Part shown: piece by piece, positions 1-64,000 of the stretch
Numbering within the stretch: position 1 is the stretch's first letter
Layout: every line of letters begins with the position of its first letter
Assembly (NCBI GenBank): GCA_009192285.1
Contig: WBVU01000011.1
Coordinates: 988,668 to 1,052,667, forward strand
Source: Morchella semilibera
Taxonomy: Eukaryota > Ascomycota > Pezizomycetes > Pezizales > Morchellaceae
Direction: 5' to 3'
Length of the DNA stretch: 64,000 nt
Translations under genes and position numbers: made by a program
The notes under the pieces: generated by a model
Told to the model about the DNA's origin: nothing
Database searches by the model: none
Seen by the model: the letters and a program-made list of their open reading frames with translations, nothing else

Positions 1-40
1 CTACGATTGCGGCATATATTGATTGATCATTGTCGTGCAG

Positions 41-314
41 ATACACAAATGCAGCAGGAAATCAGGGAGAAGCATGCAGCCGCAATGGGAGAGACGCATG
101 ACAGGTTCATGAAGCTGAAGGAGACTGGCAAACTGTTGAGGCCTGATCAGCCCGGGAATGTCATCGCGAAGTTGGCACTGAAGGCTCCTAAAGAACTCTC
201 AGGAAAATTCTTGAAGTAAGCTCCCCTCCTCTTCCCTTTACAATATGGTATGAGCATGTTTGCTGATGTAGTTACAGTTGGAACGCGGAGCAATTGGCAG
301 ATTTTCAGGAGTAA
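41..314 (+). CDS. Short-chain dehydrogenase/reductase, 3' part only
   Basis: This is the C-terminal part of an NAD(P)-dependent oxidoreductase of the SDR (Rossmann-fold) superfamily, closest in feel to fungal sepiapterin-reductase-like enzymes. The window opens inside the preceding intron: TCGTGCAG at 33-40 is a good acceptor, and the frame then reads DTQMQQEIREKH. Exon 41-215 ends at a GTAAGC donor, intron 216-277 (62 bp) ends in GTTACAG, and the last exon 278-314 encodes NWNAEQLADFQE and a stop. The family features visible are the post-active-site DTxMQ stretch, LRPDQPGNVIAKLALKAP and the closing LSGKFLNWN. The NAD-binding and YxxxK catalytic parts lie upstream of the window, so substrate and cofactor cannot be judged. 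Confidence 0.72.
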
Positions 315-1651
315 TCCAGGCACCCAACTTTGAGAGATAAGGGATTCAAATGAGCATTGTAGATTGGTATAGATTTTATTACTTATACTTTTTTTCGCTA
401 AATGCTTCATAATGTTAGTAGAGTAGATCTGCTGCGGGGCAGCATCAAGGCCGACAAGTTATTGTATCCTAGAAGATCTACCAAAACTCGTTAGCGCAAG
501 TCCCATCAAATCATGACAGAAGACAAATTGTGCAAGAAACAGGTATATGAGTCTCAAAAGTCAGTCGAAAGATGAAAAGTCGTAATTTTTTTCATTCATA
601 GGCACCCCAAGGGCCCCTCCGAATTAGCATGGAGTTTTTGTTCATCATTTGAGCTCCATACCCACGCCGCGATCCAAAGAAAAAAAACATTTCTTACCTT
701 TCCCACTGTTAATAGCCGCAGAAACTGAACAATCGAGTGGATGCGCTCGTTTCTCCTCATATCTGTAGAAAATGAATATTAGTAAGTTTTCAGCAGCGCT
801 AGAGAGTGTGGAGGAAAAGTGGAATTGAAGATGATCCAGGTGATCAGATCATATTACAGCATGTGTAAATAGAAAAGAGATTTGATTGTAAGTATAAACT
901 AACCGTTGCTCAAACGTGAAAGGGACAAAGCCAGGCAGGCGTACCACGAAAAGAGTTATAATAGAAACAGAAATATACCTTTCGATTGACTGCTCGCAAT
1001 GAGCGCGCGGTCATTGGTGAGCGAGGCTCAATTGATGCTATATAAGAACAATCTATTTTACAGTTAGTGTCAATTCAAACTGCAAATTTATGGGCGAGGG
1101 TTGGAAACAGGAATATGAGGGGTAGAGATCAGATCAAGTCCGTTTGGCTAGGACAGTGTAGGTCACCATGAAAAGGAGGAGTTAATTCCCAATAAGATAG
1201 GGGCGACACGAATAGTTCATCATTTTGAGCGGAGTGCTCGTGGGGGAGGAGTGGAATTGGAAATGGGGAAAATAGCAAGTGGAAAGAGCTTACAGATTGT
1301 ATCAATCCCCTCCTCCTACATGATGATGGAAATATCCTTCATGCATATGGGAGGGAGGGGGCCATCGCAGTAGCAATGGCTGTTCTTGTCGCTGGTTTCA
1401 TTTGGGTAGCGGTTTGTGTTTGGTGATGGAGACGCAGGCGAGGAGGTTTTTTTTTTTGTGCGGCTTAAGTACCGACCCGCCAAGAACCCACCCACAAACC
1501 CATTGTCAGTCGGCTAAAAAGTTACCAGAGTCCATCCATCCCACATGGACCCACATTGCGGCTCAACTGCACCTGCAATCAGAAACCGCACCTCCGTCAT
1601 TTCGCCGCCCCAAACACCACCGATAATCGACCCCCCCCCCCGAAGAACAGG
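315..1651. other. Intergenic, no gene seen
   Basis: Gap between the SDR gene and COX16. It holds short frames only, A-rich tracts, a T10 run near 1447-1456 and a C-rich run just before the COX16 start. I see no conserved protein, RNA gene or repeat with clear ends. The COX16 promoter and leader must lie in its right end. Confidence 0.5.
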
Positions 1652-2118
1652 ATGCCGACCTTCAGCTCAAAAAAATACCTCCCCGCATCCGCCGCAAATA
1701 CCATCGGGTCAAAATATCGTAAGCATCTTCAGCATTGCAGAGAAAGAACGGCTAACCATAGTCACGCCATAGGTACTGGTTTAAGCCGACACCCATTCCT
1801 CCTGTTTGGGTTGCCATTTATTGGTACTATCCTCGCCGGATCCTTCTTTCTGACTCCCGCGACGGCGCTGCGATACGAAAACCATGATCGTAAGGTCAAG
1901 AAGGTATCACAAGAGGAAGCGATGGGGCTAGGAAAGGACCGGAGAAGGGTTGATCTGAATGAGGAATATTATGTAAGTTGTTGTGCTAAGAGAGGAGGGC
2001 TGAGGAGCGATTGCTAATAATGGCGTGATGCGAACAGAGGTTGTCAATGAAGGATACCGACAACTGGGAGCAGAAAAGAGTCAAGAGACTCAAAGGAGAA
2101 CACGATGGCGTGTTGTAA
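1652..2118 (+). CDS. COX16: Cytochrome c oxidase assembly protein COX16
   Basis: COX16 is a small mitochondrial inner-membrane protein needed to assemble cytochrome c oxidase (complex IV). Three exons: 1652-1718, 1773-1972 and 2038-2118, giving 115 residues, normal for the family. The start ATG gives MPTFSSKKY. The hallmark core is clear: LSRHPFLLFGLPF opens the single membrane span, then AGSFFLTPATALRYE, HDRKV, MGLGKDRRRVDLNEEYY and the C-terminal DNWEQKRVKRLKGEHDG. Intron 1 (1719-1772, GTAAGC...CCATAG, branch CTAAC) is 54 nt and has no in-frame stop. I splice it because removal joins SKYR directly to TGLSRHP, as in homologues. Intron 2 is 1973-2037. The gene converges on the exchanger downstream, with about 600 bp between the stops. 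Confidence 0.93.
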
Positions 2119-2720
2119 AGCACGAGGCCTTAGATACATAAAATATGGGTTAATTAGTTAGAGCGGCGTTTCGGTAATGGCATATCCTATCTTTACAGTT
2201 GTGAATACTAACATTGATACAACACACCATAAGCAGCTACAATTGATGATAACAGGTGAAATATAAAACGCTTTACTTTCATTCGTCTCCTTACACCTTC
2301 CAAAATAACCCGTCATTTATCTAAAAAAAAAAAGAAAAGAAAAAGAAAAGGGGGAGGGAAAAACGCTCTTTAGAACAGTGGATAGTTGATTCATCCACCA
2401 TGCGAAGGGCAATGATAGAATTGAGGAAGGGGCATTCCTGCTAGAACTTGTGATAAATGAACAGAGAGGAGGTGATAATAACAAAGGGACATAGAAAAAG
2501 ATAACACCGTTCACGGCATGCCCCCGCATCAGCATCTAAAGCAAACGGATGAAAGGTGGTATTTGGGATGGATGTAGAAAATATCTATGTAATCGCACAC
2601 ATGCTTATGCAAAATACGAATCGAGAAATTAGTTGGCCGCTGCAAGCTGCAGAATATTGGACGAAAAGGCAAAAAAAAAACACCATAACAAGCTATTCCC
2701 ATTCTTTTATAGTCCTAATT
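2119..2720. other. Convergent intergenic spacer
   Basis: About 600 bp between the stops of COX16 (plus) and the exchanger (minus), A/T-rich and expected to hold both 3' UTRs. An A-rich run near 2324-2350 is the only conspicuous tract. No further gene is supported. Confidence 0.5.
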
Positions 2721-5700
2721 TTAATAAGGATTCTCGCCGTAGAATGCCTTATTTCCAACTCCCAAAACCATTAATTCAGAGTGCGGCGCGTATGAGCTAA
2801 AATAAAAGCCCATCATAACAGTAAGATAACTCAAAATCAGAATAGAACCCTGGAGTGTTATGTTAGTAACTTGTTATACAGTCAGCACTAGAGTGGTGTT
2901 TGGCTTGCCTTGAAATAATTGCTCTTCCCTTCGCCGTACATGTACGATAGCAGGAATACGCAAAGAATAACGGTGACCAGATCCCATTGTGGGAAGATCA
3001 AACTGAAAGTATGGTTGAAGAGTTCTTTCGGATCAAGAGAGATGGCAAAGAATGCGCTGAAAGCGACCAATGCAGGAATCTGCAGTAGACACACCTGTAA
3101 TGCATATGCAGAACCAATTTCCATACTGAGCGCGATATTACCGTTCATGGCGAACGAAATAGCGTTCTACAGAACAATGGTTAGCAAGAGAAAGGAAACT
3201 CCAGAGACACGAAACATACCAAGAACTCAGTTGTATTTGGAACAAGCGCAAAGAGCGTAATACCCAGGAACTTCTCATCAATCTCAAAATTTTCCAATAC
3301 AACATCGACAGTATCAACCAAAATCTCAGCGATAATGGCGTACAAGACAGTGGCCCCAAGCAGGATGATAGAACTCTTTGCTTTACTCCAGTTAGGAGCA
3401 TCATGTCCGCCCGCAGCATCATGGGGTGCGGTTGGGACACCCTCCTCTACAGTAGGCATAGATACCAAAACAGGTCTAGGCGTTGCACTAGTCTTTCTTC
3501 CACTATGGCGCTGGACATCCTGAACAGCCGCTGTAGCTGCAACAGCTGCCACTTCTGCAACCCCGCGGAATACTTCCTCACGGGTCAACCCTGAAATGTT
3601 GGACGCGTCCTGTGGCCTAGAGTCGCCTATAGAACCATACCCAGGAGCTGAAGTAGATAGCAGTTCATCACTGGCAGATCTGGGTGGAACCATGTGTAGA
3701 GTTTGGCCTGGCCCGCCAGCATCGCCTCGCAAACCAACACTGTTTTGTGTTTGCCCAAGGATACGTTTATATAGCCCAGTGTCCCTCAAAGAATTAGGAT
3801 TCCTGACATCAGCAGAGGTTCCCTCATTTCCGCGTGATGATGCACGGACAGTGTCTATAGCTGCATGGCTAAGTTGGGTTTGAGGCTGAGCTGTAGATGC
3901 TGTCCAAATGACAGCAGCATGAGTCCTCAAAGTGAACCACAATCCAATGACGTATGAAATGAAAAGAAAAACTGCGCAAAGGTATGTATATGGCTGAACA
4001 ACATCTCTATAGAAATCATTGTTCGTAGTGGGGGGCGTTTGAGTAAATGAACATCGACGGCATTCCGCTTTGTCTACATGTGGTGAACATGCACGACAGC
4101 TGAGTTCGTACTATTTGGGGAGTCAATATGGGTGTTATGGGTCACAGAAGATTTAGGAGGTACCTACTGTTCCGTAAATTTGGTAGAAGAGAGTGGGGGC
4201 AAATGCACCAATAACAGCAAAAAGCAGCATGGTGGATGTAACACCGGCAGATCTGGCATTGAAACGTTGGGTCTTTCTTTTGATTGCGCCTGAGCACATA
4301 CTCAATCCGGGCATGAAAACAACACCGACTAAGATGCTGCCTACAACACTGCCCTCCACCAATCTACCTTTCCCTTCAGTCAATGCGACACAGTATAGGT
4401 AAACTTCGACCACTGTCGAGAAGAACGCGTTGATAGTCGCACCCATCCCCATACTCGACTGAGCGGAGATAGAAGCCACAGCTTGTCCGATAAAGTACGC
4501 CAGTGGGATAACGGAAAACAAAGATAGGGTGAATACTGTGGCGGGTGAGGTCAGGGGATTAATAATTCCAAATGTCCCTCTTAAAACGTAGTGGTCGGCA
4601 ATAACGAAGATCACAATGGTCATAAGGTTAATAAAGAAAATATTGGTCCCATCTATAGTATACTTGTAGTATTTCCAGCCGACAGCGCGGTAGGTGCAAA
4701 GCAAGATGGATGTTGATGGGGTTCCGGGTCTCCTGGTATAGGTATGATCTGAATGGAATGAAAGCGCCAAAGGATGCCGCCGGAGGTGATCAAACAAGAG
4801 AGAGGTAACCTTGGCCATCGGGATAGTGAATACCAACAACCAGCAGATACCCGAAACTAAAATTAATAGAGGCGCTGCTGAATGTCAGCTTCCGGCTTTT
4901 GAAGACAGCAATCAGTAGCGGGAAACGTACCAATGATAAAGTAGAACCAGACGAAGAACAAGACTCTACCAATATTCCACTCGCCACGACCAAAGAGTCG
5001 CCTTTTCTTCCCACGGTCCGCTGGAGCTCCACTCAAGAGTCCTGTTCTTTCGCCAGTCCCTAGAATCGAATCAACGTCTACCGAATCAAGACTCTCCCTC
5101 CTTCTCCCGACCAATGTCCTGCTGGGCGGATGAGGCCCAAAGAATGTCCTTCCCTCCTCGATATCACCGGCCTGCCACTGTTCATACTCGCTTATACTTC
5201 TTCCTTCGCCCTCGTCTTCCTCCGCATAAGCATCATCTTGCTTAAGTTCCACGAAATGCCCAAAAGGATAAAACAAATATGCAGCCAGTCCAAGGAGAAC
5301 CCGGCCGTATTCCCTAGCGCTCAGGGCAAAAAAGAAAATATAACAGGTCGCCGCAGCAACGCAGATTACTAGGGAAAGCCACCATCCAAACAGCGCAACC
5401 CATAAGATATTTACCAGAAATAAGGCACCCCCGACACGCCCCCCTGGAGCTGAATGAATGTCGCCTTCTGCCGTACGCTGTACCGAACGATTTTTCTTGT
5501 AAAGTGCGGGTTTCCATATCCTAATACCGAACGGATGCGTGACATTTATTGCCTCTTGACGGTCCTGTGAAATGTTAAAATACGGCGCGAACATAGTACT
5601 CACGATCATAACATACTTTCAAGGTAAAAGATTCCACACTCCCGGCATCGCTGGCTTCGTAATCATCTGCCTTGACGGTACCCTCCTCCTCCCCATCTTC

Positions 5701-6699
5701 TTGCTGCTCTTCTTCATCTTCGCCGCTCTGTTCATCGATGGGGCCTGCAGTTTCGGTCCCATCGCCCTCGTCGTCTGTGCTATCAACGTTCGCAAGGGGT
5801 TGTGTGCCCCTTCGTCGTAAGATATTTGAGTGTCGCCTCATCGCTGTATATCCTGTACCTCCGTGCCCACGTTGTTTTTGCTCCAAATCAACTTCTACCT
5901 CGTCAGTCTCATCATCCACACTGAACTCTTGCCTATTATTACGCAACGACATTAGTTCTGAAATCACCCCTTTTACGGCGTGGGTGTATATATGAGGGAG
6001 AGAGATTTAAAGGAGGGGGTTAAGGGGGACTCCACCCTTTATGAGGTTGAAATACGGTGGAGGCCCTGCGGGTGGCTGAGGGTCTTCGCTGCTTTTTATC
6101 TGATGACGAAAAACGCTCTCGAAGTGAGGAAGTGGCGGATGATGCCCTTGATAATCTACCTGTGCCGCCGGGGGTAAGATGATCCGTGTTCTGTGTCAGC
6201 TGCTCGTGCGGATTGTTCGACAGAGCAGATGTGAATGAATCAAGTGAGCCTGTAGATACAAAACACCACACCCACCGGGTGAGAATGATATTACGATTAG
6301 TATGTTTCTAATTTTTTTTGGCAAAATTACAAAAAAAAAAAAATAAAGCAAAGTAGGCCAAAATAAAATATGGCTACGGTTCCCGAAGAGGGTAAGGGAA
6401 CCAAAGGGAAAGGAACAAGATTGAACGGGGACAGAAGAAGAAAAAAATGTGGAGAGTTTATGCATACTAGGGACCTCAGTGCTTCCTTCGCCAGAGCCGT
6501 TGATGCGCCGTACGGTTCCAGCAGATTGGGCGCTCTCGGAATACGGACCCCCAGACTCGTAGCTAGACATCTGTGACAGTTGTGATGCCTGTCGCTGCTG
6601 CGAACTAGGAACAGATCTAGGGTTCGACGATGGAGCGGCTTCAGCGGAATATGGATTTCCAGAAGAAGAGGCAGCAGAGGGATTTTTCTGACTGCTCAT
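2721..6699 (-). CDS. VNX1: VNX1-type vacuolar cation/H+ exchanger (CAX superfamily)
   Basis: Multi-span antiporter of the Ca2+/cation superfamily. Yeast Vnx1 exchanges Na+/K+ for H+ at the vacuole. Well-supported exons, in gene order: 6699-6468 (MSSQKNPSAAS), one starting at 6249, one ending at 5617, 5564-4931, 4856-4168, 4110-3220, 3166-2909 and 2849-2721. The junction between the Ser-rich exon (to about 6020-6150) and the acidic exon (from about 5960) is unresolved. VNX1 marks are HPFGIRIWKPALYKKNRS, IPMAKV..HPLALSF, the first exchanger repeat (GATINAFFSTVVEVYLY), the Cys-rich loop YELSCRACSPH...CRRC, IGLWFTLRTHAAVIW, and the second repeat (LVPNTTEFLNAISFAMNGN). A Ser/Gly-rich cytosolic loop separates the repeats. 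The last intron (2908-2850) is GC-AG: AAG|GCAAGC to CTCCAG, branch TTACTAAC, joining NYFK to GSILILSYL. The acidic N-terminal region suits regulation. Substrate (Na+/K+ or Ca2+) cannot be read from sequence. Confidence 0.88.
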
Positions 6700-9609
6700 A
6701 GTGCACCAGGAATGTACTATGTGGGTATCTATCTCCAGGAGAGAGCTCACGCAAGATATGGAGATAGAGAGAATGAACTCACGCCTGAGAAGAAACTAGG
6801 GTTTCCTCTTGGCTTGGTATGGCTGGTGTTTTGATTGCTGTGGTTATCGGACGGGCATAGCGAGAGGACAGGGATGACGCGATGCGACTAAACAGGAAAA
6901 AACAAATAAGTTTACCCCCCCCAGAGACGCAATTTCAGCAGTCGACATTTATTCCGGTTGGGCAACAACAGGCTGAGATTGGGTCAACACCAAAGGGTGG
7001 TTTTTTTTGCAGTGTGAGAAGGGAGTGGGTACATGAAGGAATCACAAAGATTGATATTTAGATAGTCTTACTACTACTATAGTGCATACATCCCAACTGC
7101 TATGTTAATATGGGGAAGGGCGGGAAAACGACGGTTTGAGAAAAAGAAAACCAGGAAAGTTCAAAATAAACCGGGAAAAAAGCAACTATCCACCAAGAGG
7201 AAAGGAATAGACTGAAGGATCAAAAAGAAAAGGAAGAAAAAAAAGAAAGGGGATAGCGACAAATGAGCGACAGCACAGCACGAGGTGAATTAAGGAAGAT
7301 TCCTTGGTCGTTGAGGATATTCACTCTAGAAAAACTTATGTACCTCATGTCTACTCCTTTGGAGTACTTACATGACATAGAACTGTACCCACATGTAGCT
7401 CTCTACTTTGTCTCCCCACGCACACACATGGACGTTGAGGTAGACTCGTACCATGTTGACGTTTATGTACCCTCGATGTACTCTACCTAGCAATTTCGCT
7501 TTAGATGCTTGTCTAGAGTACAAACAAGAAACCGGTGCAGTTCCATCGTCGGCAAGCTTAACTGTTTACCACTCGCAAGCCAGGGTTCACTTGCAGCATT
7601 TACGTACAGAGGTCCAGCAATGGAATCGCTCGCTCGCCGCGTGATGCGCAGATCCGCGGCTTAGTGCGTACAACTACGCAACTTCCGCAGCCAAGCAAGA
7701 GCCCAGGGTGTCCAACCGAAAACTCACGAACGCCCAAGTCACTGGATGCCCCCGACATCATAAACCAACGACATCCACCATGCGAGCTCCTCCATTTTTT
7801 TTTTCTTTCCTTCAAGATCCAAAGTAACAGTCGTCTTAGGTTCTGGAGAGGGAAAAAAAATTAGATTTCCCTCACGTCCTTGTCCTCTACCTAGTCCTAG
7901 TTCCCTCTCCTCTCTTTTTTTTTTTTTGTGCCCCACTCCTCCAATCCCATATTAACTTCAATGACCATGAACAGAACTGAATAACAGACCGACAGACTAA
8001 ACGGGGCGACTGACAGTCTGCACGAGGTCAAATAATCCCGGATAAGTGGCCGGATAACAATCACGCTGACAATCTTACCTCTTCATGCCTGCCAACCCAA
8101 CCCCAACTCACAAGCCGACCAGGCGACAGGTCAGAATGTTAGATATAAACTGAGGATACTCTATCTAAATAGTTCAAGGAGCACGGAACAATATGGTCAC
8201 ATTGCAGAATTAGATAACTACATGTAAGTAACTACGACAACCCAGACTGTTTAATGAATTTCTTTGGGGATCGGGGCAAACCCCGCAGGGTAAAAATAAC
8301 GGGCAACATCCCCATGACTTTCTCGTTTCAGCCATGGATGCAGAGTAAAACCTTATGTACATACTTACTGTACTTCGTACATACATGCGATACATGATCT
8401 TCATCTGAACTCTCCTCTAGCACAAGAAAGAAGGAAAGAAGGGGTGAAAAACGAACAAAAAACCACGATCGCAAGTACGATACTACTCCCGCATCGGACA
8501 AAAACAAAAACATTCGACATGAGTGATGAAATTACTTGACGTCCCCGGGTGCGAGTGCGAGTGCGCGCGCGGTTAGTATCCCCATTTTCTTTTTTTATAG
8601 CGATCCCCACCAAATGTGTCTCCAGGGTCGGGACACCCCACCGTTGACTGGTTCGGAAGCGATAATCGCCGCTGCCAAGGCTGCCAATATCAACCTCTAC
8701 CTTATTTGAGCCTCCCCTTACCTCACCTATTTCAGGGAATAATAAGAGACTTGGCCATCCCAGGGATCATTAAAAAAAAAAAAAAAAATACGCCTTGCTA
8801 AACCCGATCATTGACCCTAATAGTAGAAATGGCCGAAATGGGCTAGAAAGAATCACCTTGCATGTATTCTAGCATCCCAGTATTCATAATTCATCACTCG
8901 ACATTGCACTGCAGGAGGCAAGCTGCAGTGGGGTGGCTATATGAACCCTCGCGTATGTTACATCCTTTCGTCCCATCATGCACGAAAGGCTACCTGCAGC
9001 GTGGAGAACACGTTCCGGGATCCTCCGAGAGTGTCTGGATCGTATGAGCCGCATGTAGAAACCGGGTATGTAGCATCTATGGGGCGAGAGCGGGCATCAA
9101 ACCCGCCAATTCGTACAAAGATATGTGCTGCTTCCTGGAATCGGCTCTCGCTGTGACGGGTGAAGGAGATTTAGGGGTTTATGGTGTATCTTCGGGGCTA
9201 GATTATAGACCATATGACCGCGTATGTCACCCACATAGGTACAAATAGTAGCTATATAGCCGACGGATAGGGCGATAATTAATAGGAGGACAGGCTCTCT
9301 AGGGGAGGTAGCGAAAGGTTACATTAAAGTAAAATGACAATAGATAAATTATTTTTCGGAGATTTGCGCTTTTGGGGCGCGGCGGATATGAAGAGCCGAG
9401 CGGTCTGTTGTGCTTAAGTCTTGGATTCTGCGTTTTGGCTTTAAACTTTAATTAGCGTGCTTCATCTATCACTCGAAATATTCACGGAATATCACTCGGA
9501 GTAATCCACATTACCTAATCCAGCAGCCTCGTCTCATCTCCAAACACGTACTTGAGCCGTACCCACCACCACACTCATGATCTATTATGGAGGTAACCTT
9601 GCCTTATTA
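6700..9609. other. Gene-poor intergenic region
   Basis: Upstream flank of the exchanger gene followed by about 2.5 kb with no supportable gene. It holds homopolymer runs (T near 7795-7806 and 7915-7926, A near 8771-8787), one TACATGTA (8219-8226) and a TATCACTCGG word (9490-9499) with a near copy just before it. The frames here show no family resemblance and no intron logic. Confidence 0.5.
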
Positions 9610-9732
9610 GAGGCTTTTAGTCGGTTGCAATTTTCATTATTTGCACATACAAAAATGCGCCAAGATGCACCCACATCTGATAAATTTGTGCAAATAATGA
9701 AAGTTGCAATTGCGTAACTGACTAAAAGCCTC
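9610..9732. mobile_element. Snap-back MITE, 123 bp, TA-flanked
   Basis: Near-perfect terminal inverted repeats of about 40 bp. The left end begins GAGGCTTTTAGTC and runs to TTTCATTATTTGCACA; the right end is the same series reversed, ending GACTAAAAGCCTC. A few differences and a short insertion sit in the right arm. A TA dinucleotide flanks each side (9608-9609 and 9733-9734), the target-site duplication of Tc1/mariner-type elements. No coding capacity; the unpaired loop is about 35-40 bp. Confidence 0.8.
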
Positions 9733-12336
9733 TATCCTACGACTTTCTGTCTCCACTTTGTTAGCGGTGGGGATAACCCTACCCTAGGATACAGAAGATT
9801 TCTTTGGTCTTCTCTTTATCCGATGTTTTTTCAGGGCCTGAAGAAGTCTTTCTCATTTCTCTACTTAGGTGCAGAGCTGGGATAAAGAAGTCATAAGAAA
9901 TGAGCTACCCCCGTCACCGCTAAGGAACCGCTTTTGAAAGTGCTAATATCCGTGTGATTGCCTTTTTCACTTAGTGTTGATTTAGCTGTGCGTATCCCGA
10001 TGCAGCCCTTGGCCAATCTATATACGTGGATCGGAAACTGACCCGCCTTGTTGGCGCCCGTCCCCTAATACATGCGTATAAGTCGATACGCTTCACCAAG
10101 GATGATATTCACCAAGGGTGATATGATATTCGGGAAAGATGGGGGCCAGGTGGTTCTAATGGTTGTGACAGGGGAGTTGGGAGGGTTAGATAAGTATGAC
10201 AAAGAACGCTAATGGGTAGACGATACGCCCGCGGTATTTTACATCTCCTGTTGATGAAATATCTCTAGGTGGCAAGATATTACAGCACGGGGAGTGTCTG
10301 GACTGGCATGAATTCAGTCATAATGGCTCTAGGCTTAGCATGTATGGGTGTCATGCATGGTTCACCAGTCAAGTCTACGTAGTATTTAGAGCTCCATATA
10401 CGATAATAAACCTAGTATAACCAATATTTTCTCCGCCCCGTATGAGCAGAATACTTTCTTTAGAGCAGACTCTCCTCATTTTACATTAACAGATAAGGAC
10501 TTAGGACGACACGTAAGGGCAGCATTCGGGGAAGAAGCACCTATAGGGTAATTATGAGTCTTTCAATATCACGCGGCCTCGAGTATCGTAGCATCTATTG
10601 GGTCTACCTAGGTCGGGGGGTGGGGGGAGAGAAAAGAGGGTAGTCAATTGGAGAGGCAGGGTTTGCGGGGCTCTATGGGTGCCATCATTAGTAGAGTCAA
10701 CAGGTCTATTATCTCACGAACCCCAAGCAACAATGGGAGCAGTTGCGGGTTATGCCGGGCTTCGAGCTACTATCTTCAGGATGCTCAGGCTTTGATTGTT
10801 ATCCATACCTTAAGGTGGTGGAGTGGCCATGGTTGGATACGTCGCTAACCTAGACTACCACAAGATGTATTGGCATGAAAGAAATCCTTCGCTGTATAGC
10901 CACAGGAAAACTTCCACATGGGGAGCCAACTGCAGAGGCTAGACCCCAACAGTGCACCGTCCGCAACCCCCAAGGCCAATTGCCAAAGTTCCCCCAGCCT
11001 TTCCGGCTGTGGGACTTTCTTGGTATGCAATACCCTTCCCTGTCACAGAAAACTAGGCCTACCGCAGCTTTTCGGGGGGGGGGGATATTGGGGGGAAGGG
11101 TGTATTTGAACAGTAAACCTCCGCCAAGACTCTGGGGAGCTGCATTCTGGGTGGATGGAGAAACCCTATTTCATTGGTGCGTTGGTAGACGCTTCGGCTG
11201 ACCGGGGGTGGAATGACCGGGGGTAGGAGAGTTTTATAGATGGCGGTTAGAATAAGGCATTATCGAGAGAGGGTAGGAGTTTTGGGCGCATCATAAGTCA
11301 TCACTCGGGGTTCTCCGCCTTTTCTCCCCACCTTTTTTTTTTGGGGGGGGGGGGGGGGTTGAGATCGTGCCAGCTAGGTCACCCACAAGTTACTTTAGAG
11401 TTTTTTTTCTCTCTCTTTTGGGTACGGTAGATGTCTAGGTGCCATGTACTTCTGAGCCGCTCACCATGATAAAAAGAGGTGAGACCTTTCGAGATTCGGG
11501 CGCCTTAACGCTCTAAGAGTAGAATGTGTAGTATGCTCTAAGAATTATGTGAAGTTCTAGCTCAGCTAATTACCTTGTGAATATTCGGAGTATTGGATTA
11601 AGTGCAGACATTAACCCGTAAGTAACAATACTGGAAACCCTAAAGTGCCTACACACGTAAAAAAAATAGATATACGTGACCCGATAATCATATTATATTG
11701 ATCCTTAAAGAGAAAAAAAAAGTTAGTCCACCAGGGGCAGGATCAACCCGCCCACACACACCACCCGTTCACCTGCCGACTTACCTAATAAAGCCGCAAC
11801 CACCCGGCCCCGTTCCCCCATTAAATTGGAAGCCTTTACGAGTGATGTTTGGTGATCAAGATAAGAAGTCGCTCGGCAAACAACACTGGGTCACCCAACC
11901 GGGGGAATGATGATTCATTACCGGACATGAACCCTTTTGCAAGGCCGGGAGCTCAGAATGCAAGTTTGACTATAGGCTTGGCTTTACATGTATGTCCCCT
12001 GCACATATTCCCGCTGACAGTCGGGGTGATGGATGAGAGCTGTATCTTGGGCTAGTAGTCTCTGAGTTTTGATTAGGTAGACAGTTGGGATTCTTGGCCG
12101 CTTGTCTTGACAGGTGCATGATTTCCACAAGGAGATTGGGTAGCTGGGAATATGGGATGAACTCTGGGGAGATCTTCGTCGAGAAGGCTTCGAGAAGAGA
12201 AAGTAAGTTTCACGATAACATGAAGGCACTACTAATACCCTGCAATTGTATCTGCAATTACCAGTCATTACTAGTTATTACCTCCGCCACTTCACCTCTC
12301 GCTAATCTACACGTTCCACTTCTATCTTTTCATGCT
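9733..12336. other. Gene-poor intergenic region with homopolymers
   Basis: No gene supported. It holds G runs (11069-11080 and 11341-11358), a two-copy 17-bp direct repeat near 10090-10125 (TTCACCAAGG core), CATCACTCGG at 11299, a TACATGTA at 11985-11992 and one copy of a degenerate dispersed repeat (11677-11732). Confidence 0.5.
11677..11732 (+). repeat. Degenerate dispersed repeat, copy A
   Basis: About 56 bp matching 36765-36822 at roughly 80 percent by eye. Shared words include TGACCC, ATTATATTG, TCCTTAAAG, a purine run, and AAAGTTAGTCC. It looks like a relic of one repeat family; no ends or duplicated target could be set. Confidence 0.55.
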
Positions 12337-13483
12337 TTATGGCATTGGGGTCTGTACGTCCTTCTTTGCTGTGGCATCCTCTTTTGGGGGTCTCGCTCCA
12401 AATATCGAAGTTCCGACTCTACATCTCATAGTTAGTATTCCTCTCCTAAGCTAAAGCACAAAGAAAACCCACCGGACGTTAGTAGCCCCAAGCCTAATGC
12501 CCTGCTCATAGTCGTCGCTCATCCCCATACTTAACTCGAGCTTGTTTGTTTCCCACCCTAAAGCCTTCGAGACGTCGTCCCTTGTCCTAGACAATAGGAT
12601 AAAGTCCTCATTCGGCACCTCGCTCTCCTTTGAGCGGGCAATGTCACCAATAGTCATGAACCCCTGCAGCGTGAGATGGGGGCACTTCTCAATGATATGT
12701 TTCGCCAGCTCCAGTGTCTCACTCGGCTCGCAGCCGGATTTCGATTCCTCGCCTATGGTGCGGTTAGTTTGGATCGGATCGGCAGGTTGGGTGGGTAGGG
12801 TAAGGTACCGGAGGTGTTGACCTGGATGTAGACGCGTAGTTTCTGGGCGTCAGGGTTCTTGTCAAGGAGCACGGCACGGCCCTTGTTGAGGGCGTCGGCC
12901 TTCTTGGAGGCGTCAACCGACTCAACGGCCCATAGGTTGGGAATAGAAGAGGCGAGCTGTTTGCACTTGTTTGTTTGGAGAGTACCGATAAAGTGCCACT
13001 GGATGTCAGAAGGGAGGACGGGGGCCTTCTCGAACAGTTCTTTTGCGGAGATTAGCTGACAGAATGTCTCGACGGGATGTGATGTGATATTTGCATTGGG
13101 GGGATTGGGGGGGGAATTGTGCTCGGACTCGGGGATTAACAGGCACACATACCCTGCGAATAGTTCTCACCATAATGGGTGTGTTTTGTGGAACTATATA
13201 GAGCTAAGATATCGGAGGCCGGTTTTTTTTTCGACACGGCGACTAAACGTACCTATCCCATTCGGTTTTTGTTTTATATTAGTATACTTGATCTGCTTTA
13301 ATTTCTATAGGACTAGACGCAAAAACTCAGATCTTCAACATAACATACAGAACGGCCCGGAGAGGCCACAGCATTGATACGGCTCACAACACCATTAAAG
13401 CCATGAATGAGGGCTTGGGCACGAGCTGCCATTTCTGCTTCGGGTAGTTCGGGTGTTGGAGTAGAAGTAGGAGATGAGGACAT
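12337..13483 (-). CDS. PLP-binding protein, PROSC/YggS (YBL036C) family
   Basis: Single-domain TIM-barrel protein that binds pyridoxal 5'-phosphate and buffers free PLP. The family has no proven enzyme activity and is thought to be cytosolic or mitochondrial. Five exons on the minus strand: 13483-13349, 13252-13153, 13039-12809, 12752-12473 and 12418-12337, 275 residues, a usual length. All phases agree. The start is MSSSPTSTPTPE. Family landmarks are VRLVAVSKKKPASD, with Lys53 the expected Schiff-base lysine, HYGENYSQELFEKA, IQWHFIGTLQTNK, VDASKKADALNKG, VYIQVNTSGEESKSG, then FMTIGDIA, LSMGMSDDYEQGI and NVRVGTSIFGARP. The intron 13152-13040 uses an AAAAG acceptor inside what looks like open frame, chosen because it joins GENYSQ to ELFEKA as in homologues. 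The C-terminal tail after the family end is short and unremarkable. Confidence 0.92.
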
Positions 13484-15147
13484 GATATGATGGGGTATGG
13501 ATATGTGATGTTATTTAGAGTGGTGATGATGCTGATACTGGTGATATTGGAGGCGGCGGGACGCAATTTCGGCTTGCACTCGTCTATCTCGCGGCCTAGG
13601 TCACTAGGGAGAGAGAGAGATGAGATTTTGACTGATCTGATCCTGTGTATTGCCCCCTTGTAGAGTTATTTCTTTGGGTTTAAACTGAATCACCCAGCGA
13701 CACAGCACTTTACCTTGTAAGTACTGTGGTTGATCGTCGTGAGGTTGTGACGTTATAGGTTGATCTCCCCCATCCTAACCCGTATGCGTAATCCACGTCT
13801 CTTGGCAGGGGAGGGAAAAAAAAAGATTTTAGTAGTGTTTCTCCTCCACTTGCTATGGCGGCGACGGCGCCATGCGTGTTTCACGATAGTGCGGGATACA
13901 TAACATGCAAGCCACTATCACACCCGTTTCATTGCCTTCCAGAAGGGGGGGGGGGGCAGTTTCTGTCGGTTCCCACCGACCGAGGAAAGCAGGTTTCTGG
14001 TGATGGTGGTTTCTCGGGAGGGGGGGCTTCTAGACTACAGCCAGGAACGTCAGAGCTAATCCGAGACTCTGGGGGGGTGGGTGATTGGGCCCTCTTTTTT
14101 CTTTTCCTCCTCCCGTTCCTGGCGTTGGTTACGGGTGGATTGCGTTCGTGGGTTTTGGGCCCTGATGACGGCATTGGCGGATTAATGGATATTTGTGCCT
14201 GGGTTCTGTATCTGGCGAGTGCTTTACCTACAGGGTAGAGTAGAGATATATGTACCTGCGTATAAATGCTTTTACGTCTTCGATTTACCAGGTGGCTGGC
14301 CGAGCTGAATGAAGATCGATGGCACATGCAGCACTCTTATTTTCTTATATGCAGAACCCAATTCGTCGGATTCTAATTAACTTCTAACTCCAAGAGTAGA
14401 TCCTTAGTAACAAACTCACATCATGCACCCACATTATGAAAGGAGAATTCTCTAAAGGCGCATCATAGATAGGGTGCAATTTGCGCCCCCCCCCCCCACC
14501 CTCTCTCTCTCTCTCGCCGCCACGCCGTCAGGGAATCATGTCCGGCCTACTACTTACTTACATGCATGTAGTTGGCTAGATGGATTTGCTTTTTTGTTTT
14601 TTTGTCTGGGCCAAGAGAGTTTGCGCTTGGGCCGTCCCAGCAGCCAAAACTTGTCGCCATTATATATACCTATCAGATCAAGATCTTTCTTCTTGTGGAG
14701 TGATTCTTTTACCCCATCAGACTTCTTTTCCTCCCCCCCCCCGCCTCAGCCTCCTCCACCCCGAATTGATCTACTGGGTGTTGCCTAGGTATCACGATCT
14801 TTAAGGTTGTGGGATTATATTGGCTTGACGCATTCAGATTGTGGGTCTAGCCTTGCCAATTTGTGCACTTGGTTTGGGTCATCCGGAAGTCTTGACCATT
14901 CATTCACCCACTCGCTTTTACTTATTTCTGCATTTTTTTGCCTTATCTTTTTTTTATCGAGCACGCGGTCATTTGTCTGCTAAATTAGTAACGGACGGAT
15001 ACTATTCGGGTGCATACTCACAGGATATATAATATCCTCAAGGGCCCTACACATATACCTACTCTAGAAACAACCCAAAAGCTCGAGGAGGACAGTGTCT
15101 AAAACAGACAAAGAAAACCCTTGCTTCCCACACATCCCCACTTCACA
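13484..15147. other. Divergent intergenic region
   Basis: Lies between two divergent genes (PROSC-like minus, MscS-like plus), so it holds both promoters. Contains GA and CT dinucleotide runs (13610-13621, about 14503-14516) and poly-C/G tracts (13947-13956, 14489-14500, 14733-14741). Frames across 13855-14330 read G/P-rich on both strands and look like composition artefacts. No other gene supported. Confidence 0.5.
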
Positions 15148-17885
15148 ATGAAATCGCCCACATCCCCACGCAGCGGCGGATTCGCCCCCCTCAGAACTAG
15201 GAGCCTTAGCCCTGACCACTCCCGCTCCCGCTCCCACTCTCCCTCCCGCGACCACATCGTCAACATCCAACTGACGCCCATCAAGACCAACACCTCCAAC
15301 ATCACCTCTACTAGCGCCCGCAAGGAAGAACAGAATTTCGGGTTTGGCCGCGAGGACACGCAGGAGACGTTCGACGGCATCTTTCACAAGCACAGGGGGC
15401 GGCGACGCAACCGCGGCTTGCAGACGGGCGGAGATGCGAGTCTGGTCGACGACGAGGGCGCACTCACGGCCATGGGCAGGTTTTATGAGAGAGTGCTCAA
15501 CTTCTCAATCGTCACGAGGTATATACTGTATATTATCCCGCTGTCGCTGTGCTTTGTTACGGTCATATTGGTGGGGCTGTATGTGGCGCCAGGGGCGAGT
15601 ATTGGCGGGAATGATAAGCATAAGGGCGTGAGGATTGTGTGGTTTTTTGTGTGGGTATGTTTGTGATTCTCTTTCCCCCGCATTTCTTGTTTGTGGTTTG
15701 GTGCTGACAAAAATAGCTCAATATCGTCTGGTGCTCGCTCTGGGTGTCGAAACTTGTTGCAAAGGCACTGCCGGCAATCTTTCAGGCGCTGGTGGGCGTA
15801 GTTAGTAGCGGAGTTAAGAAATATGCTCTCGTCATTAAGGCCCTCGAGGTCCCGATATCTCTCGTCGGTTGGGCAATTGCGTCCCTTTGCTCGTTCCTTC
15901 CTGTAAGCCCGCATGTCAATGATAGAAAATGCGGGAAAGAACTGATCTGAAACCCCCCCACAGCTCATGACCCGAAACCCCGACCAACTCGCCTCGGGCG
16001 ACACAGGAATCCGCGAATGGCAGCGCCGTCTTAACCTCGTCCTCATCGCCTGTCTCATATCCTCCCTCATCTACCTGGGTGAGAAACTCATCATCCAGGC
16101 CGTCTCCGTCAACTACCATCGCAAGCAGTTCGCCCTACGCATCAAGGCCAATAAGGGGAACGTGCGCTTTCTCAGTCAGCTGTATGAAGCCTCGCGCGCA
16201 CTCTTCCCCGTATACACTGAGTTCGCCGAGGAGGACTACATCATCAGCCAGTCGCTCGCCTCCACGCTCATCGTGCCGTCAGGAAAGAGTGGAACCGCGG
16301 CGCCCGTGCGCACCATTCTAGGGAATATCAATGTAGTCCAGGACAAGGTTACCAGTGCATTTGGAAACATTGCGCAGGAGGTCACGGGGAATAAGAACGT
16401 GTTTAATCCGAATAGTGCCTACTCGGTGGTCGTTAATGCGCTGCAGAGGAAGAGCAGCAGTGAGGCGTTGGCGAAGCGTATATGGATGTCGTTTGTCGCA
16501 GAGGACAATACGTGCTTGGAGAGGGAGGATCTGCTCGAGGTGATGGGCAGCGAGCATGAGAAGGCAGCGCTCGAGTGCTTTGCGAGTCTGGACTCGGACG
16601 GGAATGGCGATGTCAGTCTGGACGAGATGATCATGCATGTCGTGCAGATTCACAATGAGCGCAAGGACGTGGGCAAGAGTATGCAGGACGTGGTAAGTAT
16701 CTGCGTACAGAATTCACATTCTGATAAAGCACCTACCAGGGCAACTGCTAATCTGAATCTGATATGCACCAGGACAATGCCATCCGCGCCCTCGACAATG
16801 TCCTCGGCTTCATCGTCTTCATCGTCGTCGTCATGGTCTTCGTCGTCTGCCAGCAGTCCAGCGTCGGAACGACCCTGGCGGGCGCCGGAACCGTCCTCAT
16901 CTCCCTCTCCTTCGTGTTTGCCATCACCGCGCAAGAAATCCTCGGCTCCTGCATCTTCTTGTTCATCAAACACCCATTCGACGTTGGCGACCGCGTGGAC
17001 ATTGAGGACCGGCGCTACGTCGTCGAGCACATCTCTCTCCTGTACACTGTCTTCAAATGCCTCGACAACCAAAAGATCACCCAGGTGCCCAACAACGTTC
17101 TCAACACGAAATGGGTCGAGAATATCTCGCGCTCAAAATACATGACCGAGTTTGTCAAGATCGGCGTCAGCTACGACACCAGCCTCGAGGACATCACGAA
17201 GCTGAAGGAGGAGCTGACGGTCTTTGTGCAAGAGAACAGCCGCGACTTTCAGCAGGACTTTGAGGTTGAGGTTGTGGGTGTCAATGACCTCGACCGCCTC
17301 GTTGTTCGCCTGGAGATCCGCCATAAGAGTAACTGGGCCAACGAGCAGCTGACGCTGCAGCGAAGGAACAAGTTCTTCTGCGCGCTCGTGCTGATATTGA
17401 AGAAGATACCCATTTACGGCGCCGGAAGGGGAGATCCCAGCATTGGCGAGGAGGGCAAGCCGATGTACACCGTTGCCATACCCGACGAGCTCGCACAGGT
17501 CAACATGAAGAAGGCGGCGGATACCAAGGCGAAGAAGCGGTGGGACGCCCCACCCACGCCGTCGCCTGAAGAGGAAGAAGGGGAGAAGGAGAAGGAACCC
17601 GGGTTCTTTAGCCCTACGGAGGGCACCCTGCACACGGGCGCGAGCTACAGCGCGTATGTGACGTCGCCGCCGGAGGAGCGGCGGGGACGCACCAGCGCGG
17701 AGAGTCGCAGGGATGATGTGGAGGAGATGAGGAATCTGCTGAAGAGGGGGAGCACGAGGGGGAGGAGGAGGAGGGCCGGGGCCGGGGCCGGGGCGACGCC
17801 GGGGGGCGGGTATGCGGGTAGTCCACCGCCGCCCATACCACAACAATATGTACAACAACAGTTGACAACGAACAATCCATACTAT

Positions 17886-17922
<37 letters not shown>

Positions 17923-17945
17923 GCGGCGGGCATGGGAAAGTGTAG
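15148..17945 (+). CDS. EF-hand MscS-family mechanosensitive ion channel
   Basis: Fungal MscS-like channel of the Msy1/Msy2 type, which in fission yeast sits in the ER membrane and controls calcium on osmotic shock. Exons 15148-15654, 15717-15902, 15964-16692 and 16773-17945, 864 residues, all junctions in phase. Start MKSPTSPRSG follows CTTCACA. The cytosolic N-terminus is Ser/Arg-rich. Membrane spans fall near residues 121-146, 163-185, 206-228 and 251-275. A canonical EF-hand loop DSDGNGDVSLDE is at 441-452, carrying all Ca2+ ligands. Exon 4 opens the MscS core: the pore span VLGFIVFIVVVMVF, GAGTVLISLSFVFA, then the beta domain (HPFDVGDRVDI, QVPNNVLNTKWVENI). The tail is low complexity, ending in twelve glutamines. 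Calcium gating through the EF-hand is inferred from the family. Confidence 0.9.
17886..17921 (+). repeat. CAG trinucleotide tract coding polyglutamine
   Basis: One CAA followed by eleven pure CAG codons in the last exon of the MscS-like gene, giving Gln846-857. Upstream, about 17776-17795, lies a short GGGGCC-type run coding Ala/Gly. Pure CAG runs of this length tend to vary in length between strains. Confidence 0.95.
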
Positions 17946-20768
17946 ATAGGAACGTATGCTTTAGTGAATGGAGAGGGCTTTTGGGGGCGGGGTTTGAAGG
18001 GAAAGGATGTGGGGGGCTAACTGGCTGGGTCCAGTGGCGTTCATAGTATCATTATTATTACTTATTGTCATAGCATTAATGGCTACTTCTTGTACACATA
18101 TTTTTATATCTTTATCCCTAGGAACCTGGAGAAAAGAAAACTTGTCCCTAGATTATTCTGCTCTACTGGGTGCTCTGTTTGTGACCGTGGACCAAAACCT
18201 CTTTCTCTCTAGAATTAATTAAAGACACGCCTACTAGATCTAGATTGCAGTATGTACAGCCTGGTAGAATTATTGCAAAAATGGGTCTTGCGTGACCCGG
18301 TAGTCGCCCTATTAGCCCTTAAAGGAGTTTTTTGCTGCAAGCATGGACTAAGAACATCATCATAAGGGTCATGTACCCAGGGTGTCGGAAAGTGATGCAC
18401 ATTCGGTGGTTTCATAGCCACACGGGAGTCAATTTCCACACTGGGCTATTTCAAGGTAGATATGAGTGTGCAGATACTCTTCATTAAATTACGCTTATAT
18501 GGTAGAGAGGTTCTGAATATTTTTATATCGTGATAAAGTATTTGGGCGTTTTCTAGTTACATAAAATGTACATCACTTTTCGACACCCTGTGTACACCTG
18601 TTGTTGTTGTGGAGGTGTTATGCAAATCAGGTTAAAACCGCAAAGAAGGTTACCACACCGTGCGTTGAGAGGCTGTGGTCTAGTGGTTGTGGAGGGATGG
18701 CTTTTGCAATAGCTCTACCAGGCTCTATAGGCACTAAGGCAGACCATCACTCGCCCCCCAGAGAAGGAGAGGGGGGGGTGGGGGGTCAAAGCACTACATA
18801 CATGTATCTCCAACGAGCTGCGGCGGGAGCGGGATGTCGAGTCATGGTTTATCACTCGGCCGTCGCCTCACCAGGCGAACCCCTCGCTTTTTTTGTTTTT
18901 TGTTTAATTCATTACATGTATGAAAAAATCCCTCGCGTTGATTACATGTACTTACGTATTACTAGATGGGTATGGACACTATGGCTTCTAGACTAGATGT
19001 ACGTGAAGAAGGAAGTCCTCTGGCTGGAGATGGCGGGGTTGGGGGGTGCATTTGTGTGTGTGTTTGTGCCGGGTGGAAAATAAGCTTTCTATCCCCTCCC
19101 GTGCCCTGCCCCACCACCAGCAGGGCCAGCCCTAACTGTGACTTACTTAGCAAAGCACTCAGCACGGGTCTGCGGCTTGGCCCACGGGAGAGATTTTTCT
19201 CCCGCCATCTGCACCTCCAATAACGAACGCTCTACCTCCGTCGCCGCCCCACCGTCATGAAGGCTCCAACATCAGTGGGTCTGCGCCTTGGTCTACTCTA
19301 GACACCGTCCTCGGCTTTTGGGTAAGGGCACTTAGTGTGACGGGCTGATCTCTGGGCGTGGCCGAGGAATCGGGGCTTTTGGTTTCTTTGGGCTTTGGGG
19401 CATTATGCCGCTTGGGTGATTCCGGGCTGGTGTGTAGAACGTGGGCGTAATCTGGGGGCTATAGAGGGCTTTGTGGGGTGGGTGGGTGGTGGGGGTACTA
19501 GCTGCCTGGGTGGGGTTGCGTTTTTGCTTGCTGGATGGCGCCCGTGGGTTATGGTTTTCGGGGAGACTTGGGTGTGGGTTTGGCTCTGTCTGTGTGGTTT
19601 ACTTTTTCCGTTGGGGGCTGGGGGGCTTTGGGGTCTTGAAGCTTGGGAGATTGCTTTCTCTGGGGGGTTTTTGGGTGGGCGGGGGTTATGGGGCCGTGGG
19701 GAATGTTCGTGGGATGATCTTGCGCTGTACCATAGAGCTAGCCTGGGAGATTGGGCAGTTCTCTATTGAAAGAACCAACTGAGACAGAGGTATGGAAATT
19801 TTTATATATATCTAAGACGACATCGACTAGGGCCTGAGAGGGCAGTGGGGAAATTGGGCTGAGACAAGGAATGTATGGCCCTCTGGGAGACTGTGCCGGA
19901 GCCGTTATTCACTTTGGGGCTTTAAGTTTCCGCGGCTGGTGGCTATCGCTGTCCGTAAGGATCACGCAGAGGAGTATTTGCCATGACTTGGCTAGGGGTA
20001 TATTGTCCCACGAAGAGCTCGGGCATGGAGATAGAGAGATAGAGCGGAGAGAAGGCTGCCTTGTTATTTCTACCCTTTCTTACTGCCTCACCCGCCCCAT
20101 GAATCAATGCACAAAATGCACACTTCCAGTTTGTCCGGTGCGCTTGGGGTCCTGATAGCGGGGGGTTATCCGCTAAGTTTTGTGGGAAAGTTCTACATAT
20201 CCGTATAGTCGTTTTTTGCGAGCCCGGGTATGGTCGCTGGTGCGAGCTTTGCCAGTCTCCGCCAAAGCAGGTTACTGTGGCTCAGTGGTGTGATGTAGCC
20301 CAGCTACTATTAGGGTGATAGCCTACGGGGTTGAGGAAGCAAGGGTCGAGGGGGGAAACTTAGCATGTACCTCCGGCGGAGGTCTAGAGCTGGCTGTGAG
20401 ATATCGGGGCTGGTTTGGCTGTCTGTATGACGTTACATACAAAGGGACAAGGCACATCGGGGGTTCAGGAGAGACGCCATAGTAGTCTCAGGGGAGAGAA
20501 AGCTTAAACGGAGGGTCGGGATAAGGTCGCTTGAGCAAACCCTCACTATCATGTGTAGATGGCGGGTCCCGCTTTACCTATGGGGCGAAGGCGCTTTAGT
20601 CTCTCGCTGTGTCGTGCCTGTTTCTGTGGGTTGGATGCTATAAGCTTGAGTTTGGTCTGTCTCCGTCGGGTTCACTAAGGGGCATTGGGGATAGATGGTC
20701 TTGGGGATATATACATAGAGTTGGTGCACACGCATGAGAGAATAGGGAGTGAAGTCATAGTAGCATCC
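17946..20768. other. Gene-poor intergenic region
   Basis: No gene supported. It contains three TACATGTA sites packed into 150 bp (18799, 18913, 18943), a TATCACTCGG at 18850-18859, and a strongly G-rich plus strand from about 19440 to 19720. Long open frames at 19395-19780 are Gly/Trp-rich products of that G-richness and are not treated as genes. Confidence 0.5.
19475..19495 (+). other. G-quadruplex-prone motif
   Basis: Four G-tracts of three or more with short T-based loops fall within 21 bp on the plus strand, starting GGGGTGGGTGGG. Further G3-G6 tracts follow at about 19614-19704. Folding is inferred from the sequence pattern only. Confidence 0.7.
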
Positions 20769-20781
20769 CTACCACGCCAGG

Positions 20782-21270
20782 GAATGCATCATTTGATGCA
20801 TTCTCGACACATTGCCCATATAAAATCGGACATGATAATGCATCCTTGATGCATTATCTGTCGAGGGCTCTCTTGAGAGATGTGCATGATACATTTCATT
20901 AGGAAAGGGGAAGTCATCAGGAAATGTATCAGGAAAGGCATCAGGAAAGTCATCCAATAGCCATAGACTCGCTTGATAAGAGCTATATCATATCATTATT
21001 ATATCAGCTGATGGCCTAGCTGGTAAGACGTATGCGTGAAGTTTGTTAGTTGAACCATTCACGTTCAATTCCCGTACAGAATAGTATTTTTTTCTGGATC
21101 ATATACATTTACTGATCCTTTTACAGATCCCTTTACCCATTGGAAAGTCGTCAAATGAGACTAGGATGCATATGCCGATGCATTCGCCGATTCATATTAA
21201 TACGAAGGATGCAATTCATGGTGCATTTTGAGATCCATTTTCGATGCATTACCTGGCGTAGTAGATATGC
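20782..21270. repeat. Block rich in ATGCAT hairpins
   Basis: The word GATGCATT or close variants recurs through this stretch. Two near-perfect hairpins stand out: 20782-20803 (10-bp arms GAATGCATCA, 2-nt loop) and 20834-20858 (11-bp arms GATAATGCATC, 3-nt loop). About 20898-20955 holds short direct repeats built on CATCAGGAAA. A tRNA-like segment lies in the middle of the block. It may be one unrecognised element, but its ends are not clear. Confidence 0.55.
21008..21094 (+). mobile_element. Possible tRNA-derived SINE or tRNA relic
   Basis: TGGCCTAGCTGG near 21011-21022 fits the pol III A-box, and GTTCAATTCCC near 21064-21074 fits the B-box about 50 bp on, the spacing of a tRNA promoter. A T7 run follows at 21088-21094, a possible pol III terminator. 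The cloverleaf does not close: the T-stem has only three pairs and no clean anticodon stem forms, so it is not a working tRNA. No poly-A tail or duplicated target was found. Confidence 0.35.
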
Positions 21271-22009
21271 ATGACATGTTGGATTTAGGGGAACATGTTC
21301 CGGATGGGCGCTAGACATTTCATGATCCCCGGACAAGGAATTTCTTAAAAAGGTGAGACTAATCTCGCCGTCCCAGTCACCTTATATATTTGGTGTGTGG
21401 GACATCCCAGTATACCGAGTGATAACATGTGATTGAAGGGCGAGAAACTGTTCTGTCCGGTAGGTTATAGCAGCAAAACCCAGAGCTCGAGAAATCTACT
21501 AAAATGAAGTGCTTTTAAAGATAGGGCCTGTAACCTCACCTGCGTGCAAGCGAAGAACTTCGGTAAGCCGTTTGAGACGCGGGAGGCTTGGGAGACCCTG
21601 GGGGAGACCTGGGAAATTTCAATTCTCCGGAGGCCGCCCGCTGACTCGAGAGTCTCCAGAGCCCCCACTAAACCTTCCAGAGCCCTCCGAACGACTCCGC
21701 AGAACCTCTACAAACCCCCCTTGAGGCCGTCTATTTTAGCGTAGCATCTGTAGGATCTATCAGTAGGTTCAAAGCGCCCTCCTAGCCTCTCCCTAGAAAT
21801 AAATTATTTCCGTGAGACCCTCCCGCTGTAAGCATTTTCGCGCTTGAGATTTTCGATAAGGCCTATCTGTCTCCTGTTACTCTCCGGAGGGCTAAGCGGA
21901 CCCTCCCGAGGTATCCTGAGACAAGAAGAAAGCTGATCTACCACCCGGTACCCTCCTGAGAGCCTATTAAGCTCTCCCAGAGTATCCTGAGACAGTAGGA
22001 TAGATGTCA

Positions 22010-23175
22010 CGCCTCCTGTGTTCTCCTGAGAGCTCCCTATGTTTCCTGTACTCTCCTGAGACCTCTCTGTGTCCCCTGTACTCTCTTGAGAACTCCTATG
22101 CTCTCCTGAGATCCCTTTGAAATTCTCTGTATCTCCCGCGCTCTCCCGAGCGCTCCCTGTGTCTCCTGTGCTCTCCTGTGATCCCTCTAAAACTCACCGT
22201 ATCTCCTGTACTCTACCGAGAGAGCCCCGCACTCTCCTGAGAGTCCCCCGTATCTCCTGTGATCTCCTGAGAGCCCCCCGTATCTCCTGTGATCTCCTGT
22301 GATATCTCCGTATCTCCTGAGATCTCCTGAGATATCTCTGTATCTCCTGTGGTCTCCTGAGATATCTCCGTATCTCCTGTGTTCTCCCGAGCTATCTCCG
22401 TGTCTCCTGTACTCCCCTGAGAGCCCCCGTATCTCCTGTGGTCTCCTGAGATATCTCCGTATCTCCTGTACTCTCCTGAGATATCTCCGTATCTCCTGTA
22501 CTCTCCTGAGATATCTCCGTATCTCCTGTACTCTCCCGAGAGCCCTCCAATGTCTCCTGTACTCTCCTGAGAGCTCTCCGTATCTCCTGTGGCCTCCTGA
22601 GAGCTGTCCGTATCTCCCATGGACTCCTGAGATATCTCCGTATCTCCTGTGATCTCCTGAGATCTCCCGAGATATCTCCGTATCTCCTGTGGTCTCCTGA
22701 GATATCTCTGCATCTCTTGTACTCTCCTGAGATATCCCCGTATCTCCTGTACTCTCCTGAGAGCTCTTCGTATCTCCAGTGGTCTCCTGAGATATCTCCG
22801 TATCTCCCGTGATCTCCTGAGATATCTCTGTATCTCCTGTGATCTCCTGTGATCTCCCGAGATATCCCCGTATCTCCTGTGGTCTCCTGAGATATCTCCG
22901 TATCTCCTGTGATCTCCTGTGATATCCCGAGATATCTCCGTATCTCCTATGCTCTCCCGAGAACCCTCGGATCTCCTATACTCTCCTGAGAACCCTCTGT
23001 GTCTCCTATACTCCCCTGAGAAGTCTCTGTGTCTCCTGTACTCTCCTGAGAGCTCTCTGTATCTCCTGTGCCCTCCTGAGAACTCCTATGCTCTCCTGAG
23101 ATCCCTTTTAAATCTCTGTATCTCCCGAGATCCCTTTAAAACTCACCGTATCCCCTGTGCTCCCCTGAGAGCTCT
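22010..23175. repeat. 30-bp minisatellite array
   Basis: About 38 head-to-tail copies of a 30-bp unit built from CTCCTGAGATATCTCCG followed by TATCTCCTGT. Central copies (about 22300-22930) are most alike; both edges are more diverged. Each unit includes the 10-bp palindrome GAGATATCTC. Because 30 is a multiple of three, frames stay open for 100-166 codons on both strands and read as repeated decapeptides. These are repeat artefacts, not genes. Confidence 0.9.
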
Positions 23176-23439
23176 CCAGAAACCACTCAAATTTCCCGGA
23201 GCGGAACAATTATTCTCCGAGCAGGATGGCAGCTGAGCCGTTGCTAGGCCCTAGAGTTTAGGTGTTCCTTGGCGGGGCTGTGGGTACGCACACATAGTTT
23301 CCCTTAGCCCCACATACAATTTCTATGGAAATCATAAACGACCACTCAGCACCATAAAAAAAATTCCACTCCACTCCGCCCCGCCCCACTTCCCCTCTTC
23401 CCTACCTTCCACAACCACAACCATGCTTTGCTCGCCCAT

Positions 23440-24275
23440 CTTGAGATGGACGAGTTCGGTCCCTGGGCTACGGCCGAGGGACCGAGCACCACAGACTACT
23501 ACTACTACTACTGATTTGCCTCGCTCGTTTGGGACGACGAGCCTCCTCTGGAGGTCACTGTCCTGAACGAGTCGGTCTCTGGGCTACGGCCGAGGGATCG
23601 AGCAATTGAAGTTTGAATCACGGGCCTGGTCCGCCTTGCCCGCTTTAGAACTCGAGTATGAACCTTGAGAGCTGGGAGGAGTATGTTTCTCCCTAGACTA
23701 GGCTACAGCAGCTGAGGGGGTCTAGCAATAAGATTTGGGGTTTGGGATCCTGGGGGTAATTAGCCTTACTCGTCTGAGGGAATCCTGTTCTTGAATGAGG
23801 GAGAAGGATCGATCCGGACGAGTCGGCCTCTGGGCTATGGCCGAGGGGTCTGGCAGTACGATTTGGGGTTGGGATTTGGGATTTGGGATTTTTGGGGTGG
23901 TAGCCTTACTCGTCCAAACCGGGCTCCTCAATCATAGAGAAGCATCGATCTGGACGAGTGGGCCTCTGGGCTATGGCCGAGGGGTCTGGCAGTATGATTT
24001 GGGATTGGGATTTGGGATTTGGGATTTCTGGGGTGGTAGCCTTACTCGTCTGGACCGGGTTCCTGCATAGTGGAGGAGCATCGATCTGGACGAGTCGGCC
24101 TCTGGGCTACGGCCGAGGGGTCTGGCAGTACGATTTGAAATTTGGGATTTTGGGGTTTGAGATTTTGGGGGTGGTAGCCTTACTCGTCCAGAGTGATCGG
24201 GTTCCTGCATGAGGGAGAAGCATCAAGCTGGACAAGTCGATCTCTGGGCTATAGCCGAGGGGTTGAGCGCTGTGT
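23440..24275. repeat. 136-bp tandem repeat
   Basis: A unit opening GGACGAGTCGGCCTCTGG and carrying CTACGGCCGAGGGG starts at 23816, 23952, 24088 and 24230 (spacing 136, 136, 142 bp). Looser copies start near 23450 and 23565. Each full unit holds a run of degenerate GGGATTT words followed by GTAGCCTTACTCGTC. Copy number is about six. No family known to me; not CRISPR-like, since there are no regular unique spacers. Confidence 0.85.
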
Positions 24276-25216
24276 ATATAACGCCCCTCCCAACAACAGT
24301 ACGCCATCCGACCAACACAGGCAGCACCAAACCACTGGTGGATTTTGGGGGCGTGCTAGGCCGTACGTTCCCCCCCGACATGCATTTCAATCCGTGGGGA
24401 GCAGCCTCTACGGACACCTTGACTTCAATTCTGGGGCGCTGGGAATTGGTGGCATGTACCTACAGCTAGCTAAGGCTCGGCGCGCGCAACGGTGCTTGTA
24501 GAGACCGCCTAGGTTTAATTGTCATTTGCCATGTACTGTATCTACTAGAGAAACGCCCAGGAGCGTAGAGAAACATAAAGGTTATATAGCGCCAAGACCG
24601 AGCCGTCGTAGCTAGGTCGTTGCATCACCCCCGCCCGGGGTACATACATGTACGTAGGAGGTCCGCCCCATCACAGAATATCACTCGGCGTGGAAATGAT
24701 CGCAATTGCATGTGGTAGCTCTGATCTGTAACCTCCAGCTGAGTAAGTACATGTAAGTAGTTACACCGTCCCACCGGGAGCGGTGCACTGTAATACCCCC
24801 CCCCCCTTTTTTTTTCTTTCTTTTCTCTGATCACGCAAACATCGCCTCTGCCCTGCCCTGGGTGGTAGTGGTGGCGGGGGGGGGTGGAGGAATATCAAAC
24901 CAAACCAAGCCTGTGTTGTCTGGTATAATTTTTGGGGCATTTCGAGACCCCATCCGCCCCCCCCCCCCGCCCCCAATCTTACATTTTATGTAGAAGTACA
25001 GCGGTGCAGAGCACTTATATATATATATACAACCAAGTATGATACAAAAAAAACAAAACAAAAAAAGAACTCTAGGAATATATATGATATCTGGTATTTA
25101 TTTACTTGTTAAGAAAAGAGACCGGAGTCAGCTAGCTAATGGTAGAGAGAAGGAAGGGAGGAGGAGGAGGAGGGGGGGGGGGGGGGGAATAAAGGGGAAA
25201 CAAAATAGACTACCGT
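24276..25216. other. Intergenic region downstream of the repeats
   Basis: Holds two TACATGTA sites (24645, 24748), one TATCACTCGG (24679-24688), poly-C and poly-G tracts (24789-24806, 24957-24971, 25171-25187) and an AT dinucleotide run near 25018-25029. The right end must hold the 3' UTR of the helicase-like gene. No gene supported. Confidence 0.5.
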
Positions 25217-27595
25217 CTATTTCCCCTCCTCAGCCTCAGCCTCGGCCTCCAACTTGTCCTCAGCCTCGGCCTCCAACTCGGCCTCAAACTCGTCCAGCAG
25301 TCCCATGGCCTCCATCAGAAAGTCCTTCTTACTCCCTCCCTCTTCCGCCGCCGGCGGGGAATTTCCCTCCTCCTCCGCCGCCACCGCCACCGGGTCTTTT
25401 CCCTCCTCGGCCGGCGATGGTGGTGGTGGTGATGGTGTTGGTGGTGATGGTGGTGGTGCGCCCTCGCCCTTCTCGCTCTCGCTCCCGCTCCGGTCCACAA
25501 AGTACGGCTCCACCCGGCACCCCAACTTCGCCAGCCTGATAGCCTCGGCCGACCACGCCTGCCTCTCCGTCTCACTGCCGTCCCTAGCGACCACCATGCT
25601 CTTGACATCAACCCCACCGCGCTTGAACATGATCGACTTCTTCGGCTTATTGGCGTGCTCGATCTCGTTGTCCTCGAGCACCACGCTCACCATCTTCCCC
25701 GCGGGCCTACGGTCCCGGCCCATGGCCCGCGGGTCCGCGAGCTCGACCGCGAGCTGCCCGTGCAGCCACGACGCCACGCGCCCGCTGTACGTGATGTACT
25801 CCCTGGGGCGCGTGATGCGGTGGAGGATGTAGAGGTGGTTGACGCCGGGCGTCTGGATGCCGCGGCTGTAGAAGCAGCTCGTGAGCCACACCGTTGTTAC
25901 GCGCTTGTCGCCGCCGGCGGCCTCTCTCTGGAGGCTGGCGCACACCGAGGGCGTCAGCAGCATGTCTGTGCGGCCGAGGGGGAGCTTGCCGGTTTCCCTG
26001 CCCGATTGCCACTTGACGGCGGTGAGGTAGCGGCACTTTATCCCCCGTTCGCGGAAGGCGAGCTTGAAGGCTTCAAGGTCGGATTCGGGGGCGATGCCTA
26101 CTATGACGTTGGTCGGGTAGTTGTCGTGTTCGAGGAGCTTCATGACGATTGGGACGACAACGTCCGGTGGGTAGCCGGGCACGTGGAGCTTGTTGGGGAC
26201 GACATCCTCGTCCTGGATTTCGTCCTGGACCTGGTCCCTGAGTTGCCCGTTCATTTCCGTTTGCAAAATGATGTCCTCTTTGCTGAGATGGCGCATGGGG
26301 GGAAGCGGGGCATCGCGCAGGGTGCCGGTGCGGATGTCGTAGGCAAGAATGTGGTGACGGAGGTGGTCGGGGACGTACGGGGTGATCTTTTCGCGGTCGA
26401 GTTGAGGGTCCTCGACGGAGATCAGGGAGTTGCTTCGTGCCCTGCGGCGCCAATCCTCTCCGGCCCTAAAGGTGTTGGGCGACATTTCCATGTTGAGTTC
26501 CGACGCCTGCAGCCAGTCGCGGTGGTGATGAATCAGGAAGCGCTTCACCTGCGTTGAGGACAGCGTCGAGCTGGGGAAGACTAGCTGCGGCTGCCGCGGC
26601 GCTACACCGCGCCTGTGTGCGTCGGCCAGGCGGCACTTGATGATATAGTCGAGGAGAATTTGCAGCGGCACCTGTCTTGGATTGAACCGCTCCATCAACG
26701 ACTCACGGTACCGCCCTTTCTTCAGCCGCGAGTAGTAAGCCATCTGAGTGACGGCCGCGTCCACCTCCTCCATCACAATCACCTTTAGATGGTTGAGGTC
26801 GATCATTGACCTCACGCTCTCCTGGTTGTCCGCTAATATGTCCAGTATAATCGTCGGCGGCGCCAGAATGATATGCGGGTGCGGGAATTCCTTCAACTTC
26901 TGGAGCTGCCCCAGCTCCGCGTTGACCCCACGCCGATACAGCAGCTGCACAAACGCATCCGGATTGCTCCTGACCTTTTCGCTATCACTGTTCTGCAGCA
27001 TGGTCAGGATCATGTTGTAGTAGTGTGCCCCGAGATCCACATTCGGGACCAGCACAAGCGCACTCGTCGTCGGCTGCGTTATACCAGACTCTAGCGTCTT
27101 TAGCGACCTCTCGAGCCCCAGCAGCCACGCCGCAATCGCAAACGACTTTCCGGTCCCCGGGAGACCCCGTACAGAGAGCGAGTACCCGTACGTCAACGCC
27201 GACAATATCTTCTTCTGCACCGGCGTGGGCCTCACTGCGTTGGGGAAGGCACGAAGTAGCGTATCAGCCACCACAGGCCGCAACCCTACTCTCTCCCAGG
27301 GCCTTGTGCTGGGCCCGAAACTTGCGCGGCGGAGATCGAGTTCCTCTTCGTAGCTGAGTACTTTGTCTGATGTCTGACCGTCCACCGATGCCGGCGGTGG
27401 AGTCATGGGGTTTGGGTATGCATACGCGGTGGCGGTGACATAGGAACGGCGTAAGGCGGGAAAGGTCCGGGTCTGGCGGTGGCGGGTGGGGAGGAAGGCG
27501 GTTATGGGAATAGAGGGGGAGCGAGAGAGAAGATGTGTACGGCACCGGGTGCAGATGTAGGATGAGCGTGCTGTGCGAGAGACTGTAGAGAGCAT
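25217..27595 (-). CDS. Mitochondrial DEAD-box-like RNA helicase, degenerate motifs
   Basis: Intronless 792-residue protein with two RecA-like helicase domains and a likely mitochondrial presequence (MLSTVSRTARSSYICTRCRTH, Arg/Ser-rich, no acids). The first in-frame ATG at 27595 is taken; the open frame extends only four codons further, to a GTG. Helicase motifs in order: a Q-motif-like RPTPVQ at 122-127, Walker A GLPGTGKS at 144-151, EEVD at 276-279 in place of DEAD, SST at 342-344 in place of SAT, motif V RGIQTPGVNHLYIL, and motif VI HRITRPREYITYSGR in place of HRxGRxGR. The tail is Glu/Ala/Pro-rich. This is a diverged fungal DEAD-box branch that probably acts in mitochondrial RNA or ribosome work, by analogy with Mrh4-like proteins. 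The exact orthologue is uncertain, and whether it hydrolyses ATP with EEVD is open. Confidence 0.8.
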   Translation of the reverse strand: MLSTVSRTARSSYICTRCRTHLLSRSPSIPITAFLPTRHRQTRTFPALRRSYVTATAYAYPNPMTPPPASVDGQTSDKVLSYEEELDLRRASFGPSTRPWERVGLRPVVADTLLRAFPNAVRPTPVQKKILSALTYGYSLSVRGLPGTGKSFAIAAWLLGLERSLKTLESGITQPTTSALVLVPNVDLGAHYYNMILTMLQNSDSEKVRSNPDAFVQLLYRRGVNAELGQLQKLKEFPHPHIILAPPTIILDILADNQESVRSMIDLNHLKVIVMEEVDAAVTQMAYYSRLKKGRYRESLMERFNPRQVPLQILLDYIIKCRLADAHRRGVAPRQPQLVFPSSTLSSTQVKRFLIHHHRDWLQASELNMEMSPNTFRAGEDWRRRARSNSLISVEDPQLDREKITPYVPDHLRHHILAYDIRTGTLRDAPLPPMRHLSKEDIILQTEMNGQLRDQVQDEIQDEDVVPNKLHVPGYPPDVVVPIVMKLLEHDNYPTNVIVGIAPESDLEAFKLAFRERGIKCRYLTAVKWQSGRETGKLPLGRTDMLLTPSVCASLQREAAGGDKRVTTVWLTSCFYSRGIQTPGVNHLYILHRITRPREYITYSGRVASWLHGQLAVELADPRAMGRDRRPAGKMVSVVLEDNEIEHANKPKKSIMFKRGGVDVKSMVVARDGSETERQAWSAEAIRLAKLGCRVEPYFVDRSGSESEKGEGAPPPSPPTPSPPPPSPAEEGKDPVAVAAEEEGNSPPAAEEGGSKKDFLMEAMGLLDEFEAELEAEAEDKLEAEAEAEEGK

Positions 27596-28154
27596 CTTTA
27601 TATGCACTGGGATCCCAATGAAGAGGAGGGGAAGAAAGTGTGAATTGAATTAGTTATTCTAGGTGCGTGTAAAGAGTATGTGAGAGAGAAATGATTGCTC
27701 CGGCCTATAGTTTGTAGCAATAGTAATAGTAGTATAGTAGTAGTCTCATATCATGTAGTGCGTTCAATTGAATTGAATTGATGGGAGAATCTCATGGTGT
27801 TGTTTCTCGACTTTTTTTTTTTTCTTTCTTTCTTTCCCACCCCCACTAACAACTTAAAAATTATGGGTGGGGAGGGAGGGTAATGGGGCGGGGCGGGTTA
27901 CCCGTACGGTCGGTGTGGATTATGTCATACTTTACCGCTAGTCCACATATTATTATCAGCTTGATATAGGGTTTAGTAGCTGATTTGGCGTTTCATATGA
28001 TATTTTTATCATGCCTTGTTGAATCTAACTTTTGGCTCAGTCTGATATTTTGATCGTATGATATCATGCGAGAAGTCTTATATAATGATGATTTTACTTG
28101 CTGAAAAATCTAGGTGCGCAGGTAGGCCAGTATTCGTGCTTATTCTGAGTCTTT

Positions 28155-28325
28155 ACTGCAGCTGTCCACCTACCTGCCGACCTGCCTGCTTGTCCGCCCC
28201 ACCTGCCCGCCTACATGTTTACCCGCCCACCAGCTTGCCAGCTTGCCTGCTTGCCTGCTTGCCTGCTTGCCTACTTTCCTTGCTTACTTGCCTACGCCTG
28301 CCGTACCTGCTTGATTCGCTGCCTG
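28155..28325 (+). repeat. Imperfect CCTGCTTG repeat
   Basis: Pyrimidine-rich run built on CCTGC/TTGCC words. The cleanest part, about 28231-28272, has four to five copies of the 8-bp unit CTTGCCTG. Flanks are progressively degenerate. Confidence 0.8.
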
Positions 28326-28581
28326 TTCACGATTAGCCCATTCCAGCGGGGTTGGGGGCGGGATAAAAGGAGGGGGCAGTGTAGGATGGAAGGCATAGAG
28401 ATGGTGTGTAGGGGTAAAGGTGCGGGAGGTGTAGAGACGGAAGGCATACTTGAGCGCTCGATTGGATGCTGGATTTGCTGCTTGACTCCCCGATTAGCTC
28501 ATATCCTGATTATGATAATGATGATTGATTGGAGAGGAGCGAACCGAGAGGGAGAGGTATCTGTATAGATGAGGCAGTAGA

Positions 28582-28651
28582 GACGAAGGTGTAGTGATGA
28601 AGGTGTAGAGATGAAGGTGTAGAGATGAAGGTGTAGAGGCGAGGGTGTAGG
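28582..28651 (+). repeat. 14-bp minisatellite, five copies
   Basis: Five tandem copies of GATGAAGGTGTAGA, with changes in the first and last copy, filling exactly 70 bp. Confidence 0.9.
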
Positions 28652-29669
28652 GAAGGTATAGAAGGAAGGGTGAACGTGATATATGTCCCCAACCCTAACC
28701 CTTATTTTTCCGTGAATGATTCACTCCAAATTAAAAGGACTCCTAATTGAACCTGATTGGGATCTGAATAGGCGGCAAATATCAAGGCCATCGCCCAACC
28801 AGGGTGATTCTACATCTAAAGCTAAGCTCATATTATGGTCAAATCATACCTCGGTCTCAAAATCAATCTGATATTTATACGGGCTGGCGGTAATGTAAAT
28901 TATTAGTAGTAAATGAATTCCACCTCAAAACACAAGCATTTAATTAGTTTCCAGATTGATTATCCTCTATTATGGTGATTATGGGGTCTTCGTTTTTCGA
29001 AGGCTTTATGTCTGTTGCCATACGACACACTTCTAGGGTCAGACACGCATCTATTTTCTTTATTTCATCCATCTATAAAAATTGGGGCTTTACCCATAGA
29101 CCGAATAACCAATTCACTACTCTTTTAGTAATCATATTACCTATTAAGGAAGTCCAAATCCCAACATCATCATTCATTACTCAGGTATTGATGTATGCAG
29201 TGTATGCAGATCTGCCTGTCAGACTACAGTACGTACTACGTTCTCTCTCCTCTCTCCACACACTATCACTCGGAGAGATTGGAAGAATCTTAATTGAATA
29301 GCAACGCAACACGGGTATCATAAACGAAAAGAAAAAGAAGAAAAAAACACAGCTTACTCCACTACCTCCTTTTTTTGTTCTTTTTTTTCTATCTTTTTTT
29401 CTCTTTTTTTTCTTTCTTCTATCCCTTCGTAAAGAGGGAAAATTTAAATAATGTAAAAAGAAACATCGACTTTAACAGGTACAGCACAGGGGGGAAGTAA
29501 TAAAAGAAAAATTAAAGGTGTAGTGTCCTCGGTGGGTATGAAATCAAGAGAATGTCAAAAAAGCAGGAAAGAAAAAAAGAATAAACAGCACAGTTCTACA
29601 ACATGAGATCCAAAAGAGGGAACAGAAGAAATAAATGAAACAACTGCTAACGTCTACTCCAGCCCCCAT

Positions 29670-32600
29670 CTAAGCAGCCATCATCATCACACCAGACTCG
29701 TCCACTTCAGTCTCAACCTCAGCATCCATTCCTGCCCCCTCATCCTCATACTCCATCTCGACGGCCTCATCAATAGTCTCTTTAGCTACCGCCCCTCGGA
29801 AAGCATCATCCCTCTCATCATTTCCGCTGATGCCGTTCTTCGCGCCGCCGTTACGCTTCATACTCGCCTCGCCGAGGTTGATGGGGATAAACTTGCTGGG
29901 CAGCTTGACGCGGTGGAACTTTTCCCTCAACGTCTCGACAACGTATTTCCAGTCGAGATGACTGGTGAGACTCTTTCTCGGTGCGCAACCGATACAGTGC
30001 TTCGAGTCAAGGCTCATGTAGAGCGGGTCGTTGCTGTGGCAGCCGGGGGAGATAGAGACACGGATGCTGTAGCTGGAAACGTTCGGGTCATCGGGGTTCT
30101 CGCCGGGCTCTGTCTTGGTCTCGGACTCGTAGAGCTCGAAGCAGATCTGGGTCAAGTAGTCCAGCTCTGGGATGGTATTCCTTGCCATCTTTGTGGGGAG
30201 GCCGCCTTCGATGATGCAGTTGAGAAGAGTATATATGTGGGATTCTGCCCCGTGTTAGTGACCCATTATCCTGCTGACGACATAAAATGGGGACTGTACC
30301 TTTGGTGAAGTAGATAAAAGACTTTGCGTTCTCTGCCGCCTGGACATTCTCCAGATCCTTCACAATCTGCTTCAGCAGCGGAAGACTGGTCAAGAGCCCA
30401 ATCTCCAGTTTCTCTTCATCCCCGATACCGTACTCCTGGGGGGACACAAAGTCAAAAAGCGCTTTAGCGAGCCTGTAAAGCTCTCTCAGCTTTGAGAGCC
30501 TTGTGTCGCTCTTTGCCTTTACTTCTTCTCTGGTGGTGGCATAGCTCCTCCCTGCCTCCTCCTCGGGTACAATTACAGGTCTCAGGCCTGTGCCGAGCAA
30601 ACTCCTGCGTCTCAGAGCACCACCGAGTCTTTCTCTCTTGCTTGTGGACACTGGGGGCATAGTTCTCTGCTCATCCACACTCAGGGTGAGTGAGCTCTTA
30701 CGACCGTCATCCTCATCAATGATAGCGAACTCAGAGCTCTCGGCCTCAAGTATAACATCACTCGGCATAAAGATTGCCTCCAGGAACTGACGATTATGGA
30801 GTGCGTCGTACTTCATAGTATCATAGAGCTCTGAGATCTTGCTAGGGTCAACCTTTTCAGGGTCACAAAACTCCGCAAACAATTTCTCCCAACGCTCTTT
30901 GAACAGCTCGGGGTCTTCGCCACAACACCAACGGGGTTGGATAGTTGCCGAGGCCGCAAGGGTATCTCTTCCAGCGGCGGCTGGATCAGAAGATCCAAAG
31001 AGGCGTGAATAGTTCTGGATCATGACACGGCGGTGAAATTTCATGAGCGAAACCACTTGCTGGAGGACGACCGCAGGCTCGGGCATATTCTCCTTGGGCC
31101 AGGTGAATTGCGGGGGAGGCTTGGATCCATGACGGAGAAGCGACTTCAACTCTTTCTTGACCTACGACCCAACCAAACTCCCGTTAGAATTGGAGAGAAA
31201 CCTTGATTTTCAAAGGAGACAGCATACCCTATCCATATCATCCTTTGCTGCATTCGAGTCGTCGAGCAAATCTTTCCTGACACGAACAAAATTATCCGGA
31301 ACTTTCTGATCCAGGAAGCTCGCCGTCCAAATTTGCGCTATGTCAATTATTAGAGCCCGTCCACCCGCTGTCACTGTCATCTTTCATTTAGGGAAACATA
31401 CCACTAGTGGAAACTCGTCTCTCCGAGCTTGTAAACACACGAACATCATCTAGTGCCTCTTTGTTCATCAATAGAAGATCCTTGCGATAGCTCTCCCCAA
31501 GGTCTTGACTTTGATACCTCGCGCTGTGCGTAGGTTCACCTCCCCACTTAATAATTAGTTGCAGCTTCTCCACTGTCGGCTTCTGCCCCTCAGGATCGTT
31601 AGAGCTTGAACTCGAAACCCTCGTAAGATTGTCGCATTCACTGCTGTCTGGAAAAGTTCCGTTGATACCCGACTTATTCTCAGAAGCTTTTCCTTTACCT
31701 TTATCCTTCTTTTTGCCATCTTTCAAGAATAGTGGCTTGATTTGCACCTTTGTACCAGCAAACCCAACTTTTCTATCTAGCGCATTCTTAAGGACAGCAA
31801 GTTTCTCCATATCTTCTGTCTTACCCTCTATGGCGATTCGGGTAGCTTCGATAACATCCTGGAGACCCTCTTCAATGAGCATTACCTCTTCTGTGTGGCC
31901 CTTGAGAAGATCCACAAATGGTTTAGAATGAAATGTGAACTTGAATTTTTGTTTGGGCGTTCGGTCTGCATGTCTTAGAACAGCTACCATTCCCTTCAGC
32001 TTCCAACTATGTTTTGGAGCCACAGGGAGGGCTTTTTCACGGTCTTCCTCGGTCATGTTCTCGAGGGCCACAACTACTGGAGTAGGCGCGGCAGCTGTAA
32101 CTTCTGGAGTGGGTACCTGACCAGGAGTAGGATTTGTTGATGCGGAGGCAAGAGGTTGCTGTTGGTGGTGGTTTGACAACCTTGAAGCTGAGGGTGAGCG
32201 GGATAGGAGGCTTTGGAGGGTTGATCTGCGGTTCATATCACTCTTTTTCCCACCACTTCCACGACGGCTAGGGCTTCTCTCTGCTGTTGCAACAGCTGTC
32301 GCCATAGCTCCTGACTCTTTTAAACTATCTTTGAGTGTTTTATCTTGCATAGCTTTAATAAATATCTGACGAAGGATAGTCGAGCAGTTGTAGTAGTAGT
32401 CGTTATTATCCTTAACGAAGCTCCATCCATTGACATCGATAACATAGCTCTTACCATGCACCCTCAACAGGTCGAATCCGCAGACGGCTTGTCCGAAGGT
32501 TTCGCAAATCCTCGTAGCCATTCCAGCCTCCTCCTTGGAGAGCTTGGTAACGAAGCGGATCTCCTTTCCGTATGTGTTTCTCCTCACCAAGCCATCCACA

Positions 32601-35074
32601 ACTGGACTCTTCCGCGTCTCTGCATGGCAGTACTCTGAGCCAACAGTATACGCCTTTACATCCTCGCTGTTGTCAACGTCCATGAACTGCTCATAGATGA
32701 AGCTGCCCATCTTTCTAGGCTCGTTCATATTTGGATCGTACTCGCTGCTCTTGTTGCCGACCTTTCGGAAGAGCCTACGGCCTCCCTTACCATCCGCAAA
32801 ATAGATATGAATGTTATGATCCTCACCATTCACTGGTTTCTCCACGTAGGGCTTCTTCAAAGTCTTTCCGTCCACCGTGAGGGTCTGTCCGTCTTCAGAT
32901 AACTCTACCTTTTGGGGCATTTTCCATTCGCCTTGTGGGGGGACTTTGATGCTTGTTTTTAGCTCCATGTGATATGCAAGGTCGTTTGTAAGGTATGGAC
33001 CGCCGTCTCTGGAAACCTCAAGACGTTTCGGGGTGGGAACCTTTATAGAGTCAAGAATTCGAAGCACCAGACGGCGATCCCAAAGGATCTTCTGCATACG
33101 CAGGTCATTGACGCAGAATGGCCGCCGAAGAGTCACGTACGAGATGGCCTTGTCGAGCGGGAAGCCCGATGAGAAGAATGAGATTAAGAAATCACTATTG
33201 GATGAGAAAGAGCCCTACCCCCCCACGAGATGGGGGGGAAAAATAAATAGTTAGTTAAACGCTGCTCCCTGGTTCAACAGGTGTAACCCAAGAACCTCAA
33301 ACTTGGGACCCAAACGACCCAACAACCCAATTAAGATGTGAATATGACAGACAAGCAACATGAGCAGGAGAAAAAAGGAAAAAAAGAATATTACAAATAC
33401 CACGGGGTTTGCCAAGAAAGGAAATATAAGCTGAAGATCACCGGGGATAGAAACATGAAATAACCGCCAGAGATCAGAGGACCACAAAACTGTCGTTCGC
33501 TCGATTTTAATGGCTGTATTCTTTTACCCTTTCTTTTTCTGACTTTCGGTTCACATGAAATGATAGCTGGCGCATCTAAGAAAATACATGTAGGTCCCCG
33601 CCATGTGTGTGGGGGAAAATAGCAAACGAAAAAATAGCCGAGATGAGTAAGAAATAGTAGGGAGAAATAGGGATGAGATATATAAGGAAAGTGCCCACAT
33701 ACCAGGTAGGCCAATTTTCAACGGCTTGAGTGATAGTCTGATGTTAGCATCGTGTGCTCTTATTCCCGATATGAAACCCAGGGCTTAATCCTATCGCAAC
33801 AGGGTGTTTCCGGAACAAAAAAAATCGATGAACAATTCCAGCGTGGGGGACTTGGACATGATGCCCACGTGCTCACCATTGAGGATGCGATTCATGGATG
33901 CGACAGGAAGTGGAAAGGTTTCTTACACAGGGGAAGAACCGTGCACAATTTCGGGTGGGGTACTCTAGGGAAGGATAACAAAACAGGACTGACCTTCATC
34001 AAGAATAACTTTATCCCCAAATATCACAGTCTCAAACTCTCCGTTTTCAATAAGCTTGTTCAAGATTGTTCTGCACGGCTTGCTCCTGGCTTTCGCATCC
34101 AATGCACAAACGCCAATTCGACCTACAACCTTCTTCTTCTCCGGTAGCCCTTCAGTAACATTAGTGGTACTGCTGCTCATTGACGACCTTTTCGTACTCA
34201 TCCCAGCACCCGACAGCGGTGATGTCTGTTGCTGTTGCTGTTGTGCCGCTGGTGGGGACGGAGAGGCCTGGACAGGTACGACGCCTTCAGGACGAGACAT
34301 GGTGGACCTGGATCTCGATCTATGATGTTGCTGCTGTTGTTGTGGTATTGGTATCTGATGATAAGGATACTGTTGTTGTTGTAGTTGAGCAGAAGCAAGT
34401 TGAGATTGGATCTGCAGTCCCATGCCGTCACTAGTGGATGTATGGTTTGTATTTGGGTGAGAGCTCACGTGGACGGGAGAGGTGGCGGTGGTGGCAATGA
34501 ACAGGCTAGCAATGGAGTCCCTTCTGCGATTGAGTACTACTTCGCCTTGAAAGGCTTCGGATACATTAGAGTTCGTTAGGCATAATGTGTTCGGGGAGCT
34601 AATTGATGGAAGATTCAAGACAGATGACGGTCTTGATACGCTCGTGTCACTCCCGGAACCAATGCTAAATATACCACCACTAGCGTGTTCCGAGGGACTG
34701 AACGACGACCTCTTGTTCCCGCCGATGCTTGCAAACGAACCGGGGCTGAAATTAGACATTGAAGATGATGAGGCCATGGATTTCTGCACTGCCGCTCCAG
34801 CTGCCTGAGTAGAAATAGTTGCAGAGGCAGTTGAAAGGTCAGTAGTGGGCACAGATGAGCCCAGGGGGATGGAACGGGAAGCTGGAGACGGCCGCAAAAA
34901 ACTGCTCGAAAAGGTGCTTGTTGATGACGACAAGGGGAAGTACGAAGAGTTCAGGAATGCTGATGTTGAGGAAGACAGCAGACCATCCTCTCCTCTATAG
35001 TTTCTTCGAGAGGTACTCGGGGTGGGGATTGGGGGAGTTGGTACTGCCATTGTGGGCATATTCTGGGAATTCAT
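29670..35074 (-). CDS. VIP1: Inositol hexakisphosphate/diphosphoinositol pentakisphosphate kinase (VIP1/Asp1)
   Basis: PPIP5K-family enzyme making 1-position inositol pyrophosphates (1-IP7, IP8), which signal phosphate status, polarity and cytoskeleton. Six exons on the minus strand: 35074-33994, a 22-nt microexon 33724-33703, 33194-31402, 31337-31228, 31161-30300 and 30244-29670; all phases close, giving 1480 residues. The first about 325 are Ser/Gln-rich, a fungal extension. Then [14 protein letters not shown], the microexon join DEAVENWPTCDFLISF, the ATP-grasp kinase ([47 protein letters not shown] with the metal-binding D and N), and the phosphatase-like domain opening [12 protein letters not shown] near residue 770. 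A poorly conserved insert separates the domains. The phosphatase RHxxRTP motif is intact; the usual distal HD-type residue was not located. Introns 1 and 2 are long for this window (269 and 508 bp); the second carries a TACATGTA. Confidence 0.93.
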
Positions 35075-36526
35075 TGTTCTAGTGTCGAATCTCCTCTATT
35101 CATTAATTCTTGTCCTCTATCTTTCTTTCTTCCTTTCTTTTTTTTTTATCCTTTTCTATCGTTGTTTTCCCCTTTAGCTTGACCTCGCTGGCAGAGTCGG
35201 TGAGCAACGATTTGCTCAAAATGCTGCCCCTCGTCGATCACAGGACCGTCAGCTACGAGAATCTGTAAAATACATGGCCGGCACACACACATCTCGGGTA
35301 TGAGGTAGTTCCAAAAAAAAATAACAATAAAGGAAAAAAAATACAGGCTATGTGAGAAGATGATGATGAAGACAACTATGCTGTTCTGCAGAAACTTACG
35401 TCTTCCGTTTCTCTCTCTCAGTGCAAAAGTCTTGGGTGCAGGTCTTGGACGACGACGACGTTGCTCCTCTGAGCAGTATGCAAGTTTTTTTTTCTTTCTC
35501 TTTCAACCGTTTTTTTCCTTTCCTGTTTCGTAGAAGCAGCGGCGAAGTCAAATAAACGGAATGACCTGCCGATGTCCTGATGAAAAAAATAGTCAAAATA
35601 AAGCAGCAAAACGAGAAGTATGTAGCAGAGCAGTCTCAGAGATACGGTTGTTTTTCACACAGTCCTGAAGCTGAGAGGAGCTCCACCGGTCGTTGTTCGT
35701 TGCGTTGGCTGGCCTGTTGCAGCTTAGCGTGAAGAAACTGTATCCAGCCAAACAGCAGCCCCCTGCTGTTGATCCGCGGTCCTGGGCTTTTCTCAGACCC
35801 TGCTTTGGAAAACCTGAAGGTCCAGGGAAACAACTCATCGACACCTTTCACGAGCTTTTAAAGCATTTGGCCAACGAAAATCTCAATATAAACTGTGTTG
35901 CTGGCCGGAAAAAAGCGAAATACGCATGTCTCTGCGCGACCCTAGAAAAAACCGCATTCCTTGGCTGCATGGAGAGACTTTGATACATAGAGTGACTAAG
36001 CTTTTTCGATGACGTGCACCTATAGGGGCGGTCTCGTGCCTTACCACCGCTGTGGGGGACGCCAGCGAGTGGTGGAAACAATGATTCGCAGTTTACAGAG
36101 CTCCACCAGGTAGCGTCGTGATAATCCAATTGTATCGAAAAAAGGACCTGGGTAATCAAGGTGTGCTGGGTTGGGTTGCACGTTGGGTTAAGGTTTTTGA
36201 TATCTATTTAGGAAAAGTGAAGTTGAGATAGTATGATTCGGGAACAGAGGATGAGAGGCTGAAGTAACACCCTACCTTCTGGTCGGCCGAAAAATGCACT
36301 AAACCTACACGTAAGTATATCAAAAAACCAAAATATACGACGTACCATGTATCGTCATCTTCAACAAAAAAGCTTCATAAACGAACAAGACAAGAATACT
36401 ATTTCGACCAGCACCCAAATTCTCTAGCGGGTAAAGTTAACAGCTCAATTGTCTTTAAGGCTTAAATGAATTGAGCGGCGAGCCTGTATACGTATCCCCA
36501 TTATCCAGCCGTTCTCATGGCATGTA
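35075..36526. other. VIP1 upstream region
   Basis: Flank upstream of the VIP1 start. The first few hundred bases are pyrimidine-rich on the plus strand (35100-35165, 35480-35530), so purine-rich toward VIP1, fitting a 5' UTR and promoter. Overlapping frames on both strands at 35590-35990 show no family resemblance. No other gene supported. Confidence 0.5.
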
Positions 36527-36594
36527 CTTAGGCGTTCAGTAAAAGGTCGTGAAAAATTGCCCCAGTTTTCACGACCTTTTACTAAACGCCTAAG
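36527..36594. mobile_element. Minimal 68-bp snap-back element, TA-flanked
   Basis: Two 29-bp arms, differing at one base, and a loop of about 10 bp. The left arm starts CTTAGGCGTTCAGTAAAAGG and the right is its reverse complement, ending CGCCTAAG. TA lies on both sides (36525-36526, 36595-36596). It is almost all arm, so it would fold as one hairpin. A Tc1/mariner-type MITE relic is the likeliest reading. Confidence 0.75.
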
Positions 36595-36764
36595 TAGTGT
36601 AGGAAGACAATTTGAAATACGGTTGATACATAAGGAAGGGAGAAAAGTCAATTAACTTACGAATCATGAGGTCTCACTCATGCCAAGCTCCGTAATAAGG
36701 CTTAAGAGGCTAGACTTATATAGTTGCCTTAGCGGGCTAAAACCCGGTGCCTTATTACAGATCT

Positions 36765-36822
36765 TGACCCAATAGTTCCATTATATTGGTTCCTTAAAGG
36801 GGGGGGAAAAAGTTAGTCCTCC
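36765..36822 (+). repeat. Degenerate dispersed repeat, copy B
   Basis: Partner of 11677-11732: the same order of words (TGACCC, ATTATATTG, TTCCTTAAAG, a purine run, AAAGTTAGTCC). It lies just right of the GTAATAAGGC inverted repeat, which may belong to the same lost element. Confidence 0.55.
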
Positions 36823-38932
36823 ATAATAAAAACCACATGTGCAGATAACTTATGCAATCTAGCCTCCTATGACTGAACCCCGAGATACTTTCATGTGGTA
36901 ATATGTACGAAGCGTATCGTTATAACGAGGCTTAACCTCTCTTCTTGTGCCCAATATGTACCTCAGCAAGCCCCCCACAGCAGCGCCCCTCGCCCACACA
37001 CACAGGCACTGGGGGCCAGGGCAAGCACCAAGGCCAGCTCGCCCCGGGGGCCGGCACCCAAGTCTGGTGGTTTGTACGGCTGTCCCATCAAAAACACTGG
37101 GGGGGGGGATCCATGGGACGACATGGGAGGGACAGTTATGCTTCTACCATTCAAATGTACAGAAAATAAAGTACATTTTGGTAAGAGTTTTAAGAATCCA
37201 CATATCGTGTTGATACCGACTGGCCCCATCCCCAGTGTCTTCATATAGTATAGTCATGACACGGCCCATATACACCAATTCGACGACGAGCAGGGAATGT
37301 ACAAGGTTACTATAAGTCCCTATGGCCAAATACCGATATCACCAGCTTTCCGGATTCGGAGGGGAGGGGTGGTAGAGGAACTTGGCTCAGTTACCTCCGA
37401 GTAAAGTCTTTTGAATCTACGCCTACCCACCAACCAACAGAAATCAATACGTCGAGTGCTACACCAAGCTATGTGAGAGTGACTCCGAGTAGCGGGTATG
37501 GAGCACTTGGGGGAGGAGGGTCGCGGTGATTGATATACTGGCGGCACGCTTTCAACGGGGCCTACGATCACCCGAGCCCCAACTCTAAGAAGTACTGCCA
37601 GAAACCGGCTGTTATACTCGGCTTCATACTAGCCAACGCCATTCGAAGACATAGGGGCGCCCTTCGATGGGATGGTACAATTGCGAGGATAGTTGGTTAA
37701 AGACCTAAGGGTCGAGATTCAAGAGATTGGGAGAGAGGATGGGGAGACGTGGGCTTGGTGTGGGCTTAGAATTTGGCTTGCGCTTGGTGGATATTGTGTC
37801 TTATCTTCTTCTCTGTTCATCGGTGCTCGGAGTTGGGAGGAAGGGGGCGGGGTTAAAGGTCGGTTTGGGTCGCGGGGGATATACCTGTTTCTATTTCTGA
37901 CCTGAAGAAGTAAACTGTGTGTAGTGTTACTTCATACCCCCATGTTCTACTTTGACAGGAAAGGTTTTTGGTTTCAGCCCCTAAGCATCTCATTAATAAG
38001 TGTAGTTACCCTAACCTTTTCTATGTTTTGAACAAAATTGTCATAGTTTTTCTTACGATGAGTTCATGTCTGGCCGTTCTGCACTCTATATGCAGTAAGA
38101 TCAAGGTTTTCTCCATGAAGTATACAAGTTAACGGCTCCGGCTAACCAGTGATCGGACAACAGGGCGGCGGGCTTAAAAAGTTGGAGAAGTTTAAAGCCA
38201 ATAAATCAAAGGCTATTTGCCGTAATATAAGTCTTGTAAAAGATAATTCTTGAATCTACAATATATATATTGTAAACGCCTAAAGGGGACATCGCATTTA
38301 TTATACGTATCATGGGCATAACGCACGTGTATACATAAAACGATTAAATATATCCCCGCATTCACGCATGTCGGTGTATGTAGTAGCTACCACAAACCAA
38401 CCATAAGTTAGATGCAGTTCCAAATCCCATCTGCTGGTAAAACAGTTTAAAATCCCCAAGTATTATCGAGGCTTCGGGGTTTAAGTACATGTAATATATC
38501 ATTAGATCAGCCCGGTTAGCCACGAATATAGCAACACAGACTTTGCTGTCTAGCGCCATTGTACTTTTTATCTAATTAATAGAAGGTAGCAGAGCAAACC
38601 ACACACGTATAATGTATGGGCAACTGGTGACCTCCTAACAAGATTATGTAGGGATGGGAACGAGCTTAGGGAAACTGCTTCCCCCGAGGTCTCCCATCCC
38701 TGCCAGCGTAAAGGGCAAATATTGAGTACATGTACTTAACGCCTTGTTAAGCACTGTCGACAACCGCACTGAATCATCCTCGGGCTTTTTGGGCGCCGCT
38801 TGGTGGTTGGCAGAGACCAGAACTAATCCCTGTCTTGCAAGCTGCAGGCGTTGGTACTATCTTTGAGGATGGACTCCTGTTGATGAATGCAGGGGATTAT
38901 AAAATTGTAGTTAAAGCTCATAGTGAGGAGAC

Positions 38933-38950
38933 GTAAGTACATGTACTTAC
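38933..38950. repeat. 18-bp perfect palindrome centred on TACATGTA
   Basis: GTAAGTACATGTACTTAC reads the same on both strands. A second TACATGTA (38948-38955) overlaps its right end and short GTATGTA repeats continue to about 38970. Confidence 0.95.
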
Positions 38951-39401
38951 ATGTATGTACTTGTATGTATGTAATCAACAGAATGCCAAGTCCGAGTGAC
39001 GAAATGTGACTCGCTTGGTCATCTTGCAAGTTCCTGCTGAATTCGGCATCAGTCAATTATCAAGCGTATGGATATTGTTTTTTTTTATCATTGAACATGT
39101 GTGCAGACAAGAACATGCATCTACTGACTGACATATTATTAATTTAAGAGATAAACATTCCCAATACGATGGAATCATCCTCTCATCCTCCCCCCCCCCA
39201 GAAGAGTTGACTAAGCATGCATGTCATACCTGTGGCTTTTTCGCGCCTCGCGTTCCATCCAACAACACCATCAAGAGCCCCAGCCTTCTTCTTAACTTCT
39301 TAAGGTACACACTCGTTCCCTTATTATCCAGTAACCCATCCATTCACTATCCATCCCCAAATTTATCGGGGAAGTCCTGATAGCCTCACACACTCCCTAC
39401 C

Positions 39402-40519
39402 ATGGACCGCTCCCGCTCGCGTTCTCCCTCTCGTGGCCGTTCCCGCACACGTTCAGTTTCACCACCACGCGGAGGCCGCTCCTTCTCTCCCCGGTCTCGA
39501 ACTCGCTCAATTTCCCGGTCCCGCAGTAGGACCCGCTCACCCAGTCTAAGATCTAGGTCTCCGACTAGGAGTAGGAGTATCGGTAGCAGAAGGAGCTACA
39601 CAAAGAGCCCTAGCCCAGGATTCCAGAGCTCTAAGGTGCGTTTACGTTTAATTGATGGGAAGGCCTTGACCGGCCTCGGTGGTGAGGTTGTTCACTAATT
39701 CGTCGGTGGTGCAGATTGTGATCGAGAAGTTGACAAAGAATGTCACCGAAGCCCACATCTCAGAGATCTTTTCGGCATACGGAGAAATCAAAGCGGTAGA
39801 TATGCCTATCAACCGTCATTGTAAGCTATCTTATCTGTCTCTCACACCCCAAGAGTCATAATGCTAACTTTAATTCCCAACTAGTCATGACAAATCGTGG
39901 TGTTTGTTACCTCGTCTATAACTCCCCCTCCTCCGCCCAGGCTGCAATTGCACACATGCACGAAGGTCAGCTTGATGGAGCCATCATCAACGTCTCCATA
40001 GTACTTCCTCGCCGCGCCGCAATCCCTCCAACTGCTGGCCCACCCCCCCGCCGCGGTGCCGGTAGCAATCGTTTCCGCTCACCCCCCCCTCCCCGCCGCA
40101 GTGGGGGCGCCCCCGCCGCTTCCGCGGCCCCTCGTGCCTTCCCGCGCGGCGGCGACTCCTACCGGGGTGCCGCAGCTGGGGATTCATATCGACCCCGATC
40201 TAGATCTAGGTCGCCAACATACTCCAGCAGGAGTAGGAGCAGGAGCCCATCGAGAAGCCGCTCTAGGAGCCCCTACAGGAGACGCGGCGACAACAGCGGG
40301 AGAGCGAGGAGTCGCGGGAGGGGTGGTAGGGATTACAGCCCACCACCTAGATCTGGTGGGAGATATACTGGTGGCGGCGGTGGGACAGCAAGAAGGAGAA
40401 GGAGCCCAAGCTATAGCTCATATAGCACCAGGAGCGATTCTCGGAGTAGAAGCCCAAGAAGGCGAAGGAGCAGGAGTCGTAGCCCCAGGGCTAGGGGTGG
40501 AGGCGGAAGAAGACGTTAG
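39402..40519 (+). CDS. RNPS1-like SR/RRM RNA-binding protein
   Basis: Nuclear RNA-binding protein resembling RNPS1, a peripheral exon-junction-complex and splicing factor. Three exons: 39402-39635, 39715-39820 and 39885-40519, 324 residues. The start ATG sits in a good context (CTACCATGG). Residues 1-78 are an SR-type region dense in RS dipeptides. Residues 79-150 form one RRM: RNP2-like IVIEKLTKNV, then HISEIFSAYGEIKAVDMP, the RNP1-like RGVCYLVYN and the closing INVSIVLPRR. A Pro/Arg/Gly-rich linker and a second RS/RGG-rich tail follow. Intron 1 has a GTGCGT donor, intron 2 GTAAGC; both junctions fall in phase inside the RRM region, the second splitting the phenylalanine codon before MTNRG. 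SR proteins are phosphorylated by SRPK/CLK kinases; this is expected but not visible. Confidence 0.88.
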
Positions 40520-41969
40520 AGTGGGCTAATCTGTCATAAACAATCAGGAATTTAAAATGGAAAAAATGGAGGGAAATAATGACTAGGCGAAGAATAAAAT
40601 GTTTTTTTATCTCCTACTTTCTTGCTTTGCGTTTCGTTTTCCCGGGCTTTGGCTTTTTGTGAGCGCGGGTGTGTTCTTGGTATTTTCTTTTTACTAAGGC
40701 TTGATACTATTCCTCTACTATCTTCACTGCTGTATACTATGACCCAATAAATATCAATAAATTTGCACCTTCTAAGGGAATTACGGCCTTCTTAATTAAT
40801 GCTAGGAATATGTAACAATTCTATACGCACTCGTCTTCTAACAGAAAATGGGGCTGCCGTCCGATCAATAAGGACTTGAAGGCCTCCGTCTAAAATGGCG
40901 ACATGGCAAATCTACGGTCCTCTTATAAGAGGGATGAGTTCGAAATTAACATGCCTTCAGATTGGTGACTGGCATTTGATTCCAAGATGGACCAAATGCC
41001 CTATATATACGGGGAGAAGAGGTCAGCTTGGACCCCAGCGGTTTTTCAGGGCGGGACATCGATCTAACTATATGACTAATATGTATTTAATTCTAGGCTT
41101 TCTACTAAACTTCCGTTTCTTTATATGTACAACCTCCATTGGCTCTGGATATTCCAGCTAGGATTGAAGGAGTATCGTATGAAGGATGGAATCTACATGT
41201 ACCTAGATGTGGTTTCCGTATGCGAGTCACCGGGACCCATGAGAGATCACCAAAAAACTGCACTATAAAATATCTGACGGCGTAATATTAGCTTACGATG
41301 CAGACAGAAGCTATAGTTATCTATAAGGCCCGACCCGACCTGAGACTCAATGGGCAGCCACGACTAAGTATTGGGTTCCCAGGCGCATAGCCCTCAGTGT
41401 TTATTTGGATGGATGATATACCAAGTGGTATAATTCGATGGGTTTCCCAACTACATGTACTTATGGTCCTGTGGTAATGAAAGGGTTAATTGGATGTGGA
41501 CGAGAGAGCACTGTGGGCCGCATTAAAGCCGCGCTAGTGGTCTTGGCAAAGAGTCAATGATTGATATGGTATTCGACCATAATTCGCTCCCAGACATCAA
41601 AAGCAACGTCTCCAGGTCTACTGAGGACGTTTTAAATCAACATCGAGGCCCCTAATGTCTCTGCTACTGCATCCTCGAGTGACCACTCATGTCTCCCTCC
41701 CACGCTCCCTGTGGTCCGGGTAATTCCATGCACGGGCTGTCTTGGTTACATCATAGCGTGTGCCGTGGTCGTCGTATCACCACTAAGCACATGCTGGTTT
41801 CACCATACAAGGAAAATCCGGGAAACTCTCAGCTTCTAATAGACGGCCAGATTGCACTTTCTTTCCCGTTTCCTTTCCATCCTTTCTCTACTTTTTATCA
41901 CTCAGTTGCAAGAATAGAGGGAAACCATCATACACCAGAATTTAGAAAGGATAGAGAATACAAGCAATT
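40520..41969. other. Intergenic region
   Basis: Between the SR-protein gene and the TMEM16 gene, both plus strand. It holds two TACATGTA sites (41194, 41452) and, in the last 110 bp, a CT-rich stretch ending TTTTTATCACTCAG, the probable core promoter or leader of the TMEM16 gene. A frame at 41689-42123 overlaps that gene's first exon in another frame and is not real. Confidence 0.5.
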
Positions 41970-44283
41970 ATGGCGGACACGGACGATGTACAGCTCTCGG
42001 ACGCAGTCGCTGCTGTTTCTGATAACTTGGGCGTGGAATACGTCATCTCTTTTAGTTTCAACGGTGCAGGTAACCCAATCCAACTTACTCTTTGGCTTTG
42101 AACGGATGAGGCTAATTGTTTGAATAGATAAAGAGAAAGCTGAGGCCCAGTTCGAGAAGCTTATTGCAGCCCTCGACTCCGTAGGACTCCGTACCGAGGT
42201 CCGGGACGGTGCGAATGGCAATGTGTTGGTATTCGTGAGGGTCCGGTCGGAACAGAAGCTTGTTGGCGAGGTCTACCGATCTAGGTATGTGTGATAGTAG
42301 TAGTAGTCTATTTATGGCTGAACGAGTGTTAACGAAACGGGTGTAGGGTGAAGGATTGGCTTCACGGTGTTAGATCAGCTGCCCCTGATAAGGAGACCCA
42401 GAGATCTTTAGATAAGGAGCCATTGACGGAAGCGGAACGGCTGAGGATTGTCTGGCAACTTATCACCTTGCCCAATAGTGAGGGAGGTGCAGGGATCACT
42501 CCGGGGCAGGGTGAGTGGGACTTGGTGGAGAGCATATTCCCACTTCATGATCATGAGTTCAATAAGGTTAGAGGTGCAGCTTTATTTCTATAGCGATACC
42601 GGGGCTAATGACCGATGGTAGGCATGGATGAAACGTTGGTCAACAACTTGGACCGTCGGCCCGGAGGAATTGGGGAAGCTTCGTGATAGGTTTGGTGAGA
42701 AGGTGGCATTCTACTTTGCCTTTCTTCAATCCTACCTTTCATTTCTTATTATCGCTGCAGCTATCGGCGCGGGCGCATTCTTTCTTTTGCCTGCATATTC
42801 TCTCACATTTGCGATCACAAACTGCCTTTGGAGTGTGATTTTTGTTGAGTACTGGAAGCGCCAAGAAGTCGACCTCGCAGTCCGCTGGGGTGTCCGCAAT
42901 GTCTCATCTCTCCAGAACCGCCGTGCCCAGTTCAAACATCACAAGGAGATTGAGGATCCCATCACTGGGGAAGTTGTCAAGTTTTTCCCTGCCTGGCACA
43001 GACTCGCCCGCCAGGCCCTCCAGATCCCATTCGCCCTTGGGGCGAGCGCCCTGCTATCTGCACTCTATGCATGCGTCTTTGCGATCGAGATCTTCCTCAC
43101 GGAAGTGTATAATGGCCCCTTCAAGGCGGTTCTCGTCTTCCTGCCCACTGTCCTTCTCTCCGTTTTCGTACCGGTACTTACTTCGGTTCTCACCGGTATT
43201 GCAACAAAGCTCACCGAGTACGAGAATTATGAGAACCAGAGCGGGTATGAAGCGGCTATGACGCAGAAGACCTTTGTCTTTAACTTCATCTGCTCATACG
43301 TTCCACTATTTCTGACCGCGTTTGTCTATGTGCCATTCGGGAATTTTATTGTTCCTCATCTTGACGTGTTCAACCTTACAGAACCAGAAATTTCTACCGA
43401 AAGTTTCCTGGACGACAAGCCTATCAATGCCTTCCAAATCAACCCAGATCGTCTCAAGAAACAAGTGATATACTTCACTGTGACTGCGCAGATTGTCAAC
43501 CTCGCACTCGAAACCATTGTCCCCTTTGCAAAGCGCAAGGTCTTCCACAAAGTCAAGAAGTACCAGAACGCCCGAAACGGAGTTTCTAAAAGGTCTAGCA
43601 CCGATAACCCCGCCGAAGTCGCATTTCTCAAGCGTGTCCGTCATGAGTCTGAGCTCGAACATTACGACGTACACACTGATCTCCGTGAGATGGTTATGCA
43701 GTTCGGCTACCTTACTCTCTTCTCCCCTGTCTGGCCGCTTGCAAGTGTCTCCTTCCTCATCAACAACTGGATCGAGCTTCGCTCCGATGCTGCCAAGATC
43801 TGCGTTGAGATGAAGCGCCCTGTTCCTCACCGTGCTGATACTATCGGACCGTGGCTCAACAATCTCGGGTTTTTGGCATGGATGGGTTCCATTTCTTCTG
43901 CCGCCCTTATTTACCTCTTTTCTGACTCTACCGACGGAACTCCACACTCACTTACCCTATATGGTGTCCTTGCGGCCATCCTCTTCAGTGAACATGTCTA
44001 CTTTGCCACTGCCTATGCCGTAAGACTAGCAATGAACAAACTAGAGTCTCCCGGCTTGCTGCAGGAGCGCCGCGAAAGATTCATGGTCAGACGCAGGTTC
44101 TTGCAGGAGAGTTTGGGTGTCGACGAAGAGTCCAAGGCCAATGAGAAGGTTGAGTTTGGAAAGAGAGCTACGGGTGGGTCAGCTGAGGAGAATATGTTTT
44201 GGAATGAGCAGGATGGGCCTACAGAGTGCATAGATGCGGGCAAGGAGATTATTAGGGGTGTTCTGGAGAAGAAGGATCAGTAG
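41970..44283 (+). CDS. TMEM16/anoctamin calcium-activated lipid scramblase
   Basis: Ten-span membrane protein of the TMEM16 family, like the fungal scramblases nhTMEM16 and afTMEM16, which flip phospholipids on Ca2+ binding. Exons 41970-42069, 42128-42284, 42347-42566 and 42622-44283, 712 residues against 735 in nhTMEM16. The N-terminal cytosolic ferredoxin-like domain (MADTDDVQLSD..., LIAALDSVGLRTEVRDG) leads into RIVWQLITLPNSEGGAGITP. Exon 4 holds all spans, starting with KVAFYFAFLQSYLSFLII. All five acidic Ca2+ ligands of the family are present by motif: Glu456 (NLALETIVPF), Asp512 and Glu515 (DLREMVMQFGY), Glu544 and Asp548 (NNWIELRSDA). The cytosolic tail ends KEIIRGVLEKKDQ. The family is dimeric and works in plasma membrane, ER or endolysosomes; location cannot be read here. 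Scrambling is strongly expected, ion conduction less so. Confidence 0.95.
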
Positions 44284-45424
44284 TGCCGTCGAAGCGTGAA
44301 TGTGTTTTTGTACACTAGGGCTATGGGGGTGATGCTGACCTAGGTACATTTTTTGGCCCGTTCTCTTTTTTCTTCATGTGGGTGGTTTGGTTAAGATGGG
44401 TACGGGGCGGTGCTTAGCAAGAGGATTTCCTCCTCCGTACAAACGTTATGGTAAAAGAACAAAAGATCCTATTATATTCCTAGTTATATCAGAAAACCCG
44501 TTTAGTGGTTAAGTGCCGAATAAATTGACTCATCTGTGCGGTTATGAACGACCTGATGTGCTCCAACATGTAAACCGCAAGTATGCGTAGTTAGTCTACG
44601 ATACAAAGGCAGCGCGCGCAGAAGTTAGCTGCAGCTAGACCAGAGCGCGCAGAGGGTTGGCGGGGTATGGGTGTTTGGGCATTTGTTGGTGGGGGGGGGA
44701 TTGAGTGGGAGGGTGGAGAGGTGGCCAAGAAGGGCAGAGACGCCCAACCAAACACCCAGAAAACTCAATCCGCAACCCTCAGGCCTACCCGAGCCAAGTC
44801 ACCGAGTGACACCCAATGATCCAACCCTTTACCAACCCCACCCCACCCCACCCACCCCACCCCACCCCGCCCCTTCATTGAAACACCTAGTGTCTCTAGT
44901 TTTGCGCGGTTGGCCCACGGCTACCGATACCGCTCGGATTTGAGACCTTGCCGTCTGTGCCCGCCGAGTGACGCCACGTGCGCCAAGGCTCGCTCAGCAC
45001 CCACCACCGCCTGCCCCACGCCGTTCCGTCTGCTGTGCGCTTGGTGTTTTATACCGCTCTGCCTGGGGCTGATTGTACGGTGGTAGGTAGCCGGCAATTA
45101 CATGCCAATGCAGGTTGATTATTCACTCAGTCCAAGAACTCCGCTCCGCAGTGGTTATTATAGAGGTAGTAGTATATTTTGTTTTATCTAGGGCCAAGTT
45201 ATAGCTATGTAGCTACGTGTAAAAAATAATGCGCTATAAACGATCGTGCAACGACAGTCCAAATCCGAGTCCAAAAACAATTAACTACTCCGGTACAAAG
45301 AACCCGCCTTACACATACTCGCAAGACATGCCGTCTATCTTTGCGCAGCAAAGTATATACAAAAGGAAAAACACCACAATGCAAAAACAAAGGAGAAGAA
45401 AAGAAGGAACGGAAGAAAGACGGA
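44284..45424. other. Convergent intergenic region
   Basis: Lies between the stops of the TMEM16 gene (plus) and the oxygenase gene (minus). The only notable tracts are a CCCCACCCCACC-type run near 44837-44870 and two GTCACTCGG-like words (44800, 44963). No gene supported. Confidence 0.5.
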
Positions 45425-46472
45425 CTAAGCACAGACGCCACTCTTGCACGTCAGGTCGTCCGAGCAATCATCCATAGACGAGCAGCTAGCACCCGCACAA
45501 TGTCCTGGCCACGAGCAACTAGTAGAGGCACCGCCTGTTGGAGCCGCCTTTCGTGTAGACGTCGCAAAAGTCGTGCGTGCCGGCGCCGCTGAGGAGGCAG
45601 GGGTGGATGGGGAAGGAGCCGATGATGAGCCTTCAAAGATGTCGTTCTGCGCGCCGTTCGAGAAACCCCATGCGGAGTTGTAAGAGGGCTTATGTGTGTA
45701 CACGCCGTCATAATCGACATTTGCGTTGTCGTTCGCCCAGTACATTGGCTGCTTGGGACCCGAGACACATCCGCCGTTGGGGCAGTACTTAGGAGGCTGA
45801 GCGGCGCCGATAGATTTTGTGGAGCTAGAGCCGGTAACGGTGCAGTCGAAGCCGGTCATGTACATCTCATCCGCACTGGCTTGTCCCTGCCAGAACCATG
45901 CGCAGACACACTTTCCGTTCGGGCACTCGGGCATGCCTGATGGGACCTCGAAGGAGGTGTGAAGGTTGTCGACGCAGTCGGTGTTGACGGAGAAGATAGT
46001 GAAGTCGCTGGGGGTGACTGAGGCGGCGTCGGACTTGTAGGCGATTGCGAGGCCACAGCCGAGGATCTCGGAGTTGCGGATTGGGGTACCAGCGTGGTAG
46101 GAAGGAATGTCATCGGGGCAGGCGGTGGTGCCGTCACCATCGCTGCCATAGGAGGTGAAGCGCTTGTTGCAGGAGAGTTCGAGGGAGACGGAACCACCGG
46201 CGGGGAGTTCCATTGGGGTGCCGGAACCGGCTTTTCCAAGGTTGCCTGCATGGATATATGTTAGGTTTCTTGGAACTTATATATTTAAATTAATGATATT
46301 GTGTGGGGTGCATATGCGTACCATGGAACCACCAGTCGTTGAATGAGAGGCCGCTCAAGGGTGTGACAAGGCTGTAACCATCACCGTCGAAATCATAGCC
46401 GGAGGGGTGGAAAAGTCCCATATGACAGAACGCAGTCGGGACCAAGGCAAGAAGAAGTGCTTTGCTGAACAT
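45425..46472 (-). CDS. Secreted AA14-like lytic polysaccharide monooxygenase with Cys-rich tail
   Basis: Likely copper monooxygenase of the AA14 type, a family known to attack xylan on cellulose fibres. Two exons on the minus strand, 46472-46322 and 46245-45425 (intron 76 bp, GTACGC...TGCAG), 323 residues. The signal peptide MFSKALLLALVPTAFC would leave His17 as the new N-terminus, the first ligand of an LPMO copper brace. HMGLFHPSGYDFDG, TPLSGLSFNDWWFHGN and MELPAGGSVSLELSCNK match the AA14 pattern. His101 (SYHAG) is a candidate second brace histidine. Many cysteines and the ECPNGKCVCAWFWQG stretch suit an extracellular disulphide-rich fold. A Ser/Thr/Pro linker follows, then a six-Cys module (CSWPGHCAGASC...CSDDLTCKSGVC) that may bind substrate. 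Family call is good; activity and substrate are inferred. Confidence 0.82.
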
Positions 46473-46650
46473 TTTGAAGAGTATTGTTGTTTGTTGCGGC
46501 GGTAGTTGTGGTAGTTTATCAAAAGCGGCTTGAAGCGATTGGAAGTAAAAAACGTCCGGCGAATGCTTTTTGTTTGAAAAAGAATGAAGATATCAAGATA
46601 TCAAAGAAAGAATGACTGACTTGCAGTTCGATAGTAGAAGGAGTAGAGTA

Positions 46651-46674
46651 CTGGCTGGCTGGCTGGCTGGCTGG
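46651..46674 (-). repeat. CTGG tetranucleotide repeat in promoter region
   Basis: Six perfect CTGG units about 180 bp upstream of the oxygenase start codon. Confidence 0.95.
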
Positions 46675-47796
46675 TGGTAGAGTCGAGGGGATAGAAGGAA
46701 AGAGGGTTCTTATATCATAGTAGGAAGGGAAAAAAAAAGAAGACATGCTGATAGGTCCAATAGTATATGCATACCTGCGCGGTCCTCTCAAGTGCAGTTT
46801 AGCGCCCCTGAAATCTAGATTTTAAGAAACATAAAGTTTTGCCTCCTGCATATCAGCGGTTACAAGACATTGGGCAGGTTATCTGATCACGAAAGCCCCA
46901 ACCATAGGGATCATTACCGACATGGACGGTGCCAGGATGCCAGCTAGCCAGCCAAACTCGGAAGGATGTCAACCAGCTGAGTGACTGAAATGCGGGTGCC
47001 ACAGAAAAAGTGAAAAAAATCCCCCGAGGCCAGACATTCCCTGCTGACGCAGTCAACGTGCAACCTTCTTGGCCTTTCCCTTCTCTGGGTTATCGCACTC
47101 TCCAAGTGCACGTCCCCCATCCATGAAATCTCCGGGAGCTGAGATTGATTTTTTTTTCCCTTTGCTCAGTAATTTCGCAAGGATGGGATCACTGGCTTCG
47201 AGGTTTGATGGTCGGCGCCTATCCACCCCAAATTTGACTAACTGACTTTCCTACTCCTAGAACATAGTAGACCATTCCGAGTAAAATTCAAGCTTAAAGA
47301 ATAGGACATCATCTCCATACGGGACGGGAAGTCTAACCCTGGCTATGGCTATGTGATGTGATTAAGCGGTACCTGAATTATCCTGCACTTGGACGGCGGC
47401 GGCCACCACCCTGGAAAATCCGCAGCCTGTTATTTGTTAGCGGGGCCAATGACGATGCAGGAACAGAGGCTCTTGACATATGCACTCAAAGGAGCTTCTC
47501 GCTTCCTGAAACGGATTGCCTTTTTCGTGAGTCTTTTCGCCCAAAAGGGTTCTCTGTGAAAAGGCGCAAAAAAAGTAAGCCTGCATGCATACATCTCGTA
47601 ATCCATAAAGAATTCAGGTACCGTTTCACCTACCCTCTACGAATAGGTAGAGAATGCATGCTTTCTTTCCCGACCCGTCATACTGGCACCTACATACTGT
47701 AAGTGCTCTAGAGTAAATTTCCTCTTCTCCCGAATTACCGAAACCAAAGGCGTTTAATCCTGGTGTTTCAAAACCCCCTGGAGCTTCCTTGTATTC

Positions 47797-47835
47797 TATG
47801 TACCTACATAGGTACATAGGTACATAGGTACATAA
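47797..47835. repeat. GGTACATA microsatellite with hairpin
   Basis: Three to four copies of GGTACATA. The first forms a hairpin with the preceding TATGTACCTA: 10-bp arms, 2-nt loop, 47797-47818. Confidence 0.85.
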
Positions 47836-48697
47836 GTCGATACGAGCGCGCGGCCACGTTAATAATCCAGCCCTATCTACTCGCCCTCGGCAGCATCCGA
47901 CGACCATGGGAGAAGAAGGAGGAAGTCAGATCCGCCGGGCTTTCTGCAGGAAAGATGGACTGTGGTGGCGATATGTTAGGTGGGAGGGCTTTAGATCTAA
48001 AAGTTGATCATACCCGCGCGCGCGAAGAGTTGCTGCTGATTTCTTCTTGCGTGATGCACCTGCAACCAGATAAAAAAAAATCTAGCTCGGCCTAGCTGCT
48101 TTTTTGGTCGGCTGAGACATGCAGTTTTTCCTCTTTTGTGAAGAGATGGGCAGAAATGTTGTGCCGCGTGGAATTGGAGTGAGTAGGTAGAGTTGGGGAG
48201 TGCTTTTCTGCTGCCGTACCACACTGGGGTGAAGGCTTCCAGATCAGGAAGATGGTCGCTACTAATCAACAAGAGTAGGAAGTCTCTGGGCGGCACCGTA
48301 CGTAGTCAGAATAAACTTAGGCTCTTGGACGTTGGTACAGAGTTATCAGTGATTAACTCTATTCACTCGTCAGTTTTCGGCTTCCGGCAGGGCAGACAGG
48401 ACCTCAGGGACCAACTACATGAATGTACTGACCCGGCAATACCTTCCTCCCACCCAGCCAGCTGGTGAATCACGGTGCGTCACTCGATCTACATGCAACA
48501 AGGTCAGTTAGTTGCGTGCAAACGAAACAGTTCTTAAACCATCTGGCTGATTGGCGGGGTTGGTATGTATGTACCTACATACTTCTGTCGACAGTGGGGG
48601 AATTCAAGCGAGCGAGCTGCCGCCCAGGGCCTTATTTTTCTCCACGGATCCTTTTCGTTACCAGTGGATGGAATCCAAATCCGGGATATTGTAGGTA

Positions 48698-48725
48698 CAT
48701 TCATAGCTACATGTAGCTATGAATG
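48698..48725. repeat. 28-bp perfect palindrome centred on TACATGTA
   Basis: Half-site CATTCATAGCTACA is followed directly by its exact reverse complement, with no spacer. The central 8 bp are TACATGTA. It lies in gene-free DNA about 2.2 kb upstream of the oxygenase start codon and 6 kb left of the alpha-galactosidase gene. Confidence 0.97.
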
Positions 48726-50970
48726 CCAGTGAAACATATATCATGTAGCATTAAGTATAAGTATAAAGTGCAAGAAGCCCAATGGCATTTGACACGCCCA
48801 CACGACTCACTCCCAATTCAATTCAATTCAATTCTGTGTGACGTGGTGCTCTGTCTGTCGCAAGTATCGCAGGGGGTGATTGGTGGGGGGACGAAATTAG
48901 AAAGGGTTCAGATTATTATAATAAACCTCCCGATGATCTGGGACAGCCACGTATCCCTTCTTAATAAAGAGCCACATGGCGGTTATCCTGGTTGTGATTT
49001 GGTGGAGCAGAAGAGCAGCATGAGTTTAAATGTTGCAGGATTAACGTTTGTTACCGCTTTGGGAAGGGGGAATGGATTTGAATAAGGTTATCCCCAGGAC
49101 CAGGGCGAGTCAGTCTGCGGTCGAGTATGTAACCACATCTTAATCTATCAAATTGTTTCCCACCCCACCCCACCATGCCCTCTCCCCCAAGATGGGGCAT
49201 GCATGCCTTCGTTCCTGGTTGTATGTTGGGTAGGTATTCCAGTACTCTACTTAGAGTACCATGTGCTTAGATCTAGAGTGTCCCTGCATGCATCTCAGTA
49301 GAGTAGATAGATACACACGGGAAGAACAATCAAGACCTCACCAATGTTAATCCACATCAATCCAATTCAGGTATCCTCAACGGACACATCACGAAGGTGG
49401 GGCGTTCAATTGAGCATAACAACACCAACCGCACCAATGACTTATATCCAGGTCCGAATTGAGAACCTGTTCTCTCAGCCCCAGCTTCAAGAAGTGTTAC
49501 TACTGGTGGGGGGTAATGTCTATGAAACCCCCATACGGACTTCTTATTCTTATCTCATCCCGCGCGCGACAACGTATGTAGATACACGTACCTACATACA
49601 TAACATCATCATCGCCAGGCCAGTCAGTTCCTCGCTCGCCTGCTCAGCCAAATATCTTCCACATAGCTCTCGTTACCAGACCTTGGATCCAACCTGCAGG
49701 GAGCGTTCACCTAGAGTAGGAAGAGTAAGCACCAAGAAAAGTACTTCCCCGGCGGCGGCGGGTGCAGGTACTGTAGTCCGCACGGCTACCCAACCAGTGA
49801 GAGGGAGGCATCGATCGCATCACAGCATCAGCACGCCCCCGCCGTCAAAAACAACACACGGCCAACCGCTACGTGGAGAGTATCTAAATATGTAGGTACG
49901 CCCACATGTGCATCAATCTTCTACGGAGCCGAGCAGCGCGTTCCTGGCGAGCGGGCGTATGAGCAGCCTACACGTCGGTCGGACGGGAAGAAAAGCTGCA
50001 CCTCATCGATATACCACCGCGCGGTGTGGACTGAGGAGCTGGAGTGCACATGGACGGGCCGTCTACTCCTCAGCTTTGGAGTTCGATTGGGGTATCATCT
50101 TGAGATGTCTTTCCCATTATGGGTGATCTATTGCGGTGGATTGGGGATTTGGAAAAAGAGTTACTATTTGGGCTTGTTACACTTCCGGGACAGTGAAGAA
50201 ACCTTTTTGCGCGCGGAAAGGAAAGCTGGGGATGGGTCTTAGAAACTGAATTGGCCAGCGCCTTGCCATCTGTCAGTCGCGATGAACACCCCGTTGGAGG
50301 AGGAAGAAGGTTATCAGCAGATACTAGCCAGCTCTGGACCTTGAAAGCCCTCACTTATATCAGTTGATCTTAAGTGATCATTTGCTTTTGACACTCAACT
50401 CCCGCTATCGAAGTTGCAATGTCTTTCGGGCGCGGTCAAACGTGGCCTTCAGTACTGCCTGGATTGACTACTTGTCTTGACAGCGAAAATCATCCTACAT
50501 AGAGAAGAAACCTTTAGGCATTCGTTCATACCCGACATTGTTCCTCTAGCTCTCTTCCCTATTCTCACCATCACCCCAGAATTTTATCCCTCCACTCTCT
50601 CTACTACAACCTCTTAATTCGCACTCTGCATGCCATGACTACATGTATCTCTCCTTCATACCACAAACACCGTCTACGATCTCAATAACAGCAGTGAGGA
50701 GGTTGCGCGCAAAAAGAGTTTTCAGAAAGCATAACATGTATCTGGGCTGCCATTCCTTCACAAGATATCACTCACCAATTATGAAGGAGTCTCTAGTATG
50801 ATTCCGGGATATCGTGGGGTAACGGTTCCCGAACCCCACACCACTAACCGAGGATTTGCCTGCCATTTTTGACGGCTATCTGCTGCGGTCTCGCGGGCCG
50901 CTCCTGCTTTGTGGGGTCGAGTGAGAGATGTTGTCTGCTGGTGTTGGCTGGCCATGGGTTGAGTCGGGCT

Positions 50971-50998
50971 TGAGCTGAGCTGAGCTGAGCTGAGCTGA
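50971..50998 (+). repeat. TGAGC pentanucleotide repeat
   Basis: Five perfect TGAGC units followed by a TGACC variant. Confidence 0.9.
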
Positions 50999-53805
50999 CC
51001 TCGAGTTACAAAGAGGAACAGCTGGATCAGTGTCCGGAGATGTCCTCATGGTTGTTGCATGTGCTTGAGATGGCCGTACGGGGGCGACTAGCCCCGGGGC
51101 AAAGCACATTACCTAGCAATTTGCTTTGGGCTTACACGGGATGCAGGGCCCCGGGAAGAAGGAATTGCACTTAGACAGGCCCTGACTCGGGAGCTTACTG
51201 TATAACTGGCTCGGCTACAACTGTGGAGATTACGGTGGAATTAAATGCATGTATTTTAGGTTCTGCCGGTGTTACTGGCTGTGTAGATGGCCCGTGTAGT
51301 CAGTCAATCAGTCGGGCGTGTCCGTAATCTTCTCTACTATCCGGAACTTACATGTAAGATCATGGGCCAATGGTAGTAATATTACACGTAGAGTACAACG
51401 GTGCTGGTGGCCACGAATAAGACCCAACCATCGACTGTAACATAGCACCCTGCACCTATAGAATCTGGCAAGCTTGCGGTTGGCCGCTGGGGTGCCTTAT
51501 ATAATTATGGCAATATGTCAAAGGAGTGACTGATTGGGTCAATTAACTTGGCATCGCAATTAGAGAGCTTAAGCGCCGGGTGTCGTCTAGTTTATGGCCA
51601 CTGACTGGCCCTCTGTGTGGTGCTGGGCCCTCTGCCAGTTGTATTACGAGCTTGGGTCGACTTCTACCGTTAGTATGGGTCGAGAGCGGGAGGTAAATAG
51701 CTGATACCGGAAATAAAAATCCCCACATGTGCTCCTCTCGTTTCTCACGCCCAATCGTTGTCAACACGCAGCATGGCGAGTGACATTTTATGAACCCGAA
51801 TTACTCGGTCGATCAAGTAGTATCGTCTTGGAGGGTGGGGTGCTTCTGCCTCTGGCACTGATGATCTAGGGGTATATAGCGAAAGGCCCAAACAAAGTAG
51901 TTGAAGCACCGCAGCAGCAGCTCGGAGGTATAAGTAGGACCTTTGCTTTGAAATCACCAGGGTTTAATTTCTGAGCGGCATCGGCAATCATGAGGGTTCA
52001 ACCCCTAATATAATAGGGACCCGAAGGCTCTAGCGGGTTGACGGGGCGGTAGGTGTTTTTCTTGCGCCGGGAAGTAAGTGTCCGTTATCAAGGCGTTTGT
52101 GCAGCGCCGGTCTGGCCGTGGGTGTCCCGTCTCGGTCCCTCCTCTGTCGGTCTTTGTGTGCCCCCGGCCCGTTCCTCCCGCTTCAGGGTCGGTTCACATA
52201 CCAAGACGACTAACGACTCGCGTTGCGTGCGGTGTCGCCTTGTCTCAGGCCCGGGTGTGGCGGGTGGTTTTGCGGGGGATCTGGACATGGGGTCGGTTTG
52301 TTGGTCAATCGCACCAGAAACGCTCTCTCCCCATACATATGCTTAGATGTATGCTTCACTTGGCGCACAGCCACTCACTCGGCCTGTTTCGACATACACA
52401 AGCTGTTTGATAATCCATTGATTAACAAGTTTCGGTCTGCTGGTGATCTGACGGGCCATCTGGAGGCTTATGCTTATATGTGACGCGATGTTTCTGTCAG
52501 TTCAAGCTGGTTCTAGTGATGTTGATGGTGATGGTGTCGTTACAGGACGCCGTTTCAAGGACCAAGGCCTAACAAAAGAAATCGTTGAAAAGAAGTTTAC
52601 AAGCGTGCAGACTCCGTTGTGGCCTGTTGCTAGACGGCCCTGAAGGTCTCAAGCTTTAGATGGAGTCCAGGAACGATAACATGGGACGTTTTAATCTTAA
52701 TAGAACCACCGGGAATCAACACCATGAACCGGTAGGCCCAAACTCATTCGCGGGTCTGATTCTACAAAGAATGATAGGTACTAACTATAATTATATGAGA
52801 TAAATCCCACCGTCCCCAACAAGGATATCAACAGCCAGGAGGGGGAAAAAGAAGAAACCCCTACATAAAACACTATCCACATATTACATATTGAAGCCTG
52901 CGATACGGCTATGCGGCTTTAACCGACAGCTCTCTGCGTCACGTCACGGAATGTCTTATTCCTACAAGCGAGGCGAGATGGGGACATTCTGACAGTGTGG
53001 GGCATGGATATGAGGTGCCCACAGTGAGATACATACAATTATGACCATGGATAGGGCACTTTATGTACCCCTGAGTCGAGTTGGGGCCCGACTTTAGGCG
53101 CAAGCGCGCAAGTTCAAGTGGGAAGTATTGCCCTTCTCGCGGATACCGGGATGGTTAGAAAAACCCAATATATGGTTGTAGGCGTGCGATTGAGCGGCAA
53201 GGGACTCCACCCCGGGCTTTAGCTTAGTTCTAGGCTCGGTTTATGTTTGAATGATCCTTTAGGTAAGTGTGGGTATCCTTGTGTGCAGGCCATAGCTTCA
53301 TTTGCACCGATATTGGCACTGAATAACTTACTGGGTATAAGATGCTTGATACGGATGTGCGGGATATTACAGCTATCCTGTACGTAGCTACCCAGTAGAG
53401 ACGCCGATCATTGAACTCAACCCCTCAACAATCGTGTAGTTTCGTGTGAGAGACGGTTTTGAAAATAGTTTATGCCCATACTTCCCAGGCTCAATACCTC
53501 GTAAGTATATGTAAACTCTCTTGTCTCTGGGGCGTAATGCGCTAAAGCCTATTCGAGTACAGGGAAATTCACACATATCGGCCCGCAATCCATCTGACCG
53601 ATAAACCCCAGAGTTCAGGCTTTTATATACTCTATACCCCGATGGAGACGGCATCTAGATCGGTACATAGTGGCAACAAAGCCAAATTCTCCGCATGCCC
53701 CTGCTGAGAATATGGATTGTTTTTTCCCAGTTTTAGCCACAAGTGCTAGTTGTGATGTACCTGCAGGTTATATTATATTACGCTTTTGTTTTTTTCATAT
53801 ATATA

Positions 53806-54193
53806 TGGTGCGGCGCGTCTTAAAGGTGACATGTCTGTATTTCAGCTGGAACAATCTTGGCTGCTCCGAACCAATTAGAGCATGGTAATCCAGCCACCTT
53901 ATGGCTGGAAATCACATCTTAGCCGCAATTCGCATGAAAGAGGGTATAAAGGGTAATAATACTGTTCACTTCAACCAAGTCTTGGCACTTTTAGCATAAA
54001 AATAGATAGGTAAAAAGGCATCGTGAAATAGCTTTTCAAACAGGCAACGAATATCAAATAATCTTATGAATCAAAAAATCTTTAAACCATACCCTTTACC
54101 TAACAAATCTGATCTCATAGATTTTTGATATCTTGTCTGGTTGAAAAGTTATTCGCACTGCAATTTCTGTCACCTTTAAGCTGCGCCGCACCA
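53806..54193 (+). mobile_element. MITE, copy 1 of an inverted pair (388 bp)
   Basis: TA-flanked element with terminal inverted repeats of about 26 bp: the left end starts TGGTGCGGCGCGTCTTAAAG and the right end closes CACCTTTAAGCTGCGCCGCACCA. TA lies at 53804-53805 and 54194-54195. Internally it carries GGAACAATCTTGGCTGCTCCG near the left and AGATTTTTGATATCTTGTC near the right. No coding capacity. Size, TA target and ends fit a non-autonomous Tc1/mariner-type DNA transposon. Confidence 0.85.
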
Positions 54194-54218
54194 TATTCTG
54201 GGCCTAATAGGTTAGCTA

Positions 54219-54607
54219 CGGTGCCGCGCACGCTAAAGGTGACATAAATTGCATCGCTTATAACTCTCTAACCAGACAAGATATCAAAAATCTAACAGAC
54301 AAAATTGTAGGTATACCTAATATGAAGAATTTGGTCTGTTAGATTTTTGATATCTTGTCTGCCATTTACCTATTTTTGTATGTAAAAAGTGCCAAGACTT
54401 GGCGAAGTGGAACAGTATTATATGTATGTACCCATCTTTTTTTTTTTTTTTTTAACTCATAATTTCATTGTTTTCTAGAGTATTATATGTACCCATCTAT
54501 AGCCCTACATTACAGGTTTTCAGCCATAGCATGGCTCTTATTGGTTCATAAGCAATCGGAGTGGCCAAGATTGTTCCAACATGCCATCTTTAAGGCCCGC
54601 CGCACCA
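54219..54607 (-). mobile_element. MITE, copy 2 of the inverted pair (389 bp)
   Basis: The same element in opposite orientation, 25 bp to the right of copy 1. Ends are CGGTGCCGCGCACGCTAAAG and TTTAAGGCCCGCCGCACCA, with TA at 54217-54218 and 54608-54609. It holds a strong internal inverted repeat, CAGACAAGATATCAAAAATC (about 54273) against its reverse complement (about 54342), and a T16 run absent from copy 1. Its right end is 210 bp before the alpha-galactosidase start codon. Confidence 0.85.
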
Positions 54608-54817
54608 TACATAATTAGAACTAACTGCCTTTTGCCCGAGCTACATACCATACTTTATAGTGAGAGAACGGGTCAGAATATCCCGTAACCCTGACCAGAC
54701 AGATACACGGCCTTGAAGTGCCCAGAAGCTGTATTCACATTATAAAACCAGCCGCATCTCCTGCCTCTGATGGGGGTCCTGTCCCACTTGCCGCGTATCG
54801 TCGCAGGATTTGCAAAG

Positions 54818-56529
54818 ATGGGGATCTTGAGAGTACTATCGGCTTCAGCAGTTGCCATTGGAGTTGCCCAGGCACTCGTCACAAAAGATGGAAAGACCGG
54901 AAGGTTACCCGCAATGGGTTTCAACTCATGGAATGCTTTCAGGTGTAACATCTCCGAGGATGTCTTTCTCACTGCAGCAGAGGAGATTGTTAGTCTAGGA
55001 CTCAAGGACGCGGGCTACGAGTATGTCAATATCGATGGTATGATTATAGTTACCTCTTGTGCTTATGGAAAGCTCTCTGACTTCTGGCATCTGTAGATTG
55101 TTGGGCAGATCTAACTCTCTGGAGAGACAACTCCACTGGCCAAATTGTTCCAGACTATAAAAAGTTTCCGGATGGCATCAATGGTACTGCGGCCAAGGTT
55201 CATGGCATGGGGTTGAAGATGGGCATCTACTCAGATGCTGGGGAGAAAACCTGTGCCGGATATCCGGGCTCTCTTTACCACGAGGAGGTCGATGCAGCAA
55301 CGTTCGCTGAATGGGGAATTGACTGTAAATTCCGCCCTTACAGCGCCGGGGAGGCTTTAACCGACTAACCCGTATCCTAGACCTGAAGTACGACAATTGC
55401 AATGTTCCCGATAACTGGACAGATACCTATTATTGGGTAATTGGCCCTTGCAAGGGAATTCATATATATTCATAGCACTAACACCGATTAGGAAGCGCCC
55501 TACGAGAATGCTCCGGCAGATTGGGATTGGAGCGCTACTAATACAGCAAAGCGCTACTACCGCATGAGGGATGCCCTAGCAAAGGTAGACCGTGTTATAA
55601 ACTACGGCCTCTGTAACTGGGGTCAAGCTCTTGTTGAGACGTGGGGTAACGCAACCGGCCAGAGTTGGAGATTGACTGGGTAAGACCTTGTTTTTGCAAA
55701 GGTTTTAGTAGATAGTAGAATACAGTACTGATACTGTGGTAGTGATATTGGGCCATACTGGCATATGCTTATGCCAATTGTGAGCCTTACGAGTTATAAG
55801 CTTGAGTATGGCAACTTCTTTGGTCACAATGATATGGATATGCTGGAAGTTGGAAACGGAAACTTGACTGAGGTGATTTTTCCCTCCTCAATACGCAACT
55901 ATCATTTCTAACATTTCACAATATAGGCCGAGACAAGAGCGCACTTTGGGCTATGGGCTGCTATGAAATCCCCCCTATTGATTGGAACTCCAGTAAGACG
56001 ATTTTCCTTGACATCTGGATGACCCGGGCGCTAACAGAGTTCGATATAGCTTGATTTAATTGGCGAGACAGATCTTGCGGTCCTTAAAAACTGGGAATTC
56101 ATTCAGTTCAATCAAGACCCAGTGTTTGGAGAATCGGTTAAGCTCTTCAAATGGGGCAATGGCCAAGACCGCGGTTGGAAGTGGTAAGTTCTCTCTTTCC
56201 CCTCTTCGTATCCCCTTTACTCAATCTCTTATCCCCTCAGGAACGAGACCATGCCAGCAGAATACTATGCCGGCCCTTCGGTCCGTGGCATCCACGTCTT
56301 CATCCTTAACGTCCTCGACACCACGAAGGTGAAGTCCTTCGACTTCAGCGAGGTGCCAGGATTAGACCCAAAGAAGAAGTACAAGGTGCATGATATGTGG
56401 ACCCATAAGGATCTTCCCGGAACATACTCCAAGAAGTTTTCAATCAAGGTTGACAGCCATGACCTAGCAGGGCTGCTGTTTACGGAGGCAAAGAAAGGGA
56501 AGAGGAGTTTGCTTGATGGGTGGTTTTAG
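54818..56529 (+). CDS. Secreted alpha-galactosidase, GH27
   Basis: Retaining glycoside hydrolase removing terminal alpha-1,6-galactose from raffinose-type sugars or galactomannan. Eight exons: 54818-55037, 55097-55324, 55381-55436, 55492-55679, 55743-55872, 55927-55992, 56050-56183 and 56241-56529; every junction is in phase, giving 436 residues. The start [19 protein letters not shown] is a signal peptide; an in-frame ATG 16 codons upstream (54770) is less likely because it would bury the signal. GH27 marks: [48 protein letters not shown] with nucleophile Asp154, [20 protein letters not shown] with the likely acid/base Asp232, [12 protein letters not shown], and [13 protein letters not shown]-terminal beta domain closes with LAGLLFTEA. 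Several N-x-S/T sites suit secretion. The promoter is short because a MITE ends 210 bp upstream. Confidence 0.95.
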
Positions 56530-57111
56530 GTGTGCTTGGCGCTGGAAAAAAAATAATGTTGATTATGACGTATATATAAGTTGAATGTGGCTCGCCTTAG
56601 GCCATTGCTAAGATCTTGGACCCGTTAATTGCACGCGTCCTCATCAATCGGGAGGGTACTCCTTGTACTCTATGATAGGTTGTCTATATATCTTTTTAGG
56701 AGTCTTGAGTACCAGTAGTGATTAGTTGCCATTATGAATTGCGGTGAGGAATGGGGTTTACTGGCTATGCGTGGCATTGGAGGTCGTGATAATGTTTGTC
56801 TCTTGTTGTTTTAACTTCCGGCAATGCTATCTGCTACTGCATGGCGCGGGGAGTAGGGCTGCAAACTATATGTGGCCGATTATACCTTATACCTTATACC
56901 GGGGAGGAAAATATTACCCTGCCTCCGGAGAGTGGGAGGAAAGGGTTTGTCATTGCCTTCGGGCTGCATACATATGAAGTATCAATACCTTATACCACCA
57001 CCTGTGCCCGTTCCGCAGGACTAGATCGTGGTTAAAGCCTGGGGTAGTGCTGAGGTACACATGTGTTTATACTCCGTCACCATTTTCATAACTTCTATCA
57101 GATTACATATA
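56530..57111. other. Intergenic region downstream of alpha-galactosidase
   Basis: 3' flank of the alpha-galactosidase gene, converging on the membrane-protein gene. Short frames at 56744-57035 show no family resemblance. Nothing else identified before the MITE. Confidence 0.5.
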
Positions 57112-57297
57112 CAGTCCAATCGCCCTATAAGAGCTAGAGTACCTTTTATAAGGGTACATGTAGTCGCTTTATAAGAGTATGGGTTCTCGGGCTAAATAGC
57201 CTTTGTACACACAAACTCTCCCTGTATACAAGGGTACATGCCCTGTAAGGCTACGACTTCGCGCCACTTTTGTACCCTTATAGGGCGATTCGAACAG
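57112..57297. mobile_element. Pogo-like MITE, 186 bp
   Basis: TA-flanked (57110-57111, 57298-57299) element whose left end reads CAGTCCAATCGCCCTATAAG and whose right end, reversed, reads CTGTTCGAATCGCCCTATAAG. The shared AATCGCCCTATAAG block is perfect. CAGT-type ends with a TA target are typical of pogo/Fot-type elements. Inside are several partial copies of the end motif (CTTTATAAGAG, GGGTACATG). No coding capacity. Confidence 0.7.
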
Positions 57298-57624
57298 TAC
57301 TATTTGTCCTTAGCGTAATTTGTGCTCGGGAATTTGTTGTTTCATTAAAAAAACACCTGGTCATGAAACCTAATTGTGAAGGAGGGAAGCAGGGTTGTGG
57401 GCCGATTGAAAATAGCAGACTCTTAAGTCATTGAATGTATTCATAGAAACTACAAACCATAGATACCCAGTTCCGAAAAGGAACTCTAAGATATTGTAAC
57501 AACCAAGTACTCCTTTCCTTTTGCACCGTATAATATATATACATTGTTTAACAAAAATTGAAATAAAAGAAAAATAGACATGCATAACATATGTACTCCC
57601 AAGAAAACTCCGCTCAAACAATCA

Positions 57625-59967
57625 TTATATACGGCTCGTCATAGCACGTATCCTCGCACGCGGCCCTCCAGGCGACGGCGACTTCATAGGGGGAGCAACA
57701 TACTTGTCGTCGAGTGTCAAACCAAGAGCTCCATGTGGCAGCTCTGCAAACTTGATCTTGACGTTTTGCACACTGACCTCGTCTGGGTACTTGTCAGCCA
57801 GAGGAGTCGACCGGCCACCCAAGTCAAGTCCACCCTGACTGCTAGCAACCAGGAGACTGGTGGTACTTGTTGGGTTAAACTCATATAACTCCCCACCAGC
57901 GCGCAACCCATACCACAGGTATGCAAAAGCCATGAATACAACACATATCAAGGGCACTAGGGCATATAGGGCCACAATCGCGCCATTATATCCCATACGG
58001 TAATGCGTCAAGTTTCCAGTAATGTTCCTGGATCCTGGTGCATGACTTGCTGAGTAGTACAGCCGTAGAGAAGTCATTTCCATCTCGTAGAATCCCCTGA
58101 TAATATTCTCAAAGCTTGTAGCCATATCCTGCTTCTCGTCATCACCCGTCTGGTGACGAAGTGATAGGATGCTGTCGGCAATCATGTTTCCACCGATTGA
58201 AATACCGTACCAGAATATCTGGAAGATAGCGTCAATGGCTTCAAAGTCGGTAGGAGTCATCCCAGGTGTATCGAATGTTTCCACAACACGGGATGTAAAG
58301 TCATTGGTGACACTTGAGTACGTTACATTATTAATTGTGACGCGTGGTTCGAGGCGGCAAGTAAGGTTTTGAAATTTCTTGTAAGGGTCTGTTTCGTAAA
58401 CCCCAAAAGGACGGACAAAGATGTAATAGCCAGGTCCATATGATGGCATACTAGGGCAATGAATGGTCATGACATTTCCAGCCTCTGGGACCATAAGTTC
58501 GAAGTTATAGTCGTATTGACATCTTATAGCCATTGTTAGAATAATCCATGTGTATGGTGAAAAGGGGGGATATAAAATTTACCTTCCATAGGTATAAGTT
58601 TGGTTAAAATCATATCTGGTGTGTGTATAATTACGGATACTATTCTCCCCGATAACGGGACCCGACGTAATCTTGGTCGGAGTAGTGCTCATTATGAACT
58701 GAGATATCGGCGATGTGGTGTTCTGCTCACAGGTGACGTCTACGGTGGAACCTTGAAGCAACATGGAGTAGTTGTAGGTAGACGGGAATGGCTTCTCGTC
58801 CAGGAAATAGTTGAGATTATCAAAGGCTTTGAAGCCATTTCTTCCTACAGGAAGTGTTCCACCAGTCGTACCGTTAAAATTGACATCCCCAATCTTTGTA
58901 ATAGCCTTCAGACCAAGACCCTGTTCCACAGCTGCACGCCCGCCCTGAAGAATCATAGAGGTATCATCTCTCTAATTTTGATCAGTAGGTGAATTACCAA
59001 TAACCGTAAGCACTGATACTTACATAAGGGCATGTCGAAAACATATAACTAGAATTTGTGATATTATTTTTATACGGCCACCAAGTACAACCTACAACAG
59101 TCCTGTTATTCGTATCCGCATACTAAACACACATCAACTGTTAGGAAGAAACTTCAATAAATGAAATACAGATATTCGACTTACCCAATCAAAGAAAGAT
59201 GACTTCGTCATATCGAGTTCGGTTGCAAATAGGGGGTTCGTTTTTATTAGCGAGATTGGGGTCAATAAACCCGCAAAGCCCACTGTGAGTGCAGCTGTCA
59301 CTAGTGCTGAAATTACAGTATATAGCGACAACCAAGGGCGGCGCTTGTCAAACATTGAACCCTGATGTGATAATTTCACCCAACCTTTTTCATACAATGT
59401 TAGCTCAACCGTTATAAAGCGGAGAGAAGGATGTTCTCACTCTCAATAGTGGAGATTTTGGCCCCCTTGACAATGAGCTTTCGGGCCATCAGACTGATGG
59501 TGCATGCGTATACCCATAGTGTAATCCATGCAATTATAGATGCAATCGCAGTCCACAGAATGGTATTCGTCTTTGGATTCGCGAACATCCATTTTGTATC
59601 CTTTAGCGAGAAGAAAATAGGTTTCCTCCGTCCCTGGATCCAGAACCCCAAGCTTCCAAAAAATATCGCTAGTAGAATAAAACCGTAAACTACGAATGGT
59701 GTAATTCGGGGTTTGGGTATTTTGATTTTTCTACATAGGAACCCCGCTGTTAGTTTCCATCATTCAGAAAGGCTACATGAATAAACATAGGAGGGAAGGC
59801 TCTTACCTAGAACCCACGAGTCCCTCATGTGAAGTCTTCCTAAAACCTTCCGGGTCATATTCCGTCGCCCTCTGGACCCCGGTTGTTTTGTGAGTATCGA
59901 TATCGTCCGCGCCGCTAATTTCGTTATGAGTGTCGTTCTGCATGACTGGATTATATTGTCGCTCCAT
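57625..59967 (-). CDS. Unrecognised four-span membrane protein with large glycosylated ectodomain
   Basis: I do not recognise the family. Six exons on the minus strand: 59967-59807, 59730-59441, 59384-59185, 59122-59024, 58971-58583 and 58522-57625; all phases agree, giving 678 residues from MERQYNPVMQND. The N-terminus is hydrophilic. Three hydrophobic segments follow: PFVVYGFILLAIFFGSLGFW, ILWTAIASIIAWITLWVYA and LYTVISALVTAALTVGFAGL. Then comes a region of over 300 residues rich in N-x-S/T sites (NRT, NIT, NSS, NGT, NYS, NTT, NYT, NQT, NVT) with several cysteines, so extracellular or luminal. A fourth span, NGAIVALYALVPLICVVFMAF, precedes a tail of about 90 residues. The layout recalls lineage-specific ascomycete plasma-membrane proteins of unknown function. 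No catalytic motif is visible. It converges on the alpha-galactosidase gene. Confidence 0.82.
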
Positions 59968-62900
59968 GCCGAAGATTGAAATCGAAAAAAGATTTTGGGA
60001 AGGGCGAAGATGTGGAGACTTTATGAAGGTATTTTCATGGTCTGTTGGAAGGATCTGCGCTTATGACGGTGGGAGGGATTGGTATAAATACGTGTGTAGC
60101 TGTACGGCACAAACCCAGCATGGGTGGATGGGTGTAGGCCTTGGTAATAAGCACTTGACTTACATGTCGGGCGATGATAAACCACCTCAGCAACGACACA
60201 TATTACTTGTGCTTCTACTCCATAGGTGGACTTACTTGGAATTTTGTGATTTACCTACATGTGTCCCGGTTTTGTCCTATATCTCGATTACTGGACCATT
60301 TTCATATAACATGGTATCAAGAAATTCCCTGTTTAATGAAAAGGTTCAACAGACATGTCAAGTGCTATTCTTTTTAAAGCACCCCAATTGCAACGTTATT
60401 GTAGCGGGCATGTACGGGGAGGAGGAGGAGGAGGAGTAAAAATTAGTGCACCGCCGCCTTGGCTTCAATCAGATCTGGTAAGGTGTGGTAGAGCTGAGAT
60501 TGCTGCTAAACACAAGCCAAAGTTGTCTGTCCTGTCTTGGCAGGTGTTGGATAATCTGTTTACGCCGCAAAAAAGGTCAAATGGGTAATTGTAGAGCAGA
60601 ACATTATCTCGTGCATGTTCAGCCCCCGACAGGGTTTTATTTATGGCAGCTCGTACGAAAACCAAGTTAATTACCTAACTCGATTCGGCCGGAGGCTCTG
60701 CTAGGAATTACATGTAATTAAAGGTTGGAATGTTACTAGTCTAGGAGACCGAGATACATGTAATCGACCCTGTTAAAATAATATGTATATCCTTTTGAGA
60801 CGGATCGGCAGGAGCCTTTCACAACTCTAGACAGCTGTGTGATCTACCCGCTGCTTAACCGTTATCAAGTACATGTACGTACCCATTGCCGAAAAACTTG
60901 CACTTTGTGTAGCCCTGTGCTTCCTCGCCCCAAAGGCCGTAGGCTCATCAAATGATCGATATTGTATACAGATGTGCTTTTACGATTGCGATACCCGTGG
61001 CCGCCATATTAGGCTACGTACCTGAAGACTTGTTTTTTTCTTTAACGCCAATGTATGGACCTCGGTTGTGATACACTTTGGATACTCGTACCTATGTACC
61101 TACTCCAGACCCTTGGATCACCTCAGGCTATTAAGTCCCTTTAATCGTGTTACCTTGAGTGATAGTTAAGAATTTAATTCTACGATGCATGTTAACCTTG
61201 TAGAAAAATTAAGATTCTATCTTATCCGCACAGCTTGAAACGCCAAAAGCTTAATCTTACACGTGGTGCTGCGCCCCAGACTGACTGTCAAATTTCGGAA
61301 ACAATTCCCTTCAGGTACTCTGACGTGACAGAGATCAATGTTCTACAATATAAAGTAGAGTGCAGTTAAATGTAGGATAGAGAGCACCTACAGTGCGCCC
61401 GGGCAGTGTAAAGTTACTTTACCTTTCTTGCCTTCAGCCGTCTTTTCCTGCCTCTTCCAGACATAAGATGTATGGGTTTGTGCCATAAGCCCATTAACCC
61501 ATCCGGGACTTCTCCCAAGCTGCGGTTGGAACCAAACCCAGGACTAAGTCCTAGCTTCATCAATTACTAAGCTTGGTGCAGTTGAGTACATGTAAGCACC
61601 AGCCAAACCAACTCACAGACCATGTATCTTTAGGGGTAGGGCTGAAGTTAAGTTGCTCTCATCTCCTTAGCATGGGATGCGATTGATCATTCGACCGCTA
61701 AATGGTCCTATTGGTAACCAGCAACACCCGGAGGTTGTGGCCAGATCGGAGCAATGAGAGTACGTCCCCTTGCACGGGAATAAATCTCCTGGCTGGGTCC
61801 TAGGAGCACAAGCACCGAACAAAAGCTGTTACCCACTCTGCCAGAGGGATGAATGTCAACTGTCGGGGTACAGTAGAAGTGTATGTGTGGCCTACCGATC
61901 AAATCGGAAATCAAGTGCTGACTACATGTAGCTATATGCACGATACAGATAGCTCAGCCTCTATTAAGCACTTCGCTAATTCGAAAGCTGTGGCGATTCG
62001 GGCTCCGCCTTGGCAACCATTTCACTCTGCTAAGCCTGAACCTTAAATGGGTACATAGCAAGTGTTCGGTCGCCGGAACCAGGAAATCTTTTGTCTGGGG
62101 TATTCTTCTACAACCCTCCAGAAGGCCAAACTTGTGGTCAGTGTGATACAGCAGGATGCCCATGAACTGCTGCACAGTATCTATACATGTACCTATTCAA
62201 AGGTTAGGTATAGTTCCCTGAAGGTAGGGTATATAGCGGGGCATCGATATTTGGATCATAATTAGAACACCGGGAAGGAAGCTCTTAATGTTTACAATTA
62301 GGACACTAAAAACACACGTACCCGATTGTGCGCCTCGTGGGGCTCACTTACTTCACTTTCGAAAAACTTGCATCGGAAAGTGCCCATCTGACGAAATGGT
62401 GGGTTATTACTATGGATGAACTGACGTACACCGATTACTCCACACATCTCTTCACCAAGACCCATCGGAGACGTGGTACTCTCTATTGGCCCGACAGAAC
62501 CGACATTCCACGCCAAGTGTATAAGCACACGCTTGGAATCATGTAGGGTAAGCAGGGCTTCCTGATGAGACATGACTGGAAGGCCTAAAGTAAGGCGGGA
62601 AAATACCTGCTCTGCACTCAATTATCTTTGGAAACTTTTAACTGGGTCCACCTATTATTTACTGCTGTCGCTCAATCACAACTTATCACTCTAAACAGTT
62701 TGCCACAGCTATATATACATGAGGGTTTGTAGACTTGAGCAGTACTCAAAAGTGCAGATAGTAGCCCTAGCGGACCGAACATTTCCCCAAGTCATTCAAC
62801 CCCAGTTTTTATTTATGTTCCCAGCGGGGCCGCGAATCCTTTGAGTCTCAAGAGTTCCATCGGAATTAAGGTCTTGTCTACATATTCACATTGTTGGCTA

Positions 62901-64000
62901 CAAAACACAAACCGCCAGGCTATAACGGTATTTCTCTCGGCATCACTAGGATTTTAGATCGGACCCTTCAAGGCATTCACAAAGCTTATAAAACCAACGT
63001 CATCGGCCACACGTATGGTTTTATTGGAAGAGAGATTGTGATTCAGCGAAAATCGCACGCGGGGGATAATCCTGGGTTCGATCGTTTTTATGACATCTAC
63101 ACCCATGTTTTGTCGGTGGGACCGGCAAGAGTCATCCTGGGGACGTGATAGCTGGTGGCAGGGATGATCTTTCTATCTTTTCGGCGTTTTGTTCCCGGAT
63201 CTGCTTATCTGCCCTACGTCGTGAGATGTTAGTGATCAATATCAAAGAAGAAGGAAAAGTAAAAAAAAACAGGTAAAATGGGAATTATTTCCACATTAGC
63301 ATTTAGATAATTCTATGAGCATCTATATGAGGTTCTCTAGATCTATAGGCAAAGATGTCTCTGATAACTGAAGATCACAGTCGTCGAGTTTCAAAACAGG
63401 GTCGAGTCTTGTTGGTGCTCAAGTGATGGTCTATGTCGGATGGGAATTTTGTGTTAAAAGTTTGATGCGTTTATCCGCCCGCCCTTTAGCTAAATCCCGA
63501 CTGGTTAGTAAATCTTGACCTGCGAAAGTGTGGCAATTCGTTGCTGGTTCACCGCCGCTCACTCGACTTGGCCTTGGGCCTGCCTGTGGAAAGTATCCTA
63601 TGACCTAGATGAGCCGGAAAGAAAGACGAGCGAAGATATAGGGGCAGTAGCAAGCTCTAGAGCTCATTAGGCGGGCGCTCAACATTCCAGGGAGCTGTTT
63701 CTCAAGCCGAGTGATATTGCATGACCCATAAATCTCCACCTTGCAATGTAATGTAGTTTAGCTTATAGAGGGGTTCGAGAAACGAGTCCTCTCTAGTCGA
63801 GCTTCACTATCATTGTAAAGAGATTTGTGGCGATAATAGTCGAAATCTGGTCAGGCAGTTTCCCCCCGAATGATTGATGTGTTGTAATTGATTGAGTAGT
63901 GCTGTAGCCTTCCGGCCATGGAACTTGGTAGCTGGATAAAACCAGTAAGCTTTTGCGTGTCTATTCAAGTAGAGGTATATAGCCGCTGAATTTCGCCGAC
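59968..64000. other. Gene-free right end (4 kb)
   Basis: No gene supported. A GAG trinucleotide run lies at 60419-60437. This is the densest patch of TACATGTA: six sites between 60719 and 62191. TATCACTCGG appears in reverse at 63707-63716. The longest stand-alone frame, 62891-63148 (85 codons), has no recognisable motif. The region may hold regulatory DNA for a gene beyond the window. Confidence 0.5.

Follow-up and report, generated by a model that had tools for sequence, protein, structure and literature searches.

A highly iterated palindromic octamer of Morchella semilibera DNA is probably an excision scar of Tc1-type transposons

The palindrome in the window

The window, the whole 64-kb stretch of DNA analysed here, contains 25 exact copies of the palindrome TACATGTA, which an earlier note had described as heavily iterated; its count was confirmed and 24 of its 25 starts are correct, while 60719 was misprinted for 60709. 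The sites, and the element that surrounds one of them, are listed below, all with no strand:

2937..2944, TACATGTA in an exon (YMY codons), probably a chance match
8219..8226, TACATGTA, putative excision scar
11985..11992, TACATGTA, putative excision scar
18799..18806, TACATGTA, putative excision scar
18913..18920, TACATGTA, putative excision scar
18943..18950, TACATGTA, putative excision scar
24645..24652, TACATGTA, putative excision scar
24748..24755, TACATGTA, putative excision scar
33585..33592, TACATGTA between VIP1 exons, putative excision scar
38486..38493, TACATGTA, putative excision scar
38727..38734, TACATGTA, putative excision scar
38938..38945, TACATGTA, putative excision scar, paired with the 38948 site
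38948..38955, TACATGTA, putative excision scar
41194..41201, TACATGTA, putative excision scar
41452..41459, TACATGTA, putative excision scar
48708..48715, TACATGTA inside a 28-bp palindrome
50640..50647, TACATGTA, putative excision scar
51349..51356, TACATGTA, putative excision scar
57155..57162, TACATGTA as a 6-bp gain at TA inside a MITE (sister-copy alignment)
57110..57299, MITE around the 57155 site, with ends TACAGTCC.../...GATTCGAACAGTA
60709..60716, TACATGTA, putative excision scar (60719 in the earlier list)
60755..60762, TACATGTA, putative excision scar
60870..60877, TACATGTA, putative excision scar
61587..61594, TACATGTA, putative excision scar
61923..61930, TACATGTA, putative excision scar
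62184..62191, TACATGTA, putative excision scar

The first site lies, as had been stated, in an exon: its frame, by eye, continues a calcium exchanger, and the neighbouring frame is identified as Pfam Na_Ca_ex. The assignment of 33585 to a VIP1 intron also holds, since the site is found between two VIP1 frames, the 3' one identified by Pfam and the 5' one by eye. The element at 57110..57299 is indeed a MITE; it has 17 other genomic matches, including the duplicate contig. Longer palindromes had also been noticed; they exist as single cases, such as that at 48708, while general flank palindromy does not exceed base bias significantly at flank positions 1 to 12 (largest |z| 1.9, 111 sites). The cluster at 38938-38973 looks repeat-like. 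No RNA families above gathering score and no tRNAs were found in the window.

Abundance and genomic distribution

Markov models predict 0.7 (order 1), 1.2 (order 2) or 1.6 (order 3) copies of TACATGTA in the window, and its z of 26 is the highest among window 8-mers counted 16 times or more over both strands; it is also the commonest 8-mer palindrome, the runner-up occurring 12 times. In the whole genome (56,756,124 bases, 23 contigs) there are 22,206 copies, whereas the reversed word occurs 3,723 times. The count of copies is inflated, though the density is not, by near-identical contig pairs (C9/C10, C12/C13, C21/C22). The expectation was derived from a 284-kb sample composed of the window and 22 ten-kb stretches, with the near-duplicates L012, L015 and L025 left out. 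The sample holds 102 sites against 4.7 expected; with the sites masked, expectations of 4.1 (order 2) and 4.7 (order 3) extrapolate to about 820-940 genome-wide, so that the genome-wide count, far from lying near a Markov expectation, is about 24-27 times above it by this extrapolation. Among the 16 palindromes of the form TA-NN-N'N'-TA, TACATGTA leads in the sample, and the next, TATATATA, reaches 66 against 11.9.

The sites lie largely outside long reading frames, in agreement with the description of the octamer as a palindrome mostly of non-coding DNA: only 2/102 sampled sites fall in stop-to-stop frames of at least 200 aa, which hold 17.5% of TA (p 1.3e-6). With respect to the nearest long frame, 68 sites are upstream and 31 downstream, compared with 7197 and 5858 for background TA (p 0.008).

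The flanks of the sites follow the consensus TANN-TA..TA-NNTA. TANN precedes 76/204 half-sites in the sample and 16,337/44,412 genome-wide (36.8%), against 9.1% before any TA, and A is found at -3 in 63% of half-sites; such a consensus would resemble that of a TA-targeting transposase. The predicted 4-bp companion footprint, TACATA/TATGTA, was looked at as well: TACATA is in excess in the sample (286 vs 170), as are TATATA, TAGTTA and TAATTA. Its TANN flanks (19.5% and 14.1%) are not clearly above those of TATATA (17.9%) and TAGCTA (15.5%); given this weak flank bias and the excess of other TA-NN-TA words, TACATA is too weak to serve as proof of 4-bp scars.

Empty-site comparisons and decay of the word

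At 57155 the octamer represents a gain of exactly 6 bp over TA, since 10/12 sister MITE copies have plain TA; of the other two, L043 reads TAATTTA and L050 does not align there. A second exact 6-bp gain is seen at L017:715, which has a TA-only relative on C13 (L056), and in both cases the gained bases are exactly CATGTA at TA, the polarity being certain in one of them. At L017:766 the same C13 relative is shorter by 8 bp. These are the three clear empty-site tests, one of them thus 8 bp rather than 6; a weak match of L030:411 to L021 (69% over 55 bp, E 0.001) shows instead a substitution, AACATGTA. For 39 of the 43 sites compared with the whole genome, the matches listed (in three of the comparisons drawn from the best 40 candidates) included no relative at the site apart from near-identical duplicates, so the sites do not all fall within known transposon copies. 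None of 9 sites compared between duplicate contig pairs, which may represent the same molecule, is polymorphic for TACATGTA, and none of four compared copies of another MITE family (L009) contains it.

Single-mismatch derivatives show an excess of 56 transitions and 15 transversions in the sample, against about 98 perfect sites; the transition derivatives are in excess at all four distinct positions of TACATGTA, and their TANN flank (20.4%) is little above that of the 4-bp words. This predominance of transitions would resemble neutral decay. Nested scars were also sought with the pattern TATAARGGTACATGTA, with little gain: two of its seven hits are the window copy and its C10 duplicate, and among the other five (L051-L055) only L053, which carries a larger insertion, looks by eye like a degenerate relative of the 57155 MITE. 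The repeats TA(CATGTA)n were not counted as evidence either, because their expected numbers are much the same under the scar model as under independence.

Candidate source elements

The footprint bases CA...TG beside TA coincide with the ends of elements that the genome contains: TACA...TGTA ends are found on the Tc1-like elements of L028, L030-L032, L034, L035 and L038, the L030 type measuring 1.68 kb and the L028 type 1.43 kb. Two Tc1-like frames are intact, with DD34E spacing and the Pfam domains HTH_Tnp_Tc3_2 and DDE_3, one of them being closest to Sleeping Beauty. The CAGCGG Tc1/MITE family was ruled out as the main source by its targeting of G-TA-C (93% of 54 flanks carry G at -1), unlike the TACATGTA sites. 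The flanks of the CCCCGGGGG MITE match the preference of the sites, and its end, which may be CATGTA, is ambiguous; one copy of L028 has the flanks TAGG/CCTA.

Origin of the octamer

The earlier note left several interpretations open, and these are partly supported: its mutational product gains ground in a specific form, as TACATGTA is probably, in the main, what remains after the excision of DNA transposons of the TA-targeting Tc1 type and of their MITEs. A chromatin or replication signal, also proposed there, found no support in these sequence comparisons. On the scar model, an element with CA...TG ends would insert at TA and duplicate it, giving TA-CA...TG-TA; the transposase would then cut the 3' strand at the element's end and the 5' strand about two bases further in, and therefore TA and two element bases would stay on each flank. 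Tc1/mariner transposases are described in a passage of PMC2170065 as cutting the 3' ends exactly and the 5' ends two (to three) bases inward. End joining that keeps the bases of both flanks would yield TA-CA|TG-TA, six bases above the empty TA. Selection would remove most scars from exons, while the remaining ones would be neutral and decay through point mutation, and long, steady jumping could have left the excess of roughly 21,000 copies, which by extrapolation from the sample amounts to about 0.6% of all TA. We infer the shared origin of most sites, the cut positions in this fungus, the repair route and the families behind the scars. The octamer had been judged not to be one copied element, correctly, because the flanks differ between sites; yet each site would be a transposon's work. 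As TACATGTA is most likely a scar of the Tc1 kind, it would represent a fossil record of transposon activity and not a regulatory signal.

The main rival, less likely than a scar and on the whole improbable, is that a dimeric DNA-binding protein (a TALE homeodomain, a BEN-like protein or a general regulatory factor) recognises TACATGTA and that selection keeps the sites near genes, which would fit their mild upstream excess and their depletion in long frames. A six-frame search for the homeodomain only, which may miss intron-split genes, found a single Homeobox_KN gene, whose helix VSNWFINARRRR we take by a residue rule to be TGIF/MEIS-like, not Irx-like; an Irx-type homeodomain was thus dismissed as the binder. 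TACATGTA is cited as the preferred Irx site in a passage of PMC3520976, the BEN domain of NACC1 was crystallised on a probe containing it according to an excerpt of PMC11472053, and it appears as a Phytophthora promoter motif in two studies (PMC3520976, PMC3597505, in the sections consulted); the palindromic motif of MoISW2 was set aside, as the text of PMC11481914 that was consulted gives no sequence for it. A protein site becomes less likely because the octamer, where empty relatives are readable, proves to be an insertion of 6 bp (8 bp in one case) at TA, and because its derivatives, mostly transitions at all four distinct positions, look like neutral decay, whereas a constrained site should have few near misses beyond tolerated ones.

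It is very unlikely that another mutational process, such as slippage of TACA/TGTA repeats or palindrome-templated repair, makes the octamer. The 4.3-fold enrichment of TACATACA, the frequency of TACATACATGTA among the listed TANN sites and the repeat-like aspect of some clusters (38938-38973) speak for such a process, while the flanks are not palindromic beyond base bias, the other palindromes of the form TA-NN-N'N'-TA fall far short of its enrichment and the two exact gains read precisely CATGTA. The sites might also, instead of being scars, belong to a MITE with TACATGTACCCCGGGGG ends, either as its termini or as places where it prefers to insert: 23/35 of its readable ends read TACATGTACC, with L129 a doubtful case among the 23, and the outside flank of these 23 matches that of solitary sites (TANN 13/23; correlation 0.82). 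However, only 2/102 sampled sites adjoin such a MITE and landing alone leaves the abundance of TACATGTA unexplained. This origin is the least probable of all.

Comparison with known systems

HIP1 of cyanobacteria is likewise a palindromic octamer iterated genome-wide. It occurs also in coding DNA and is tied to methylation. Conversely, TACATGTA avoids long frames and arises as a gain at TA, and a HIP1-like role finds no support in the distribution of the sites (2/102 in long frames).

A close likeness is to Tc1 footprints of Caenorhabditis elegans, where the same eight bases, with CATG and a second TA gained at the insertion-site TA, are named as taCATGta in a passage of PMC3520976; CA...TG-ended elements and a DD34E transposase are found in the Morchella genome too. 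This footprint is rare in the worm according to the same passage, and the typical somatic scar there is the 4-bp TACATA (+4; 78%, from an excerpt of PMC13148408), while in the Morchella genome the 6-bp form is the dominant octamer. TA-targeting MITEs of plants, of the Stowaway/Tc1 type, similarly leave small insertions (PMC4561436, in part), but among the partial texts reached by our literature search no single footprint was found as a dominant genome palindrome. In the literature searched, no paper has TACATGTA, fungus and palindrome together, although the scar reading may have been published.

In Phytophthora infestans an identical abundant non-coding palindrome, with flanks varying by site, is known as motif-1 and M93. 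As motif-1, TACATGTA is reported upstream of 12,070 Phytophthora genes, and the relevant section of PMC3520976 reads it as a transcription-factor site, a transposon footprint having been considered and set aside; M93 is the same word, given as a promoter motif in part of PMC3597505. M94 (TACCGGTA) is not clearly enriched in the Morchella sample (5 vs 3.7). Motif finders take palindromic octamers far above expectation for transcription-factor sites, and the Morchella result suggests re-testing the promoter-motif reading of TACATGTA in Phytophthora; if the scar reading is true, fungal and oomycete promoter motifs need re-testing, and scars would allow the counting and rough dating of past DNA-transposon excision. 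It is conceivable, if somewhat short of an even chance, that Tc1-type scars can become a eukaryotic genome's most over-represented octamer and that motif-1/M93, perhaps also M94, are scars. In that event tens of thousands of excisions could be read and dated in these genomes, some of them by element families since lost there.

Abundance and sequence context of the octamer

The palindrome TACATGTA (TA-CA|TG-TA) occurs 25 times in the window against 1.6 copies expected under an order-3 Markov model, so that the number given in the earlier note stands, while one of its start positions, 60719, has to be corrected to 60709. The over-representation it proposed is confirmed by a genome-wide count and reaches far beyond the window: the whole genome (56,756,124 bases, 23 contigs) contains 22,206 copies, a number inflated by near-identical contig pairs, which leave the density unaffected. 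In a 284-kb sample, made of the window and 22 ten-kb stretches after removal of three near-duplicate stretches, 102 copies are found against 4.7 expected; masking the sites puts the expectation at 4.1 to 4.7, so that the word is enriched roughly 24- to 27-fold. The copies are spread unevenly, with over-dispersed counts in 28 blocks of 10 kb (mean 3.4, variance 12.2). Frames of at least 200 aa hold only 2 of the 102 sampled sites, though 17.5% of all TA lie there (p 1.3e-6); the exon site at 2937 encodes YMY in what reads as a calcium exchanger, and is probably a chance match.

The flanks follow the consensus TANN-TACATGTA-NNTA, with A at -3 in 63% and T at -4 in 52% of the sample. The TANN half-site, a TA two bases outside the octamer, is present at 76 of 204 half-sites, compared with 9.1% before any TA, and genome-wide at 16,337 of 44,412; at none of the 12 flank positions is palindromy significantly higher than base bias predicts. 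Targets of Tc1-type elements are typically biased at -3/+3 of the TA.

The contig pairs C9/C10, C12/C13 and C21/C22 are near-identical, with small indels, nearly all of single bases, as the sole differences in three compared stretches; they represent either a duplicated assembly or two nuclei. Two contigs, C1 and C2, start with telomere-like arrays (L001:1-80 and L003:1-80) of a 10-bp unit, CCCTAACTAA (TTAGTTAGGG), instead of the usual 6-bp one. The window also contains a minisatellite at 22013-23177, in which a 30-bp unit is repeated about 38 times (74% matches).

Gain of the octamer at TA

The MITE around 57155 (57110..57299) was used as genome query, and 12 sister copies were fetched and aligned, the alignment being rechecked. 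At this spot ten of them have a plain TA, one with a small deletion directly after it, while the window copy reads GGG-TACATGTA-GTCG, six bases gained at TA (the aligner's gap is one base off, an equivalent placement); the shorter state in ten copies marks the change as a gain. Of the remaining two, L050 is unaligned there. The other, L043 (C7:898870-899090), has TAATTTA at the very same TA, possibly a scar of a different type.

By script, 112 sites from 35 fetched loci were converted to a TA-only form and compared with all fetched DNA (>50 bases). With duplicate contigs and one transposon's copies set aside, usable non-coding relatives were found for 57155, L017:715, L017:766 and, weakly, L030:411. 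L017:715 shows TTAGGATACATGTATTCACTTCT where its C13 relative has TTAGGGTATTCACTTCT, two copies that allow either direction of change, and L017:766 exceeds that relative by eight bases. L030:411 differs from L021 by substitution, AACATGTA, in a weak match (69% over 55 bp, E 0.001), and the coding site L019:9358 differs from its paralogues by substitutions. A whole-genome comparison of 43 sites, part of them scored on the 40 best among about 300 candidates, listed a relative at or beside 57155, L017:715, L017:766 and, at a MITE end, L026:2154; for the other 39 no relative was listed beyond near-identical duplicates. Direct evidence for gain at TA is of a strong kind but comes from few cases.

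Candidate source elements

At least 69 DDE_3 matches are present in the genome, some on duplicate contigs. The 1,684-bp elements L030 (on C2) and L031/L032 (a duplicate pair), to which L034 and L035 are related, end in TACAGCGGTAGG; the L028 element has ends TACAGC[AG]CCTACCC and flanks TAGG and CCTA, and L038 ends in TACAG[TA]CAC. The frames of L030 (361 aa) and L028 (378 aa) contain HTH_Tnp_Tc3_2 and DDE_3 with DD34E spacing, Sleeping Beauty being the closest solved relative of the former. An exact pattern of the element end matched 176 ends; among the first 100 matches listed, many came in pairs spaced by about 113 bp, as MITEs.

The CAGCGG MITE/Tc1 family (L057-L110) strongly prefers A[TA]G-TA-C as its target: of 54 flanks, 93% have G at -1 and 57% have A at -3. 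This G-TA-C target differs from the TACATGTA sites. A second MITE family, represented by L026, has 28 further copies among the matches listed, the C4 duplicate aside. TACATGTACC is found at 23 of its 35 readable ends (one of the 23, L129, doubtful; 7 fetched pieces falling short of an end omitted), and outside these 23 ends TANN occurs in 13 (p 1.4e-8). The flanks there resemble those of 100 solitary sites (profile correlation 0.82, compared with 0.34 for the CAGCGG family). The five copies read at both ends have CAT or TAT beside the element on both sides, which favours CATGTA as the family's own end and makes the family a candidate source. Some ends, however, read TA-TGTACC, and such MITEs may have inserted into pre-existing TACATGTA, which would make the flank match trivial. 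The nested inverted repeats at 53956-54421 of the window, with 90-bp arms within 47-bp arms, look like a hairpin MITE.

Excision scar or binding site

The best reading of TACATGTA, and a rather probable one, is a Tc1-type excision scar: a transposon with CA...TG ends would have excised and, with both two-base ends retained on repair, CATGTA would be gained at TA. In ISY100 the 3' cut falls precisely at the element end and the 5' cut two bases within it; across the family the 5' cut lies two to three bases in (PMC2170065). In worm soma the typical scar is +4 (78%; PMC13148408). Such a +4 scar would be expected to read TACATA or TATGTA. This word occurs 286 times in the sample against 170 expected, TATATA, TAGTTA and TAATTA being likewise in excess; its TANN flanks (19.5% and 14.1%) do not clearly exceed those of control words with more than 80 copies (4% to 18%), and its excess supports +4 scars weakly.

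Alternatively, though less probably, the octamer could be recognised by a DNA-binding protein. The same octamer is carried by the Phytophthora promoter motifs motif-1 (PMC3520976) and M93 (PMC3597505), and can be bound by Irx, as cited in PMC3520976, and by NACC1 BEN (PMC11472053); however, the sole Homeobox_KN gene found in the genome encodes a TGIF/MEIS-like helix. In the sample, 68 sites lie upstream and 31 downstream of the nearest long frame (TA background 7197 vs 5858; p 0.008, clustered sites being non-independent), an excess that favours a promoter role, but open promoter chromatin as insertion target would give an identical one. Against a background from which the sites are masked, the 12 distinct words one base away from the octamer show an excess of 56 for transitions and 15 for transversions, compared with an excess of about 98 for perfect sites; each of the four transition classes is over-represented. 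Derivatives with the outer TA intact keep TANN in 20.4% of transitions (n=137) and 14.6% of transversions (n=130), any TA having 8.8%. This mismatch pattern with retained flank bias fits one-step birth and long neutral decay better than a constrained site; some scars may have been co-opted as binding sites.

The excision scar itself is already known, and no literature record covered by the search describes such a scar as a genome's dominant palindrome. taCATGta is named as a rare Tc1 footprint of C. elegans in PMC3520976, where the footprint reading was set aside on account of the motif's conservation and abundance; as the M. semilibera genome shows, abundance alone does not exclude it.
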